From NCBI GenBank assembly GCA_002118135.1, contig BDIU01000157.1, forward strand, positions 1-64,000: a DNA stretch of 64,000 bases. Direction: 5' to 3'. Origin of the DNA: Trebouxia sp. TZW2008. Its lineage: Eukaryota; Chlorophyta; Trebouxiophyceae; Trebouxiales; Trebouxiaceae. Both the position numbers and the translations under genes were made by a program. Shown here one piece after another: positions 1 through 64,000 of the stretch. The notes beneath the pieces are model-generated. The model made no database searches. It saw nothing but the letters and a program-made list of their open reading frames with translations, and was not told the DNA's origin. Position 1 is the first letter of the stretch, and each line of letters begins with the position of its first letter.

Positions 1-409
1 CAAAGGCAGCAAGCCAGCATCAGATCATTCTTTGCTCCTGTCTAGAATGCATGTAATGAAGCTTGCTGAACATTATGCTGAGATGCTGTGACCTAGAACA
101 GCCTATTGCAGGCACTCTTGTCAAAATTGACTCAATATTCTTGGAGTTACAGCCATCTTTCTTTATAGTGACATTCAGTGACCAATTGTCGTTATATCGC
201 TACAGCAACATCTTGTTATAACAACAAAATGTCAGCATACCAGTGTGGTCGTTATAAAGAGCTTTTACTGTACAGAACATGACTGGTTGATTCCTGCAGA
301 CTCAAACGTACCAACATACATGTAAATGCTGCCTGTCTGCAGCAGTCATTGCAAGATGAAAGATTTCTGAAATGTCTTGTCTGGGTGAACCAAAGAAATG
401 TCAATGCAG

Positions 410-1417
410 GTACTGGGGTGGAAAGCCAGTCTTTAAGCGCACGTGGCCGTACGACTTGTGGAGCATGGGAGTCGTCTGGCTAGAGCTGGTGCTAGCAACC
501 CCCCACGTCTTTCAGATTAGCCCGCGCACAGCTAGTCTACTGCAGCGTCACTTGCACAGCAAATCACAGGTGCGTAGTCACAGCCTCATGCTTGATACCA
601 GATTACTCATGCAGATCTCCTTTAGATTGCCTGCTTAGATAGAGACCTGCATCTTGTCAGTACTGCAAGTATTACAAGCATTTCAATGTGCGTAAAGAAG
701 GTGAGCAAGCCAAGCATATAGGACACAACGGTCTGTTGAAGTATCTAGTGCACCTCATACAGTGTTTTCTGATGCAGAGACTATGTGTGTTCTCAAGAGA
801 AAGCCCCTTCACACCAAGTGATACTTGCTGAGACGGGCCACTGCATTGATTTGAGGATGCAGTTTGCAGTCAAGGATGCACAATTGCATCGTCCTCATGT
901 CAAGAATGTCCTTGACCCATGAGCCCGTGTATCAAACAAGCAATGCATTTGCAACTGAGTCTTGAAGATACTTTATGCATAGGCGGAGGTTGCGCTGGCA
1001 TACTTTCTGCGAGGTCTAATGGAGCTGTGCATCTACCCCCCACGCCAGACTCGGGGGGCCCACCGGCCACCCACACAACAGGATGATGCATCAGTGCGCA
1101 GTGATGCCAAGGCAACAATTACCCCTGGAGCGAAGTCACAAGCAACCAAGGACAAGCAGAGGGGTGATGACTCAGTGCCTTGGTCATCCAGCTGTTCAGA
1201 TGATGCAATAATGCAATTGATAAAGCAGAGGGACCCAAGTCACAAGGGCTTGCCTAATCAGGCTGCTGTTAGATTGCTGTTGTCATTGCTGCATTGGAAC
1301 CCAGCCCATCGCCCCACTGCTGCTGAAGCCCTGAGACATGCATTCTTTGTTCTACCTTTGGATAGTCCATTGCTCTTGCCCTGTGTGCCTGACAGAAGCG
1401 TTTCAGGCTGGTGTTGA
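410..1417 (+). CDS. C-terminal part of a plant-type protein kinase (partial at the window start)
   Basis: Two exons, 410-569 and 983-1417, join in phase 0 across a GT-AG intron of 413 bp and end at a TGA. The first encodes the middle of a kinase C-lobe: WPYDLWSMGVVWLELVL is the segment after the activation loop, including the DxWSxG helix, and PHVFQIS follows. The second continues with FLRGLMELCIYPP and ends with LLSLLHWNPAHRPTAAEALRH, which carries the subdomain XI arginine. The order PHVFQIS then MELCI is what I remember of plant kinases related to At3g63330, which are linked to PP2C phosphatases; this match is from memory. ATP-binding and catalytic loops would lie upstream, outside the window, so activity cannot be judged. 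The sequence before 410 looks like intron. The gene is transcribed toward the SBP-box gene. Confidence 0.7.
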
Positions 1418-3537
1418 CATGAAAATTTTGCCGTCATGTCTTGCGATTGCCAATTGATTGGCGCCGGTAGTGCTTTTGCATTTGCAATCTGCGTCAGGGC
1501 ATGTCGCTCAAGTGGCAGCTGCAAGTGCAATGTGCACAAGAATTTTGGTTGAACTCTGTTACCTTATCATGCTTGTCCTATGCATGCTGTACTGGCCAAT
1601 ACCATGGTCTGAACTCACCAAGCAGGGCTTTCAGCACTGCAGTGTCATCTGCAGATGACAGTTGTTTGCAATGTGTGTGTCTTGCTGATCTACCCTTTGT
1701 GGCAGGACCTTATCCTGCGCCAGAGTGAGCTGATTTTTTGCTGCTTGTCTGATGTGATTGCCTGAAGCAAAGTTGAGTGGTGTCTCACAGAGTACTGAAT
1801 CAGATGCAGCTTGAGAAGTTGTCAATCTACTGTCTGACCATGTGCAATGTACTGCTGATGCTGTGCTGATCACAAACTGTCAGACTGACACTGAGTGCTA
1901 GATAGAACAACTACATACTGTTGGTGCCGTGGTAGATACTAGTTGCTGTTGATCTTGAGCATACTCAATCTGCATCAGAACGCTTAATATCAAGTGGATT
2001 CCGAACCTTGCTGCGCATGTGCAATTTTTTCACTTCGTATCGAAACGACTGTTGCATGCTTGTCACGCGTGGTGATTATCATGGTGAAGTTGACGTCACA
2101 TTATCGTGGGAAATCTTGGCCTGATCATGACCCAAGGCCCCATAGGCCGAATGCATGCAGGCATGCATTCTGTCAACCTGTCACGTTAGAAGGGCTGCAC
2201 TGTGTAGCAGTGTAGCACGGGCAGAAAAACTTTTTTGCGGCAGTGATATTTACAGTGTGCGCAGTGTGAGGTGAATGTGTCTGTGCTGTGTGACCCCTTG
2301 TCCTTCAAAACCTAACTTCCTAGATAATCACAGCTGGGGGAAACCAGGCCCACGTGCCTGTTGGCAATAACGCCTAAGTACCATGGCGCCATGAAAGCAT
2401 GGTGTTCATTGAATCTTTGGCATGCGCCGCTGCATGTAAGCAATCATGTGTTTGACTTTGACCAAGCAAAGCAAAGCTTTTAGTATCATTGCTACTAACA
2501 TCCAGCAGAATTCATGTAAACAGCAAAGCTACAACTGATCTGAGCTGATCTAAATTAGTTTGAATGATCCAGATCAACCTGAATTGCTCAATTGAGATCA
2601 GCAAAGCAAAGGCATAAGTCAACGCTGAATAATGCCAACTCAGCACAGCAAAGGTATAGCTAATCGCTAAAGTGATATGACAGCAGATATACGTACTACG
2701 GTAAAGACAAAGCAGACGTTCGTGCTGTGCTGTGACTGATGCATGTGCAGCTGCAGAAGCTGGCTTTCGCAACAGATGCTTAGCCAAGTTCAGCACGATC
2801 GAGATCATCGGACTCATCAAATTTTAGGCAAGTTCCGATTCCAACAAAACTGACATGCCATACGATGAAGAAGAACGGATAAAGCACTCTTCACGCTTTG
2901 ACTCAAGCAGCAACTGCTCATGCACTCAAAGGCTGAGCTAAGATCCAGCGTTTTGGCAGGAGCGTATCCAGCGTTTTGGCACGAGCGCAGCAATCACTGC
3001 TATGAGGCGCTCATGTATCGTGGTTGAGACTGCGGTCAAAACGCCCCGCGATGTAGCTTCTTCTCGTCAAAGCTCCTCTTGCGGGGAGTGAGCATGCTGG
3101 CTTTTTGAGATCTTGCACGTCGGCTCAGTGTCCGCGATCGGTCGTACATAGATGTTTTAGAAACATACGAGATCAAGCTTCAGCAGTGAGCGTACGCGCG
3201 TTGCAGCGGCTCCCTATCAGCACACGGTCCTCAGCCATTCAAGCTTGAGCAAGGTTTGCTCGGACCGCTAGGCTAAATTATTTCCAGCAAACAGTAGGCA
3301 AGTCGTCCAGAGTTTTGGCAGCCAGTCGCATACAGATTCAAGCTCCATCAGCTCGCTGAACCGCCTGCGCTACAAACCAGATTCAGCAATGTCAAGTTCG
3401 CACACGCGTTTATCTATTGCAGGCCGTTGACGCCTTCTGCTCTCTTCAGCAGCTCATCGGCTCGCCAGGATATGCTTTCAGAAAGCACAGAGGCAAATCA
3501 CTGGCACGAATCTGAGTATCAGCTCGACCCTCATAGG
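1418..3537. other. intergenic region between kinase and SBP-box gene
   Basis: No open frame here has supported splice sites or a recognisable product. The left part should hold the kinase 3' UTR. The stretch from about 2820 to 3530 contains more CpG than its surroundings and probably holds the promoter and 5' leader of the SBP-box gene; non-coding 5' exons are possible but cannot be shown. Confidence 0.5.
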
Positions 3538-6500
3538 ATGCAGGTTACAGAAACTGCCAGGCCACAAGGTGTTGTGACTACTGCGGCACTGCGCGCTGAC
3601 TTGTGATGTCGCTTTATAGCAGAATCTAACTCATTGTTGCAACCTGCAGAGCCAGATGCAAATGCCACTGAAAATGACAATGTTCCAGTGCTGATCGTAG
3701 CTGAAGCGGTCAACAAAAAGAAGGCTCCTTTGAAGTGCTCTGTAAGCCTGCGCACACTGACTTGCAGTGTGCAGTGAAGGCCCCTGACAATATTGCTTTG
3801 ATGAGCATTCACTGCTTTGCTGACAGGTTGCCGGATGCGGCAAAGACTTGAGCAGAGAAGGGGTGTACTATCAGCGGTACCGTGTGTGCGAAGGGCACCT
3901 CAACATGAAATCGCTCAGGCTAGGTGATGGCAAAGAGGAGCACCGTTTCTGCCAGCAGTGTGGCAAGTTTCACCTTCTTGAGGAGTTTGACGGTGACAAG
4001 AGGTAACATCTGCATACTGATTGCTGCATGTAGACATACATTGACAAGCCTCGTCCATGACCACATGTTGATGCCGCATATACATGCATCACACCAGTAA
4101 TGCATTGTTTTGTCTGGCGTTCAAATCTTTAATGTCTGCCGTCCCTACCAAGACGCTGGGAACAAGCTTGCCTGGCGAGACAGGACTCTGGTCACACACA
4201 CTCAGCAAATGTGCTGGGACGTGTTATTGTCATTGTTATTATTATCTGTCATGCAATGCATGGACTTGAACTGCAACAAAGCATCTCAGTTGTTCAAAGC
4301 CATAAAGAATATTAGCTGTGCTCATTGCAATTGATGAGGGCAGTGTTCAAAGCTGTTGTCGATATGCAGCTTGCATGCACAGATGGCCGCTGCTAATCTC
4401 CTTCTGCCGCTGTGGTCAATGACGAGAGGAACTTAGGTGCTGCTACACTGCAGGAGTTGCAAGCGTAAGCTGCAAGAGCACAACAACAGGAGGCGGAAAC
4501 GCGGTCCAGCAGCACAGGCAGCCAACCAGAGCACATCAGAGCGTAGGCCGCGCCGCACCAGACGTACAGATGCAACGTCTGGCATCCAGTCAGACAATGA
4601 TGTCAACCTGAGATCTCTGAGGCCGGCTAGGCACCCCAAGTTTGGCCCATATGCACATCTGCTGCCAGGCGAAAGAACCACTAGCAGCTCCTCTGGGGTA
4701 AGCACATTTGTTTGCCGGATGTAAGCAGGAGTACTAGTGTTGACTGGTTGTGTGAACTCATGTGGTCTATGCATGCTGTTAGCATAGAGCAAGTGCATGT
4801 GATTGCACTACATGTATGTGCATCTGATTGCACATGTCAGTGATGGCAGGCGAATGTGCTTGCATTTGGAGCTGTTGCATTTCATGGCAATGGCTCGCCT
4901 GATCCATCATGCCCACAGATCTGCCCATGTTCGTGTCATTTGCAGAAGTGCAGGCCATGCATTCACGCTGCAACGATGTAGTGGATGATCATTTTTCCTA
5001 CATAAGCAACAGATGTCATCTGTGATTATGGCAGGCGGCGCCTCGCAGCAGTGAGCATGCGTCAGACAGCAGTGCCCGCGAGGAGCCTAAAGAGGCAACA
5101 AGCAGCCAGGAGGGTGGCATTGGGGTTGCTGACATGGCCATGCCCGCCACATCAGGCCAGCGACCAGGGCCAACAACCGTTCAGGGTCCAGACTCACACA
5201 GCTCTAGGGTAAGGCCACTGTGCTGCTTTATTACCACTGCTTTCTGCTCGCATGTTTGCCAGACCACACTGACTGCAATTCTCAGCATGTCAATGTTGGG
5301 CTCAGCTTTACTGACAGCTTCTTGCTGAGCCTGGTGAGGTATGGTTGCACCTGCTTGGTATGAAAGCTGTTTTGTGATGCAGCAGCTTGCCCTACGCACT
5401 GCCAGCTGACTCTGGCTTTGCAACCGGCTTTGCAATCGGCTTTGCAACCACTATAATAAGTACCCTGTGCACGTGACTGCAAAGCAAAATGGAGTACACA
5501 TTTGGCAATAGAGTTATAAGTGCTTCAGTTGAGTTTTGCTGTTGCAGGACTGCAGCACTGACCTAGGTTTCAGCGCTGCCATGACATCTCAGGTAGCAGA
5601 CCTGCAGCCAATAGCACCAGAGGACGCTGATGATCTGGCCTGGTTTGACAGCGCTCATGGCAGCTCCTTGCCTGGCATGCCTGCCTTCCCATTTGAGGAG
5701 CCAGCTGATCTGCAAGCCTTCAACAGGCTGAATCATGCCAAGGTGAGTACTGCAACCCAGGCTGCCTTGAAAGCCCAAAGGCAGAGCAACTGCGCATTTT
5801 GCTTTTTGTGGTCCACCCTGCTTGTTACATTGCACATACTTCCCCGCCAATGCTTTTGCTCAGTCGCTGTCTTCTTTGACAGTGTCTCTGCATGCAATGT
5901 ACTCCCCCAAGGCGTATCATACCGTTCGCCAGTCATCTGACCTTGCCAAACAGTCAGTCCAGCTATGCTCAGCTGACTTTGAACTGTCTTGCAGGGCCAT
6001 CAGACCAGTATGCCGTTAGCAGATTTGTACACAGCCACCTCAGCCCCGCCACCGACTGGAGACCAGCGGTTGCTGCAACAACAAGCTTTGCAACAACAAG
6101 CTGTCCACACCCAGCTAGCAAACCACTCCGCAGTGCTGAACAACAGGCCAGGCAGCACTCCTCTTGACCAGCCTGCTGTTGCTGCATCCTGGCCAGCATC
6201 GCCACATGCCAACACGAACCTGCAGACTTTGTCATTGAGCAGTGCACAGCAAGCTCAAGCAGCACCCACTGTGCAATGGCCAAGGGTCGACAGCCCAGGG
6301 ATCAGCTCGCAACTGGCAGAGCTTCAACGCACTGTCCAGTTGCAAAAAGATCAGATCGAGCGTCTCCAGGCTTTAGAAGCTCTGAACTGGCAGAAGAGCT
6401 TTGCCAACAAGGAGCATCTGAGCCAACCCCAGATGCCTGCGTCTCCCATCACACGCGCTATGGAACTTGATGACATTCACCGCCTGGATAACGCTCCGCA

Positions 6501-9500
6501 TGTAAGCTCAAGGCACACCTTGCCGCTGCCAGTATGTCTGCCTGAAGGCAGTGCATGCTGCATATGACTGTCAATGTGCGCCCTGTTGCGATACAAGTTG
6601 CTGCTTGCATTGTTGCGTACACAATGCATGCACAGTCACAGGTATGTCATGAAAGCACATCGCCAGCGCATTCTTGTGCTGTGGGCTGCAAGCCACCTCA
6701 GCTACAATGTGAGTGAGTTCATCTCATGCCATACAACATTGTCACTTGGTTGGACATATCGTTTGCATCTTTTACAGGATGACAACATGCTGATGGCACT
6801 TAGCGTATTGCTTGATGGCTCCTCCACACCGACTCCATCCTCTGAGATCTTTCCAGCCAGCACTGAGGGTCTGCCTTACAGCGGTTTGGACCTTCGCCCT
6901 GATCTATCAAGTTCTGACACGCTTCCTCACCCCAGGCAGGGGCCATATCCAGCTCATCTTCTGCAGGTACTTGTGTTGCCTTCAGCTCACATGTTTGTCA
7001 GTGTTGCCCTGTCAAAGTCAGCAGAAACATGAGCAACTTTCCAGCAGCCAATCTTTTGGCGCTCAGCATCACAGCCGCCTGCTTGCTTTACAATGGTTGC
7101 TGCATTGCTCAGCCTGTGTCTTTCCGTGTCTTCCTCACACGACGGTGTGTAGCTTTCAGCACATGGCTTACCTTTTCCTTGTTAGCACATTTGCTAATCT
7201 TGCATTGCAACAGTTTTTCTGCCTCATGATATTTCGGTTCTCACTGTAGCACGCACAGCAGTCACAGCAGCAGTTTCTGCAACAACAGCATCACCTCCCG
7301 CAATTGCAGCAACAGCAGCAGCAGCAGCAGCAGCAGCGCAGCAAGGAGTGTATGGAGCATTGCATGCAAACCCCAGGGCATGAGCGCATGTGTCCAAGCG
7401 GCAGCCTATACCACCCATGCAACGATCCCTCCTGCCCAGCTGTTAGTCGCAATGCCCGTCATGGAACAGCCGAGCCAACGTTTGCTATTCACAACAACAA
7501 GGCGCTGTTGGACAGCATGTATCACCAGCAACAGAGCTTGGATCCTGGGCACTTTGGGTCTGGTGGGCTGTCCCGCCCTGCACCCCTGCCTGCACCTTCC
7601 CTCACATACCAAGACTTGCAGAGGCAGGCACAGCCAGAAGCTGCTTACCCTGGCAGGTGAGCTAAGACGCTTTTTCACAAGGCTTGCATCTGGCAAAAGC
7701 ATTGTCGGTTTTGGCAAGCTGGAATTTGTTATGGCCAGGTTTTACCACCCAGCAATTGCCCAGTGTCATTTTCAATGCATGTGTCACTGCAAGTGCATTG
7801 CATGACAAGACAATGGTGCAACTGAGATTGCGCGACAATGGGCATACATCTGCGGTGATGCATATTGCGGAGCAGCTTAATAGTGCGATATGGGGGAGCT
7901 CTCCTGTACAGGCTTCAATTGGCTTGTTTCTGCCTGTCTTGCAGTCGACTGCAGCAACAGCAGCAGAAGCAGATGCTGTGGCAGCAGCAGCACCAGCGCC
8001 AACAGCAAGAGCTATTCAGGGGGCACGCTACTGTCAACAATGATTTGTCTGCTCGCCCTGCTCAATTTAGTCAGCAGAATGTGGAGAGGAACCTATCAGG
8101 GCTAGACAAGGGCCATCTGCAGATGCCTCAAGGTGATGGTCCTTACATCCTCTGCCCTGTTGCCTCAACACTTTGCTTGCAGTTAGTGTTGTATATGTTA
8201 CTGCCAATACATGAGCAGTGGCTTGTGTTGTGCTGTTTCTTGCTATCACATGGGTCAACTCTAGTGTATGCATGGTGATTTGTTTTGTTGCCGAGTTTCA
8301 TGATTGGGGAGTCGCAGCAGGCATTGCAAGTTGTATCTGTGGGTCTGTGCATGCATGACAAGGCTCCAGCTATCTGCAATGCTGCCTCAGAAGTTTGCTT
8401 GCAGTTGCTATCACGTGTGCAACTGTCAATGCATGAGCACTAGCTTGCCATTTGTGTCATCTTGTCCAAAAACAGGCACTGCAAGGTTGCACCTGTGGGG
8501 CTTGTGCGTGCACAAGAGGGCTCACAAGTACTTGCCACCGCAAAACTTTGCTTGCAATTACTTCTGCCACTGTCAGTCTATAATGTGTGTTCTGCCTCAT
8601 TCGTGGTCTTGGACGGCAGCAACAGGCTGTGCGAATTGTAAGGTTTAGACCAGTGACCTTTGCAGGATCTATTGCAGGTCTGTACCACCAGCAGGCGCTT
8701 CAAGCAATGCAGGAACGCCAGGTTGCGTCTGTGCCAAGGTTGCCAACCTCATTGGAGCAGGCCCATGTGCAAAGCATGCTACGGCCAAGTCTTGATCCAC
8801 ATGCCCAGCAGGTACCATTGCAAGCTATTGTGCTGCTGTACCATTGTCAAGCCAAAAAGCTTAGACTCAATTCCGCAGGGACCTTTGTTGGCAGCGTGTG
8901 TTCTTGCAAAAGATCATTGTTGTGCATTTGCTCATCATTTCACCTGTAGCTGCACAAAGAGGCTTTTTGCTTTTGTTTGGGCAACCCTATCCCCTGTTGA
9001 ATTTCGTGAAAGGCTGCGCATGAGATAATGATGTCTTGGCATGAGCCTGTTTTGCCAAGTGGTAAAATGCAGAGTTTTGGTCTAATGCACTGTGTCCTCC
9101 GCAGGATGGTGCTCTACTGGACAGCCTGCTACAGCCAGCTTTGCAGCTACCAACCAGACCACCCACGCAACATCAGCGTAAGCTATCTTCCCTTGCCTGC
9201 ATCTGCTGTATGCGTTGTGTCTGGCACTCTGCACTCACCATCTTCTTCTGACTCCTCTGTTACTTTCGTTCACTACCATTGCACAGAAGGTCTGACGTGA
9301 ATTGATGCCTTGTTTATATATGTCTGTCCTGTGACCTCGTACTTGCTTGCTAGCAGGAATGTGTCCCTCCAATATGCTTGCTTGCCAGCAGGAATGTGTC
9401 CCTCCAATACGCTTGCTTGCCAGCAGAAATGCGTCACAGTGCCGCGCTTGCTTGCCAGCAGCACTATGTCACTTCTGAACATCATCAGCATCATTATTCA

Positions 9501-12500
9501 CCAATCTCTGTTGTTGTATACATGCAGCCACAAGAGATGCAGGCCAGTACATGGGCAGGCTCAATCTGAAGATGCTGGATCATGCACCCAACAGCATACC
9601 GTCCCTGCTCATGCCACATTTGAACGCTCTGACACCAGACCAGCAGCTGACCTTCATTGAGGGCCACATGAGATCTGGCTGCGTCCACTTGGTGGTCGAC
9701 ATCATGTGCTCCACGAATCCTGCCCTGTGGGATGTCACTGCAGCAGTGTACCGACTGCTTGCCTTTGACGCCTTCTGGCGGCAGGGCGCATTCCTAATGC
9801 AACTGCCTAGCGGTGCAGCCAAATGGGTTGATGGGCGCCTCACACGCTTCTGGAACACCCAAGAGCTGCTTTCTGCCACGCCACAGCTGCTGCTGGGCTC
9901 CACACTATTGCCCTGCATCATTGCGGGGCAAGCAGCCACGCTTCATGTGCAAGGCCAGAAGCCAAGCGCAGGCAGACATGCAAGTCTGAAGGGGCAGGAT
10001 CGTGCTAAGGTCTTGGGAAGGTTCCTGGGCAAGTTTGTGATCAATCCCGATCTGCTGGCTTGCCCAGCGTGCCTAGCAGGCAGCATCGTACTGCCATCTG
10101 CCTCCCCTGATCAAGTGGTTGTGCCAGGACTGTGTGGAGTTGGGCTGTTGACACTGGAGGCTGAGCATGCTGGCCTGCTGAGCGCAGCACAACCGATTGT
10201 TGTGGCCCCAGATGCGGCTATCCAGCAGGATGTGTGCAGTCTGGTCAGGGTCTTGAAGGCAGCTGGGTATGACTGCTGTCATCGCATGCTTGCTATGATT
10301 AGCCAATTCATATACATTGGCTGTGTGCGTCTGTACAATGTTGGCAAATTCTGTATGCCCAGAGCATGCATTTCAGTTGGGTTGCCAATCATGTGTTCTT
10401 TTGGCAGTTTGCACTCATCTACCTGATGCCACCACCTGCTGCATGCCGCGAAGTTGCAATGTTGTTGTGGTCTGTTGCAGCCCCAAGCTCAGGGGTTGAT
10501 GTAAGTCATGGTTTGCATGGCTCACGCCAGACGTTTGCTCAAAACAGTCCTCGTGGCGCCCCTTGACTGTCCCGCAAACAATGCGGGCACTGCTGTGCTT
10601 TTGACACATGTACATCTGCCTGTTACATTCACCTCTACCTTGCACAGGCTGCACCAGTGTATCTGGCACAATACAATAAATTTACTTGCCTTGCCTACCC
10701 TGCTGACAAAGAGGCAGCTGCTGTGCTTACAATGTCTGCATGCTGTGCAGGCATGCTCAAGGGACTCTCAATCAGCTCTTAGTCGCCATCGGCACGGTTT
10801 TGCAATACTATGACCATCTGCTAGAAGATGACTACAGCTCACAGTCTGATGACGTCAATGACCCAGCAGCTGATTGGGAAGCCGCTTGGGGTGACTCAAC
10901 CTCACTCTCCAGCCAGGAGTCAGACGTCAGTGACATGCCAGCCAGCGAGAACTCAACACACTGTGGCGTGCTATCAGCAGCTGCTTCAGCAGCAGCGCAC
11001 TCTACAGCTGGCAGCATGACATACATGTCTGATGATGAGGCCACGTCAGATGCAAGTTTCAGCAGGGCCGCTGCGGGCGGAAGCCCTGTGGAGGGCTTGT
11101 CAGAGGCCACATGGAGGACAGGGCTAGGGGCAGGGTTTTCAGCAGATGCAGGACCAGTGGGACTGCTGCATGAACCCTTCACCCACCCCTTGTACATTGC
11201 ACAGGTTGTGCAGACAGCCAAACTCCTCCTGAAGCTGTGCCTTCAGCATGACTTGCCAGCTTTGCTGGCGCAGGTGAGGCGCTCTTGTGCGTGACTGATT
11301 GTTTCTCAAAGTTTTCAGGACAGAGGCCATGCAACGTACTGGGAAGTTGCAGAAGTTTGTGGAAAGGCACTCACTTAACACAGCATCCCTGTGGGTCTGT
11401 AGGACTGAGATTGATGTGCTGCTTTGATTGTGATTCACTGATCAATTGATAGATGTGCGTAATTATGGGTCAGTGGTACACCATGGTGGCTCAAGCTTTT
11501 GTCAGCATCCATGCAAGTTAATGTTCAGTTTGCATGTGATGGTTGCGCGTTGCACAGTTGTCAATGCACAACGTGGAAGTTGCAGCACGTCATTGACTTG
11601 TGCTGCAATTGATCTATTGGACACATCACAACAGCTGCTTGTTTCTGAATCAAACTTTGACATGCATTATATGTACGCAGGTGCAACCTATTGCATATGG
11701 GTCACATGAAGCTGCCAGGCAGCAAAGCAGCTCAGCTCCTCAAAGCCCATCCACCTCAGACAGACAGCTTGCCAGCCCTACTGACTCTGGTGACAGCACT
11801 CCGTCCGCCACAGCAGCAGCAGCGGCAAACAACCGCTTCGTGCTTCCCACTATCATGGAATCGTCTGCTGGCTCCAGCTCTGGTTCAGGCCGATCTCACG
11901 TCTCGTCGGACTTCGGCCGTCATATGCCTGGCAGTCCCCGCAGCTCGGCAGGCCACAGCGAATACGGCTTCGAGTCTTTGGACTTGCCCGACCAAGTCGT
12001 CGAGACTGTGCCCTCCTCGTTTGACTCCGGGCAGCAGCCTGGCACAACGCGGCTGACCACCGACGCTTCAGGCCGGAAGGTGCTGACGGTGTTTGTACCC
12101 GAGGAGGTCAGAGTACTGAAGGACTCTGCCAAAGAGGTCCATGAGGAAGGCGGCTCCAAGACTGTCAAGGATGCCTCTGGTGATGACTTGGCAGCAGAAT
12201 CTGATGCAGAGACAGCGCCACCAACCAGCCTTTCCAACCTGCTCAGGGTAAGGCAGCCTTGGCTGTCATTGCTTCTCATTCTCGTATGTACTGATGGCAG
12301 CATGCTGGCATGGATCTCAATGCAATTGTCAAGTCAGCCAACCTCATGTAGCCTCCTCAGCAATCATGCACAAAAGCATGCTGACATAGATGCAAAGCCT
12401 TCATTGCTGCCTCTGAGATCTGGTGTTTGTATATCTCCAGCACGCATTGTATCTGCTGATCATTCGGCATGTGCATCTGTGATGTCTTTGACTTGCGCAG

Positions 12501-15186
12501 CATTTGCATTGACATACGTGTAACAGCTGGCTGAACGTTTTGTAAAGCACCAGCTGCTGCACCATTCTGCTTCTGCTTGCTCTTGAAGAGCAATAAAGGG
12601 ATGCAACAGTCTATCTGAGGTCTCTCAAAATATGCTAAACTTGTAGAGTGTCCCCCTTTTTTCCTAAAGCACAGCTCTTTCCTTTGCAGGGAGCAGCTAA
12701 CGCTGTGGCTCAGCGCCTGGAGCCTCTTGTGCCTGCAAGCCTGCATCCCTTCATGAGACCGCAGTGCAGCATAGATGAAGTCACCAACGGCTTTACAGCC
12801 CTGGTGTTCATCATGATGCTCTGCACTTGCTTGCTGGCTGGCTATGTCATACACAACGCTGCCTCAGCAAGCCCTCGACTAATTCGGGGCGCTTTCAGCA
12901 GTCTCCTGCTGGTAAGCATGGCATGCATAACTAACCGTGTGATGACCCACATGCATTGCTGACACAAATCAAATCACCTGGGCAAAAAGTATTGCATGCC
13001 ACTGAGGTTTGCAGGGCAACTTTCAGGGCAGATTCATGAGTCTGCAGGATGTTGAATTTTGCAGCTCTGCTGGAAGCACTGATGCTGGACATCAGAAGTC
13101 CAGTATATCACCGTGCACCAGAGTCCACAGTGTGCGCAAGCGCCGTATGCAGACTAGCCCTATGTAATGCTTTGAATGGCATGCAGGTCTTGCTTGTGCG
13201 GCTGGTTGGAGCTGCACACCTACATCAACAGTTGTTGCGTCTGGCAGAGCTTCATCCTGCCCTTGCTACAGCATCTCAAGCTGTGCGACCATACTTCAAT
13301 CTCCTCAAGACAGCTTGGCGCCAAGCATGCTCAGGTCAGCTGCCTTTGCTTTCTAATGTTGTATGCACTTGCTGGTGCAACCCTTTGGGATACAAGAATT
13401 TCCCCAGAAAAGATTAAAAAATGTATCCCAAACAGATTCTGCAAGTGAGTGCAAATGCAGTGCATGGCATTGATAGCTTTCCAATGCAAGGCAATGCTGA
13501 GTGACCGCACAGAGCCAAGCCTAGGCGCAGCATGTGAAGTGTACTACCCACATCTTGCACGTATCTGCGAGCAAAACATTTGCCAATGAAGGTCAAGATT
13601 CTGCCTCCAAACCCCTAGGTCTGTCAGTGTAGCACCTGACATCATAGGATACTGTGACCTGTCTTGACTTGTGTGGTGTATCTGATTTGCAGGCAATCCC
13701 GAGCAATGGGACATGGTCCACTCCTGTGCAGCCAGCTGCTTGAGCCTAGCCATGGTCCTTCTCACCCCACGCCACCAAGCTACAGTCTGGCCCTTCAACG
13801 TGTTGCTGTCCAGCCTCATTGTACTTTCCGTAGCACCTGCCTCTGCCTGGGCGGTTGACAGAGACTGGTTCCTGGCTCACCGCCGCAGCATACACATTGC
13901 AACAAGGAGTTGCACACTGGTAAGCGTAGCATCCTTGCTCTGTGCTGCGCAACATATTGCTGTGCATGGTGCATAGTCCTTGTTGTTTCCTGAGTGATTT
14001 GTCGACACTTTCCAAGTTATGGTCTCCACGTGACTGCTTGGAGCTCACGATTACCTTGAATCTGACTCATGGGCCAGCCATTTGTCAAGGAGTTGACTCA
14101 ATATGGTTCTGCATTTATGACACTTGATGCTCAGCTGCATGCATGCAGCAGATCAAATTGTTGCATCGCTCACTCAGTTCACCAAATTTGAGAAGGGAAG
14201 TGAGTGGCACTGTACATGTGTGTTTGGCTGTCTCAGCCCTCGCGTGTCAATGCGACAAGCTTGCACAACTGAAGGCTAGTTGTTGCTGCTGTCTTGCAAA
14301 TCGTGTGCCATGTCAGAGCTTGCTGTTTTTGCCCCAAATTTGCTTGGTACAGAAAGCATTGGTCACTTAATTTCAGCACGATGTTTGCATGTGACTTCTG
14401 CAGCTGGTGATGCCGTAAGTCATGCATCAACACTCAGATTATCTCGCCTGTCCTGACCTGGTTTGTTTGTATTGCACAGCTCGGGCGTGGTTTCTTGTAC
14501 AATTGTACGCAGATCACTCGAGACATGACAGTGATGCCATAAGGCTCACAACTTGTTTCACGCAGGTGGTGTCGTGCATAGTCCTGAGTGGCACCTTTTG
14601 GGCCCTGCCCTGGCTGCTGTTGACCCTCATGCATCATGTTGAGGTGACACTCTATACCTGTTAAGAACGGTGGAATAAAGTCTCTGCCATTGGGCGTCAT
14701 AGCGGTAGCCTCTCTCTGAAGAGGCAGCCCGGGGTTGCTGCTTTCAAAGCATCAACGCGATACCTGTTGTTGCATGAGCGAGCGTATGTACATCTTGCCC
14801 TCTGCACGGAATGCATGCTTGCAGTGATGTGTACGCAAACGGACAAAAATGATCAAGGGACAATTGCAGGACTGCGCATTGAATGCATAGGCATGTCAGG
14901 GGTTTATATCACTGCAATTGCTGGAAATTGAGTCTGGTCTTGACGCATTCTTTTTGCATTCTGTGTGCAGAGAGGTGGTCATCAGCAGGCGTTGTTGCTG
15001 GCAGAGGCTTTGGGTGTCCTATGCCAGGCAGTTTTGATGTTGACAGGCCACAATGCACAGTTTGGCACCTTCTTGCAAGGTGTTCTGCTGCTTGCATGCG
15101 CCTCATGCAAGCTCATCAGTGTGGTGCACTGCATATTGGCTCGCTACTTGGAGGGCCGTGTCTCAATGTCTCCTGATGAGTTCTGA
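3538..15186 (+). CDS. very large SBP-box transcription factor (CRR1/SPL7-like) with a multi-pass membrane tail
   Basis: The product is a zinc-finger DNA-binding regulator of the SBP family, whose members bind GTAC cores; CRR1 and SPL7 control copper responses. Phase-consistent exons are 3620-3741, 3827-4002, 4454-4697, 5035-5208, 5548-5742, 5995-6501, 6778-6966, 7250-7656, 7945-8132, 8678-8811, 9105-9177, 9528-10266, 10377-10500, 10751-11273, 11681-12247, 12690-12911, about 13187-13374, 13693-13919, 14149-14199, 14566-14643 and 14971-15186. The start at 3538 (exon 3538-3568) is tentative. An 11-nt exon at 10648-10658 would repair the phase between 10500 and 10751. Sequence near 13015-13186 is unresolved. 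The protein would be about 1,800 residues: SBP domain, long Gln-rich low-complexity region with a short coiled coil near 6300-6390, conserved SPL/CRR1 region, acidic and Ser-rich linkers, then membrane segments. Treating it as one gene rests on phase continuity and absence of an internal stop or promoter. Confidence 0.78.
3620..4697 (+). other. SBP DNA-binding domain (three exons)
   Basis: The first zinc site starts with C-x4-C (CSVAGC, split after CS by an intron at 3742-3826) and continues to VCEGH. The second uses FCQQC, the histidine of KFH and the cysteine of SCKRK. The basic tail HNNRRRKR is the usual overlapping nuclear localisation signal. The intron after the KR codons (4003-4453) falls where I recall plant SBP-box genes sharing an intron. 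All eight zinc ligands are present, so DNA binding should be intact. Confidence 0.92.
7308..7336 (+). repeat. CAG repeat coding for polyglutamine
   Basis: A run of CAG codons inside the exon 7250-7656 of the SBP-box gene encodes about ten glutamines, flanked by further Gln-rich sequence. The next exon (7945-8132) also starts Gln-rich. Confidence 0.9.
8150..8640 (+). repeat. degenerate tandem repeat filling an SBP-gene intron
   Basis: The intron 8133-8677 contains three related blocks starting near 8160, 8375 and 8545. Each carries a ctttgcttgcaat/gt-like core followed by tgcnactgtcaat-like sequence and a tgtgttctgcc-like end. The period is roughly 170-215 bp and the copies are clearly diverged. 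Confidence 0.65.
9345..9470 (+). repeat. 34-bp minisatellite, about four units
   Basis: The intron between exons 9105-9177 and 9528-10266 contains head-to-tail copies of a unit beginning gcttgcttgccagcag. The first three are nearly identical and the fourth has diverged. Confidence 0.9.
9528..10500 (+). other. conserved C-terminal region of large SPL/CRR1-type proteins
   Basis: This part reads LTPDQQLTFIEGHMRSGCV, then a segment with NPALWD, then FDAFWRQGAF. Large plant SPL proteins and Chlamydomonas CRR1 share an equivalent block after the SBP domain (an I-x-GH/RPGC motif followed by ALWD-like and FWRTG-like motifs). The later QQDVCSLVRVLKAAG matches the segment of those proteins that ends near an EIC/DIC motif. 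This is why the gene is placed with the CRR1/SPL7 class rather than with the short SPL proteins. I saw no convincing ankyrin repeat downstream. Confidence 0.7.
12690..15186 (+). other. membrane-spanning C-terminal tail of the SBP-box protein
   Basis: Hydrophobic stretches occur in successive exons: TALVFIMMLCTCLLAGYVI (12690-12911), CLCFLMLYALAG (end of about 13187-13374), CLSLAMVLL and FNVLLSSLIVLSVAPASAW (13693-13919), LSGTFWALPWLLLTL (14566-14643), and LLLAEALGVLCQAVLMLTG and FLQGVLLLACASCKLISVV (14971-15186). That suggests six or seven membrane passes before the stop at 15186. Exon phases join to the upstream SBP gene without conflict, except around 13015-13186 where several frames are open. 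Confidence 0.65.
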
Positions 15187-16247
15187 GCTGTGAGCTCTCA
15201 TGATGAGTACTGAGTTGTGAGCTGTGAGCTCTTCTAAGGAGCTGAGCTGTCAGTAGAAGTTGACATGTGCTGAGGCCCAAGGATATGGTCTTGCTTTGCC
15301 TTTGTGCAACCATCCTATCTGCATGTCCAATGTGGGTACGGATGTTTTTGTCGTCTTGATTCAAGGTTGATTGAGTTACATTTATTTGTTTGTACTGTTA
15401 CATCGCAGCAGATAGCTTTGCATTTAAGGCACTCTGCTCATGAATTTTCAAGGGTATACACCCTTATATCTAGTTGCATCTGTGCAAGCACGTAACTGAA
15501 CGATCTAGCAGGCTGATTCTTTGTCTACTGTCCAGCCGGTTGTTTTCATTGACATTAGTATAGGTGATGAATTTGCTTGCAATAGCTTCCAGCAATCACG
15601 TGCAAAGATTGCTGTGCCATTTTCTTCTGAAGAAGGGAACACTTGGTCACATCATAGGCGTTCCTAGCAGGCTGCTTGTGAGTGAACAATCTTGAGAGTA
15701 AGCTCAACGCTGTGTACCAAGAGTTTCCAGGTATTGTGCTACTTAATATTTGTCTTACAGATAGTTACTCAAGTGGTAACACATATTGGATTTGCACTTC
15801 AGGAGTAGACTGGAAGTATGTGTGTATGCTGCAAAGTTTGTTGAGGTGCTCAGGATGAATGCTTGATCCTGTCTGTCAGTTGTTGCAGACCAGAATTTGG
15901 AGGTGTTCTGCCTTGGTGTCGTATCCAGTTGCCGCTGATGCAACATGTAGGTCAATATTTATGAGAGATTGTGTCCCATGGTCTGAGGTACCTGTTCTTG
16001 AATCCAGTGCAGGCCTGCTTGTGATATCAACGGTAATGTAACATAATGTTGGCAAGTGTCAAAGGCAGCTGCTGCAGAGAACGAAAAGACTAAGCCGTTA
16101 GACGTCATAACGGGAGTCTCTGTCTAGAGAGGCAGCTTCTGGTGCATCTGCCTTGCACAGTACTCAATGAAATGATGCACACGTGACACGAGTCTCACGC
16201 ACCAACAGCTTGTTCAATTTCTTTCACCGTTTCCTTGGGAGCCAAAA
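15187..16247. other. convergent 3' region between SBP-box and ABC-F genes
   Basis: Both flanking genes end here, so the stretch should hold two 3' UTRs. I see no coding sequence. A roughly 50-bp segment at 16088-16140 (containing cgtcata and gagaggcagc) is a diverged copy of 14687-14735 in an SBP-gene intron. Confidence 0.5.
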
Positions 16248-18614
16248 TTACAATGCTGCAAAGTGCTCAGCTCGCTCTGCAAGTTCAAGCCATCTGTCAG
16301 TTTTTGCATTGATATCATTGTCTGTCTGCGCCAGCCGCTCGCTTATCCTTTGCATCTCTGCCTGATCTCCTTTGGTCAGGATCTGATTCAGTTGCTGCTC
16401 CAAGCGGTCTTTTGTGCTGCTTAACTTGTCAATTTGCCCTTCAAGCTGTGCATATTCCTGTTTCTCCCTGCATCACCACAAGAAAGCATGTGACCTGGAC
16501 AAGCTGCAGCAGGTGATTAAGCCATTCCCTGCGCCCTTCTGCATCAAAAGCATGACCCCAGCGTGCACAATCAAACAAATCGCTGTCATATTGACACGCA
16601 CAAATCCGTCTAGACAGCAGTCTTTGATGATACCAATTGACAGCGTTCAGGTGAAAGGTAGTAAAGCAATGACATGCAGCAGACCATGGCGCATGTCATG
16701 CCAATTTCATTGCAGTACCTGTAACCAAGAGGCAGGATCTTGGCTTTGGCCTCATTTGCAGCCTTGTCCACTGATGTAGTAGCCTTGTCGACTGAAGCAG
16801 TGGGCTTGTCCACTGATGACGCGGCCATGTCAGTGCTGCTGTTGGCAGCTGCCTGCTTCTCTGCAATCCTCTCAATGTTTTCCATCTCCTCCAAACTCTC
16901 CAGATACTGCATGCAACACCATGTCAACCACAAGCCAAAATATTTTGTTAAATAAAATTCAGATTGTCAAGGTCATTAGTCGCAAGATGGTGTAGACATC
17001 AATGACATGGAATGAGTACACTAACTATATCAGATTCTGTCCAAAAATCAGAGTTGCCTGCTAGTGACTGGACCCAAAAGCATCATCACCATCAAGGGGA
17101 CTAAATGCATACAGACCAGCAGAACAGCTTCGCACTGTTGCATCTCATGCACTGCATGTTTGTGCCCTGTGACGTAAATTGCGAGCAAATGTACGCCTCA
17201 GCTGGTGAGTTGAGTGGATCCAAGCATGTCTGCAGCTGAGATTGTGCTGAAGCTGTCTGTGCTGTCTGTTGTGCTGCTACTGTCGGTCACAAGCGACAAT
17301 GCATCTCATGCACTGCATCAATAGGATGTCTAGGTATGCACAGTCAGCTCAGCCATGCACAGCCTAAATCACAGAACTGCTCATTGCAAGCTTACGCAGC
17401 ACGTCAGGAGGAGAAGTCCCTTACAGAGTGAAATGGCGTCTGGATATGTGCCATTGTACGGCCTGACCGGCCCTCGCCACTCACAACAAGCAGCTTGTCA
17501 GCCAAATGCTCCATGAAAGCTCTGTCATGAAAAGTTGCAAACAGGCAGCATGCAAAACGGTTAAGCAGGACTTGCAGAGTGACCGCACCTCTGAATATGC
17601 GCCATTGTACAGTCTGACAAAGCCGTCACCAGTCACAACAAACAGCTTGTCAGCCAAATGTTCCATGAAAGCTCTGTCGTGAGAAACCACCAGAAGGCAG
17701 CCCTTGTAGTCAGCCAACATATCCTCAATCACCTCTACCGTCTGCAGATCCAGATCATTGGTCGGCTCATCCAGGATGAGCAGATTTGGCTTCTCAACCA
17801 GAACTGCTGCAAGCTGAAGGCGGCGGCGCTCCCCACCACTCAGTGAGTTGACCTGCACACACAACATACAGACATCATGCACACAGAACAGACAGACATC
17901 ATGCACAAACATCAGACAGACATCATGCAAACATGCAAGACAATCGCCGCGCACACATGCCAGACAAAATGCACAGAGAAAACCAACAGGCAAGGTTGCA
18001 CCACGGCTACGCACATGTCAATCAGACATCAATTCCATGTGTCAATCGCTGGGAATCTCCAGCATGACCTCACACTCACCTCCAGAATCTGACTGCGCAC
18101 AAAACAAAACGCATCTATCACACTGAGGCCCACAACAACCCTAGCTTCCCTTGACAGGCTGCTGCGGTCATAAGATGCCCCTTGCATATTTACAGGCCGC
18201 CACATGGAACACGACGAACACTGTCCTGAAATAATGGCTTTGTAGTACACCCTTTGCATTGTTTGTTGTATCCTGCTGGAACTGTTGCACATGTAGCTTG
18301 GGCCTGAATTCTTTACTGGTACGCGGATCATGAGACTGAGATCATGAGACATACCAGCTGCTGTTGCCTGGGCCGTGCAAAGCCAAGGCGCTCAAGGATG
18401 ACTTCAGGCTGGAGGGCCAGACCCAAACCAGCAGCTTGAGCCTTGCTGTCATCTGCCACATCCCTGCATGCCCAAAAAGCAGATGTCAGAATGAAGCAGA
18501 CGCAGGAACAGCAGTGGCAGTAGCAGAACTGGAGCAGCGACAAGCCCAAGCCAGCTTGAGCCATACTTTCATTTGCCACATCCCTGTATGCACAACATGC
18601 AGATGTCGGAATCA

Positions 18615-18679
<65 letters not shown>

Positions 18680-21600
18680 CAGGGACCCAAATGAGAGAAT
18701 CAGGCAGCAGCAGCAGCTGCCCTGACATTGGCAGTAGCAATAGCAGAAGTAGCAGCACAGCCAAGCAAGTAGCTTGAGCTTTGCTGTTGTCTGCCACATC
18801 CCTGTAACCATGAGACACAAATATGAAAAGCAAGCTGAATTGGAGATACAGAAGGATGCATTTTATTCACTCCCGCCATTATTTGGCGGCAAGGTGGACG
18901 CAGCCAAAAAAGCGCAGTTTGACATGATGCGATGTCCCTCTCACATCAGCCGTAACAGTGTGACACAATGCATCTGACTGATTGACGGTATATGTATATA
19001 GTCATGCAAGCTACATGCATGCAAATGCTCAATGAGGTCCAAGTCATGCACAGAAGTGCTCAGTCACATCCGATGAATGCACATAGATGCTTAAGGACAT
19101 ATGACAGGCTCATCAAAGACTCACTTGATGTAGTCAACGATCTTGAGAATTGGCTTCACAGGCGGCGCGTGCTGCCTGAAGTAGCCCAACTGTGTTGTTG
19201 ACTCAATTTGCCTGTCACTATCTATGCAAGGCTCACAATTGCTGCAAACACAGGCAAGCATGCATATGCTCAATCATGCTTAGCAAATTACTTGAACAGA
19301 CTTACTTGATGTAGTCAATGATCTTGAGGGTTGGCTTCACAGGAGGCGCATGCTGCCTGAAGTAGCCCAATTGCGTGGTTTCCCCAATCTCCCTGTTGCC
19401 ATCTATCAATGATCTATCCCCAGTGAGCATATCCAGAAGGCTGCTTTTGCCTGCACCATTAGGACCCACAATGCCGATCCTCTCCCCAGGCACAAAACCG
19501 TAGTTGAAGTCTGTGATGATAGTTCTATCTCCGGCTTTGCATGCAGTGTCTTCCATGACTAAAACCTTATTGCCCTGCAGCAACAGCATGCACCATGGTT
19601 GACATCACTTGTCTTGCGTGAGGCGTCTTCCATAACCAAGACGTTACTGCCCTGCGGCATGAGCATGCTTGGCTCAAGTCACTTTGGGCAGCTCACAAAT
19701 ACATACAGTGCTGTCCAGGAGTCACATTCGCCTACCTTAAACAATTCATCGAACAGACAGTCACAGCTGCGCAGCGTTTGTTGAGCACATTCCACGCAGC
19801 TTCAGCCCAATATGACGATACCAAAATGACAACAGCTTGGCTTCTTCCTGTCTCTTCATGGTGCCGTCTCCAAAGTTGGCCTTAGGTCTTTCAAGACAGC
19901 GCCCAATTTGGGTCCACTGGGCAAAGCAACCTTAGACAGCTTATGAAACCATGCACTGCTGCTTCTTAAACACAGACGTGCACCTGTCTCATCATGTTTG
20001 GGTCTCCCAAATTGGTCCCAGACTTGTTCTTGGGCTCGTTGTGATGCTGTCACAAACACACTGGTACTCGCCTGTCTCATCACAGTGCCATCTCCAAAGA
20101 TGACCTACCACGTCTTTCTTGGAACCACTACGAGCCACTTTAGGCAGCTCATAGAAGGATGCAATGCTGCTTCTGACACACAGACTTGAAGCTGCCTCAT
20201 TGAATGTGATCCCCAAAGTCAGCTTGGCAATCATGCTTGTGTTTACTATCAGAGACCACAAGACTGCTGCAAGATGCCTGGTCTGACACACAGTTGCACA
20301 CCTGTCTCATCATGGTTCCGTCTCCAAAGTTGGCCTTCACATCTTTCTTGGGGCCGCTGCGAGCCACTTTGGACAGCTCATAGAAAGCTGCCTCTCTAGT
20401 CTTGGACTTAGTGCTCCTGGCTTTGGGCTGACGCCGCATCCATTCAGTTTCCTTCTTCAGCTGAGTCTTGGCAGTTGCTGCCACTGCTGCCTGGGCTGCA
20501 TACCGCTCGTACTGTGTCTGCAACCAGACAGAAAGGGTTTCAGATCAACATCAGGATTTGGGGTTTTGGGGATTGGATTGACTCATGTTGGGCTGGAATT
20601 GTATCAATTCAGGCTCCTTCTTCAGCTGGGTCTTGGCAATTGCTGCTACTGCTACTTGGGCCGCATACCGCTCGTACTGCATATCCAGCGGTACAGAGGA
20701 CGGGTCAAGTTGAGCACTTGAGATCTGCATTTGGGATCTTGTGTCAAGCTGGGATGACCTGGTTCCCATCATCACTCTGCCGCTCATCAAGTTCTGTCAA
20801 GGTGCTGATAATGATGTCAAGCTTAATGGTTGAAGGTATGATGCAAGGCAGGCTCAGCACACGTGGCGGAAGCAGTCATAGCTGCCATGCCCTCCAAAGG
20901 AATGCAGGTGGGCTGTGCCCTGGTCTAGCTCCAGACAAAATGGACAAAGCACAGTACATGATAATACACCTGGCGGAAGCGGTCATAGCTGCCTTCCCCT
21001 CCAAAAGAATGAAGGTGTGCAGTGCCTTGGTCTAGCTCCAGAATACCCGTACACACTGCCTCCATAAACATGCGGTCATGGGTAACCAGGATCAAGGTTG
21101 TGTTGCTAGCTGTCAGCCGCTGCTCCATCCACTTGATTGCCTGCAAAAACGTAGACATGATAAAGGAGATTGTTACAATGGCAGCAATGACCACCACAAC
21201 CATGCAAAATGAAATGCTGATGATAATGATAGGATTAAGGTTGTGTTGCTGGCTGTCAGCCGCTGTTCCATCCACTTGATTGCTTGCAAAGGGATAAACG
21301 TGATAAAGGTGATTGTTACAATGGTAGCAATGATCACAACAATCATGCAAAATGAAACGCTGATGATGATAGGATCAAGGTTGTGCTACTGGCTGTCAGC
21401 CATTGCTCCATCCATTTGATTGCCTGCAAAAACGTACAAATGCTCAAGGTCATTGTTACAGTGGCAACAATGATAGAAGTGAACATGCAAAATGAGACGT
21501 TCATGATGATACCACTATAGCAATCACTGATGGTATGCATATGAGCACAGATGCTACCAATGGCATGGTGTTGGCTGATGGTAATGCACTGCTTGCAGAT

Positions 21601-23473
21601 GCCGTCATTTAACTGGCAGACACTCTCATGCAGCTGTTTGCGTTTTGAATGCATCTGACTGCTCTGCTGCCACCACTGAGCAAGTCAGGCATGAAAAGGA
21701 AAGTGCAGTCAAGTCAGACGTGCAGATTGCATCAGCTAGACGCGCCAATGTGAACTAGAGTGCATCAGTCAGGGCGCTTTGACAATGCTGTCTGTGCCTG
21801 GTGAAAATCTTGCCCAGGAGTGAAGTGCCCCTGGTGTTGCACACGCTATATTTAGTGCTATGCAAGGCTGTTGCTACAGGTAAAACACAAGATTGCTCAA
21901 ACCAGACCCAGAGCCCGCTGTGTTCCTTCATAGGCTCTGTGTGCATGGTGTGCACCAACTGCAAAGCAAAGGCGACCAGGCATGCACACAATAGCACTAG
22001 CGAACTGGAATTGTAGTGACTCACCCCTAGGTCCATGTGATTGGTTGGCTCATCCAGGATCAGCAGATCAGGCGCAGCCAGCAAGGCAGCTGCTAGCGCA
22101 ACCCTCCTCTTCTGCCCGCCTGACAGCCCGCTGACTAATCTCTGAGTGTCTGGCATGCCTAAGCTGTCCAAAATATCCTTTGCATCTGCGCTCACCTCCC
22201 AGGCATTCATGGCATTCATTTCATCAAAGCACTTGTCCAAGTGCGCCTTGTCTTTTGCTGTGCTGTTGCCCGACGCTGCTGTTGACATTGCTTGCTCGTA
22301 CTGTGCAACAGTCTGGCTGGCAGATGATCCAGACTGAAGAACTGCATCCAAGACTGTGCCACTGCAGGCACCAAGTATGCAGATTCGGTCAATGGCAGCC
22401 CATTATGTTTGTCTGTCAACTCACAAACGAAATTGCAAATGACGCCACTGCAGGCACCAGAGATGCAGACTGGGCAATTTAATGAAAAGTCAATACCAGT
22501 TCGACCTGTCTGTTTCTATGAGGGCGCAGAATAGCTTTCGACACAACTGTTTGGAGGCAGTTCACTGCTTCTGCATGCACCTTGCAGGGTCATCAATCCT
22601 TGCTTGCAAGCAATCCAATGATGAATGGTGAATGACGACAACATATAACAAGCCTGTGTCTGGTGGATCAGCATGACTGCAATGGCATCCAGGCCATGAA
22701 AAGCCAGAATCGAAAAGAGCACGCCATTTGGGATCACAATGGCAGCCTCTGTAGTTAAAAGCAGCCTGCGATTGTTGCTTTTAAGAGCACTGGTGATACC
22801 TTTCATTCAGCTGTGGGTCTTGTGACAGATAGCCAACTGTCATGCCAGACCTCCGCTTGATGGCTCCAGTGTCAGGCTCATCAGCATCTGCAGAGACATT
22901 ATGCGCTCAAAATGTACTGCTCTGTGACAAGCTGGTCAGTGTTGCCGTGCACACTGCACAGGCAAAGTCACCTGAGAGAAGGTTGAAAAGTGAGCTTTTG
23001 CCAGCACCATTCGGTCCAACGAGGGCTAGCCTGTCGCCTCTCCTGACCGTGAAGTCAAGGTTTTGGAAAAGGATTCTTTGGCCGTCATGGGACTTCGAAA
23101 TACCCTCAACAACAAGAAGTGGCTCTGGTTGCTTGCGCTTCTTTGTGTTGGCTTGAGGGCGAGCACTGGTGACCGCTGCTGCTGAGGTCACATGCGTCTT
23201 GCGCCGACCAGCAGGCTGCCTGTCCGACTGGACTTGTCGGCCGCAGAGGCAGGTTTGCGAGCAAGGCAGTGGAGATCGCCAAGCCTGGCTCAGCAAGGGC
23301 TTTCGAGATAGGTGCGCGCTTCTAGGCGCAAGGTGCACAGTGCTGTTCACGCATTGCAGATGCATTGGCAGTCGAGCAATGAAAACCTGAATTTGCAACA
23401 CCCGCGCGATCGCTACAGCCTTGCCTGCTCTCGTGTCCGACTGCTGCAGCTCCGAAACCACATAGCAGGTCAT
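16248..23473 (-). CDS. Uup-type ABC-F ATPase, probably plastid-targeted
   Basis: Exons (5' to 3' on the minus strand): 23473-22972, 22887-22800, 22361-22025, 21140-20970, 20517-20302, a short exon starting at 19847 with unclear 3' end, 19574-19306, 18463-18355, 17852-17589, 16906-16719 and 16467-16248. The first ATPase unit has Walker A GPNGAGKSS, signature LSGGQKRR and Walker B LLILDEPTNHMD; the second has GPNGAGKSS, LSGGERRR and LLILDEPTNDLD, each followed by a THDR/SHDR switch. The linker ELEW-like segment (KKETEWMRRQPKARSTKSK) and the C-terminal coiled coil (KQEYAQLEGQIDKLSS onward) mark the Uup branch. Such proteins act on ribosomes and have no membrane domain. The N-terminus is Ser/Arg/Ala-rich; an internal Met codon at 23365 gives a leader without early acidic residues, typical of a plastid transit peptide. 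Nearly every intron contains copies of exon ends. Confidence 0.93.
17158..17302 (+). repeat. dispersed repeat, copy 1
   Basis: About 145 bp in the intron between ABC-F exons 17852-17589 and 16906-16719. Related copies lie at 54081-54220 and 59540-59680. It starts tttgtgccctgtgacgtaaa and could be read as FVPCDVNCEQMYASAG, but the frame does not stay open. Confidence 0.8.
17400..17540 (-). repeat. ghost copy of the 3' end of ABC-F exon 17852-17589
   Basis: On the minus strand this segment repeats the coding stretch from the SHDRAFMEHLADKL codons to the TACAATGG...TATTCAGAG end of the exon, with substitutions and indels, then runs into sequence resembling the following intron. It lies immediately downstream of the exon in the direction of transcription. 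Confidence 0.8.
18455..18810 (-). repeat. three copies of an ABC-F exon start, with an embedded CAG repeat
   Basis: The acceptor-side sequence gccacatccctg (plus strand) occurs at 18455, 18575 and 18793. On the minus strand the copies code for related peptides: VADDSKAQAAGLGLAL in the true exon (start 18463), VANESMAQAGLGLSLL and VADNSKAQATCLAV. Only the first continues into the conserved domain. A pure CAG run at about 18618-18676 sits between the second and third copies. Confidence 0.88.
19115..19220 (-). repeat. ghost copy of the 3' end of ABC-F exon 19574-19306
   Basis: The plus-strand segment from acttgatgtagtcaacgatc to about 19215 repeats 19305-19410, covering the codons for KPTLKIIDYIK and the donor site. 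It lies in the intron just downstream of the exon. Confidence 0.88.
19590..19665 (-). repeat. ghost copy of the 5' start of ABC-F exon 19574-19306
   Basis: Read on the minus strand this segment has a CCGCAG acceptor-like end followed by codons for GSNVLVMEDAS, a diverged copy of GNKVLVMED in the true exon. It lies directly upstream of that exon. Confidence 0.85.
19848..20165 (-). repeat. two ghost copies of the 3' end of ABC-F exon 20517-20302
   Basis: Plus-strand blocks at about 20072-20165 and 19855-19945 both resemble 20305-20400 (ccgtctccaaag through acagctcatagaa). The lower copy encodes NFGDGTMKRQ and runs directly into the next exon (EEAKLLSF) with no interruption. In the true exon the equivalent NFGDGTMMRQ is followed by a donor GT. 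Confidence 0.85.
20590..20690 (-). repeat. ghost copy of the 5' part of ABC-F exon 20517-20302
   Basis: On the minus strand this block encodes QYERYAAQVAVAAIAKTQL, against QYERYAAQAAVAATAKTQL in the true exon, then loses similarity. It lies upstream of the exon within the preceding intron. Confidence 0.9.
20870..20940 (-). repeat. ghost copy of the 3' end of ABC-F exon 21140-20970
   Basis: The plus-strand sequence tggcggaagcagtcatagct onward to the gtctagctccaga end repeats 20971-21043, which codes for LELDQGTAHLHSFGGEGSYD and following residues. Several substitutions separate the copies. Confidence 0.9.
21096..21430 (-). repeat. three-unit tandem array of an ABC-F exon start plus intron
   Basis: The segment coding for AIKWMEQRLTASNTTL together with about 95 bp of upstream intron is repeated. 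The common point ttgtgttgct (or ttgtgctact) begins at 21098, 21241 and 21381, giving periods of 143 and 140 bp. Only the unit at 21098-21140 continues into the rest of the exon (21140-20970). The other two carry similar acceptor-like ends. Confidence 0.93.
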
Positions 23474-23892
23474 GTGATCATATGATGCATGGCGGCATGG
23501 TGTGTTTCAAGCACCGGCACTGCTGCAAAAGCTTACAGATGACATACAGGCCAAGTGACATGATATACTCAGATGTGCCTTGATCTTTTTGCAAGGTGCA
23601 TTAGGGTCAGCAGTCAGCAAGGTAGTGATACATCATGGCATGTTTCAGCAGTGAACTCTTGACACGCTTGCATGGAGGCAGCTGATTGCGCCTGCACCTG
23701 TTTGCTGGGTATGAAAGCCTGCGCAACACCCCTTTGTAACGAATGCATGACAAGGTGCATTGCAGTACTAGGGAAATGTGCAGGGTTCCGCCACTGTGTA
23801 AGTGTGCGAGCGTTACCTTCCAACTCTGACAACTCTCTGCAACTCTGTCGCAACTCACAGGTCGTGTGCGTGGACCTGCAAGACCCATCGAC
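23474..23892. promoter_or_regulatory. shared upstream region of the divergent ABC-F and NUFIP1-like genes
   Basis: The two start codons point away from each other, separated by about 420 bp (about 530 bp if the internal ABC-F Met is used), so this stretch probably holds both promoters and 5' leaders. Open frames across it lack supported splice sites. No specific motif can be assigned. Confidence 0.5.
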
Positions 23893-26800
23893 ATGCAAGC
23901 GCCCGGCAGCGGTCCAGGCTTCGGCCCGCGACCACCGTATCATCCTGGTATGCAGCAGGTATTGGTCACGCTCGCTTTGCATTTCTGCAGCACCTTTGCC
24001 CGTTGACCCGAAAAACACCTGAACAGCGAGGTGTCGAACTCTACATTCCAGACCAAGAGCTTTCAGCCCAATGGGTTTGTGCAATGCACGTGCGACATTC
24101 CTGTGTCCTAACACACGGTGTCCAATAATCTCCCTGGACCACCATTGCACAAGCACTGCAGAGCCCCAAGTGGCAGGCAATGATCAGCTTGTCGTGCTGC
24201 AGGGTGGCTGGCAATCACAGCAGCCACAGCACCAGCAAAAGAGCATCCAGCAACCCTTCTTTGCCGCCCAAAATAGCTTCCCTCAGCAGTATGCGTTGGT
24301 GCCTCTCAATGCCAACGGTAGCGTGATGCCCGGTCCGCAGCAGCATGGCCTCAATCCAATGGTGCCTTCTCAAGGCTTTGGCATGGGAGGCCCTGCTTTT
24401 GCCAATGGATTCAAGTAAGCATCTTCATTCCCTGCGGACATTCACCAGGAAGACATGTAATGCCATGACTAAGCGTCCCCATTGCACAGTCACCTAAGGC
24501 TGGCTGAAGCTTTTCAGATTGCACATTCCACTTCAATGTATCTTTGCATTATACCACCACATTTTGATGTTGAGACGCAATTTGTCAAATGCGCAATCAG
24601 CTAGAACCAATGACATGCCGCTGTGTCTACAGCAACAATTATAGCGTCATCAGATGCACATTTGTGAAAGCCCGCAACATATCGCTGTCTGTTCACCGTG
24701 GCATCTGCATTGATTGCAGTGCGGCCCCATTTGCTGGGCCTCCCGGAATGGCGCGGGGAATGGGCCACAGGCCGCCCCCAGGCTGGCCCCTAATCGAGGG
24801 GGGACCAAGCAGGGGTGGTGGTAGGGGTAGGGGTCCCTCTCCTGCTCGTGGCGGTAGAGGCTTTTCTCAGGTGAAACTTCTGACATGCTGAATTGCTCCA
24901 TGCAGCAATGCAGCACTGCCATAGCTCTGTATGAATGCCAATGAGACGCCGATGAATGTGCACATGATTGGCCATGTGCAGGGCAGGGGCAGGGCGTTTG
25001 CAGGTCCAAGGGCAGGCCCAGCTGCTGCCTCTTCTGTGATGACTGAAGACTTGGAGGTCAATGCAGCAGATCTGTATCCATACTAATACTTTCGCATGCG
25101 GATGGATGAATGAATACATGCATGCCAATGTGCAGGGCAGGGGCAGGGCGTTTGCAGGTCCAGGAGCAGGCCCAGCCCAGCCCTCTTTTGGTATGACTAA
25201 GGACCAGCGGCGTAATGCAAAGGCCCTGGCGAAGCTGGACAAGCAGGTGCAGGAGGAGAAGCCTAGGGTATACAAACCCTTGGGTGAAGAAGAACGGCTG
25301 GAAGCTGCCAGGCAGGTCCCTGCTGTGCTAGCCATGCCTGCTTGACGTTGTCACATTCCGGATCTCGTGCTTGATCGTATTGCTGTTCTGCGACAGACAG
25401 TTTTGTTGCTTAGCATCAAGATTGCTTTAACAAGGGCGTCAAATCAGTTGTGTATGTGCATTTGTGCACAGCATGTGGCTTCTGACTGGCGCAGTGCAAA
25501 GCTGCACAATAACAGACTGCAAAGTTGCAAGTGGAATCACCGGCTGTTGCCTCACTTGACAGTAACCTCCAAATTACACAATGCATGACTCAGCATGGCT
25601 TTGTCCATGCCCATCTGCTGGCCTAGGAACACATCTGCCAGTGTCAGCCAGCAGACAGGATTCGGATCTCCACTGGGATTTCAGCGTTGATGGGTCTGTG
25701 TAGTGTCAGCTTGAGCAGGAGTGCAGAGGTCTTCTGTCAATTCTGGTTTCATGTTGATGTCTTGGTGTGACAGGCGGCAGGGTGCAAGGCGGGCATTCCC
25801 CGACAGCTGCCAATGTGGATATCAGAGCAGGGCCAGCAGCTCAGTGTTGACAGGTCTGCCAAATTCAGGCTTGTGAAAGTGCAGGTATCGCATGTGGCAC
25901 ATTCTGATTGTGACGTCCAAAACAAGGCTTGGCTACACACACCTGGCAATGCACCAGCATGTGTAACAAGCAATTATCGGTGCTGTTACAGTTGGCAGGC
26001 TGAAGGCGTAATGAGCTTGAAGGCACAAGCAGCTTTGATGCTTGCCTTACAATTCAGGTTTCAGGTTGGTGAAGTTTAGAGGTGTGATGACGTCATGTTG
26101 ATGGTGTTGCTGTTGTAGGTGGCAGGCTGAGCGGCGCAAACACTACCCAACATCTTCCAACCTGACCTTGAAAGCAGAGGCAGCATCAAAGCGGCAGGCC
26201 AGAGGGGAGCTAGAACCTGAGACTGCTCTCAGGCAAAAGCGCCTCCAAGAGGTACAAATCAATAGAGTAGCTTCCACAACAGCTTTGGGACCTTTGTCAT
26301 GATTGTCTTGATGCTCTACAAATCCTTCCTGGCAGGCCTTGAACATATGTTGTAGTAGAAATGATATCGGAGGTGGCAGTGGCAGTGGCGATGCTAGCGG
26401 CAATGATGATTTAGGACTGATGATCAAGTTTAGGCCACCGCCACCGCCACCGCCACCGCCACCGCTACTGCCGCTGCCGCTGCCACTGCCACTGCTACTG
26501 CCACTGCTCACAAATTGTGCTCATGCAAGTACTATTGAAAGCGCAGTGCCCCTGCTCAGCTGATTGGTATCTGGGCAGCACAGCATTGGCCATGACTGCC
26601 GCCCTCGTAAGCTTCAGCTCAAATCAAACTTGGGTGACATGCGACGTGCGCTGGAACACCCCCATTTCCTGCAGTACTACTTTTCAAGCACCTACATTCC
26701 AGCGACCTAACAATACCATGCAGAGACTCTCAAACAATTTCCCAATACTTGAAAAATGCTGTCAGATGCACAGTGCTTTTCCTTGCATACAGACTCTTGA

Positions 26801-29800
26801 CTTACAAACTTTTTGAAGTGAAGATCACGCACTTGTGAAAACATCATTGCATTCTGAATGCAGTTGTACCTCTGAGTAAGCACACTTTATGTAAGGACAG
26901 TTTCATCAGTGACCAAAGCTGTCAATATAAGGACTTCACTGGAATTGCAACCATAGGAAGAGCTGGCAGTATGTGTTCAGAAAGTGGCAGGCAGACATTG
27001 GGCACCAACCAAACTTTTGGTTTGCAGGTGCTGATAAGACAAAGGGAGCTGGGTTTGCAGCAGATAGCAGGCACAGCAGACATGCCCATAGACGGCCAGC
27101 CCAGTGGTCAGATGACAGTGCCCTTTGCTGGCAGAGGTATTGCATACAATGACTTGCCGCTGCAACTTCTACTGGGCTGTTTGTGAACATTTTTGGATGG
27201 GTACTTGCTGTTTTGTCCCAATGCATTGGCCGTCAGGCTATATGACACAGCCCTTTTGCTGGCAGAGGTACTGCACACGATGCCTTGCCACTGCAACTTT
27301 CACTGGACAGAACTGTTCATGAATTCTTTTCTTTTCTGATGGGCATTTGCTGTTTGGTCCCAATGCATTGGCTGTCAGGAGGCACGACAGCGCCCTTTGC
27401 TGGCAGATGTACTGCACACAATGACTTGCCGCTGCAACTTCTGCTGGACTGTTTATGAACTTTGTTTTGATGGGTACTTGCTGTTTGGTCCCAATGCATT
27501 GGCTGGCAGGTTGCATGACAGCGCCCTTTGCTGGCAGAGGTACTGCACACAATGACTTGCCTCTGCAACTTCTACTGAACACAGCTGTTCATGAACTTTC
27601 TCTAGTGGGTACTTGCTGTTTGGTCCCAATGCATTGGCCGTCAGGTTATATGACACCGCCCTTTGCTGGCAGAGGTATTGCACACAATGCCTTGTTGCTG
27701 ACAATGCTATGTACACATAGCTTATGATGCAATTCATGTGATAGCTTGTCCTGGCCTCTGTTTGCTGAGTTTCCATCGACATCATGCCATTCTGCTTAGT
27801 GGAAAAGGTCTTTTTGTTTTGGACTCTTTTTATATCATTTTCTGAACTAGTCTCTAGTGTTCTTTGGTTTCCCAAACTGTTCTGCACTAGTTGTTTTGAT
27901 ATTTTGATAGGTCGTGGTGGTGGAAGAGGAGATTTTGGGAGTAGAGGAAGGGGCAGGGCAGGGGGTTTTGGCAGGGGCCCTGGTAGGGGCTTTGGCAGAG
28001 GCCCTGGCCGGGGTCCTGCCTTTAAAAGGCCTTTTGAAGGGGAACCACCCAATGGGCAGCAGGCAGCCAAAAGGCACAAGTCTGCCATTGAAGCAACACG
28101 CCTCAATGGGCAGTTTGCCAACGAGGCAACAGGTGTTAACGGGCAGAGTGGAGGGCTTGCTAGCCTGGCTCAATACGGCAGTGATGATGACGATGCCAAT
28201 GGTGATGCTGATGATGGCCCCGTCAATGGCTCTGGTGCTCCTCAAGGTCAGTACCATCCCTTGTAGGCATCACGTAAAGCCTCACTCAGCACATCTTCCC
28301 TGTCTAATTGACTGGTAGTTCGATGAGAAAGGTGATCACCAGAATGATGCTGATGCTGATGCTGATGCTGATGCTGCAGTCTCGCATGGCGCTCCTCCTC
28401 AACAGCAGATCTTTTGAGGTCAACAGCAGATTGTTGTCATCATTTGCATGTGAAAGCTACACGAGACACATACGAAGTGATTGTGGGATTGTCACCATTG
28501 AATTCAAACACAGGTTGCATGTGCCAGCACAGATAATAGGTGTGTGTGGCCCAAATGCTGTCTGCTGCGATGCTGGCTGTTGTTCTGCTACTGGTGTCTG
28601 TGCTTGTAATCTTACCTCACTCAATGTCACTTGTTACACAGCACTGCATTTGTGCTCAGGACTCTTTTCTGGTAGTGACCGCGAACATATATATACTCTT
28701 GCCTGACTTGAAGTTCTTTTGCAGGTGATGCTCAGGGTCAGGCTGAACTGAAGGGACCCCAGGGGGCTGCAGCCGCTGGCCCCCTTCAGCCTCCCCAGAC
28801 CCCTGAGGAGAAGCAAGCCCTCTACCTCAAAAACAAGGCCCAGGTGACTTTGCCTTTGCTTGCCATGACCAAGCCACAAAGCTTTGATCCCAAAGTTTAA
28901 GATCCTGCTGGCTGCCTTGCATGCTTCCTGTCAAGGGCATTTGTTACTGGGATACCAGCTGCACCAGCAAATGGTGGTAAGGCACTTGTTAGTCACGTAA
29001 TCTTGTGACCTGACTGCCCTGTGTTGAGCGCCTTGTTACTGCTCTCTCTGCATCTGTTCATCTTGCTGGCCTGTTATTGCTCGACATTGTCAAGATGACG
29101 CACAAGAAGTGTACCAGCCAGGCAGATTGACGGCGGCGAAGTACTGCTCGTGCAGCCTTACATTGCTTGAGACACCCTGTCTGGACAAAAATTCTGCCAG
29201 CACGTGCAATAACCAATATTGCAAGGCCTGTGCTCCATCTCTGATGGTTTGTAATGTGGTACAAAGACTTCTCTTCTAAAACTTGCTTTGGTCCCCAAAA
29301 AGTTGTCCTTACATCAAACTGTCCTTACTAAGAGTCCTTACTACTGCAGCCAGACTGCAGCGATTGGGTACCAATTGCATTGTCTTTGCATTGAAAATGT
29401 CCTCACACCAAGTGGCCTTACAAAGAGAAGTCACTGTATGTCGAATTGCTGCAGATTGAGCGGCAGCAGCAGCAGCATCAGGAAAAGATGGAGAGGAGGA
29501 AAAAAGCGCAAGAGCAGTGGCAGGAACGGAGAGGGAGGGGTAGGGGCCGAGGGCGGGGGGCTGCAGGGAGGGGTCAAGGAGGCCGACAAATCAACAGGTC
29601 TGCTGTCGCATATGCCTTATATGAAAATTTCCGCTGCAACTGCCAGCTTGAGCAACACATCAGGATTGTGCTCTTCTGTATTCACCTTGGCCTGTGCATC
29701 AAAGAGAAAGGCGAAACATCATACTCGTTACACAATCTTTTCAGCAGGCGTGCTTTTGGCTTTGCTGCATTTTACTGCTGAGTGCGTCAATGTACTCTCC

Positions 29801-30984
29801 CAAGCTTGTGCATGATATTTGCAGGACAGCACAGCAGGTGCAGCGAAAGCCGACGCTGCTGCAGAAGCTGCTTGTCAAGGATATCCGCAAGGATCACAGT
29901 CATATACTGCAATGCTTCAGGTCAGCTTTCATCACATGCCGTGCTCTAAACAGACCAGTCACAGATTAAGCACAAGTAGTCACTGCATGGCACACTGGCA
30001 GTGATGGAAGTTGTGCAGTGGTGACTGCATTGTGTCCGGTCACTGTCATGGTTGTGATGATGTGTCACACCTGAGCGCTGGTCAGTATGCGTACATGTGC
30101 CTCAGTATTTCATGAGCATCAGGTTTTGAACATCATGACGCTACCCTGTCCCATCAAAGCCACTGCTGCAGCACCAAGCCGCTCTCACGCGAGTGTGAGC
30201 TGTTGCAGGTTCTTTGTGAACAACAATTTCTTGCAAGACGTGGGCAGCAAGGCAGTGGTGTATCCTGACCCACCGCCAACACTGCGCCAGGCATTGCCGC
30301 CAGTTCAAGGTAATGAGGAGACCCCAAAAGCTACACTGTGCTCCCAAGTTCTGTTCTGTCTTGACAGAAGGAAGGAAACGAACATTCTATTGTGTTACGC
30401 GACATCGTGGGGCCTTGTCTGACCAGCAGCAGCCCTGCAACTACCTTTTGCTGTGTCAAGCTAGACCAAAAGTTGTCCATATGCATATTTAGAACGCGAT
30501 TGCGATGGCCTTGCAACGGCCTTTGGATTGCAACCAGCATCCAGCAAACAGTGTTGAGATTTTGTGACTTGTGAAGGAGATTTGCTGTCGGCACACTGCT
30601 ATCACAGATGGATTTGTTTTGCCCAGGTCATTTTGTCTGAAGCTGCTGCATCTGACAGCCTTATATAGTTTGTGCCCGAAGTGCTTGCCTTGCCTCACAT
30701 CTTGCAAGCTGTCTTTGGCTGCCCCTGAATCCCATCAGTAGCATGCACGCTTGTGTCAATCTCATCTCCCTGTTCACATCTGTCCCAACGCCGACCTGCC
30801 TGACAAGCGCAACAGTCTTGCCTTACAATCTCATGGCATGCTGTCTGATGATGCAGATGATGATGGCAGCCTGGTCTCTGATTCTGACTCAGAGAACGAC
30901 ACAGCAGCTGCTGCAGTACAAGCAAATGGTGCACAACAAGGCACAGAGTCATCAGAAGAGTCTGATGACGACGAGAAAGAGTAG
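23893..30984 (+). CDS. NUFIP1-like box C/D snoRNP assembly factor with RG-rich regions
   Basis: Family members bring together box C/D snoRNP proteins in the nucleus. Phase-consistent exons are 23893-23958, 24203-24414, 24720-24870, 25136-25315, 26119-26251, 27028-27106, 27911-28246, 28725-28843, 29455-29597, 29825-29920, 30209-30309, and a last exon ending at the TAG 30984 whose start is unclear. A short exon between 25315 and 26119 must be missing because the phases do not join. Diagnostic parts are WQAERRKHYPTSSNL (the NUFIP1 core motif) and the C-terminal KPTLLQKLLVKDIRKDH followed by RFFVNNNF. Between them lie Gly/Arg-rich stretches in several exons and an acidic tail SESDDDE-like in the last exon. 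The RG regions suggest RNA binding and arginine methylation by analogy. Introns carry several exon-end copies. Confidence 0.87.
24979..25185 (+). repeat. duplicated start of NUFIP1-like exon 25136-25315
   Basis: The sequence tgtgcagggcaggggcaggg, including the acceptor, and about 50 bp of following codons occur at 24976 and again at 25130, a period of 154 bp. The upstream copy loses the frame after the RAFAGPRAGPA codons, so it is the ghost and the downstream copy is the exon. Confidence 0.92.
25765..26160 (+). repeat. diverged copies of the start of NUFIP1-like exon 26119-26251
   Basis: Segments beginning after acag at about 25771 (gcggcagggtgcaaggcggg) and at about 25992 (ttggcaggctgaaggcg) resemble gtggcaggctgagcggcg at 26119. 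The 25771 copy stays recognisable across about 40 bp. Only the 26119 copy has the open frame encoding WQAERRKHYP. Confidence 0.65.
26437..26512 (+). repeat. CCACCG/CTGCCG triplet microsatellite
   Basis: About 75 bp of imperfect CCN/GCN triplets lie in the intron after exon 26119-26251 of the NUFIP1-like gene. Read on the other strand it gives a long Gly/Ser open frame that has no other support as a gene. Confidence 0.9.
27095..27720 (+). repeat. five-copy array of about 135-150 bp arising at an exon 3' end
   Basis: Blocks with the common core ccctttgctggcagaggta and a following gacttgcc...tgcaacttct element occur near 27121, 27245, 27396, 27522 and 27660. Upstream each of the last four has tacttgctgttt..tcccaatgcattgg. 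The first unit contains the end of exon 27028-27106 and its donor; the remaining units fill most of the 804-bp intron. Confidence 0.88.
28330..28415 (+). repeat. diverged copy of the end of NUFIP1-like exon 27911-28246
   Basis: Starting at ggtgatcaccag the segment has a gatgct microsatellite and then tctcgcatggcgctcctcctc, resembling ggtgatgctgatgatggc and the gctctggtgctcctcaag end of the exon. It could also be a cassette exon encoding an Asp-Ala repeat, but its flanking splice sites are weaker. Confidence 0.55.
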
Positions 30985-31549
30985 TCTTTGTAAAACAGAC
31001 ATGGGCTGCCACTCTGTGAACAGTATCCCAGCTTCAGGTTCAATTGGCATAGTCACCATAGCGGTGCTCATGACTCCTGCTGACAGTATGGTTTGTTAGG
31101 TGACTTGTAATCAAGGCTGCTGTAGTGAAGTTTGGGGCAGGAATTGGTTAGGTGTCTTGCTGCATTAGATTGATAGCATTGGCAAACGGTCAGGTAAGGT
31201 GCAAGCCAGGCTTGTGTCATTTACGACATAACGGTATGAGTGAAACCCAGACACTGTCTGGTTTTAACACGAGTGTGAAGTATTGCTTGAACTGTTCAGC
31301 TGAGCATCAAGCAGACAAGCACTGTTCGGTTGGACTTGTATTGCGATGCAACGTCACTCCTGCTGTAGGCTTGAAAGCCAAAATCTAGACATCATACCAC
31401 CATGCTTACAGCACGTTGTAAGCTTGATGGTGGTGGACAAGCTCAAACATGCAATCACACACAAGCAAAAACTGTTACTGCACGCTAGCAAAGACTGCAA
31501 TTTACAGCTGCGGAGAGAGCACTGCCGCACACATGCATTTTGTGCTGCT
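30985..31549. other. convergent 3' region
   Basis: The NUFIP1-like gene ends on the left and the armadillo gene ends on the right. No supported gene or RNA feature was seen. Confidence 0.5.
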
Positions 31550-34369
31550 CTACAACTGTAGCGCTGCTGTCTTTTTCGGGTCGTACATCATGGCATGTTT
31601 GGGCACATGGTATCTGTAGTCTGGCGGCAAGTCTGGCAAACCCCTCAGGTACTCGTCAGCTTCCTCCTTCAGCACCTTCTGCAATGCTACCCTTGCCTTA
31701 GGGTGGTTTGAGGTGTTTCTGATGGCCATTTTGGCATTGCTGGCTGCTGCAGGGTCGCTGCACTTCAGCAGGGCCATCAAAGCTGAGCCAGCGGCTTCAA
31801 ACGTTTCCACCTGCACAACAAGCAGTATTGCATGGGCAAGAATAGGTGTGGAGAGAATTCGTTGCTCCTGGATGCCCCTGACAGCAGCACAAAAGCGTCC
31901 TGATCAGCATGTGAATGACAATGACACTGCTCATGGCTGCACTTTTGCAGACGACTTCACCCTGCTGCGCTAGATAAGAAGCTGCTGTCAAGCAAAGCTT
32001 GACCTCCCAAGCCTTGAGATCGAGCTGTAGGTGGTCAACATGCAGTGTCTGCGAAAAACAACAGACCTTGCGAGAGGTCTAAGAGACTTTGAGCACATTC
32101 TGAGGCCCACCTTTGCAAAGAGGAAGAACACCCATCTGGCTGTCCTCAACTTGATGCAGGCACAGACAACAAACATGTACCCTGTATTGGACCGCACAGA
32201 CACTGCATTGAGTAGGCAGACTACTTCACAGTCCAAAGCGGGCTGTTGTGGCAAGGCCCTTGAAAGACAGCAACATAGCAGCTGCCATCACAGATGCAAA
32301 GCGCCTTGCAGTCAGCATCACAGCACAGATGCAGCGCTGTACTTGAAATGCAGCGCACCTTGAAATTGGGCGAGACCGCAATGCTAGAAAGCGCAGCTGA
32401 AGCATAGCGCAAAGCCTCAATGGGCAGCTGTTCCACATCACACAGCCTGGCCAGCAATGGAAAGCCACTGGCTGCTTGCACTGCTGGCCTCATATCAGTG
32501 TGCTCACACATGTGCCTGTTATGCCACCTTCCACAAATGAGGGTGATACAGCAGTTGTTATTTCACATGCAGCGCACCTTGAAGTCAGGCGAGACCGCAA
32601 TGCTAGACAGCGCAGCAGAAGCATAGCGCACAGCCTCAATGGGCAGCTGATCCACATCACACAGCCTAGCCAGAATTGGAATGCCACTGGCTGCTTGCAC
32701 TGCCGGCCTCGCCTCTGTATGCTGACACATGTGGCTCAGGCAGGCTGCTGCTGCTGTGCACAGCTGCTGACGCCAGGCGTCTTGACCCGGCCAAGTCCTT
32801 ACCTGCAACGCCTTTGCAAGACAGATACCCTTATCAGATAAATCTGGATGAGCTGTCAATATCAAAGTATGTCTGCCACATGCCATTACCACTGTCAGTA
32901 CAGTGTTGTTGGGACTTTGCGGTGCCATAACTACAAGACACAGTCATTTGTGCTACCGCTGAAAACACACAGTTGCATGCCATCCAAGCTGCCATCGATG
33001 ATCATGATGCAAAATCAAGCAAAAGCAAACATGGATACTCTATGAAGTGCAGACCAAGCAGCAGCTGAGTTTATGGACCTGCATTCACAGACACAGGCAA
33101 ATTCAAAAATAGGTGCTGGGTGGGCAAAGCAATATGTCCTGTGCCTGCTGCAGGCTTCTCAGCATTGCATTCAACATGTCTCGCGCAAGAACCATACCTG
33201 CGTGACGTGTTCCACAATGGCTGAGGGCAGATGTGCTTCAAGCGCAGCAGCAACCCCCTTTTGCGTTCGATTCAAGTTGGCCAAACACTGCAAGGCAGCA
33301 AAAGCTGCACTGCTGTCTGGTCCAGGGGTTGACTGCTGCAGGGTGTGTACCAGTGCTGCTGATGCGTCAGCTGGACAGGCTAGCAGCGCTGCACAGCCAT
33401 CAATGCTGACACTGAAAGCCTGCAAAGTGAAACCAGTGCATTGTCATGGCTCTGCCTGTCAATCAGTTCCCTTGCAATGAACTCAAGCATGTCTTGCCTG
33501 TGCTCATGCCTTGCTAAGAGCTTTAAATCAAGCCTGAGTGCAAGTATTGCTTGTTGGTATCCCTAGATCTGGTCAAGAAAAGAACAAGTTTGAACTTGCC
33601 TCAAGGCACTGTGCTCCCTCAGCAGGGGTACTGTCAAGTACTCTGACTATCGCTGACAATGCATCTGTCTGCAAAATGTCCAGCCGGCCCTGAAACAGCT
33701 GAGACAAGCTTGCCAGCACTTGGCAAGACAGCTGGCGTGTTTCAGCGTCTGCCGCTGCTAGGAAAGGCGCCACACAGGGTACCACCTTGGCTTTGACAGC
33801 CTTTGTCTTGGTCTCCTGCAACAGAGCATCTAGTTGCAGCTCTGCATGAGCACACTGCTGATGTAAGTGCAGGTTTGCTGGTAGCTGAAGGAGGTTGAGA
33901 AAGCCTGGCAGCTTGTCACAGCAAGAGCTCACCTGACTACTGAGTAAGGTCAGTAACACTCCGAGGGCCTTAGCAACGCTGCTTGTTGGTAGGTTGGGCA
34001 GTGATAGAAATTCGACGAGCTTGGCCACCGCTCTTGGGCCATATGCAACTGCAATTTCATCAATCTGCACCCACAGAGAGCTGTATCAGGTGTGGCTCAC
34101 ACCTGCAGACCTTTCAGCGTGGAGAAGCAACAAGATGACAATACTAGACAGCAGAATGGATGCTAGAACAGCGAAAGGTAATGCGCAACGATACTGACGA
34201 AAGATAATGCGCAACGATGATGACGAAAGGTAACGCGCAAAGATGCTGACGAGTGAGCAACCTGCAAAGCAAAACTAGTAGATGGGTTCGGGTGTCGATC
34301 CTGCAAGAATTCAGAGGCCTGGTGACACGAGGCGTGATGTCCCGACACTAGCACATGGGCGGTCGCCAT
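31550..34369 (-). CDS. armadillo-repeat protein resembling RSPH14 (radial spoke)
   Basis: Six exons on the minus strand, 34369-34262, 34064-33933, 33815-33600, 33419-33198, 32802-32578 and 31810-31550, all join in phase 0 and give 387 residues, close to the roughly 350 of human RSPH14. The segment IDEIAVAYGPRAVAKLVEFL near the N-terminus matches the AIAYGCRALSKL region I remember of RSPH14, and helical pairs of armadillo type follow (for example YASAALSSIAVSPDFK). The C-terminus adds PPDYRYHVPKHAMMYDPKKT. The Chlamydomonas radial spoke protein RSP8 is an armadillo protein of the same class. The third exon ends at a GC donor (GCAAGT). The 117-bp intron 33816-33932 is a multiple of three without in-frame stop, so retention would insert 39 residues. 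RPB12 lies head to head. A non-ciliary armadillo protein cannot be excluded. Confidence 0.78.
32350..32515 (-). repeat. ghost copy of armadillo exon 32802-32578 (3' part)
   Basis: About 165 bp, including the donor, repeat 32570-32735 without gaps. By eye I count about 18 mismatches. On the minus strand the copy still reads YASAALSSIAVSPNFK followed by GTGCGC. It lies in the intron downstream of the exon. Confidence 0.93.
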
Positions 34370-34555
34370 CACAAAGATTCACTAGTCGCAGCTGTATGTT
34401 CAGAGACTTCTTTCTTGAATACAACGCTGTGCAACTTTGGACGTTCAAAACGGCCTTTTGACCTAAGTTTGACCTAACTGGTCAAATTGCACTGTGAAGG
34501 TTGTAGCAAGCGCTGCGTGCGATAGCGTTTGCTTCTCACAGACAGGTCAGACAAA
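34370..34555. promoter_or_regulatory. compact bidirectional promoter region of the armadillo gene and RPB12
   Basis: Only 186 bp separate the two divergent start codons, so both promoters and leaders must lie here or overlap the genes. A repeated tttgacctaa/gtttgacctaac element occurs at about 34456-34475. No TATA box is evident. Confidence 0.6.
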
Positions 34556-34720
34556 ATGAATGCAGGTACGTATGGCAATCCAAACGTAGCGTACATCTGC
34601 GGGGACTGTGGAACAGAGAACCAACTGAAGACCGGGGACGTGATCAGGTGTCGCGAGTGCGGCTACAGAATTCTCTACAAGAAGCGCACGAACAGAGTTG
34701 TACAGTTTGAAGCTCGATAG
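34556..34720 (+). CDS. RPB12: RNA polymerase subunit shared by Pol I, II and III (Rpb12/RPABC4)
   Basis: A single-exon frame of 54 residues, close to the 58 of human RPABC4. The zinc ribbon reads [10 protein letters not shown] then [16 protein letters not shown], giving two CxxC pairs, and the protein ends VVQFEAR like its relatives (VVFDAR). The subunit sits at the Rpb2/Rpb3 interface and is needed for polymerase assembly. The start Met is preceded by a purine-rich acaaa context. This is the only intronless gene in the window, and it diverges from the armadillo gene. Confidence 0.96.
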
Positions 34721-35245
34721 CACAGGCTGCTAGTATTGCTGCACCCCTCTATTTGCCTTGCAATGAGCTGGGCTTCGTTTGAGACTGTGCTAGGAAAATG
34801 AAGTGCAGCAGTCATGTCAACAAGCTGAGTGAGTAATTTTCTGCACGGTGGCAAGTGCTCAGGTCCAGCGTTGTCAGACCGGGCAGTGCAGAAGATGCTG
34901 GTTGCCGACATAGAAATTTTCAGCTTGCTGCCACAATCTGACAGCATTCAGCGACAGGCTAGAAGTAGTCACATGGACATCATTGAAGTGGGCCGCAAAC
35001 TAGGCAGTGCTTTACAAATGAGGTGTTTCCTGCTCTTCAATGTGTTCACATGCTATTGCACGCCTTGTCTGATTTGAGTCAGCACTCAGGGCTGGTGATA
35101 TGCGCAGTGTAGGCGTAGCTATTCAACGTAACATTTTGTACATCAAGTTCTCATGTATATCAAGTATACAGCTGTTCATTCTTGAATCTTGATGCCTTGA
35201 ATTCTGTAACAATCGCAAAGCCTCCTCATGACCTTTGTTTTTTGC
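34721..35245. other. 3' region of RPB12 converging on the first cNMP-binding gene
   Basis: Noncoding sequence with no supported exon; it should contain both 3' UTRs. Confidence 0.5.
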
Positions 35246-38200
35246 TCAACTTGCTTTCAGCTGACATACAGTGTTGAATAAACCTCCTCTAGTCCCATTT
35301 GGGGTCCAAGGCTTATGATTTCTGTCTATGGGAGCCTCCTCCCTGAAACACCCTTTCCAAGGATATACAGGGTTGGTGATTCTTCTAAAGTGTTGTTGCT
35401 GCAGAACCTCATTCACAATAGATTTTTTGTACCTGCACCGAAGCCAGCTTGGATCATACCATATATGCAAGATCAACTTTATGCTCATGTGCAACAGCAG
35501 TCTTTGATACAGATCTCCTGCTCATTGTCTGTTACGCCTCATGCATCTGAAACACTTGATAGAATTGGCTTACCTCTGCCAACTTTTGCTGTCTTTGTAC
35601 TGCTCTCGCACATCCTTGTCATCAATGGCAGATAGCTGAGCTCGATCTATCAGGTGGTCCACAACTTCTTTTGGCATGCGCTTCATGAGGTCCCACCTGA
35701 AAATAATAAAGAAAAACAGCCCTTGAGCGACAATGCTTCTGCAAGAAAGCAGCAATGAGCTCACAGCTGCACTGAGCTTCTTGAGCATCTGAAATGGCAC
35801 ACTGAGCTCAGCTGATAGACAAAGGTCTGGTCTCACCTCAGTTCAGCGCAATAGCCTACAACTTACTTAAGGATTTGGTTGTCAAGGATTTGCTGATGTT
35901 GGACAGTGTCACAGTGCAAGTGTATGCAGTCTTGGAGCAAGGCTATTATGAGGCTTGCTTGACTGCCACAGTGAAAAGGCTCAGCAGCATTGCAGACAAG
36001 CATTGCAGCAGCAGCTTGTCTGCTGTACACCGCCTTACACTGCACTGCAATATAATGCAGCGACATGAAGTCAAGGCCATGCAGCACTCACTTGCTGATG
36101 ACCAAGACTGTGGTGGTCACATTGGACGCCACAGCTGTTGTGGGGGCGATTGGTGACTTGGTGATGGACACCTCCCCAAAGAACTCAGCTCTGTTGAGGG
36201 AGTCCACCTGCATTTGAGCAGTCAATATATGTTGCCCCATCACCCAAGTGCAGCATGTATCAGCCCTGTGCAACTAGATTGGCGTGCTTGGCAGTGCCAC
36301 TCCTTGAGCATGTCAATTTAACCTTGCCAACTTCACTGGACTCGTCCGTATCTGGCATTCACAAGTGCACCAAATCTGACCAGGCGTTCACCAAGCAAGG
36401 AGGGCATCATCAGCGCTGAACACTTTCCTCTGTGCTCTCTGCTAGCAGGCATTGCTGTGCAGTTCTTACTTCCAAGAACAGTCAGTTTTCAACCTCATGA
36501 CTGTGCAACTATGGCATGCTGGTCTCTGCAACTCTTGAGCAGGCAAAATGAATCTAGTATCTCATAGCACTTGTCTAAAAATTGCAATCAAACAGCGCGC
36601 CACGCTGTGCAAAAGACCTTCTGAACAGAAAGCCTCCACCTATTTTCTGCGCTGTCTGCTGCACAAGACCACCAGCAAGCAGTACTGAGCAGTTCTCACC
36701 TCCAAGAAGAGTCGGTTTCCAACCTCATGACTGCCAGTGTAGCTCATCTGCTGCATAACATTCTGAGTCAGCGTGGCATGGCTTGACAGCTGGTTGTTGA
36801 TGGGCCCTGGAGAGGCGCTTCGCTCTGGCACATCATCAAAACTGAATGTGGTCTGACGCACAGGCGCCTCCTGCTGCACATCCCTCTTGTCTGCTACATG
36901 AGCACTGCTAGACTTTCCAGCACTCCCTCTTTTGTCAAGAGCTGCATGCGCACTGCCAGACTGTGCAGCCCTGCCTGCTCTGTCAACAGCTGCATGTGCA
37001 TTGCCAAACTTGCCAGCACTTCCTGCGTTGTCAACAGCTGCATTGACTGAGCTTCTAGCATGGCCAGACTTGCCAGCCCTCCCTGCTTTGCCAACAGCTG
37101 CATCTGCTGAGCCCCTCTCCTTGCTCTTGAGCGCTGCACACGGCTTTTGCACCCCTTTGACAGGAGAAAGTGGGCGACTGTTTTTGCTTTGTGAAGCTGA
37201 ACTGGGGGTTCCTCTATCTGCAGCTGATCGGCTTGGGGGACGGCTGTTGCCTTTGCCTCCTGTCAGGCTTTTGATGACGTCCAAACTGAGCTTGTGGTAG
37301 CTTGGTGGCGAGGTGTTGCCCTTCCTGAAGCCTGCAGCCAATGACAAGTCTTTAGTTGACGTCTGCCGGCACTTGAGCTGTGCTTCAAGCTGAAGCATCT
37401 GCGCATGACAAACTTGGACTTTGCCAGTTGCTCATTTTGCTGGTTTCAATGGAGTGCCTGCTTTCATGCGCACATGTGTACATCAAGAGCACATTGAAAG
37501 AGGCTGTAACGAGACTTCAAGCATGTGCTGAACATGCCTCTGCTCAGCACTCGAAGTGCTTCCAAAATACAGGTGCCTCCAGACTTGCAGAAGAAAGAAT
37601 GATGCCTTGACGCAAACGAGTAAGATTTGACCTGAAGGGGCAGTTGGGGCTGTCTGATCTGCTTTGACTTTGCCCTGGGCCTTGGCATCTGGACCGGACT
37701 TGCTGCCTGAGATGTGAAAGGTGGGGCTAGCACGGCGTGCAGGAGGTTTCTGGTCGATGAGCCACTCTGGGACAGAGGATGCACGACCTGATAGCCGTGT
37801 CTTGCGGTCCATTTCAAGCTCGCGCACCATCTGTGCAAGACAGCAGTGCTAATGTACACAAAGTACAAAGCAGCACAGACTGAGATTCGCATACGATGCA
37901 GAACAGCATGACTTGTATAAGCAATGTTTTATGCAACAGCAAGGGTGTCAGAGCAAAAGAAACCGGCAGAATGAAGATCAGCAGCTAACAAAGTGCTGAG
38001 CAAGAGAGCACATGTTCTAAAAACACAGGCTGTCCTCTGCAGCAATGCAAATTTTCTCTGCAACTATATGCTGGCTTGCCATGGCCTGTGTGTTACGCTT
38101 GGTGGATTCAAGCTGGCGACAGACAAGGTTGACACTGCTATTGCCTGACAGCCCTTATGCTGTTGCATCGAGTGAAGTATGCTGGACACAATTCAAGGGC

Positions 38201-40216
38201 AGACCTTGACATTGCCAGTCTGCACAATGAAGACATCCTCCACCTCTTGACCTTGATAGTAGATGACCCCCTTGGGCGGGAACGCCTTCTCTGTCAGCAC
38301 GTGAGCCAAACTTTCCACAGTATTGACCGCCAAGCCCTTAAACTCAGGTATCTGAATTGCAGAATTGTTCTTAAGGTCTATAAATTGACATATGAGCTGT
38401 AAAGCTCAAGCAAATGCATGCACGGGCAACTTTGTTGTCACCAAGCTTGTGACAACTTCCTGCATGCTTTGGCATGACTGCCTACAGCATATGCTGATCA
38501 GGATATCTGAACCATGAGCACAATCAGGGCTTTGCGTGTTGACTTTGCCGGCGATCTTGCTGATCTGTCTGCAATGCACTGCTCAGCCCTGTGCACATGC
38601 TGAACCTTGATGTACCTCCATCACCAATGCGCACATGGTGTTTTGGGGAATGTCACAACCAGCCTGGCAACCTTTTGAAGGAAAACGCTACATGTTTGAG
38701 CAATTTTACTTCAGTAGCATGATTTCATTCCAGTCTGTATGTGAGCTACTGTTGCACAGCTCACACGCTCATGAGTCAGGATGTTACACTGCAAAACTCA
38801 TGAGGTCTAGTCTGTTGGTGCACCTGGTTTAGTGCACGCAAAAACATTTGCCAATGCACAACATACCTGCTGCAGGACCTCCATCTTGATTTGGTGGGTG
38901 CCCTGCTGCAAGGGACGAAGGATGCGCTGGAAGTCCTTGATGTTGACAGTGAACAGTTCAGTCACTTGGGTGCAGCGGCAGGTGGCTCGCCGCTGCCCAT
39001 GCCCCTGCAGCCAAGCCACCCATGACCATTGCAATGACAGCAATGATCGTGTATATGATATGAATCATGACAACAATAACGCTGACAACTATGCCAATGG
39101 CAGTGATGATGGTGGTCATAAGTGTACAACAAAAGATACTCATAACAAGGACAAATGAAGCAGCTGTATACTCCAGCACAGGTGCTAGGTATGCGTGGCT
39201 ATGCCGCTTCAGCCAAGACATGCATCACACATAGCCATGACTCTGACAGCAGCATGTCTGGGAGACCAACATCAAACCATGCGATGATGACAGCAGGACA
39301 GGGCGGTCTACGTGAAGAACATGTCTCACCTGCATCAGAGCTAACTCACCAAAAGATGCTCCAGACAGCAGGTGAGCCACAGTCTTCTCCTGCAGGGCAT
39401 TCGCGGCCTCAGAATCACCTAAAGTCGTTGCAGCAAATGCTTGGCTTGCGAGGCAGCGCCTTGTGGCGTCAGAACCAGGTACACTTGTTGTGCGCATGCT
39501 TGCTGGTGAGAATGCGCCAACCATGGTGCAAGACTGGATTTCTTCCAACTCTACGGTGATGCCTCACAGGCATCATTGAAAACGTTACATATGCTTGACT
39601 GTTTTAAATGTATTTGCTCAAGAAATGCACCTGTCCAAGTTTGTCCTCCTCAGCAACCAGCACATCAATTGCGCCGCTCAGAATGATGTAGAATTGGTCA
39701 CCATAATCGCCTTGCTTGAATATGATGTCGCCTGGCAGGAAGGAGGCAAACCCCATGTACTGCAGTCAACACAACAGACTCTGCATCAGAGGTGTTTCTG
39801 AAATGCTGCTTCAATCAAGAGACCATTGCACATCACAGTCATACTCACTGTGCAGAGTTCCAGCCGGGCTGTTCTTGGCAAGTCAATACCATATTTTGTC
39901 CACCGTGTCAGAGCGTGTTCAATTTCCTCAACATCATCCATGGAGCGCTGATGTGGCCTGCGGCCGAGACACAGGTTTGCTAAGTGTTTATCCTGGAGCT
40001 TATAGCGCGCTCAGTATCGCTGTCAGGTGTCCAAGCTTACGGTGTTCGAAGCATGTCTTCCAGCGTGCGGCCCATACGGTCTTCGAGCCGCACAGGCATT
40101 TGCATAGCAGTGTCATTGGCTAGACTCTCTAGCCGTGTGACAGAAGCTACCTTTGGCAAGGTGGTGACAGTTCTTTGCAAAATGGAAGCAGGTTTTTGAG
40201 AAGATTGCGTTTCCAT
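35246..40216 (-). CDS. double cyclic-nucleotide-binding-domain protein, copy 1
   Basis: Eleven minus-strand exons join in consistent phase: 40216-40041, 39957-39849, 39759-39631, 39389-39330, 39004-38867, 38351-38205, 37830-37632, 37331-36700, 36207-36092, 35696-35574 and 35432-35246, giving 671 residues. The first cNMP domain runs from MGFASFLPGDIIFKQGD to its phosphate-binding cassette FGELALMQGHGQRRAT, which keeps the Glu and Arg. A second domain starts at KGLAVNTVESLAHVL and has GVIYYQGQEVEDVFIVQTG. It is then split by about 275 mostly disordered residues before AEFFGEVSITKSPIAPTTA, where the cassette arginine is missing. The end is helical (WDLMKRMPKEVVDHLIDRA) with a Trp-rich tail. There is no kinase, channel or GEF domain. 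PKA regulatory subunits also carry two such domains, but the inhibitor sequence is absent. It is a tandem paralogue of the gene at 40899-47426. Confidence 0.88.
36885..37115 (-). repeat. coding minisatellite in cNMP-binding copy 1
   Basis: Within exon 37331-36700 about four units of 16-18 residues follow a pattern like AAVDNAGSAGKFGNAH, AAVDRAGRAAQSGSAH and AALDKRGSAGKSSSAH. The frame is kept, so the repeat expands the disordered insertion in the second cNMP domain. Confidence 0.88.
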
Positions 40217-40898
40217 CGCCACCAAAAGTCAGCACTAGGGACGTCTGTGGTATCAACAGCCTAACCTCACGCCAGCTGTGCACAGCCACGCTTCATTTTG
40301 CGCACAGACTGTTCCAGGAACCGCGTCAAGCACAGCCAAAACAAATGTGCAGCAGCAGGCAATTCAAGCGAGTGCATGCAGCAAAGCAGAATATTAAATC
40401 GGGGCTGTAATAATTACATTTGCTCTTTGCACATAATGAGTCACATTCACCACGGCAGACGTTGAACATTCCTTCATGAGTCAGTACCCCGTGATCAGCA
40501 GACAATTTGGCAACTAGATGCAATCATTTAATTGCTCAAAGCATAACTGCACTGTCTATGTGCCAGACATGCAAGGTCAACATCGCGCATGATCGCAGCA
40601 TGTTGACCAAGACAGTGTCAGGACACATTAAATATTGCAAACAGCTCATTGCAAAATACAGCAAAACCTGCAGATAGGGCAAAAGGAGGATGTCAAACGT
40701 CATCACCCTTTTCATATGATGCGCAAACAGCATCAACTGTACTTGTGCAATTGCACTAGAAAATTTGCGGCATAGTGATCTCCCCCCGTGTGAACTAAAT
40801 GATCAGTCAGCATTATTGCCATTGACTGCCCCCTCACTGTGTTGGCAAACAGAGTGATTGGCGACCTTTGCAACACTCGATCTGCGCTGTAAAGCAGA
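40217..40898. other. spacer between the two cNMP-binding paralogues
   Basis: 682 bp with no supported coding sequence. It must contain the 3' UTR of the upstream paralogue and the promoter of copy 1. Nothing else was recognised. Confidence 0.5.
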
Positions 40899-43299
40899 TT
40901 AGCAGCATGTTGCTGGTCGATTGTTTGGCAAGCCCGTAGGTCGCCACATTGCCTGTTTATGATTTTGGCATGGGGTGCTAGCACGAAAAGGCCCTTGCCA
41001 TATGTACATGGGATTATTGTCCTTGTGGACCTGCTGTTGCTTGACAATGTCCTTCACCAAGACCTTCTTGAACCTGCAACATAGTTGACACTCAGTATGA
41101 AAGCCTGATGAGCACTGCTGTGGCTGGAATGCAGTGATCATCTGATCAGGGCAGTTGCAGAAAGACGCTGATGTGCCAAGACTACACAGTGACAACTGGA
41201 CATTGGCAGCACGTCATGAGCTTGATGTGCTGATGCATGCTGTGGCATTGCTCCATGATCATCAGCAACAAGGCAGTGCTCTGCTGATGCCATGCAGGCC
41301 TGTAGCATTGTATGCTTCAGCCAAGCGCTGTATGCTTTCACGCTGTGTTACGCACAAGCCACATGCAGTTCAGTGCCTCCACGCCTGCTGCATGCATTTT
41401 GAGCTTTGCTGCCATGTCTCATGCATGCCACATGCTCTGCATGTACTGCAAGGCTGCACCAGCGACAGCAGCAAGTTTGCAGACTCAAATAGCTTGAACA
41501 GCAAATTGAAAGACATACCTGAGCCACTCTTGGCAGGCTTTGTATTGGGACCTGACAGCATTGTCATTAATCACGCTGGCCCTTGCTCTCTCAGCCAGGA
41601 AGTCTATCAGATCCTTGGGTACTCTTTTCACCAAGTCCCACCTGCTCAGCAGTGGCAACGTCTCAACCTCGCCAAATTGCTTATGCAGCTTTAAGCATGA
41701 ACGGCAGGAGGCGGCAGGGCACAGGGCACAGGTGGCATTTTGGGGGGGACGGGCGGGGATATGTGGGCAGATTGAAAGCAGTGGTGGGGGAAAAGGCAGG
41801 GGGGCAGAAATTTGGAGCGCAAATGCATTGACTGCTTGATGCTGGTGGGCATGTCCAGCATTTCAAATGTCAGATCCCTATGTTTGGCACTGATGTTACT
41901 GGGCATTTGCACTTTGCAATGAACTCTGCCGTCGAAGTCTTGCTGACTGCTGACTTACTTGCTGATGGCCCACAAAGTGGTTGTCATGGAAGCAGTGACA
42001 GCAGTGGTCTGGGCAATTGGGCACTTCAGCACAGACACATCTCCAAAGAAGTCTGCCTTGCTGAGGTAGTCTATCTGCAGCATGCGCAGGAGCGTCTTCA
42101 TGCAGAGGTGCAAGGCTGTCATCATGTAGCGCAGCAAGAGTGTCATCAGTCACTAATAATGCTGACTGCTGATTGGAAACGCTGATTTGAGATCACTAAT
42201 GGTCAGTGAGCACAGTATCAACATGTTCTTGGGGCTTGCTAGGTGTGTGAGCTGCAATACAGGATGATGACATGCCTGTCAGGCTGTTGTCATGCTGGGC
42301 TTGGTATCTCAATGCTGTGCACAGCTAGCTAGGCAGCCAAGTTTGCACTTCAGCACAAGGAGCAATGACGGTACTCAGGTGACTCTGTATGTAATCATAT
42401 AGTGTGTTGCTGTCAGCACCTGGATATCATGACTATGATGATTGTTGTTTGAATTTGATGCTGTTGTCATCATAATCATGACTAGTGACAATTGTCATGA
42501 TCATAGTCATAATCATCATGGACGCTGTCATGACACTCTCATCCTCAGCATCATCTGCCTTGTCACCCCTATTGTCATCAATACAATACAGAAGGTGTAG
42601 CAGACCTCAAGGAAGAGATGCTGCTTGGCCTCCACATTCCGGTTGTAGTCCATGCCCTGCATGATCTGCACGTCCAGGGAGCGCTCACTCAACAGCAGAC
42701 TGCGCTCAGTGATGCCTCCCTCTGCTCCCTGTGGCACCTGCAACCAAGCGTGGTGAAGACGATGTAGTTCACCAGCACAGCAAAGTGCCAAGAAGTAAAG
42801 CAGCGGTCAAAGTGCTTGCACACAGCATTGCAACTCCTGTGTCACTGTTTGAAGAAGGCCAAGTGCAAAAGCATGCACAATGCGTCGCAACTCCTGCTTC
42901 GTTCTGTCAGCACAGCAGAAGGTCAAGGCTTGCACAGGAGACTGTGCTCAGTGGCCTTCTCTGCACCTGCAACCATGCATTGCAACCCCCTGCTTTACTC
43001 TGTCTCACAGCAAAGTATCAAAGCTCGCTTGAAGCATTGCATTGCATTGCATCTGTCAGTCTGCTGACACAGCAGAGCGCCAGAGTTTGCATAAGCAATG
43101 GAGCTCATGATTTTGCTCAAACATGCAACAATGCATACCTTTCCCTCAGCATTGATGCAAACAGCACGATGCCTGCTTCATTCTGGATCAGATAGCAATA
43201 GCTGGTGAGTTGCTGACACAGCGTGAGCAAGAGCAGCAGCAGCAGCAAAGGTTGTGACTACAGCAGAAGACACAGAGAAAACAGAAAATGGAATGCAGT

Positions 43300-43340
<41 letters not shown>

Positions 43341-46300
43341 TAGTGTTGGGTGCGGCAAGAAACACTGGTAACACCACAGCAGCAGCAGCTTACCTTGGCC
43401 TCCGGACCAATGCCATCAGCAAAGCGCAGCTTAGGCACAACACGCTGTGTGGTGACACCAGAAACAGAGGGAGCAGCCAAGGCAGGCTTGGCAGACGGGA
43501 CAAATGCCAAGGCAGGGGGCCGGATAGCTGGATGGATGGACGGGTGAACTGAGGGTCGTTTAGGAGATGCAGTGGGTTTGCACTTTGAACGAGCTGGTGC
43601 TGGTTTGCCGTCCAAGGGAAATTTATCACCTGGAATAGAAGAAGCAAACAAATTGACATGCTGTAGCCACCCAAACACTTACAGAACTTGCGTATCAAGG
43701 CGGGAGGCATCAGGAATACTGCAGGGAGGGTGAAAGTAGCAGGGTCATGGCAAAATTTTCAGCACAATAAAACGGCAGCATAGCTGATAGAGCAGAAGGC
43801 GCAGTAGCAGCATTTGCTTAAGCAAGCTAGAGATGGAACAGCCACGTGTATTGCCCTAGACGGGACAGCCCACCGCTGATGCTGTAAAGCTGTGTATGTC
43901 TTGGTCTCTGAAGATTCAGACTCATACTGCCAAGCCAGTGCATGTCGGCAGATGCATACCTGGCATGCTCTAGATCAAGTCTAGATAGCTCGGCGGCACA
44001 GCTTGCAGAGGCTTCATGCTGCCGATGAGATGCACACAGACTTGACATGCCTGCCAAGGTTGACGCAAGGCAACACACCCATGCTCACATGTGTCAAGCA
44101 CAGACCTGACATGCTCTTGATCAACTCCAGGCTGAACTCATGATAGCTCAGCGGCACAGCTTGCAGATGCTTCATGCTGCCAATGAGATGCACACACACT
44201 TGACATGCCCAAAAAGGTTTACACATGTCAAAACACTTATGCTCGCATGTGGTGAGCACAGACCTGACATGCTCTTGATCAACTCCAGGCTGAGCTTATG
44301 ATAGCTCAGCGGCACAGACTTGTTCTCTGCGTTTGCCAAGGCTTGCCTAGGTCGCCCCCCAGAGGCCCTCAGGGTGCCCCCCCAGGTAGCCCCCCTGGCA
44401 CTCCTAGCTGCCTTGCAAGCGTTAGAGTGGCGAGGCGTTCGCTTTGGCTCCTCATCCATAAGCCAAGCAGGAATGACGGAAGGTGCCACAGAGATTGCCA
44501 CAGAAGGTGCCATTGAACGTGCAGTGGAAGGTGCAGTCCTGGGGGTGTTGGCTCGGCTGGTGGATCTGCTGCGCTCCTTGGGTTCCATGTCTGTTTCCCG
44601 CACCATCTGCAAAACAGCAAATCGATATTTCCTGCATGGAACGTGCAGGCGTCTCCAGGTTCTGTGGTTGTTGCCAGGACCATCTGCACAACAGCAAATT
44701 GATGATTGCTTCATGAGGCTTGCAGACATGTCCAGACATGTCTGCTGGTTGACCTGCTGTGCTCCTTGTCTGGTTTCCGCGCCATCTGCATGTCAGCAAA
44801 ATGATCTTGGCATGACAGTTGCAGGCAGTGTGCATCAGCAAACTGATCTTTGTGCTGGACTTGGCAAGCATTCCCAGATTCCATGTCTGTCTCACGCACC
44901 ATCTGTACACTAGCAAACTGACTTTGCTACATTTTCTGCAGGCATCTGCAAGTCAAGTTACAGGCGCGGACTCTGCAGCTGAAGCAAAAGCAGCGTCACT
45001 TGCTAATGCATGACTTCCAAGTCTTTGTGCATGCTTGACAATGTTGTCAGGTGCTGCTTGATAAAGAGCTTGGGCGAGCATTGACAGCTGGCAAATTTTT
45101 GGTGCTTTGGCTCTTCTTGAACTCTACAGCAGTGCAGGTGCAGCCTGAACAAGTAGCTGACATGTGAACCCAGTTTTGCTAAAGTTGTAGAGGCCAAACA
45201 CACCGCTTACTTTGCAAGCTGCAGCTATGTTGACTGCCTCATGCACAATGTCAGTCATGCAACACTCAAGATAGGCTGAACACACATGTGTTGCAATGCT
45301 GTACTTGACCTATCTGACTATTTAGGTGTGTACTAATTAGTATGTACCTTTACATGTCCCCTCTGGATGAAGAAGAGTTCCTCGACTTCATTGCCTTGAT
45401 AGTAGACTACAGACCTTGGTGGGAGTACCTTTTCTGTCAAGACCACTGCCAAGCTTTCCACAACACTGGCAGGCAACACCTTGAAGACCGGCACCTGTGA
45501 ACATGCCCGTGCTTTCAGCAGCATGTGATTTGCTTTGACAGTAGAGCATCTTGTCTGCTATGAAGACTTTCTCTGTTACAAAGTTTTGTGGCAGGCAACA
45601 CCTTGAGGACTGGCACCTGTGATGCGGCTAGACACACACACACACACACACACACAATCTGGGGCAAAGGGCAGGATGAAGCAGGCACGTGCTGTACTTT
45701 CATGCACAGCTTGAGGTAGTGAACAAGCATGGACAATACATTTAGCTGGTCATGCAGCTGGACATGCTCAGCATCAACTTGTAGACACTGCACAGCTGTG
45801 GGATCAGTGCAAAGACGATTGCTTTGGCTTGACTCAAAGCTTGCTGCTCTGCTGCAACTTCTACATTTTGACGCCTGCAGATATGGCCATCTGAGCGCAG
45901 CAACAGGTCAACATGCACTGCAACAGCAGCAGCAGCAGCAACAGCAGCTTACATTCTTCAAGAAGCTGATCTTGCTCTGCAAAGTGTCTTGCTGCAGGGG
46001 CTGCAGGATGCGCTTGAAGTCCTTGATGTCCACCACAAACAGCTCAGTCTTCTGTGAGCAGCAACATGTGGCTCTCCGCTGTCCATGACCCTGCCAGCCA
46101 AACAAGTTCATGATGCTGCAGATCAGCCATGCATTGAGGCATGCTCTTTGAAGACAGAGCAAAGACTTTGTGGTGTAGGGCTGGCAGAAAATGCGTTGCC
46201 TCGATTTGATCTGTAAAAATCACCTTTGACTCAGGACATCTTACACTCACAGAGGAAGACCATCGTGCAACAGTGCAGTAGTGCAGGATACAGGTACTGC

Positions 46301-47426
46301 TTCATACAGCAATGATGCACAATGTTGTCATGATGTATCAACACTCGCCTGCATGAGCGCGAGCTCTCCAAATGAGGCTCCAGCCATGAGGTGCGCAACC
46401 ACCTTTTCAGCCTGCAAAGCAGGGTCACAAGCCCCTTCGTTACTGCCAGACATTGTTGAGCATTCCTTGACCTGAACTGCCTGTACAAGCTGCAAAGCGT
46501 TCCAATGGCATCTCAAGTATCGGCAGAGATCATCGCATTTTTGAACTGAGATCTTGTAATCACACACAACACAGCGATGACACCAGAGCCACGAGTTGCT
46601 TGCTTGCGGAGGAAGCACAGGCGCAGCAGGAGGTTGCTTGCAGAAAAGTGTAACAGCAGCAGGATCAGGCTTACTTGCTCTCCTGCGTCCCCTGCATCAT
46701 TGACGGATACATCGACAGCTCCAGTGAGAATGATGTAGAAGTGCTCGCCTGTGTCGCCCTGTCTGAAGATGACCTCTCCCGCGTCAAACGCAGCAAACCC
46801 CATGTGCTGCGTGATCCACAATGGGGGTGTTAACCTTTCATTTACAAGGCAATTTTGTTTGAGCATTTATGCCTCAGGGAATTGTGGCATGATGCCTGTT
46901 CATGTCTATTCACACTAACTGCAGAGCTTGCATTGTGAATGTCGACAGCGCAGATGGGATTGCTGAGGACTGCAAGACAATGCCTGTCAACAATGAAGGG
47001 CGTACTATTGACAGGAAACAAGAGTTTGGCAGTGCTGCAGTTGCTGTACGCATGGGCAATGCGACTGCGAGGTCAACACCGGAGCACGTACCTTGCACAG
47101 CTCCAAACGTGCTGCACGTGGCATGTCGACGCCATATCGCGACCATTTGGTCAGCGCATGCTCGATTTCCTCAACAACTTCAGCACCCCGCTTGTGAGGT
47201 CTGCGTTCAGACTTGTCATAAGTGGGAGGGCTCAAAAAAGAGCAGATTGTGCACGTGCGTTCATCGAGCACCATCGTGCTTACGGTGTCCGCAGCATGTC
47301 TCCGAGCGTTCTCATGCTGGCCCCTTTATGACCGCTTTCAGGGGTTTGTCCGAGCATCTCGAGCTCATCTGGACTGAGTGCTTTCAGCAGGGACGATGAC
47401 GCGCTGGTGACCGTCCGCTGGAGCAT
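40899..47426 (-). CDS. double cyclic-nucleotide-binding-domain protein, copy 2
   Basis: Twelve minus-strand exons: 47426-47284, 47200-47092, 46806-46675, 46411-46349, 46090-45953, 45494-45348, 44606-44264, 43629-43394, 42737-42606, 42074-41959, 41641-41519 and 41073-40899, giving 618 residues. Six exons have exactly the same length as in copy 1 (109, 138, 147, 116 and 123 nt internally, with related flanks), showing a tandem gene duplication. The first cNMP domain has HMGFAAFDAGEVIFRQGD and cassette FGELALMQGHGQRRAT. The second starts VLPASVVESLAVVLTEK, is interrupted by a long disordered insertion, and resumes at ADFFGDVSVLKCPIAQTTA, again without the cassette arginine. Exon 46411-46349 ends at a GC donor (GCGAGT), whereas copy 1 has GT there. 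Both paralogues begin with a similar leader ending in a DMLRTP motif. The KH-domain gene lies head to head. Confidence 0.88.
43301..43338 (+). repeat. CAG microsatellite
   Basis: An uninterrupted run of about twelve CAG triplets lies in the intron between exons 43629-43394 and 42737-42606 of cNMP-binding copy 2. It is not coding. Confidence 0.95.
43960..44345 (-). repeat. three-unit array of the end of a cNMP copy 2 exon
   Basis: The block coding for VPLSYHKLSLELIKSM plus about 95 bp of downstream intron is repeated with a period of about 155 bp. True exon end: 44264-44322. The second copy at 44106-44164 differs at only two positions over 59 bp and reads AVPLSYHEFSLELIKSM; the third, at about 43960-44010, is eroded to AAELSRLDLE. 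The linked tgcttcatgctgccaatgag intron sequence is repeated too. Confidence 0.93.
44595..44912 (-). repeat. four copies of a cNMP copy 2 exon start
   Basis: On the minus strand, sequences like CAG followed by ATGGTGCGNGA begin at 44902, 44785, 44683 and 44606. They read MVRETDMES, MARKPDKEH, MVLATTTEP and MVRETDMEP. Only the last continues into the conserved exon 44606-44264. Spacing is 117, 102 and 77 bp. Confidence 0.88.
45495..45660 (-). repeat. ghost copy of the start of cNMP copy 2 exon 45494-45348, beside a CA repeat
   Basis: Minus-strand sequence from 45616 downward reads VPVLKVLPAT, against VPVFKVLPAS in the true exon starting at 45494, each after a CAG acceptor. The copy then breaks down. 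A (CA)n run at about 45634-45655 lies immediately upstream. Confidence 0.88.
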
Positions 47427-47795
47427 GCTGGCCTGAGGCTATGCCTTCAAACGGCCAGGCTATTCCAGCGGACTGCTATAGGTAGACATATAGGTCAAGC
47501 ACAACACAGAGGTATGCGCGAGCGACGAGCTGCAAGTCAGGCTACAGATCGTCAACGCGCGCCGCAAGCAATCTTATGCACATGGCATGGGCAACCCGCA
47601 GTTTTTGCGCGTGAATCGTAAAGCATCGCTGCAAGGCGTGCCGAGTTGCTCTGAAGAAGAGCTGAAAGGCAAAAGTTTTATAGAAGGAATCTGGCTAACG
47701 CGGTTGACGGCGCGGAAGGTTTTCCAAGGCAAAAGCTAAGAGAAACGAGCTTAAGAAGTGTTTTGCAATCCGTCATTGCTCTTGTAAAAGCCAAG
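47427..47795. promoter_or_regulatory. shared upstream region of cNMP copy 2 and the KH-domain gene
   Basis: The divergent start codons are about 370 bp apart. The region is CpG-richer than the surrounding introns (for example cgcgcgccgcaag near 47558 and cggcgcgg near 47710), consistent with a bidirectional promoter. No specific motif was assigned. Confidence 0.55.
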
Positions 47796-50038
47796 ATGGC
47801 TGATGCCGACGCCAGCAGCGCTGCTCAAGCCATTGCTGACAGACTCGTTCAACAAAGCTCTGGAGATCAGGCCCCGGCAGAGGGCGCCTCAGAGCAGCAA
47901 GCACCAGAGGGCGAGGAGACGTTTGCGACAGCGAACAACAACAAGCGTCCCCGCGATGATGCGGCCGGCGTAAATGAGGAAGACCAGGAGCAGACGCGCA
48001 AGAGGGGTAGTTTTGCTGCACCTGAAGCAGAGGTACGCACAGCAGCAGCTAGCCTTTGTGCTGATTTTAGTTCGTTCTGCTTTATGCCTTGTTTCAGAAC
48101 TGCTGGCTCTGAAATTCCTAGGAGCTGAGACACGTCAGTCAGGCTTTTCTGACGGTCTGACCACTCACTCCGCTGCTTCTATTGCAACACAGGTTAACGG
48201 TACTGACGGGGCAGCGGCAGCAGCCGCAGCGGCAGCCGCAGTCGCAGCAGCACAGGTTGCATCGGCACCTCAGATGGCAGATGCTTACGGTCCAAAGACA
48301 GCAACTGTGCAGATTCCAGCCACTCTCGTCGGCAAAGTCATCGGCAAAGGCGGTGAGACAATCAAAAATCTGCAGAACCAGTCCAGGACTAGGATTCAGA
48401 TCGATCACACAGCTCCTGGTGACACCAAAACAATCACTATCACTTCCGAAAGCAACCCCGACTACCTAGAAGCAGCCAAACATCTTATTCAGCAAGTCAT
48501 CAGCGATGACTCCCCTCAGGGCGAGGTTCAGCGGTCGGTAGAGTGTCCTCCAGGCATTGTCGGCCGCATCATCGGTCGCGGAGGCGAGACCATCAGAGCA
48601 CTGCAGCAGGCCAGCCAAGCGTACATCGTAGTCGATCAGAACTTTCCTGAGGGTCATCCTCGCAAGGTGAACATCAGTGGCAGAGCAGATGCAGTTGAAA
48701 GAGCCAGCAGGATGGTGACTGAGCTTATCCAGGGAGAGCCTGGCAGTGCTACTGCTATCATACAGAAGGTAATCGACTTTGCAATAACACACCTTTACCA
48801 TATTGCAGATAGCACAGATTTGCTGTCAGTCACTAAGCTGTCTTTGTGCTGGTACTGACATTTCTTCTACTGGAATGTAGTATGGAGCTGGTGTTACTCG
48901 CAACTTGGACTGCCCCAAGGAAATGGTTGGACGTGTCATCGGCAAAGGTGGCGAGACCATCAAGGCCATGCAGAGGGAGTTTCAAGCAAACATCCAGATT
49001 GATCAGACCAGCCTGCCAATGAAGATCACCATTTCAGGGCAGCCAGCATCTGTTGAGCGTGCATATGGTGTAGTTGCAGAAATTGTTGCTGGAGGCAATC
49101 CTTACATTGGCGGTTCTGTTGGTCATGCAGGTAGTGCTCATGTCCTGGCATGCACCTTGCTTGTTCTGCTGCTGTTTAGCTCAATGGTCTGCCTGGCTTG
49201 CTGCATGTTGTGTGTTTTCCACATTCATTGCATATTGCTAACTTGCGTTCTGCCTGTGTTTGCAGATGGCATATGTGCCTTGGCTTTGCCACAGCACATC
49301 CTGCCCTTGTGGGTACAAGATTTCATGAGTGACAACAGTAGTGTCCAAGTCACAATCTAGCATCATCAGTCAGAAAGCACTCACAACTGTTTCCAAACCT
49401 GCAGTTCAAGCAGGTCTTGCACTTTGCTCATTTGTGTTCTGCCTCGTGTTGCTGACCGCATATCTTCACTGATCATTGCTTGTCACAGCACATTTTGGCT
49501 ATTGTGGGTACGAGTTGTCACAAGTCTCCATTCAGCATCCCAGGTCGTACAAAAACCTCACAATGTTTCTGAACCTGCAGTGCAAGGAGGTCCACGTGGT
49601 CCTGCCCCTGGTGCAGCCCCTGGCTATGGTGCTCCTTCTCCGTATGGTGCAGCCCCACAGTACGCTCAGCCCCAGCCTGCATACGGCGGGTACCCAGGCT
49701 ACCCCCCAGCAGCTGCTGGCCCCTCATACCCAGGCTACGGTGGTGGCTACCCCCAGGCAAACCCATACGGTGGATACCCACAAGTCTCGGCTGCACCCTA
49801 TGGCGGCCAGGCACCTTACGGTGGTGCTAGCGCTGGTGGGTATGACCCATACGGCGGCCCCAGCCAGCAAGCATACGGTGGTGCTGGCGGCTATGGTCAG
49901 CAGAACGCTCAGCCCAGTGCACAGCCAGCATCAGGCGGTGGCAGTCAGTGGCAGGAGCTGCAGGACAATGAGGGCAGATCATACTACTACAACCAGGTCA
50001 CCGGTGTCAGCCAGTGGGACCGCCCAGCAGACATGTGA
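47796..50038 (+). CDS. RNA-binding protein with three KH domains, Gly/Tyr/Pro-rich region and C-terminal WW domain
   Basis: Four exons, 47796-48032, 48193-48768, 48881-49130 and 49581-50038, join in phase to give 506 residues. KH domains carry the GxxG-type loops IGKGGETI (first), IGRGGETI (second) and IGKGGETI (third), preceded by VPATLVGKV-, CPPGIVGRI- and C-P-K-E-M-V-type strands, so all three should bind single-stranded RNA or DNA. The last exon encodes a Tyr/Gly/Pro/Ala-rich low-complexity stretch followed by WQELQDNEGRSYYYN and TGVSQWDRP, a complete WW domain with both Trp residues. The KH triplet resembles FUBP/KHSRP-type regulators of mRNA fate. The N-terminus has the basic patch NNNKRPRDD, a possible nuclear signal. 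An alanine run opens the second exon. Confidence 0.94.
49220..49600 (+). repeat. duplicated intron end and exon start in the KH-domain gene
   Basis: The block from about 49225 (tgcgttctgcctgtgtttgc) to about 49420 (aaacctgcagttcaagcagg) recurs at about 49432-49605 (tgtgttctgcctcgtgttgc to gaacctgcagtgcaaggagg). Both copies include a cctgcag acceptor. Only the second continues into exon 49581-50038. Confidence 0.85.
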
Positions 50039-52100
50039 GCTCAGCTGGCAGGAGCATCTGGCACCAGTCAGCGAGCATACCATCAGTAGCAGCAGCAGCA
50101 GCTCTTCAGCATTTAAGTGCCAGCAAAGGTCAGGCCAAGCTGCGCAAGTCATGCCTGGCTTGTGCAGAGCGTTTCATTGTTTTCCTACTGCTGTCACCTG
50201 CCTCGGCTGCTGGACCTGTCTGTGGAAGCTGTCCAATGCTTGATGCTTGACCTGGGATGTCACATATGATGTGTCAGATGCGCTTTGGTGTGTCAGATGC
50301 CTGACTGTCCTGTCAGATGCCTGAGCAAGATGGATGCCTGATTGCTCTGCCAGATGCAAACTGTCCTGAGTATTCCCAATTGTTGCAAGTTGGTGCGTGT
50401 CTAAGGTCCAGCAATGATTGGCTCTACTCTGTTTAGTGAACTCTTTGCGTTACAAAATTGATTTTGCACCTGTTGGGCATATTATTTGTAGTAGCTGTGT
50501 CTGAATTTTGAGGTCAGTGAACTGTTTGCTTCTAAGATTGATGCAATTCATGCACTTCTGGCACAGAATGAGGGTCTGCACATGCCCTGCGGCTGTGGAC
50601 AAGGCAGCTCTTCAGCAAGCACAAGTAAGGCTCAGCCTATTTGCTGATGACTTTTTGTACTGGACTTGGGAAATGACTTGAGCTCAGTCAAGCGCGTGCT
50701 GTACTGTCACAAGTGTCTGATGCTGCTTTAAAGCTATGCTTTAACAGATTGGTGTATGCATACGCTGCAAATGCATGCTCTGTAATCACAGCACTGGCAT
50801 TCATTATGCATGCATGCACTGTCTTGCGCACACAGCATTAAATGCGCAGTGCTGCTTTGCCTTGCACATACACCATCTACCTCAGTCAACAGGCCTGGTC
50901 ACTCTCAGCTGTAGCGACAAGGCATTCATACATACGAAGGCCTTTCAGCAAATGTAACACATGAGGTGCGGCTGGCATACGTTAGCTCGTTGATTGATGG
51001 TATTGCTGCAACGTGCACAACAGGTTGTTACCCGTCAGCTCTGGTCGTGACTGTGTTGTAAGTCGTGTTGCATCTTGTGAAACAGCATTTGCGACGTATC
51101 AAGTGACATCGATCTAGGCAGATTATGTGATGTAAAAGCTTTCTTCCGAAGGCCATGATTGAAGTGCTGTTTTCGACTCCTCAGTAATGAGCTGACAACG
51201 CAGGCATATCACAAAGATGCCCTCACAGGGCCAATCTGAATGCATAGTATCAGCTGCACGCTATGCCAGTCGTCCACAGGTCATGTTCATCAAGCATAGA
51301 CTGAGCGCGACTGCGAGCATGCAATCTGGCAGCGGCGTGAGACATGCAATCATCTGGTGATGTCATTTGCTAACACATATGTTGGTGAGCTGTCTGTTTA
51401 ATAATAATCAGCAGACTGCTGCGCTCCACGCACTATCTTGAAGATGTTTGCTCACTGTCAGCTGCATATCAAGAACGCTCCATGTCATCACAGGCCCTGG
51501 GGCACAAAATTCCGAAACACATTAGCCATGTCTGCTGTAAGCCAAGTGCTGGAAAAGCAGTGCCTGTCAATTCTACATCGACCAACAAACAAAACGAGTT
51601 TTGTTCACAACCTGTTGTAAATCTTTACAGCGCACAGCAAACAACATATACAGCATGCTGTCAGCTTCCTTTCTCAGGTCCTGGAGCTAGCGCAACACAA
51701 TAACATGATTGTGTGCATCGTGATTAATGACTAGTGCGCTGTTGCTTTCTTGTAACCAGGTCTGCTCTTCATTGCTGACAAGTACCTGGCTGCTGCTGGG
51801 TGCCTTTCAGGCATCAAAACCCCTAACCCCTGAGGAATTCACAATGTGGTGCTCAGCAGTGCAGTGATAGCCATGTGCATAGTGTCATAACATTATGCGG
51901 AGCCAGAGCTAGCATGGCCTCAACAACAAGCAGCTGATGTTAAACATCATGAAACTGTGGCTGTTGCAGCAGTGCAAAACGCATTGAGTGGAAGCCAGAT
52001 CAAGCAGCCTTCTGAGGTGTCTGTGCACGCAATCAATGCGCCTTTGCCTAAGTTATGCTCAGTGTGTATCATGAAGGCAAATAGGGGAGAAGGTGAAGCG
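50039..52100. other. about 2 kb without a supported gene
   Basis: This holds the 3' UTR of the KH-domain gene and the downstream side of the degenerate GST. I searched the minus strand for the missing last GST exon and did not find it. Short open frames here lack splice support or family resemblance. Confidence 0.5.
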
Positions 52101-52119
52101 CATGCACAACTGCAGGCCT

Positions 52120-53271
52120 GCAACCAGTCCTTTACTGAGATGCACCTCTGCGATTGTGAGGACTTCACCACACATGATGTCCACAGCAGTGAAATCATTT
52201 CCCAACAAGTAGTGTGTTTTCTGCAGCTGATGCTCAATGGTTTGCATGCGCTCAGCTGCCAGCTCAAACTCATAAGGAAGTACCTGAAACAGGTGCAACA
52301 GTAGGGCACGTGATACTCACTCATTCATCCATTCAACACACATGCTAGACAGGCTCAGCAGGCCCAGATAGGTACGCTTCGGAGCCGTCGACTGTCTCTG
52401 ACCCTTTTGGTCTTTGCCAACATGAGCCATGTAATTTGAATGTGACACTCTGAGTCAGTTCAAAACATTCCAAAAGCCACCCTGTGATGGTGCTCTGAAA
52501 CTGGAAGCCATTCGTGCTGTGCAGCAATAGTTGAGGGCTGCTCTCAAAAAGCGCTTGTATGTATGTCTAGCATACTAAACAGAGACGTTGCTGACAAGAA
52601 ACAGGGCAATGCGCATGGACCATGTAAGACCTCTTACAATTGTGTCAAATCCTAAGACTTGCACAGCTTATGCAGAAGGTGGTGAGCAAGTACCTCCTTC
52701 ACTCGTTTTTGCTCTGGCAACAACCTTGTGTGATGCACCAGCTCTGACAATGGTGGATTGAAGGTAGCCTCCAGAAACCACAACCACTGCAGAAAGGTGC
52801 CTGCAGTGTCACGACAAGCTTAGCAAGCGAGAAAGGCTGCAGGCAGTCACCCGTGATCTGCCCATCGCCTTCAGACCATGCAGCATTTAAGAGCTCGCTA
52901 TACCTCTATCTGAGGTGTTCGGCGCCGGCGCTAGTCTGCCGTTGCCATACCGTTCTAAAATGAACTGCATTATTGCACCTGACTCGTAGTAATACCTGCC
53001 ATCTACCTTGATGGCGGGCAGTAAGCCATTCGGGTTTTTTCGCCTGTACTCGTCAGACTTGACATCTGCCAAGTCCTGCAGGCGGCACGTGCACGGCGTC
53101 GGGCAGCAGCGCAAGATAGCTTGGAGTCACAGGACAGGCATGCGCTAGAAGCGTCGTACCGCGATGACGTCTAGATCGTACTCCCAGCTCTTCACACAAC
53201 CACACAATGCGCACCGAGCGGGTATGCCAGTGATGAAAAACAAGAAGGTCAGTCGAGCCCGTGCTCGTCAT
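52120..53271 (-). pseudogene. glutathione S-transferase with a frameshift, apparently lacking its last exon
   Basis: Four exon-like segments on the minus strand: 53271-53160, 53075-52904, about 52800-52694 and 52283 to about 52130. The first encodes LLVFHHWHTRSVRIVWLCEEL, the thioredoxin-fold start of a GST. The expected continuation EYDLDVIA is present but in another frame; the segment is 112 nt where 111 or 114 would be needed. The next gives DLADVKSDEYRRKNPNGLLP and ESGAIMQFILERYG, the glutathione-contact region with the usual E-S pair. Then come GTFLQWLWFLEATFNPPL and the helical YEFELAAERMQTIEHQL with FTAVDIM, the N-capping box region. The terminal helices were not found. Either a young pseudogene or a base error in the assembly explains the frameshift. 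Confidence 0.75.
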
Positions 53272-53804
53272 GCTATGATTCTTCGACGCAAAATTTATGT
53301 ACTTGCAACGCACGAATGCATTCTTAGGACAAACTTTTATTTTTGCTTTGTACGACACTGCTTGTAGACCATTAACGTCATGCGAGTCGAAACTGCAGCG
53401 GTGAACAACGTTGTCGAGCATTGTCGTTTGCGTGACACCTGGTTAGGTAATGCATGAACTCAATGACTAATATGAGTAAGGACATCATGCAATGCATCTC
53501 GACATGCAACTGCCCAGAGCGCGAGCTTCATGTTCGTTGCACGCACTCAGCATGCTCAAAACGAGCTCTTGGCGTTCAGGCATACCATCACATCGCCTCG
53601 CTGCACAGTTCTCGCACCCTCGCCAAGCACACTCCCCGGCTAGTAGCGCTGCATTCGGCTACCGACCAGGTCGGTTCTTGGCGTCACAGGTTCTGATACG
53701 TCTGTCATACAGGGCCATAACGATGCTCAATTTTTCGTGCAGTCATGCTCAAGCTTCACTCGCCAGGTGATGCATAGGTGCTCTGCAGGTCCAATATCTC
53801 TGCA
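53272..53804. promoter_or_regulatory. region between head-to-head GST genes
   Basis: The two GST reading directions diverge from here, with about 530 bp between starts. No promoter motif was identified. Confidence 0.4.
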
Positions 53805-56179
53805 ATGTCGGGCAAAGGCATCACTCTGTACACTGCCGGGACACCAAACGGCTGGAAAGCCAACATTCTGGTTGAGGAGCTTCACATTCCCTACAAAGTC
53901 CATGCCATAAGCCTGTCCAAGAATCAGCAAAAGGAAGACTGGTACATCAAAATCAACCCCAACGGTCGCATACCTGCCATTGGTGAGGCCTGCAATGTAC
54001 TCACTTTGGTCAACCTGTTATGTACCACATTCAAATGCACAGCCCATTGCACAAGACAAATCTCAAGTCATGCTGTGTCTGATTTTGTCTGTGACGTGAA
54101 TTGCAAGCAAATGTACCAGCTGGTGACTTGCGTGTATCTGAGGCTGTCTGCAGCTAAAAGTGTGCTGGCGTTTTGTGTGCTGTCTGCTGTGCTGCTGCTG
54201 TTGGTCATGAGCGATAACACTTCACAGGTAATGTTGTGAATGTCTGTGGAAAGGACACCATGCTGTGTCTTCAGTTGACCATGATGAAGAGGATCTACCA
54301 GTGTTTGAGTCCGGAGCACTCATGATTTACCTTGCTGAAAGGGATCCAGCGGGCACCTTTCTGCCCAAGGACAAAAGGAAACGGGCCGAAGTCATCTCAT
54401 GGCTGATGTTTCAGATGGTAAGCACTGTTGCACTCAGGTAGCCTCCTCACATTTAAAATTTTTGAATTTGACCTTCCTGTCTCCTGTGACGTGCCTGCAA
54501 AACCTGACTGGGACCCATATGAGACGTGATGATGACTCTGGCATAGGAATACTTGCAACACAACTCACACTCAAGGCGATGCATATGCCACATAATTTTG
54601 CACAGACTACAGTCATCACAGTTGCTGCTGCTTACATTGCTGCATCTGCACTGGGGCATGTGTCAATTGTCTGCAAATCAAGTGGACTGCTGTAGGGAGG
54701 TGTGGGGCCAATGCAAGGCCAAGCACACCATTTTATCAGATATGCTCCTGAAAAGATTGAGTACGGCATCAAGAGATATACAAACGAGACCCGGCGGCTG
54801 TACCAGGTGCTTGAAGGGCATCTCAGCGAAGGCAGAGAGTGGCTAGCAGCTGGGCAGTACACCATTGCTGACATTGCCAATTTTGCATGGATCTATGAGC
54901 ATGCATGGGCAGGTACGCCGCTTAGCCTTTGCATGGGTCTATGAGCATGCATGGGTATGAATGCTGTATGTATGCAGCATGGGCCCATGAGCATGCATGA
55001 GCAGATATGACAATTGCATCTTCAAATGTGTTTATGGGCAGGTATGACCTCTGCACCTTTGCATGGGTCTGTGTGCATGCATGAGCAGTAGACCATTGCT
55101 GACATTGCCAACTGTGCTTGGGTCTATGAGCATGCACGGGCAGGTATGACCTCTGCGCCTTTGCATGGATCTATGAGCATGCATGGGCAGCATCGTCTGA
55201 GTGAAGGCAGAGAGTGTTTAGCAGCTGGGCAGTGCACCATTGCTGACATTGCCAGTTTTGCATGGGTCTATGAGCATGCATGGGCAGGTACTACTACACC
55301 GTTGCATGGGCCTAAGAGCATGCATGGGTATGAGCATTGCACCTTTGCATGGGCTTACGAGCATGCATTACGCAGGTAAGACCACTTGACCTGAAAGTGC
55401 CTGCAATCTGTAACAACAGCTTTGCAGGCACAGCTGATCACAGAACATGATCTGAGGACAAGCCCAGAACCCAGTCTAGCTGATCAACACATTGCATTGA
55501 CCATCAAAAGACGCTAGAAGCAGTTCAAATTCTTATGAGCTTGGCATTCAATTCTTTTGTGATGATGGATACACATGTTGATTTCACAAGTGAACTTGAA
55601 GTTGACTTGTGAAACAGACCCGTGTTATACGTAGTTGGCGTTGCAATGCAATGTTCCAGCCACAGGTCACCGCCACATTCTGCATACACAGTCAACTTTG
55701 CGCAAGTCATCATGTTCAGGCCCCCAAGTGACACGACCGAACTTCTTCAGGCATTAGACTTTGCACCTACAGCAGATACAATAGAGCGCTCTTCCTTTGA
55801 TCATTTTGTTGGGATAGCACAGGTTGGGAGGAACAGTTTGATAGAGTGCGGCTTGCCAACAGCTAAGCGTCAGTACTGAATGGTGATGCATATGTAATGA
55901 TTTGCAAATGTTGCAGTAGTCATGCTGGGTGAGTGAAGTCAGCAGCAAGGGCTTGCAGCGTTGAGTCATGCGTCAACGCAGTTTGATGGCAATGCAGGCA
56001 TTGATCTTGATGAGATGCCACACTTGAAAGCATGGATGCAGCGCATTGAGAGCAGGCCAGCTGTGCAGAAAGGCCTTGACATCCCAGAGGAAAACATTCA
56101 CAAGCAAATTGCGAAAGACCCCAAGAAGAAACAGGAGCTGATAGAGGAGGCCTGGAAAATGATGGTCAGCCTCAAATGA
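53805..56179 (+). CDS. glutathione S-transferase of the Ure2p/YfcG class
   Basis: Four exons, 53805-53982, 54275-54417, 54696-54912 and 55998-56179, join in phase and give 239 residues, the usual length for the class. The N-terminal domain starts [25 protein letters not shown](W/F)K is the active-site loop typical of YfcG and Ure2p, where Asn replaces the catalytic Tyr or Ser. NPNGRIPAI and [13 protein letters not shown] form the glutathione site. The C-terminal domain has [18 protein letters not shown] and [12 protein letters not shown], the capping motif. The protein is presumably cytosolic and has no leader. Bacterial relatives have disulfide-bond reductase activity; whether this one does is inference. 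The third intron is filled with copies of the end of exon three, and the 3' UTR repeats the end of the last exon. Confidence 0.95.
54081..54220 (+). repeat. dispersed repeat, copy 2
   Basis: Lies in the first intron of the intact GST gene. It matches 17158-17302 and 59540-59680, most clearly in tgtgacgtgaattgcaagca and the ctgctgttggtcatgagcga end. It is the most diverged of the three. Confidence 0.75.
54885..55375 (+). repeat. array of copies of the end of GST exon three
   Basis: The exon end, tgcatggatctatgagcatg followed by catgggcag and the donor, recurs with small changes at least eight times, around 54935, 54980, 55068, 55125, 55165, 55265, 55310 and 55350. Some copies are longer: 55196-55292 also repeats the upstream codons for [19 protein letters not shown], and 55085-55145 repeats the TIADIAN part. 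Confidence 0.95.
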
Positions 56180-56760
56180 AAGTGGTAGACGAGGCCAGAA
56201 CAATGACGGCCAGTCTTATTTCACAGTAATAGAGAAAGACAACACTATGATGATCAGCAAAAGATCCCAAGAAACAGGAGCTGATAAAGGAGGCCAAAAC
56301 CAGACGGTCAGCCTCAAACGAGATTGACCTGAGCCTGGCTGCTGACTCAACAGCTGAAGGCACGACTCTGATTCTGATAACATACCTGGTACTTCACTGT
56401 TCTGGTCTCTTTTACTTCTTGGCGATCTGTGAGCAGAGTTGCAATCTGTCTGGATCACCTAGGATGTGTTGCTGTGATTTGTTGAAGACAGTGGGTGCTA
56501 GATTGCAACATCATTGCCTAAGCTGACAAAGTATTGTAAGACCTGCTGAATGCTGGCTCCGCAGCTTCTGGCATGACTCTCATTCTGTCAACTTAGTTTG
56601 TACTTTACTGTTTCCTTTCTGCTTACATGGTGATGTTTGAGCAGAGTCCCAGCCTGTTGGATCATCTTAGGTCTGTTGCTGTGCATTGTTTGACACAGCA
56701 GGTGCTGAAACGCCTTGGGCTGACAAAGTACTTGGGATGCAATAGTGAGCAGAGATGTGT
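56170..56760 (+). repeat. duplications in the GST 3' flank
   Basis: The end of the last exon (agaccccaagaagaaacagg to ctcaaatgaaag, ending 56184) is repeated at about 56258-56325 with a gap and substitutions. Further on, 56425-56540 (gagcagagttgcaatctgtc to gctgacaaagta) recurs at about 56638-56735. Confidence 0.82.
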
Positions 56761-56959
56761 GAGCCAAGGATTATACGCACAGGCACAAAACAGCTTTTGG
56801 ACAGGATTGTTTGGAGGCATTTCACTGCTTCTGTATGCACCTAACAATGTCATAGGACCTCTTTAGAAGGTCTTGATGATGGTGATGTTGATGATCAGCA
56901 GGAGGGATGATATCTTGATTCAGCATTGGTCAATTGCTTGCCTTGACAAGCCACAGGCA

Positions 56960-57750
56960 TTTTTTTGTGACTAAATGCTGTAAACTTTGTGGCTGAGTGC
57001 TGCGACTTTTGTGACTAAAAGTTGCAAATTTTGTGATTGAGTGCTGCTATCTTTTGTGGCTAGCTGCTGTAACTTACAACTCAGTAAGCTTCATGGCTGA
57101 GTGCTGTGTCTACCTACTGCTGTGTGCTGCAGTGTAATTAGGTGCTGCTAGCCTTTCTAAATGAGAGCTGTAACCTTTATGGTGGAGTGCTGCTACTTTT
57201 TGTGCTAAGTACTGCTACCCCCTGTGCTAAGTGCTGCTATCCTTTGTGGCTAGAGGCTGCATTCTTTGTGGTTGAGTGCTGCTGTCCATTGTTGCTGCGT
57301 GCTGCAACCTTTGCGGCTAGGAGGTGCAACTTATGCGGTTGAGCACTGCATCCTATGCTGCTTTGTGGTTGAACACTGTGGTTCAGTGCTGCTTATCTTT
57401 GTGGCTACTGCAAGCTGTGAAGCAACTGCAGCTGCTTCAAGCAGTAATTGAGTGCTGCTGTCCTTTGCGGCTGTAGCTATTTGGCTAAGTGCTGTAACCT
57501 TTCTGTTTGAGTGCTGCAACCTTTGTGCTTGAGAGCTGCTTTCGTTTGTGGTAAAGCTCTGCAGCCTGTGTGATTGAGCGGTGCACATTGTCGTTGAGCG
57601 ATGCTGTCCTTTGTGGCTGACTAAGTGCTGTAAGTGCTGCTATGATTGTGATTGAGGGCTGTGGCCTTTGTGCTGACTGCTGCAATGCTTTGTGGCTAAG
57701 TGCTGCAATTTTTGTGGCTCAGTACTGCTACCGTCTGTGGCTGAACGCTG
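56960..57750 (+). repeat. minisatellite of about 26-32 bp units
   Basis: About 790 bp is built from imperfect copies of a motif such as tttgtggctgagtgctgcaa. Unit length and sequence vary. It lies just upstream of the bZIP gene start. Confidence 0.92.
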
Positions 57751-57878
57751 CATCTGCCTACTGCCGAAGCCAAGCAGGAATTGCCGCCGTTTCCTTACGT
57801 GACCAGTCATGGTCACATGCTCTTTCATGTCAAGTCGGAAGCCGAACGCAACACCAGTTAGTCAGGATTGACTCGGCG

Positions 57879-60800
57879 ATGAGGTCCAACTTGTTAAAGC
57901 TGTGTCCAGATGTTAAAGTGCATAAACTCCCGGCTGGTGGCGCTGTAATACAAGTTGAGGAGGTGGCACGCTACATTAATGCCATGCCGCAGACCGTGTC
58001 TTTGTCGCAGCTGCTGGACAGACAAGCGATCTCGGGGCCCACTGGCCTCGACTCCAACTTGAACTCTGCCAACGCGGACGTGGACTACATATCGGAGGCC
58101 CTCGACTTGTTTGACGCAGATCAGCTGCTGACACCGCCCTCATTGCAAGCAGAGTGCCAAGCTGAGCTGCCGTCGCAGCCCAACCCGTATTCAAGACCAA
58201 CAAAACAGGACGCAGCGCAGCGCCAGCAGGCTAACCGTGAGCATCAACGGAAGTTTCGCCTCCGACATAAGGCAAGTTTTGCTGCCCCGCTCCTGCATCA
58301 ACACTTGCAGGTCCAGCGGTAGACTTGTCAGCTTTGTTTTGTACAGGCAAGGTCCCAGGCTGTTCAAACACAGTTGACCAGCACTATTGCAAAGCTGAAG
58401 GAGCTCAGGTTCCGTCATCAGCAGTTGCAAGCTTTCTTACTGAACTCAACAAACGCAGATGCTGGCTTCAACCCTCCTTTGACAGACTTGAATTCATTGC
58501 TGGTAAGACACCACAAGCTCCTGTTCTTAGCCTTGTTTGCCCATCTTTACCGCCGCAGCCATCTTGTTTGACATAGATCATGTTGTACACAGACTAGTTT
58601 TGTCCTGCCAGGATCAGCCTGTCTGATGTAGTACTTGTGAAATTCAGGTCAGGAGTCATGCTAAAACACAAGCTCATGGCAAAAGGGCACGTGGCGATTA
58701 TTCTGTCTCCTTGTGCAACAGACACTGTCATATGACACCCACAGAGGTCATTGAGCTGTCCACAGCTCAGTTTTTCACCTTGTGGATGGTAAGATGCATT
58801 CATACATCATACACAGCTGCTCTCACAATATGCCACAGTCCTGCATGCCTGTGCATAAGCATCAAGCACAGCATTTGAAGCTCAACGCCAGCTTAAGACA
58901 CATCTTGATGCATTTGCACTGCGTGTGCACCAAGCTCAACACGCTCCACATGCGCAGACTATAAGCTTATTGATGTAGCATGCAGACACTGTCTGCAGAA
59001 GCCTGCTGGTCAAGCCTGAAGGCTGCAATGCAAATTGCTTGAGTACATGACAGCACTGGCTCATGACATGCAGGGCTATGTAGAAAAGCTGGCCTCACAG
59101 CTCATTCAGTTGGCAAGAGGGCAAGCGTCAGCAGTGAAGCAGATGCACACAGTCTCTGTTCAAGCCATGGGCCTGCTGTGCCAGCGTATCCTATACAGTC
59201 CAGCTGTCTTTCTGGATGTGATATGACAGCACGTGCTGATCACATGTAAGGTTATGTTGAAGAGCTTGCCTCACAACTCATGAAGCTAGCAAGAGGAGAG
59301 CCATCAGCATTGAAGCAGATGCACACACTCACTGTCGAAGCCATGAGACTGCTGTGCCAGCGTATTCTGCACAGCCCAACTGCCTTTCTGGATGTGATCG
59401 CCAGCATAGCAAACAAGGGGCAAACAGCATATCCACAGGACAGCTACTGTGCCCCCAGTGTCCTGGTAAGTCCTGTTTGGCTGAGAAGATAATCACAACA
59501 AGGACAAGATGCTGGTCATGGTGTGCTGCACAGGGCTCCTTTGTGCCCTGTGATGTAAATTGCGAGCGAATGTATGCCTCAGCTGGTGGAGCTGAGGGTG
59601 TCTGCAGCTGAGATTGTGCTTGTGCTGAAGCTGTCTGTGCGGTCTGTTGCTGCGCTGCTGTTGGTCACGAGCGATAGTGCACAGGCAGTAAATTCCAGGT
59701 CATGCTACAAGTGTCTACCTGAAAAAGACACCAGAAACACAAGGCTCCACACCACCACGTGCAGGCCATGCCTGCAACTGATTGGATCAAACAACCTAAT
59801 GTATTCCCTCATGAGTGATGAGTCAGCTTACCAGAGAGTAAACATTATACCTTGCATACGTCAGCACAGGTGGGTGTGGCCCAAACCATGTTTCGCCAGG
59901 CATCAGAGAATAGTACGATTGATCATCCTTCTGGCTCTCTTGCATTGTTGGTGCATGGCTTGAAAGGCTGTTCAACCTATGCGACTGCATTGCTGCAACT
60001 TTGGCTGCAGATGCCTTGAAAATGTCTTCTGTCAGGAGAGAGCAGACAGTTGCTTGATGCAGTTTGCAATGCATGTCAAGTAGCAGACACAGCACAGCTG
60101 CTTCATGTGTGTTTCAGAAAAGAGTCTGTGAGCATTTGCAATAAACTGCCACCCAAACATAGCAGCACTTACAAGCCATCAAGTGCTAGATACAATGCTG
60201 ACATTGCGTTTCTTGTATCCCACTCTGGAGGTATATGCCTAACCCATGCTTTCTTGTGACAAATTCTTTGTATGATGCATGTATTGAACTGCCCTCCGAC
60301 GTAAAGTCCATATCAGCTGATGCTGTCTGAAGCAACAGCGTGTTTGTGTTGGCAGGCAATGATGAACCTAAGCAAGGAGCAGATCGATGACCTGCAGCAT
60401 GTGCGCCGTATGTATGTTGCTAAGCACCGCTTACTGACCTTCAAGCGCCAAGCACTTGCGCGGCTTGCATCAGAAGAAGTGATGGGTCCCCAGCATGGCT
60501 TAACTGCAGCCTTGGAACTGACTGCAGCCGCCAAAGACATCACAGATCAAGAGTTTGAAGTACGTGGCAGGGATTGCTGTTTGGTGTGGGGTGAGTACAG
60601 CTTGCGCTTCTGTTTGCTTCACTTGCATGAGTCATGCATCATGGCAGCCCGTGCATAAATCTAATTACTGCATTGCTACTGGAAAGATGAATGTCATGTG
60701 CTGATCAAGCAGCATATGCTGAGAACATGCATGTTTTGCTTGAATTCTGCTCCCCTGTACAAGCCAATGAGCCAGCCTGAGTGTCTTGACTTACCTGCAT

Positions 60801-61307
60801 GGTGCTAGCAAGCTCTCTGCATGGAACTGTCTCGTCCATATATGCCATGCAAGGCAGGCTCAGGCTACACTCAAAGCTGGAGATTGTTGGCATGCAGTGT
60901 CTGCAGCGCAATCCATATCTTGACAATGATGGTTTAATGTCATAGCGTGTGCAGAGTGAAGTATACTTCAATGATAGTGGCCTGGTCCTAGTCGCAAATC
61001 CAGCTTGAAAGCTGAGCCAACGGTGCACTGATTGGTGCTGCAGATCATCACTACTCTGCAGCTTTCAGTGGTCATGGGGCATTACCCCTTCTACCCTTTG
61101 TTACCAGCTTTTTGGGATGCCTTTGGGCAAGCTTTTGGGCATGCAGAGGATGCAACAGCCATTCAAAACCTTGTGGATGATCCTGTGCTAACTGCTCACA
61201 CTTGGTCAAACTTGGTGTCCTATGTCAAGGCTGCAGAATCTGATCAGTACACATGGGGCGAGTACGTGATTGCTGGTGCTGCGGTGTATGCTCTGTCAAC
61301 TGGATAG
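57879..61307 (+). CDS. bZIP transcription factor (algal type)
   Basis: Supported exons are 57879-58271, 58347-58502, 58648-58788, a duplicated exon around 59074-59465, 60356-60559 and 61044-61307 (stop TAG). The basic region QQANREHQRKFRLRHKARSQ has the N-x7-R spacing of bZIP proteins and is split by an intron with a GC donor (AAG then GCAAGT). The zipper TQLTSTIAKLKELRFRHQQL and following leucines show imperfect heptads. Downstream parts, such as LSKEQIDDLQHVRRMYVAKH and TTLQLSVVMGHYPFYPLLPA, resemble the helical C-terminal region I associate with Chlamydomonas and other algal bZIP proteins. That resemblance is from memory. Nuclear action is expected; target genes cannot be inferred. Start choice: first Met of the long open exon, after a possible upstream extension. 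Confidence 0.82.
59035..59470 (+). repeat. tandemly duplicated bZIP-gene exon with complementary splice-site loss
   Basis: Copy A (from 59074 after catgcag) encodes GYVEKLASQLIQLARGQASA and runs to FLDVI then TGA. Copy B (from about 59255 after atgtaag) encodes GYVEELASQLMKLARGEPSA through FLDVIASIANKG and ends at a good GTAAGT donor at 59466. The flanking intron gacagcac...gatnacatg is duplicated as well. Copy A has the better acceptor and matching phase; copy B has the donor. Confidence 0.92.
59540..59680 (+). repeat. dispersed repeat, copy 3
   Basis: Lies in a bZIP-gene intron. It closely matches 17158-17302 from tttgtgccctgtgatgtaaa through the ctgcagctgagattgtgct core to ggtcacgagcgat. 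Confidence 0.82.
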
Positions 61308-62498
61308 ATGATGCAGCATTAGTCTGTAGCAGTAGCTGATAGTATAGTACACATGGAAATGTCTTGGGTGAGTCACCATCAAGCCTCTTGGATGAGTCGT
61401 GCATGTTGTACTGTGACTGGCTTCAGAGCACAGCTGAGGTCAGTACACGTCTCTGTATGTGCGTAGATTCTTACATAGATGTCTACTGCTGAACATGCCT
61501 CCTTTCTTGCCATCTGTTGCTCATAGAAACCTCAGGCAAGCGTTTGTACCAGATTTTTTTGCATGCTTGTGTTGGAGTCTTGAAGTCATGAAGATGCCGA
61601 GGCCTTGCAATCAACTACAATCCCTGGACTGCAGTGTGATCACAAGCTAGCATCAACGCACATTGCGATGGGATTTGAAACACCAGACTTCTTTGTGCCA
61701 AGCATTTGAGGCGTTCTGACCCTTCTCCCGCTTTCTCCATGTTTTGGTCTTGGGAGCCTCCACACTGCTAAAGTGTCACACAAGGCTATTTGCAAAGATC
61801 AGCGCCTTTGTACATGTTTGAATGTGCGATAGCGCATATAGCTGCCTATGTATGAGTAAGCATCTAAATTGATGTACATGCATAAGTATGGCATCGCGTT
61901 TGATGGACGGCACTTCAGAGTGTCTGTAACAGCAGCAACGACTGGATCAGTAAGCATTGCCAAGACAAGTTGCAAAGTTTCAATGGGGGACTAAGAGCGT
62001 GCTACGACCTGTGAAAACAGGACAGGCTGCATTTTCCTAGCAGTCTCAGATGCTTCAGCACTTCTAGCAAGCACGGACGCATGGCTGAACTGCTATGACC
62101 TCAGAAGTCCTAAATCAACATTTCCCCAATGGCTGGCCAGCCATGGAGCATCCCAATGATTGATGTTGTTATCAGCTCAAAATCTAATGTGCTTGAACTG
62201 TGTGCCTAAAACGCAATATCCAGTAGCAAGCTCAGTCTACTGGCCACAGTTGCATTGTCGCAGTTACTCTCATGCCCACCACAAAGCATTGCATTTTATG
62301 CGAAGTTCACGGGGACCGATGAAGCATTTCACGCGCTGCGTGTGAACAGGTTCAAACCTACCGACCCCCCCTTCGTCGAGCACTTGAAGCTGTGATCTGC
62401 CAGCTGTTGCAGCAGCGGAAGAGCCATCCGCAAGCGCGTTTCGTGTGAAGTCGCTCTGATCTTGCCTGCGTGCCTGTGGCAGCGTACTTTGAGAAGCA
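61308..62498. other. intergenic region between bZIP and PRA1 genes
   Basis: No supported coding sequence. It holds the bZIP 3' UTR and, from about 62330, the GC-richer promoter and leader of the PRA1 gene. Confidence 0.5.
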
Positions 62499-63940
62499 AT
62501 GGCTGCCGACGACACGCAGCCGCTGCAGCCTCAGCAAGCCCCTCCCACGCAACCGCAGCAAGCACCGCCTCAAAATGCAATCATGGCTATTGGAGGCAAT
62601 TTGAAGAACGCTGCTTTGAATGTCCTGAAGGAGGTACTGTACGAGGCAAAGCAGATGTCTTGCTCAGGCTCTGCTGCACTCATCTGACCATGCTGACTTG
62701 CTTCAGAGGAAACCATGGACGGAAATGGTGGATCGAAGCTCTTTCGCTAGACCAGCAAATTTGACTGAGGTATGCGTTTGCCTGTTATGCATGCATAAGC
62801 AACCAAGTTGCCTGCACTTTCTGCAACATGAATACTAACAATATCTCAAGCAAGGATACAGGCTACTGGCAGACTGCGGAAGAATGCGAATTACTTCAAG
62901 GTCAATTACCTAGTAGTGATTGTGACAATCACAGCCGTGACAATGGCAATTTACCCGACATCATTGATAGTCCTTGGGCTGATTGCGTTGGCTTGGATAT
63001 GGTTATTTGTCATTAAACAAACGCCCTTGGTTATTGGTGGCAGGACATTCAAGTGAGTCTTTCTTTCACCCACACTATCATGCTGATGTCATGATAATGC
63101 TCCTGCTTGGACTGATCAAACTGCACCAACTGGAGAGTGCCCAACTGACTTGACATCGCTCTGCAGTGACAATGAGAAATTCTTGGGAATGGCAGTCATC
63201 TCAGGAGTAGTGATCTTTTTCCTGACAAGGTAAGCTTGCAAGCATGATACATCAGTCATCAAAGCAGCAGCATACAGCTGCATATGCCAGAATGTCTAAA
63301 CTGCATACATGTGTTTGCTTAGTTGCTAAACTGCATAACATTTTTGCATGCCTGCTCGTGAATTCACTTTTGGGAGGCCGCTTTCACATCACCCACTCAA
63401 TAAACTGCATCATGGGTTTGCAGTGTGGGGACGTATCTGTTCACAGCCCTAGGCATCAGCTGTGCCGCCATAGGGCTACATGGAGCCTTTAGACAGCCAG
63501 ATGACCTCTTCACTGATGAAGCAGAGGTGATGCGTCAGGCAGGCATGCAAATGGTTCACATCATCTAAGTGCAGTGCGTGTTCAGATGTATGCGTCTTCA
63601 CAGACTGTATGATGCTGCCTCTTGCGCCCAGCCCGTTACTGCAGGTGCTGTGCATTGCTGATGCCATGTGGCCTGAACCTTTGCCCAATTGTGGCCCAAA
63701 TTGTCTTTCGATCAAGACATATCACATGAACAGTGTTTCAACGCCGCCTTTGCCTCCGTCAACGCTTTTGTCACACAATTTTGCAAGTTTAATGCTTACA
63801 AACTTTGGTGTTGCATTGCACAGAATTCGCAAAACATGCTGACGCAAAACAATCTGTGCATATTGCAGAGTCAGCAAGGTGGCATCTTTGGATTCTTTGG
63901 AGGCTCTGGGCAATCCATTGCCGGACACAACATAGTATGA
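62499..63940 (+). CDS. PRA1 (prenylated Rab acceptor) family membrane protein
   Basis: Six exons, 62499-62633, 62707-62769, 62862-63052, 63167-63229, 63424-63526 and 63869-63940, join in phase and give 208 residues, typical of the family. After a Pro/Gln-rich cytosolic start comes RKPWTEMVDRSSFARPANLT, the family motif (RPW.E..DR.SFSRP), then RLRKNANYFKVNYLVV. Two hydrophobic hairpins follow: VIVTITAVTMAIYPTSLIVL with LIALAWIWLFVI, and AVISGVVIFFLT with YLFTALGISCAAIGLHGAF. RQPDDLFTDEAE and a Gly-rich tail finish the protein. Family members bind prenylated Rab GTPases and act in the early secretory and endosomal system. The acceptor of the last exon may also be six bases downstream at 63875; both keep the frame. 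Confidence 0.95.
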
Positions 63941-64000
63941 GATGCGCTTTGACACTTGTTTTGTCTTTGATGAAGTTTATGTGAGAACTGCAAGATTCCC

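Follow-up and report, generated by a model that had tools for sequence, protein, structure and literature searches.

Drifting copies of exon ends and small tandem duplications in the introns of a Trebouxia genome

Why do the introns of unrelated genes in one stretch of an algal genome carry degraded copies of the ends of their own exons? The question was raised by a sequence-only reading of positions 1–64,000 of contig BDIU01000157.1 (assembly GCA_002118135.1, Trebouxia sp. TZW2008), hereafter the window, in which such copies, here called ghosts, were described in seven genes. We examined the window with home-made, ab initio gene models, in which some called exons are ghosts, and with a repeat survey of 250 kb, taken as 25 chunks of 10 kb (six from the window and 19 others) and controlled by one first-order Markov shuffle per chunk. 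The window's final 4 kb lay outside the repeat survey, and L019 (1,699 bases) was excluded from every statistic.

The pattern is best resolved in the ABC-F ATPase gene (gene model 16248–23473, minus strand, as are all its features), the exons of which were checked by aligning the single-copy relative P0001. Exon-end ghosts were present in five of its nine introns, with two ghost-like exon calls omitted. The P0001 alignment supports functional exon ends at 17571–17685 (donor 17589) and 19298–19406 (donor 19306) and a functional exon start at 18432–18538 (acceptor 18463). The first of these has a ghost at 17420–17533 that is 81.7% identical and has an altered donor GT, and the second has a ghost at 19117–19225 with 84.4% identity, a donor-like GTGAGT and a stop codon after the exon part. 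At least two ghosts of acceptor 18463 and its exon start lie at 18552–18806, the first of which retains the AG. Further exon starts are copied at 19614–19668 (from 19537–19591, acceptor 19574; 78.2%) and 20603–20679 (from 20438–20514; 88.3%), and further exon ends at 20056–20162 (from 20286–20391, donor 20302, with another copy at 19847–19892) and 20859–20935 (from 20966–21042; 88.3%, the intron part not rising above control). A three-copy array at 21088–21511 has a 143-bp unit, composed of about 90 bp of intron end and 53 bp of exon start, and the functional acceptor 21140 falls within its copy at 21088–21230.

Comparable copies were found in the other genes. On the plus strand, the NUFIP1-like gene has tandem copies at 24951–25050 and 25105–25204, each with an acceptor and both called as exons in the gene model, and a 4.3-copy array of a 131-bp unit at 27112–27694, the first copy of which crosses donor 27136. 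On the minus strand, the armadillo gene has a ghost at 32340–32517 of the exon end at 32559–32736 (donor 32578; 87.6%), and the lower-coordinate cNMP half has one at 36444–36503 of the exon end at 36674–36733 (donor 36700). The upper-coordinate cNMP half, also on the minus strand, contains an array of a 158-bp unit (43955–44322) with the functional donor 44264 and ghosts at 43955–44163 and, at higher coordinates, acceptor 44606 with three ghosts (44658–44735, 44741–44808 and 44879–44917, within 44553–44917) and acceptor 45494 with a 34-bp ghost at 45589–45622 (94%; region 45467–45622), the intron part of which was not above control. Two changes in 59 bp had been reported for 44106–44164, and this count was nearly right: compared with 44264–44322 there are two mismatches in the first 54 bases and 6/59 position by position, the rest falling in the final five, unaligned bases. 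The remaining genes lie on the plus strand. In the KH gene a short ghost of 37 bp (49380–49416) copies acceptor 49581 (region 49380–49592). In the GST gene, donor 54912 is followed by a ladder of ghosts (54821–55388; best copies 55082–55146 and 55196–55291), and the end of the last exon is accompanied by a ghost at 56257–56321 (region 56111–56321), the gene's exact 3' end being uncertain. The bZIP-like gene shows a whole-exon tandem duplication with a 176-bp unit (59047–59398), in the second copy of which the acceptor AG has become AA and the intron flank is not above control.

Hence each of the seven named genes has at least one degraded copy in an adjacent intron, as the sequence-only reading had stated. 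Its wording that such copies occur in introns across most multi-exon genes holds for genes but not for introns: by the gene models, 15/86 introns in the window carry an exon-end ghost, and the SBP-domain gene (model 3905–15938, 18 introns) has no exon-edge ghost. Likewise, the statement that only one copy per array is coding stands for ABC-F against P0001, and elsewhere by gene model, but 25/146 non-redundant repeat pairs in the sample have exon calls in both copies, some of which may themselves be ghosts.

The density of copies had been presented as peculiar to one locus, which understated its reach. Local direct repeats made up 11.9% of the 250 kb sample and 11.7% of the six window chunks; inverted repeats made up 1.3% of the sample, and shuffled sequence gave almost nothing. 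In the 25 chunks, 236 direct and 23 inverted matches were counted, versus 0 and 3 in the shuffles, and a BLAST of the window against itself (E ≤ 1e-3) returned 66 direct matches, 56 of them within 5 kb, versus 1 inverted match. Local direct repeats were present in 18 of the 19 non-window stretches of 10 kb, and 59/317 introns in the sample carried an exon-end ghost. Exon-end copying is a genome-wide trait, and the window, being average for the genome sample, is unexceptional. Rfam returned zero families at the gathering threshold. The proposed link between repeats and long introns was borne out: introns with a repeat of at least 30 bp (n = 83) had a median length of 558 bp, or 359 bp once repeats were subtracted, versus 314.5 bp for introns without such a repeat (n = 234), an association to be read with the caveat that longer introns also offer more room for repeats.

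The structure of the copies shows that they arose in tandem. Of 77 single-exon ghosts, 75 sit in the adjacent intron, and among these 67 reach or cross the splice site, while six end more than 10 bp short of it. Intron parts were tested for homology in pairs offset by 60–260 bp whose intron part was 20 bp or longer, using 60 controls per pair; 44/62 were homologous (z > 2), 38/62 exceeded all 60 controls, and 18/62 lacked clear homology. The copies are thus in direct orientation, adjacent and within the same gene, as in local tandem (internal gene) duplication, and duplication of the whole unit including its intron part was found for the 44 pairs and not for the 18. Unit size was unimodal, with a median of 151 bp and quartiles of 117 and 187 bp; 70 arrays had units of 120–260 bp and 2 had units of 260–400 bp, versus 55 expected if the distribution were flat. 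Offsets were evenly distributed modulo 3 (37/42/38). A single pair of copies made up 81/117 arrays, a few arrays reached 3–4.3 copies, and seven were near-complete two-copy arrays. The opposite exon border was also spanned (by at least 10 bp) in 1/75 ghost pairs, so that tandem exon duplication or mutually exclusive exons do not describe the class, the bZIP-like exon being a whole-exon copy.

The ghosts decay neutrally. Mismatches at codon positions 1, 2 and 3 amounted to 13.1, 10.5 and 24.2%, with 18.9% in the intron part; together these values roughly fit a neutral ghost paired with a constrained coding copy. Most copies differ by 10–30%; identity reached 90% or more in 9/146 pairs and 95% or more in 1/146, which leaves the suggestion of a continuous process unsupported. 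Splice dinucleotides in the best ghosts matched at 0.857 per site, compared with 0.82–0.86 on the exon side and 0.74–0.79 in the adjacent intron, and both bases were intact in 36/49 ghosts, where the identity of the adjacent intron predicts 29. Ghost splice sites showed no sign of purging, their dinucleotides being preserved to about the same degree as the exon side. Scores at or above the 10th percentile of functional sites were obtained for 32/47 scored ghost sites, in agreement with the earlier suggestion that the copies supply candidate decoy splice sites.

These observations are very probably explained by random small tandem duplications that survive in introns or across one splice site and leave drifting ghosts. 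The genome would acquire many such duplications, typically of 120–190 bp, at random-looking positions, and those within introns or straddling one splice site could survive. Judging from homology and the gene models, splicing probably keeps to the outer copy, in which the exon is complete, and the inner one (exon piece, splice signal and intron piece) would then drift inside the intron; repeated rounds would produce ladders, longer introns and many decoy splice sites. Exon-containing ghosts, being paired with a coding copy on which selection acts, would stay recognizable longest, and exon-end copies would therefore dominate what is seen. Duplications wholly within exons or of whole exons are assumed to be weeded out. 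The cause of a duplication of about 150 bp may perhaps be fill-in repair of staggered breaks or an Okazaki- or nucleosome-length intermediate, an idea that we hold weakly. A broader reading, which we offer as tentative and somewhat doubtful, is that tandem duplication of nucleosome or Okazaki length is a main source of intron growth in this lineage and has left on the order of ten thousand duplicated splice sites, at which the spliceosome bypasses the intron-proximal copy, often intact, in favour of the distal copy with the complete exon; the estimate scales 59 affected introns per 254 kb to 68.5 Mb and holds if the sample is representative.

Alternatively, duplication might be aimed at exon–intron borders, for example by a transcription- or splicing-coupled lesion. 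The exon-edge excess, counted both by pairs and by arrays, points in this direction: 48% of pairs were at exon edges versus 25.7% (sd 4.3) under random placement, 78/106 (74%) versus 47–60% in forward decay simulations, and 89/107 genic arrays touched an exon (89 exon-touching, 18 purely intronic and 10 intergenic arrays overall). Moreover, the exon part of the units peaks at intermediate depth. A point against random duplication itself is that the exon part of the survivors is shorter than simulated (median 54 versus 70 bp, KS p = 0.002). On intron sequence alone, however, the excess nearly vanished: with exons masked and equal settings for both classes, 27/78 exon-edge pairs and 27/28 pure-intron pairs were still detectable, and another masked run gave 29 and 28. 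The 27:27 result is near the 0.32:0.36 expected for randomly placed 160-bp units. The clear preference for exon ends that the raw 48% versus 26% had suggested was thereby levelled, and the self-alignment proposed as a check upheld the direct repeats, far above shuffles, but lost most of the exon-end excess under masking. Splice-site targeting, favoured by raw counts and weakened by the simulations, was set aside after the masked test and is in our judgement unlikely; the excess is mostly preservation bias, although a real excess of perhaps 1.5-fold may persist, since an exon-edge unit carries less intron for recognition. Wholly exonic pairs (10 observed versus 10.3 expected) and pairs of a whole exon with an intronic copy (2 versus 2.2) were not depleted relative to random placement, so the assumed purifying selection is invisible in the counts.

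That the ghosts are kept for a function, whether as alternative exons, as regulated decoy sites or as splicing enhancers within introns, would suit the 32/47 well-scoring sites and the stretches 19125–19175 and 24982–25056, which are open and in frame. This is nevertheless very improbable, given splice dinucleotides no better preserved, roughly, than the exon side and a difference at codon position 2 (10.5%) close to what a single neutral copy would show, so that the exon part of the ghosts bears no mark of coding selection. A mobile family would also be repetitive, intron-located and equipped with splice signals, as are introner elements, which in algae are dispersed across genes. Six ghost units were searched against 68.5 Mb (counts being lower bounds, with very common words skipped): among the listed matches five matched their own array only and the sixth also two GST paralogs, and no dispersed family was listed for any of the six. 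Each of the units tested is thus confined to a single gene or to paralogs of it, unlike introners, and an introner-like element can hardly be the source. Within the GST paralogs the ghosts are mostly independent. One intron position is common to three paralogs, where the intron measures 169 bp (no ghost), 833 bp (two ghosts) and 1085 bp (six or more); being common to all three, it has there been lengthened, not gained. The two best ghosts in the window share 89.2 and 92.7% identity with their own exon, against 75.0 and 75.5% with the exon of the paralog L023. Of the two ghosts in L023, one is closer to the exons of the other paralogs (83% over 46–47 bp) than to that of L023 (76% over 72 bp). 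Assembly errors, in the form of false tandem copies or collapsed haplotypes, would account for copies that are tandem and local, and the scarcity of near-identical copies (1/146 at 95% or more) could reflect collapsed young repeats. Yet most copies differ by 10–30% in a codon-position pattern that errors would not produce, local direct repeats occur in 18/19 other stretches, and an artefact is as remote a prospect as a mobile family.

Random duplication with drifting ghosts has partial precedents. In one published case, supported by RNA, a single tandem duplication gave rise both to a new intron that is spliced and to an extra piece of exon, and a second, purely intronic tandem duplication of 83 bp is also noted. 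As here, the unit ran from the end of an intron across the splice site into the start of an exon, and its copies differ by point changes; here, however, many duplications lie within existing introns, with no protein change apparent. In the AGGT model of intron gain, in the part available, small internal tandem duplications likewise feed intron evolution, but exonic AGGT is duplicated to provide both splice sites, whereas here an existing site is duplicated and an old intron grows. The account of this model cites Gao and Lynch 2009 as well as Hellsten 2011. The AGGT form does not fit these ghosts, 67/75 of which reach or cross an existing splice site. For Drosophila (PMC2891723), the available text cites frequent, mostly tandem duplications (median 367 nt, many exon-touching), but concerns a few new intron positions in coding sequence and not ladders of ghosts. 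Homology-independent small tandem duplications were shown in mouse and human cells at induced overhangs of 43–50 bp, a known route to such duplications. The available part of the Asterochloris genome paper (PMC6652019) describes introns more numerous and larger than in fungi and leaves 'tandem repeat' unmentioned. By title and abstract start, the literature covered, which excludes most subscription journals, does not describe the pattern in green algae.

In the parts of the literature examined, tandem duplication across splice sites appears as single or few cases, compared with about one intron in five here. Relics of many ages beside their originals amount to a naturally occurring set of duplicated splice sites, which would allow the study of spliceosome choice, the rate of decoy decay and conversion to exon or intron. 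If the broader reading above is true, successive datable copies would reveal how the choice of splice site withstands duplication and at what point a decoy turns into a new exon or intron. For gene annotators the copies are a caution, as ghost-like copies can be called exons; our gene finder made such calls.

The host genome comprises 68.5 Mb in 527 contigs. For comparison with the window (C152:1–64000), 19 segments, each 10 kb long, were drawn from 16 contigs; one of these segments directly follows the window on C152, and window and segments together come to 254 kb. Local direct repeats made up 11.9% of 250 kb of this sample, window chunks included, and inverted repeats 1.3%; after a single Markov shuffle of each chunk, 0 direct and 3 inverted matches were found. 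With 11.7% local direct repeats in its six chunks, the window is average for repeat content within the sample. The degraded copies of exon ends ("ghosts") described in the sequence-only reading are present, but their density is a genome-wide trait and not peculiar to one locus. The 10 kb following the window (C152:64001–74000) carried inverted repeats on 1211 of 10,000 bases, far above the sample mean.

A purpose-written ab initio gene finder, trained on the sample, produced 35 models with 317 introns (median 363 bp) and splice consensus sequences AG/GTRAGY (donor) and TGCAG/G (acceptor); the models merge some adjacent genes and count some ghosts as exons. Pfam matches in translated model pieces confirmed SBP, NUFIP1, cNMP, KH, WW, GST and PRA1 domains. 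For the armadillo piece the match fell short of the curated cut-off; no Pfam match came up for the bZIP-like piece, whose gene name is that of the earlier reading. Among 8000 scored candidates, the relatives of the cNMP protein were four Trebouxia sp. proteins (C0004, C0005, C0006, C0009) with 50–56% identity; Trebouxia relatives of one cNMP half were 536–626 aa long. The intron positions of the two similar cNMP-domain halves (33198–41641 and 41959–47426) seem to differ around the SYHKLSL..IKS linker motif. The Trebouxia genomes described in PMC11523091 are 63–74 Mb with a GC content of 49.6–51%, values with which the present genome agrees in both respects.

The sample yielded 146 non-redundant pairs of matching copies: 78 combined an exon-touching with an intronic copy, 28 were purely intronic, 15 touched intergenic sequence and 25 had exon calls in both copies. 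In 75 of 77 single-exon pairs the ghost lay in the adjacent intron (40 on the donor side, 35 on the acceptor side), and 67 of these 75 ghosts reached or crossed the splice site. The intron part was homologous (z > 2 against random introns) in 44 of 62 pairs within size limits, and in 19 of the 36 pairs whose BLAST match ended ≤25 bp from the splice site. Such homology past the BLAST end is the pattern expected from border-crossing tandem duplication, in which the duplicated unit would span the exon–intron border, both intron parts would drift and one exon part would be kept by selection. In the ABC-F gene, 5 of 9 introns contained exon-end ghosts, and each ghosted segment occurs a single time in a relative with 71% identity. 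Taken as the smallest offset in each array, unit size formed one peak with a median of 151 bp and quartiles of 117 and 187 bp (n = 117 arrays). There were 70 arrays at 120–260 bp and 2 at 260–400 bp, a range in which 55 would be expected if sizes were evenly spread; the lower size limit is partly set by detection, the upper is not. Ten intergenic arrays differed, with a median of 466 bp. Separate from the 150-bp class, a degenerate array of ~22-bp units lies 5' of the bZIP-like gene (56962–57752), and long GCA runs occur in or beside introns at 18616–18682 (22 units) and 43295–43339 (15 units).

The ghost arrays are probably best explained by small tandem duplications at random-looking positions, with intronic ghosts left to drift. 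A mobile element was rejected as their source: six ghost units searched genome-wide matched their own arrays only, except for the GST unit, which also matched both paralogs, and while match counts are lower bounds (at least the own-array matches for each unit), no dispersed copies were among the matches listed. Duplication aimed at exon–intron borders is improbable, even though raw counts exceed both random placement (exon-edge share of 48% versus 25.7%, sd 4.3) and forward simulations that combined random duplication with decay and an assumed purifying selection (78 of 106 pairs observed; 47–60% simulated). The coding partner, however, keeps pairs of this kind recognisable. When every exon was masked, with equal settings for both classes, 27 of 78 exon-edge and 27 of 28 purely intronic pairs were still detected (29 and 28 in a first version); random placement of 160-bp units gives 0.32 border to 0.36 intron. 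The exon-edge excess was thus visible in the raw counts but levelled out under masking, and aiming at exon ends is unsupported; a modest excess is possible, since an exon-edge unit has less intron for recognition. The exon part of surviving copies had a median of 54 bp versus 70 bp simulated, a difference perhaps due to the stronger false exons that longer exon pieces make. Neither pairs wholly in exons (10 versus 10.3 under random placement) nor whole-exon copies paired with intronic copies (2 versus 2.2) were depleted, which counts against the assumed purifying selection, although exonic pairs should also decay slowest, qualifying this lack of depletion. An argument from whole-exon counts was dropped, as random placement yields an equal count.

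At codon positions 1, 2 and 3 the mismatch between ghost and coding copy was 13.1, 10.5 and 24.2%, respectively; in the intron part it was 18.9%. A neutral rate of ~10% per copy accounts roughly for all four figures, and the ghosts are neutral. Both splice dinucleotide bases were intact in 36 of 49 ghosts, with 29 expected from adjacent intron identity, and per-site identity was 0.857, like the exon side. Moreover, among the ghost sites that were scored, 14 of 20 donors and 18 of 27 acceptors (32 of 47 together) were at or above the 10th percentile of functional sites; of the ordinary dinucleotides in introns, 19.4% of GT and 9.4% of AG reach this cut-off. Decoy splice sites are therefore common, and the dinucleotide and site-score tests (49 ghosts and 47 ghost sites) gave no sign that they are purged or specially retained. 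The graded divergence of the copies had been read as a continuous process, which the age distribution does not support: across all loci of the sample, 9 of 146 pairs were ≥90% and only 1 was ≥95% identical, whereas uniform-age simulations placed the 95th percentile of identity at 97–98%. Either duplication has slowed or young copies were merged in assembly.

The window GST and its paralogs L023 and L024 have an intron in common, placed at one and the same residue; it measures 169 bp without a ghost in L024, 833 bp with two in L023 and 1085 bp with at least six in the window. The two best window ghosts matched their own exon at 89.2 and 92.7% identity and the L023 exon at 75.0 and 75.5%; for the L024 exon the values were 88%, across just 25 bp, and 75.3%, across 89 bp. 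One L023 ghost had 82% identity with its own exon, compared with 72% for the window exon; the other, which may be older, fits the paralog exons better but over a shorter stretch. Ghosts closer to their own exon than to those of paralogs indicate separate gain in at least two GST copies. L023 also has an extra local direct repeat (1401–1445 and 1510–1553, 84%) near the acceptor end of this intron.

Tandem duplication is a standing model of intron gain (PMC3443670, PMC2891723), a duplication across an intron–exon border is described as an intron gain in potato (PMC4974935), and small tandem duplications can arise by break repair (PMC8355091). In the two Trebouxia genome papers, the word "tandem" is absent from the main text, and "intron" appears there once in one paper and never in the other. 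The density, the mode in unit size and the collection of decoys seem to be new. The NUFIP1-like gene has tandem copies at 24951–25204 that each retain an intact acceptor and are each modelled as in-frame exon sequence (~25 aa); they are a candidate potato-type exon and intron gain. A 51-nt ABC-F ghost at 19125–19175, in frame and AG/GT-flanked, repeats QHAPPVKP..DYIK and, were it ever spliced in, could act as a cassette exon.
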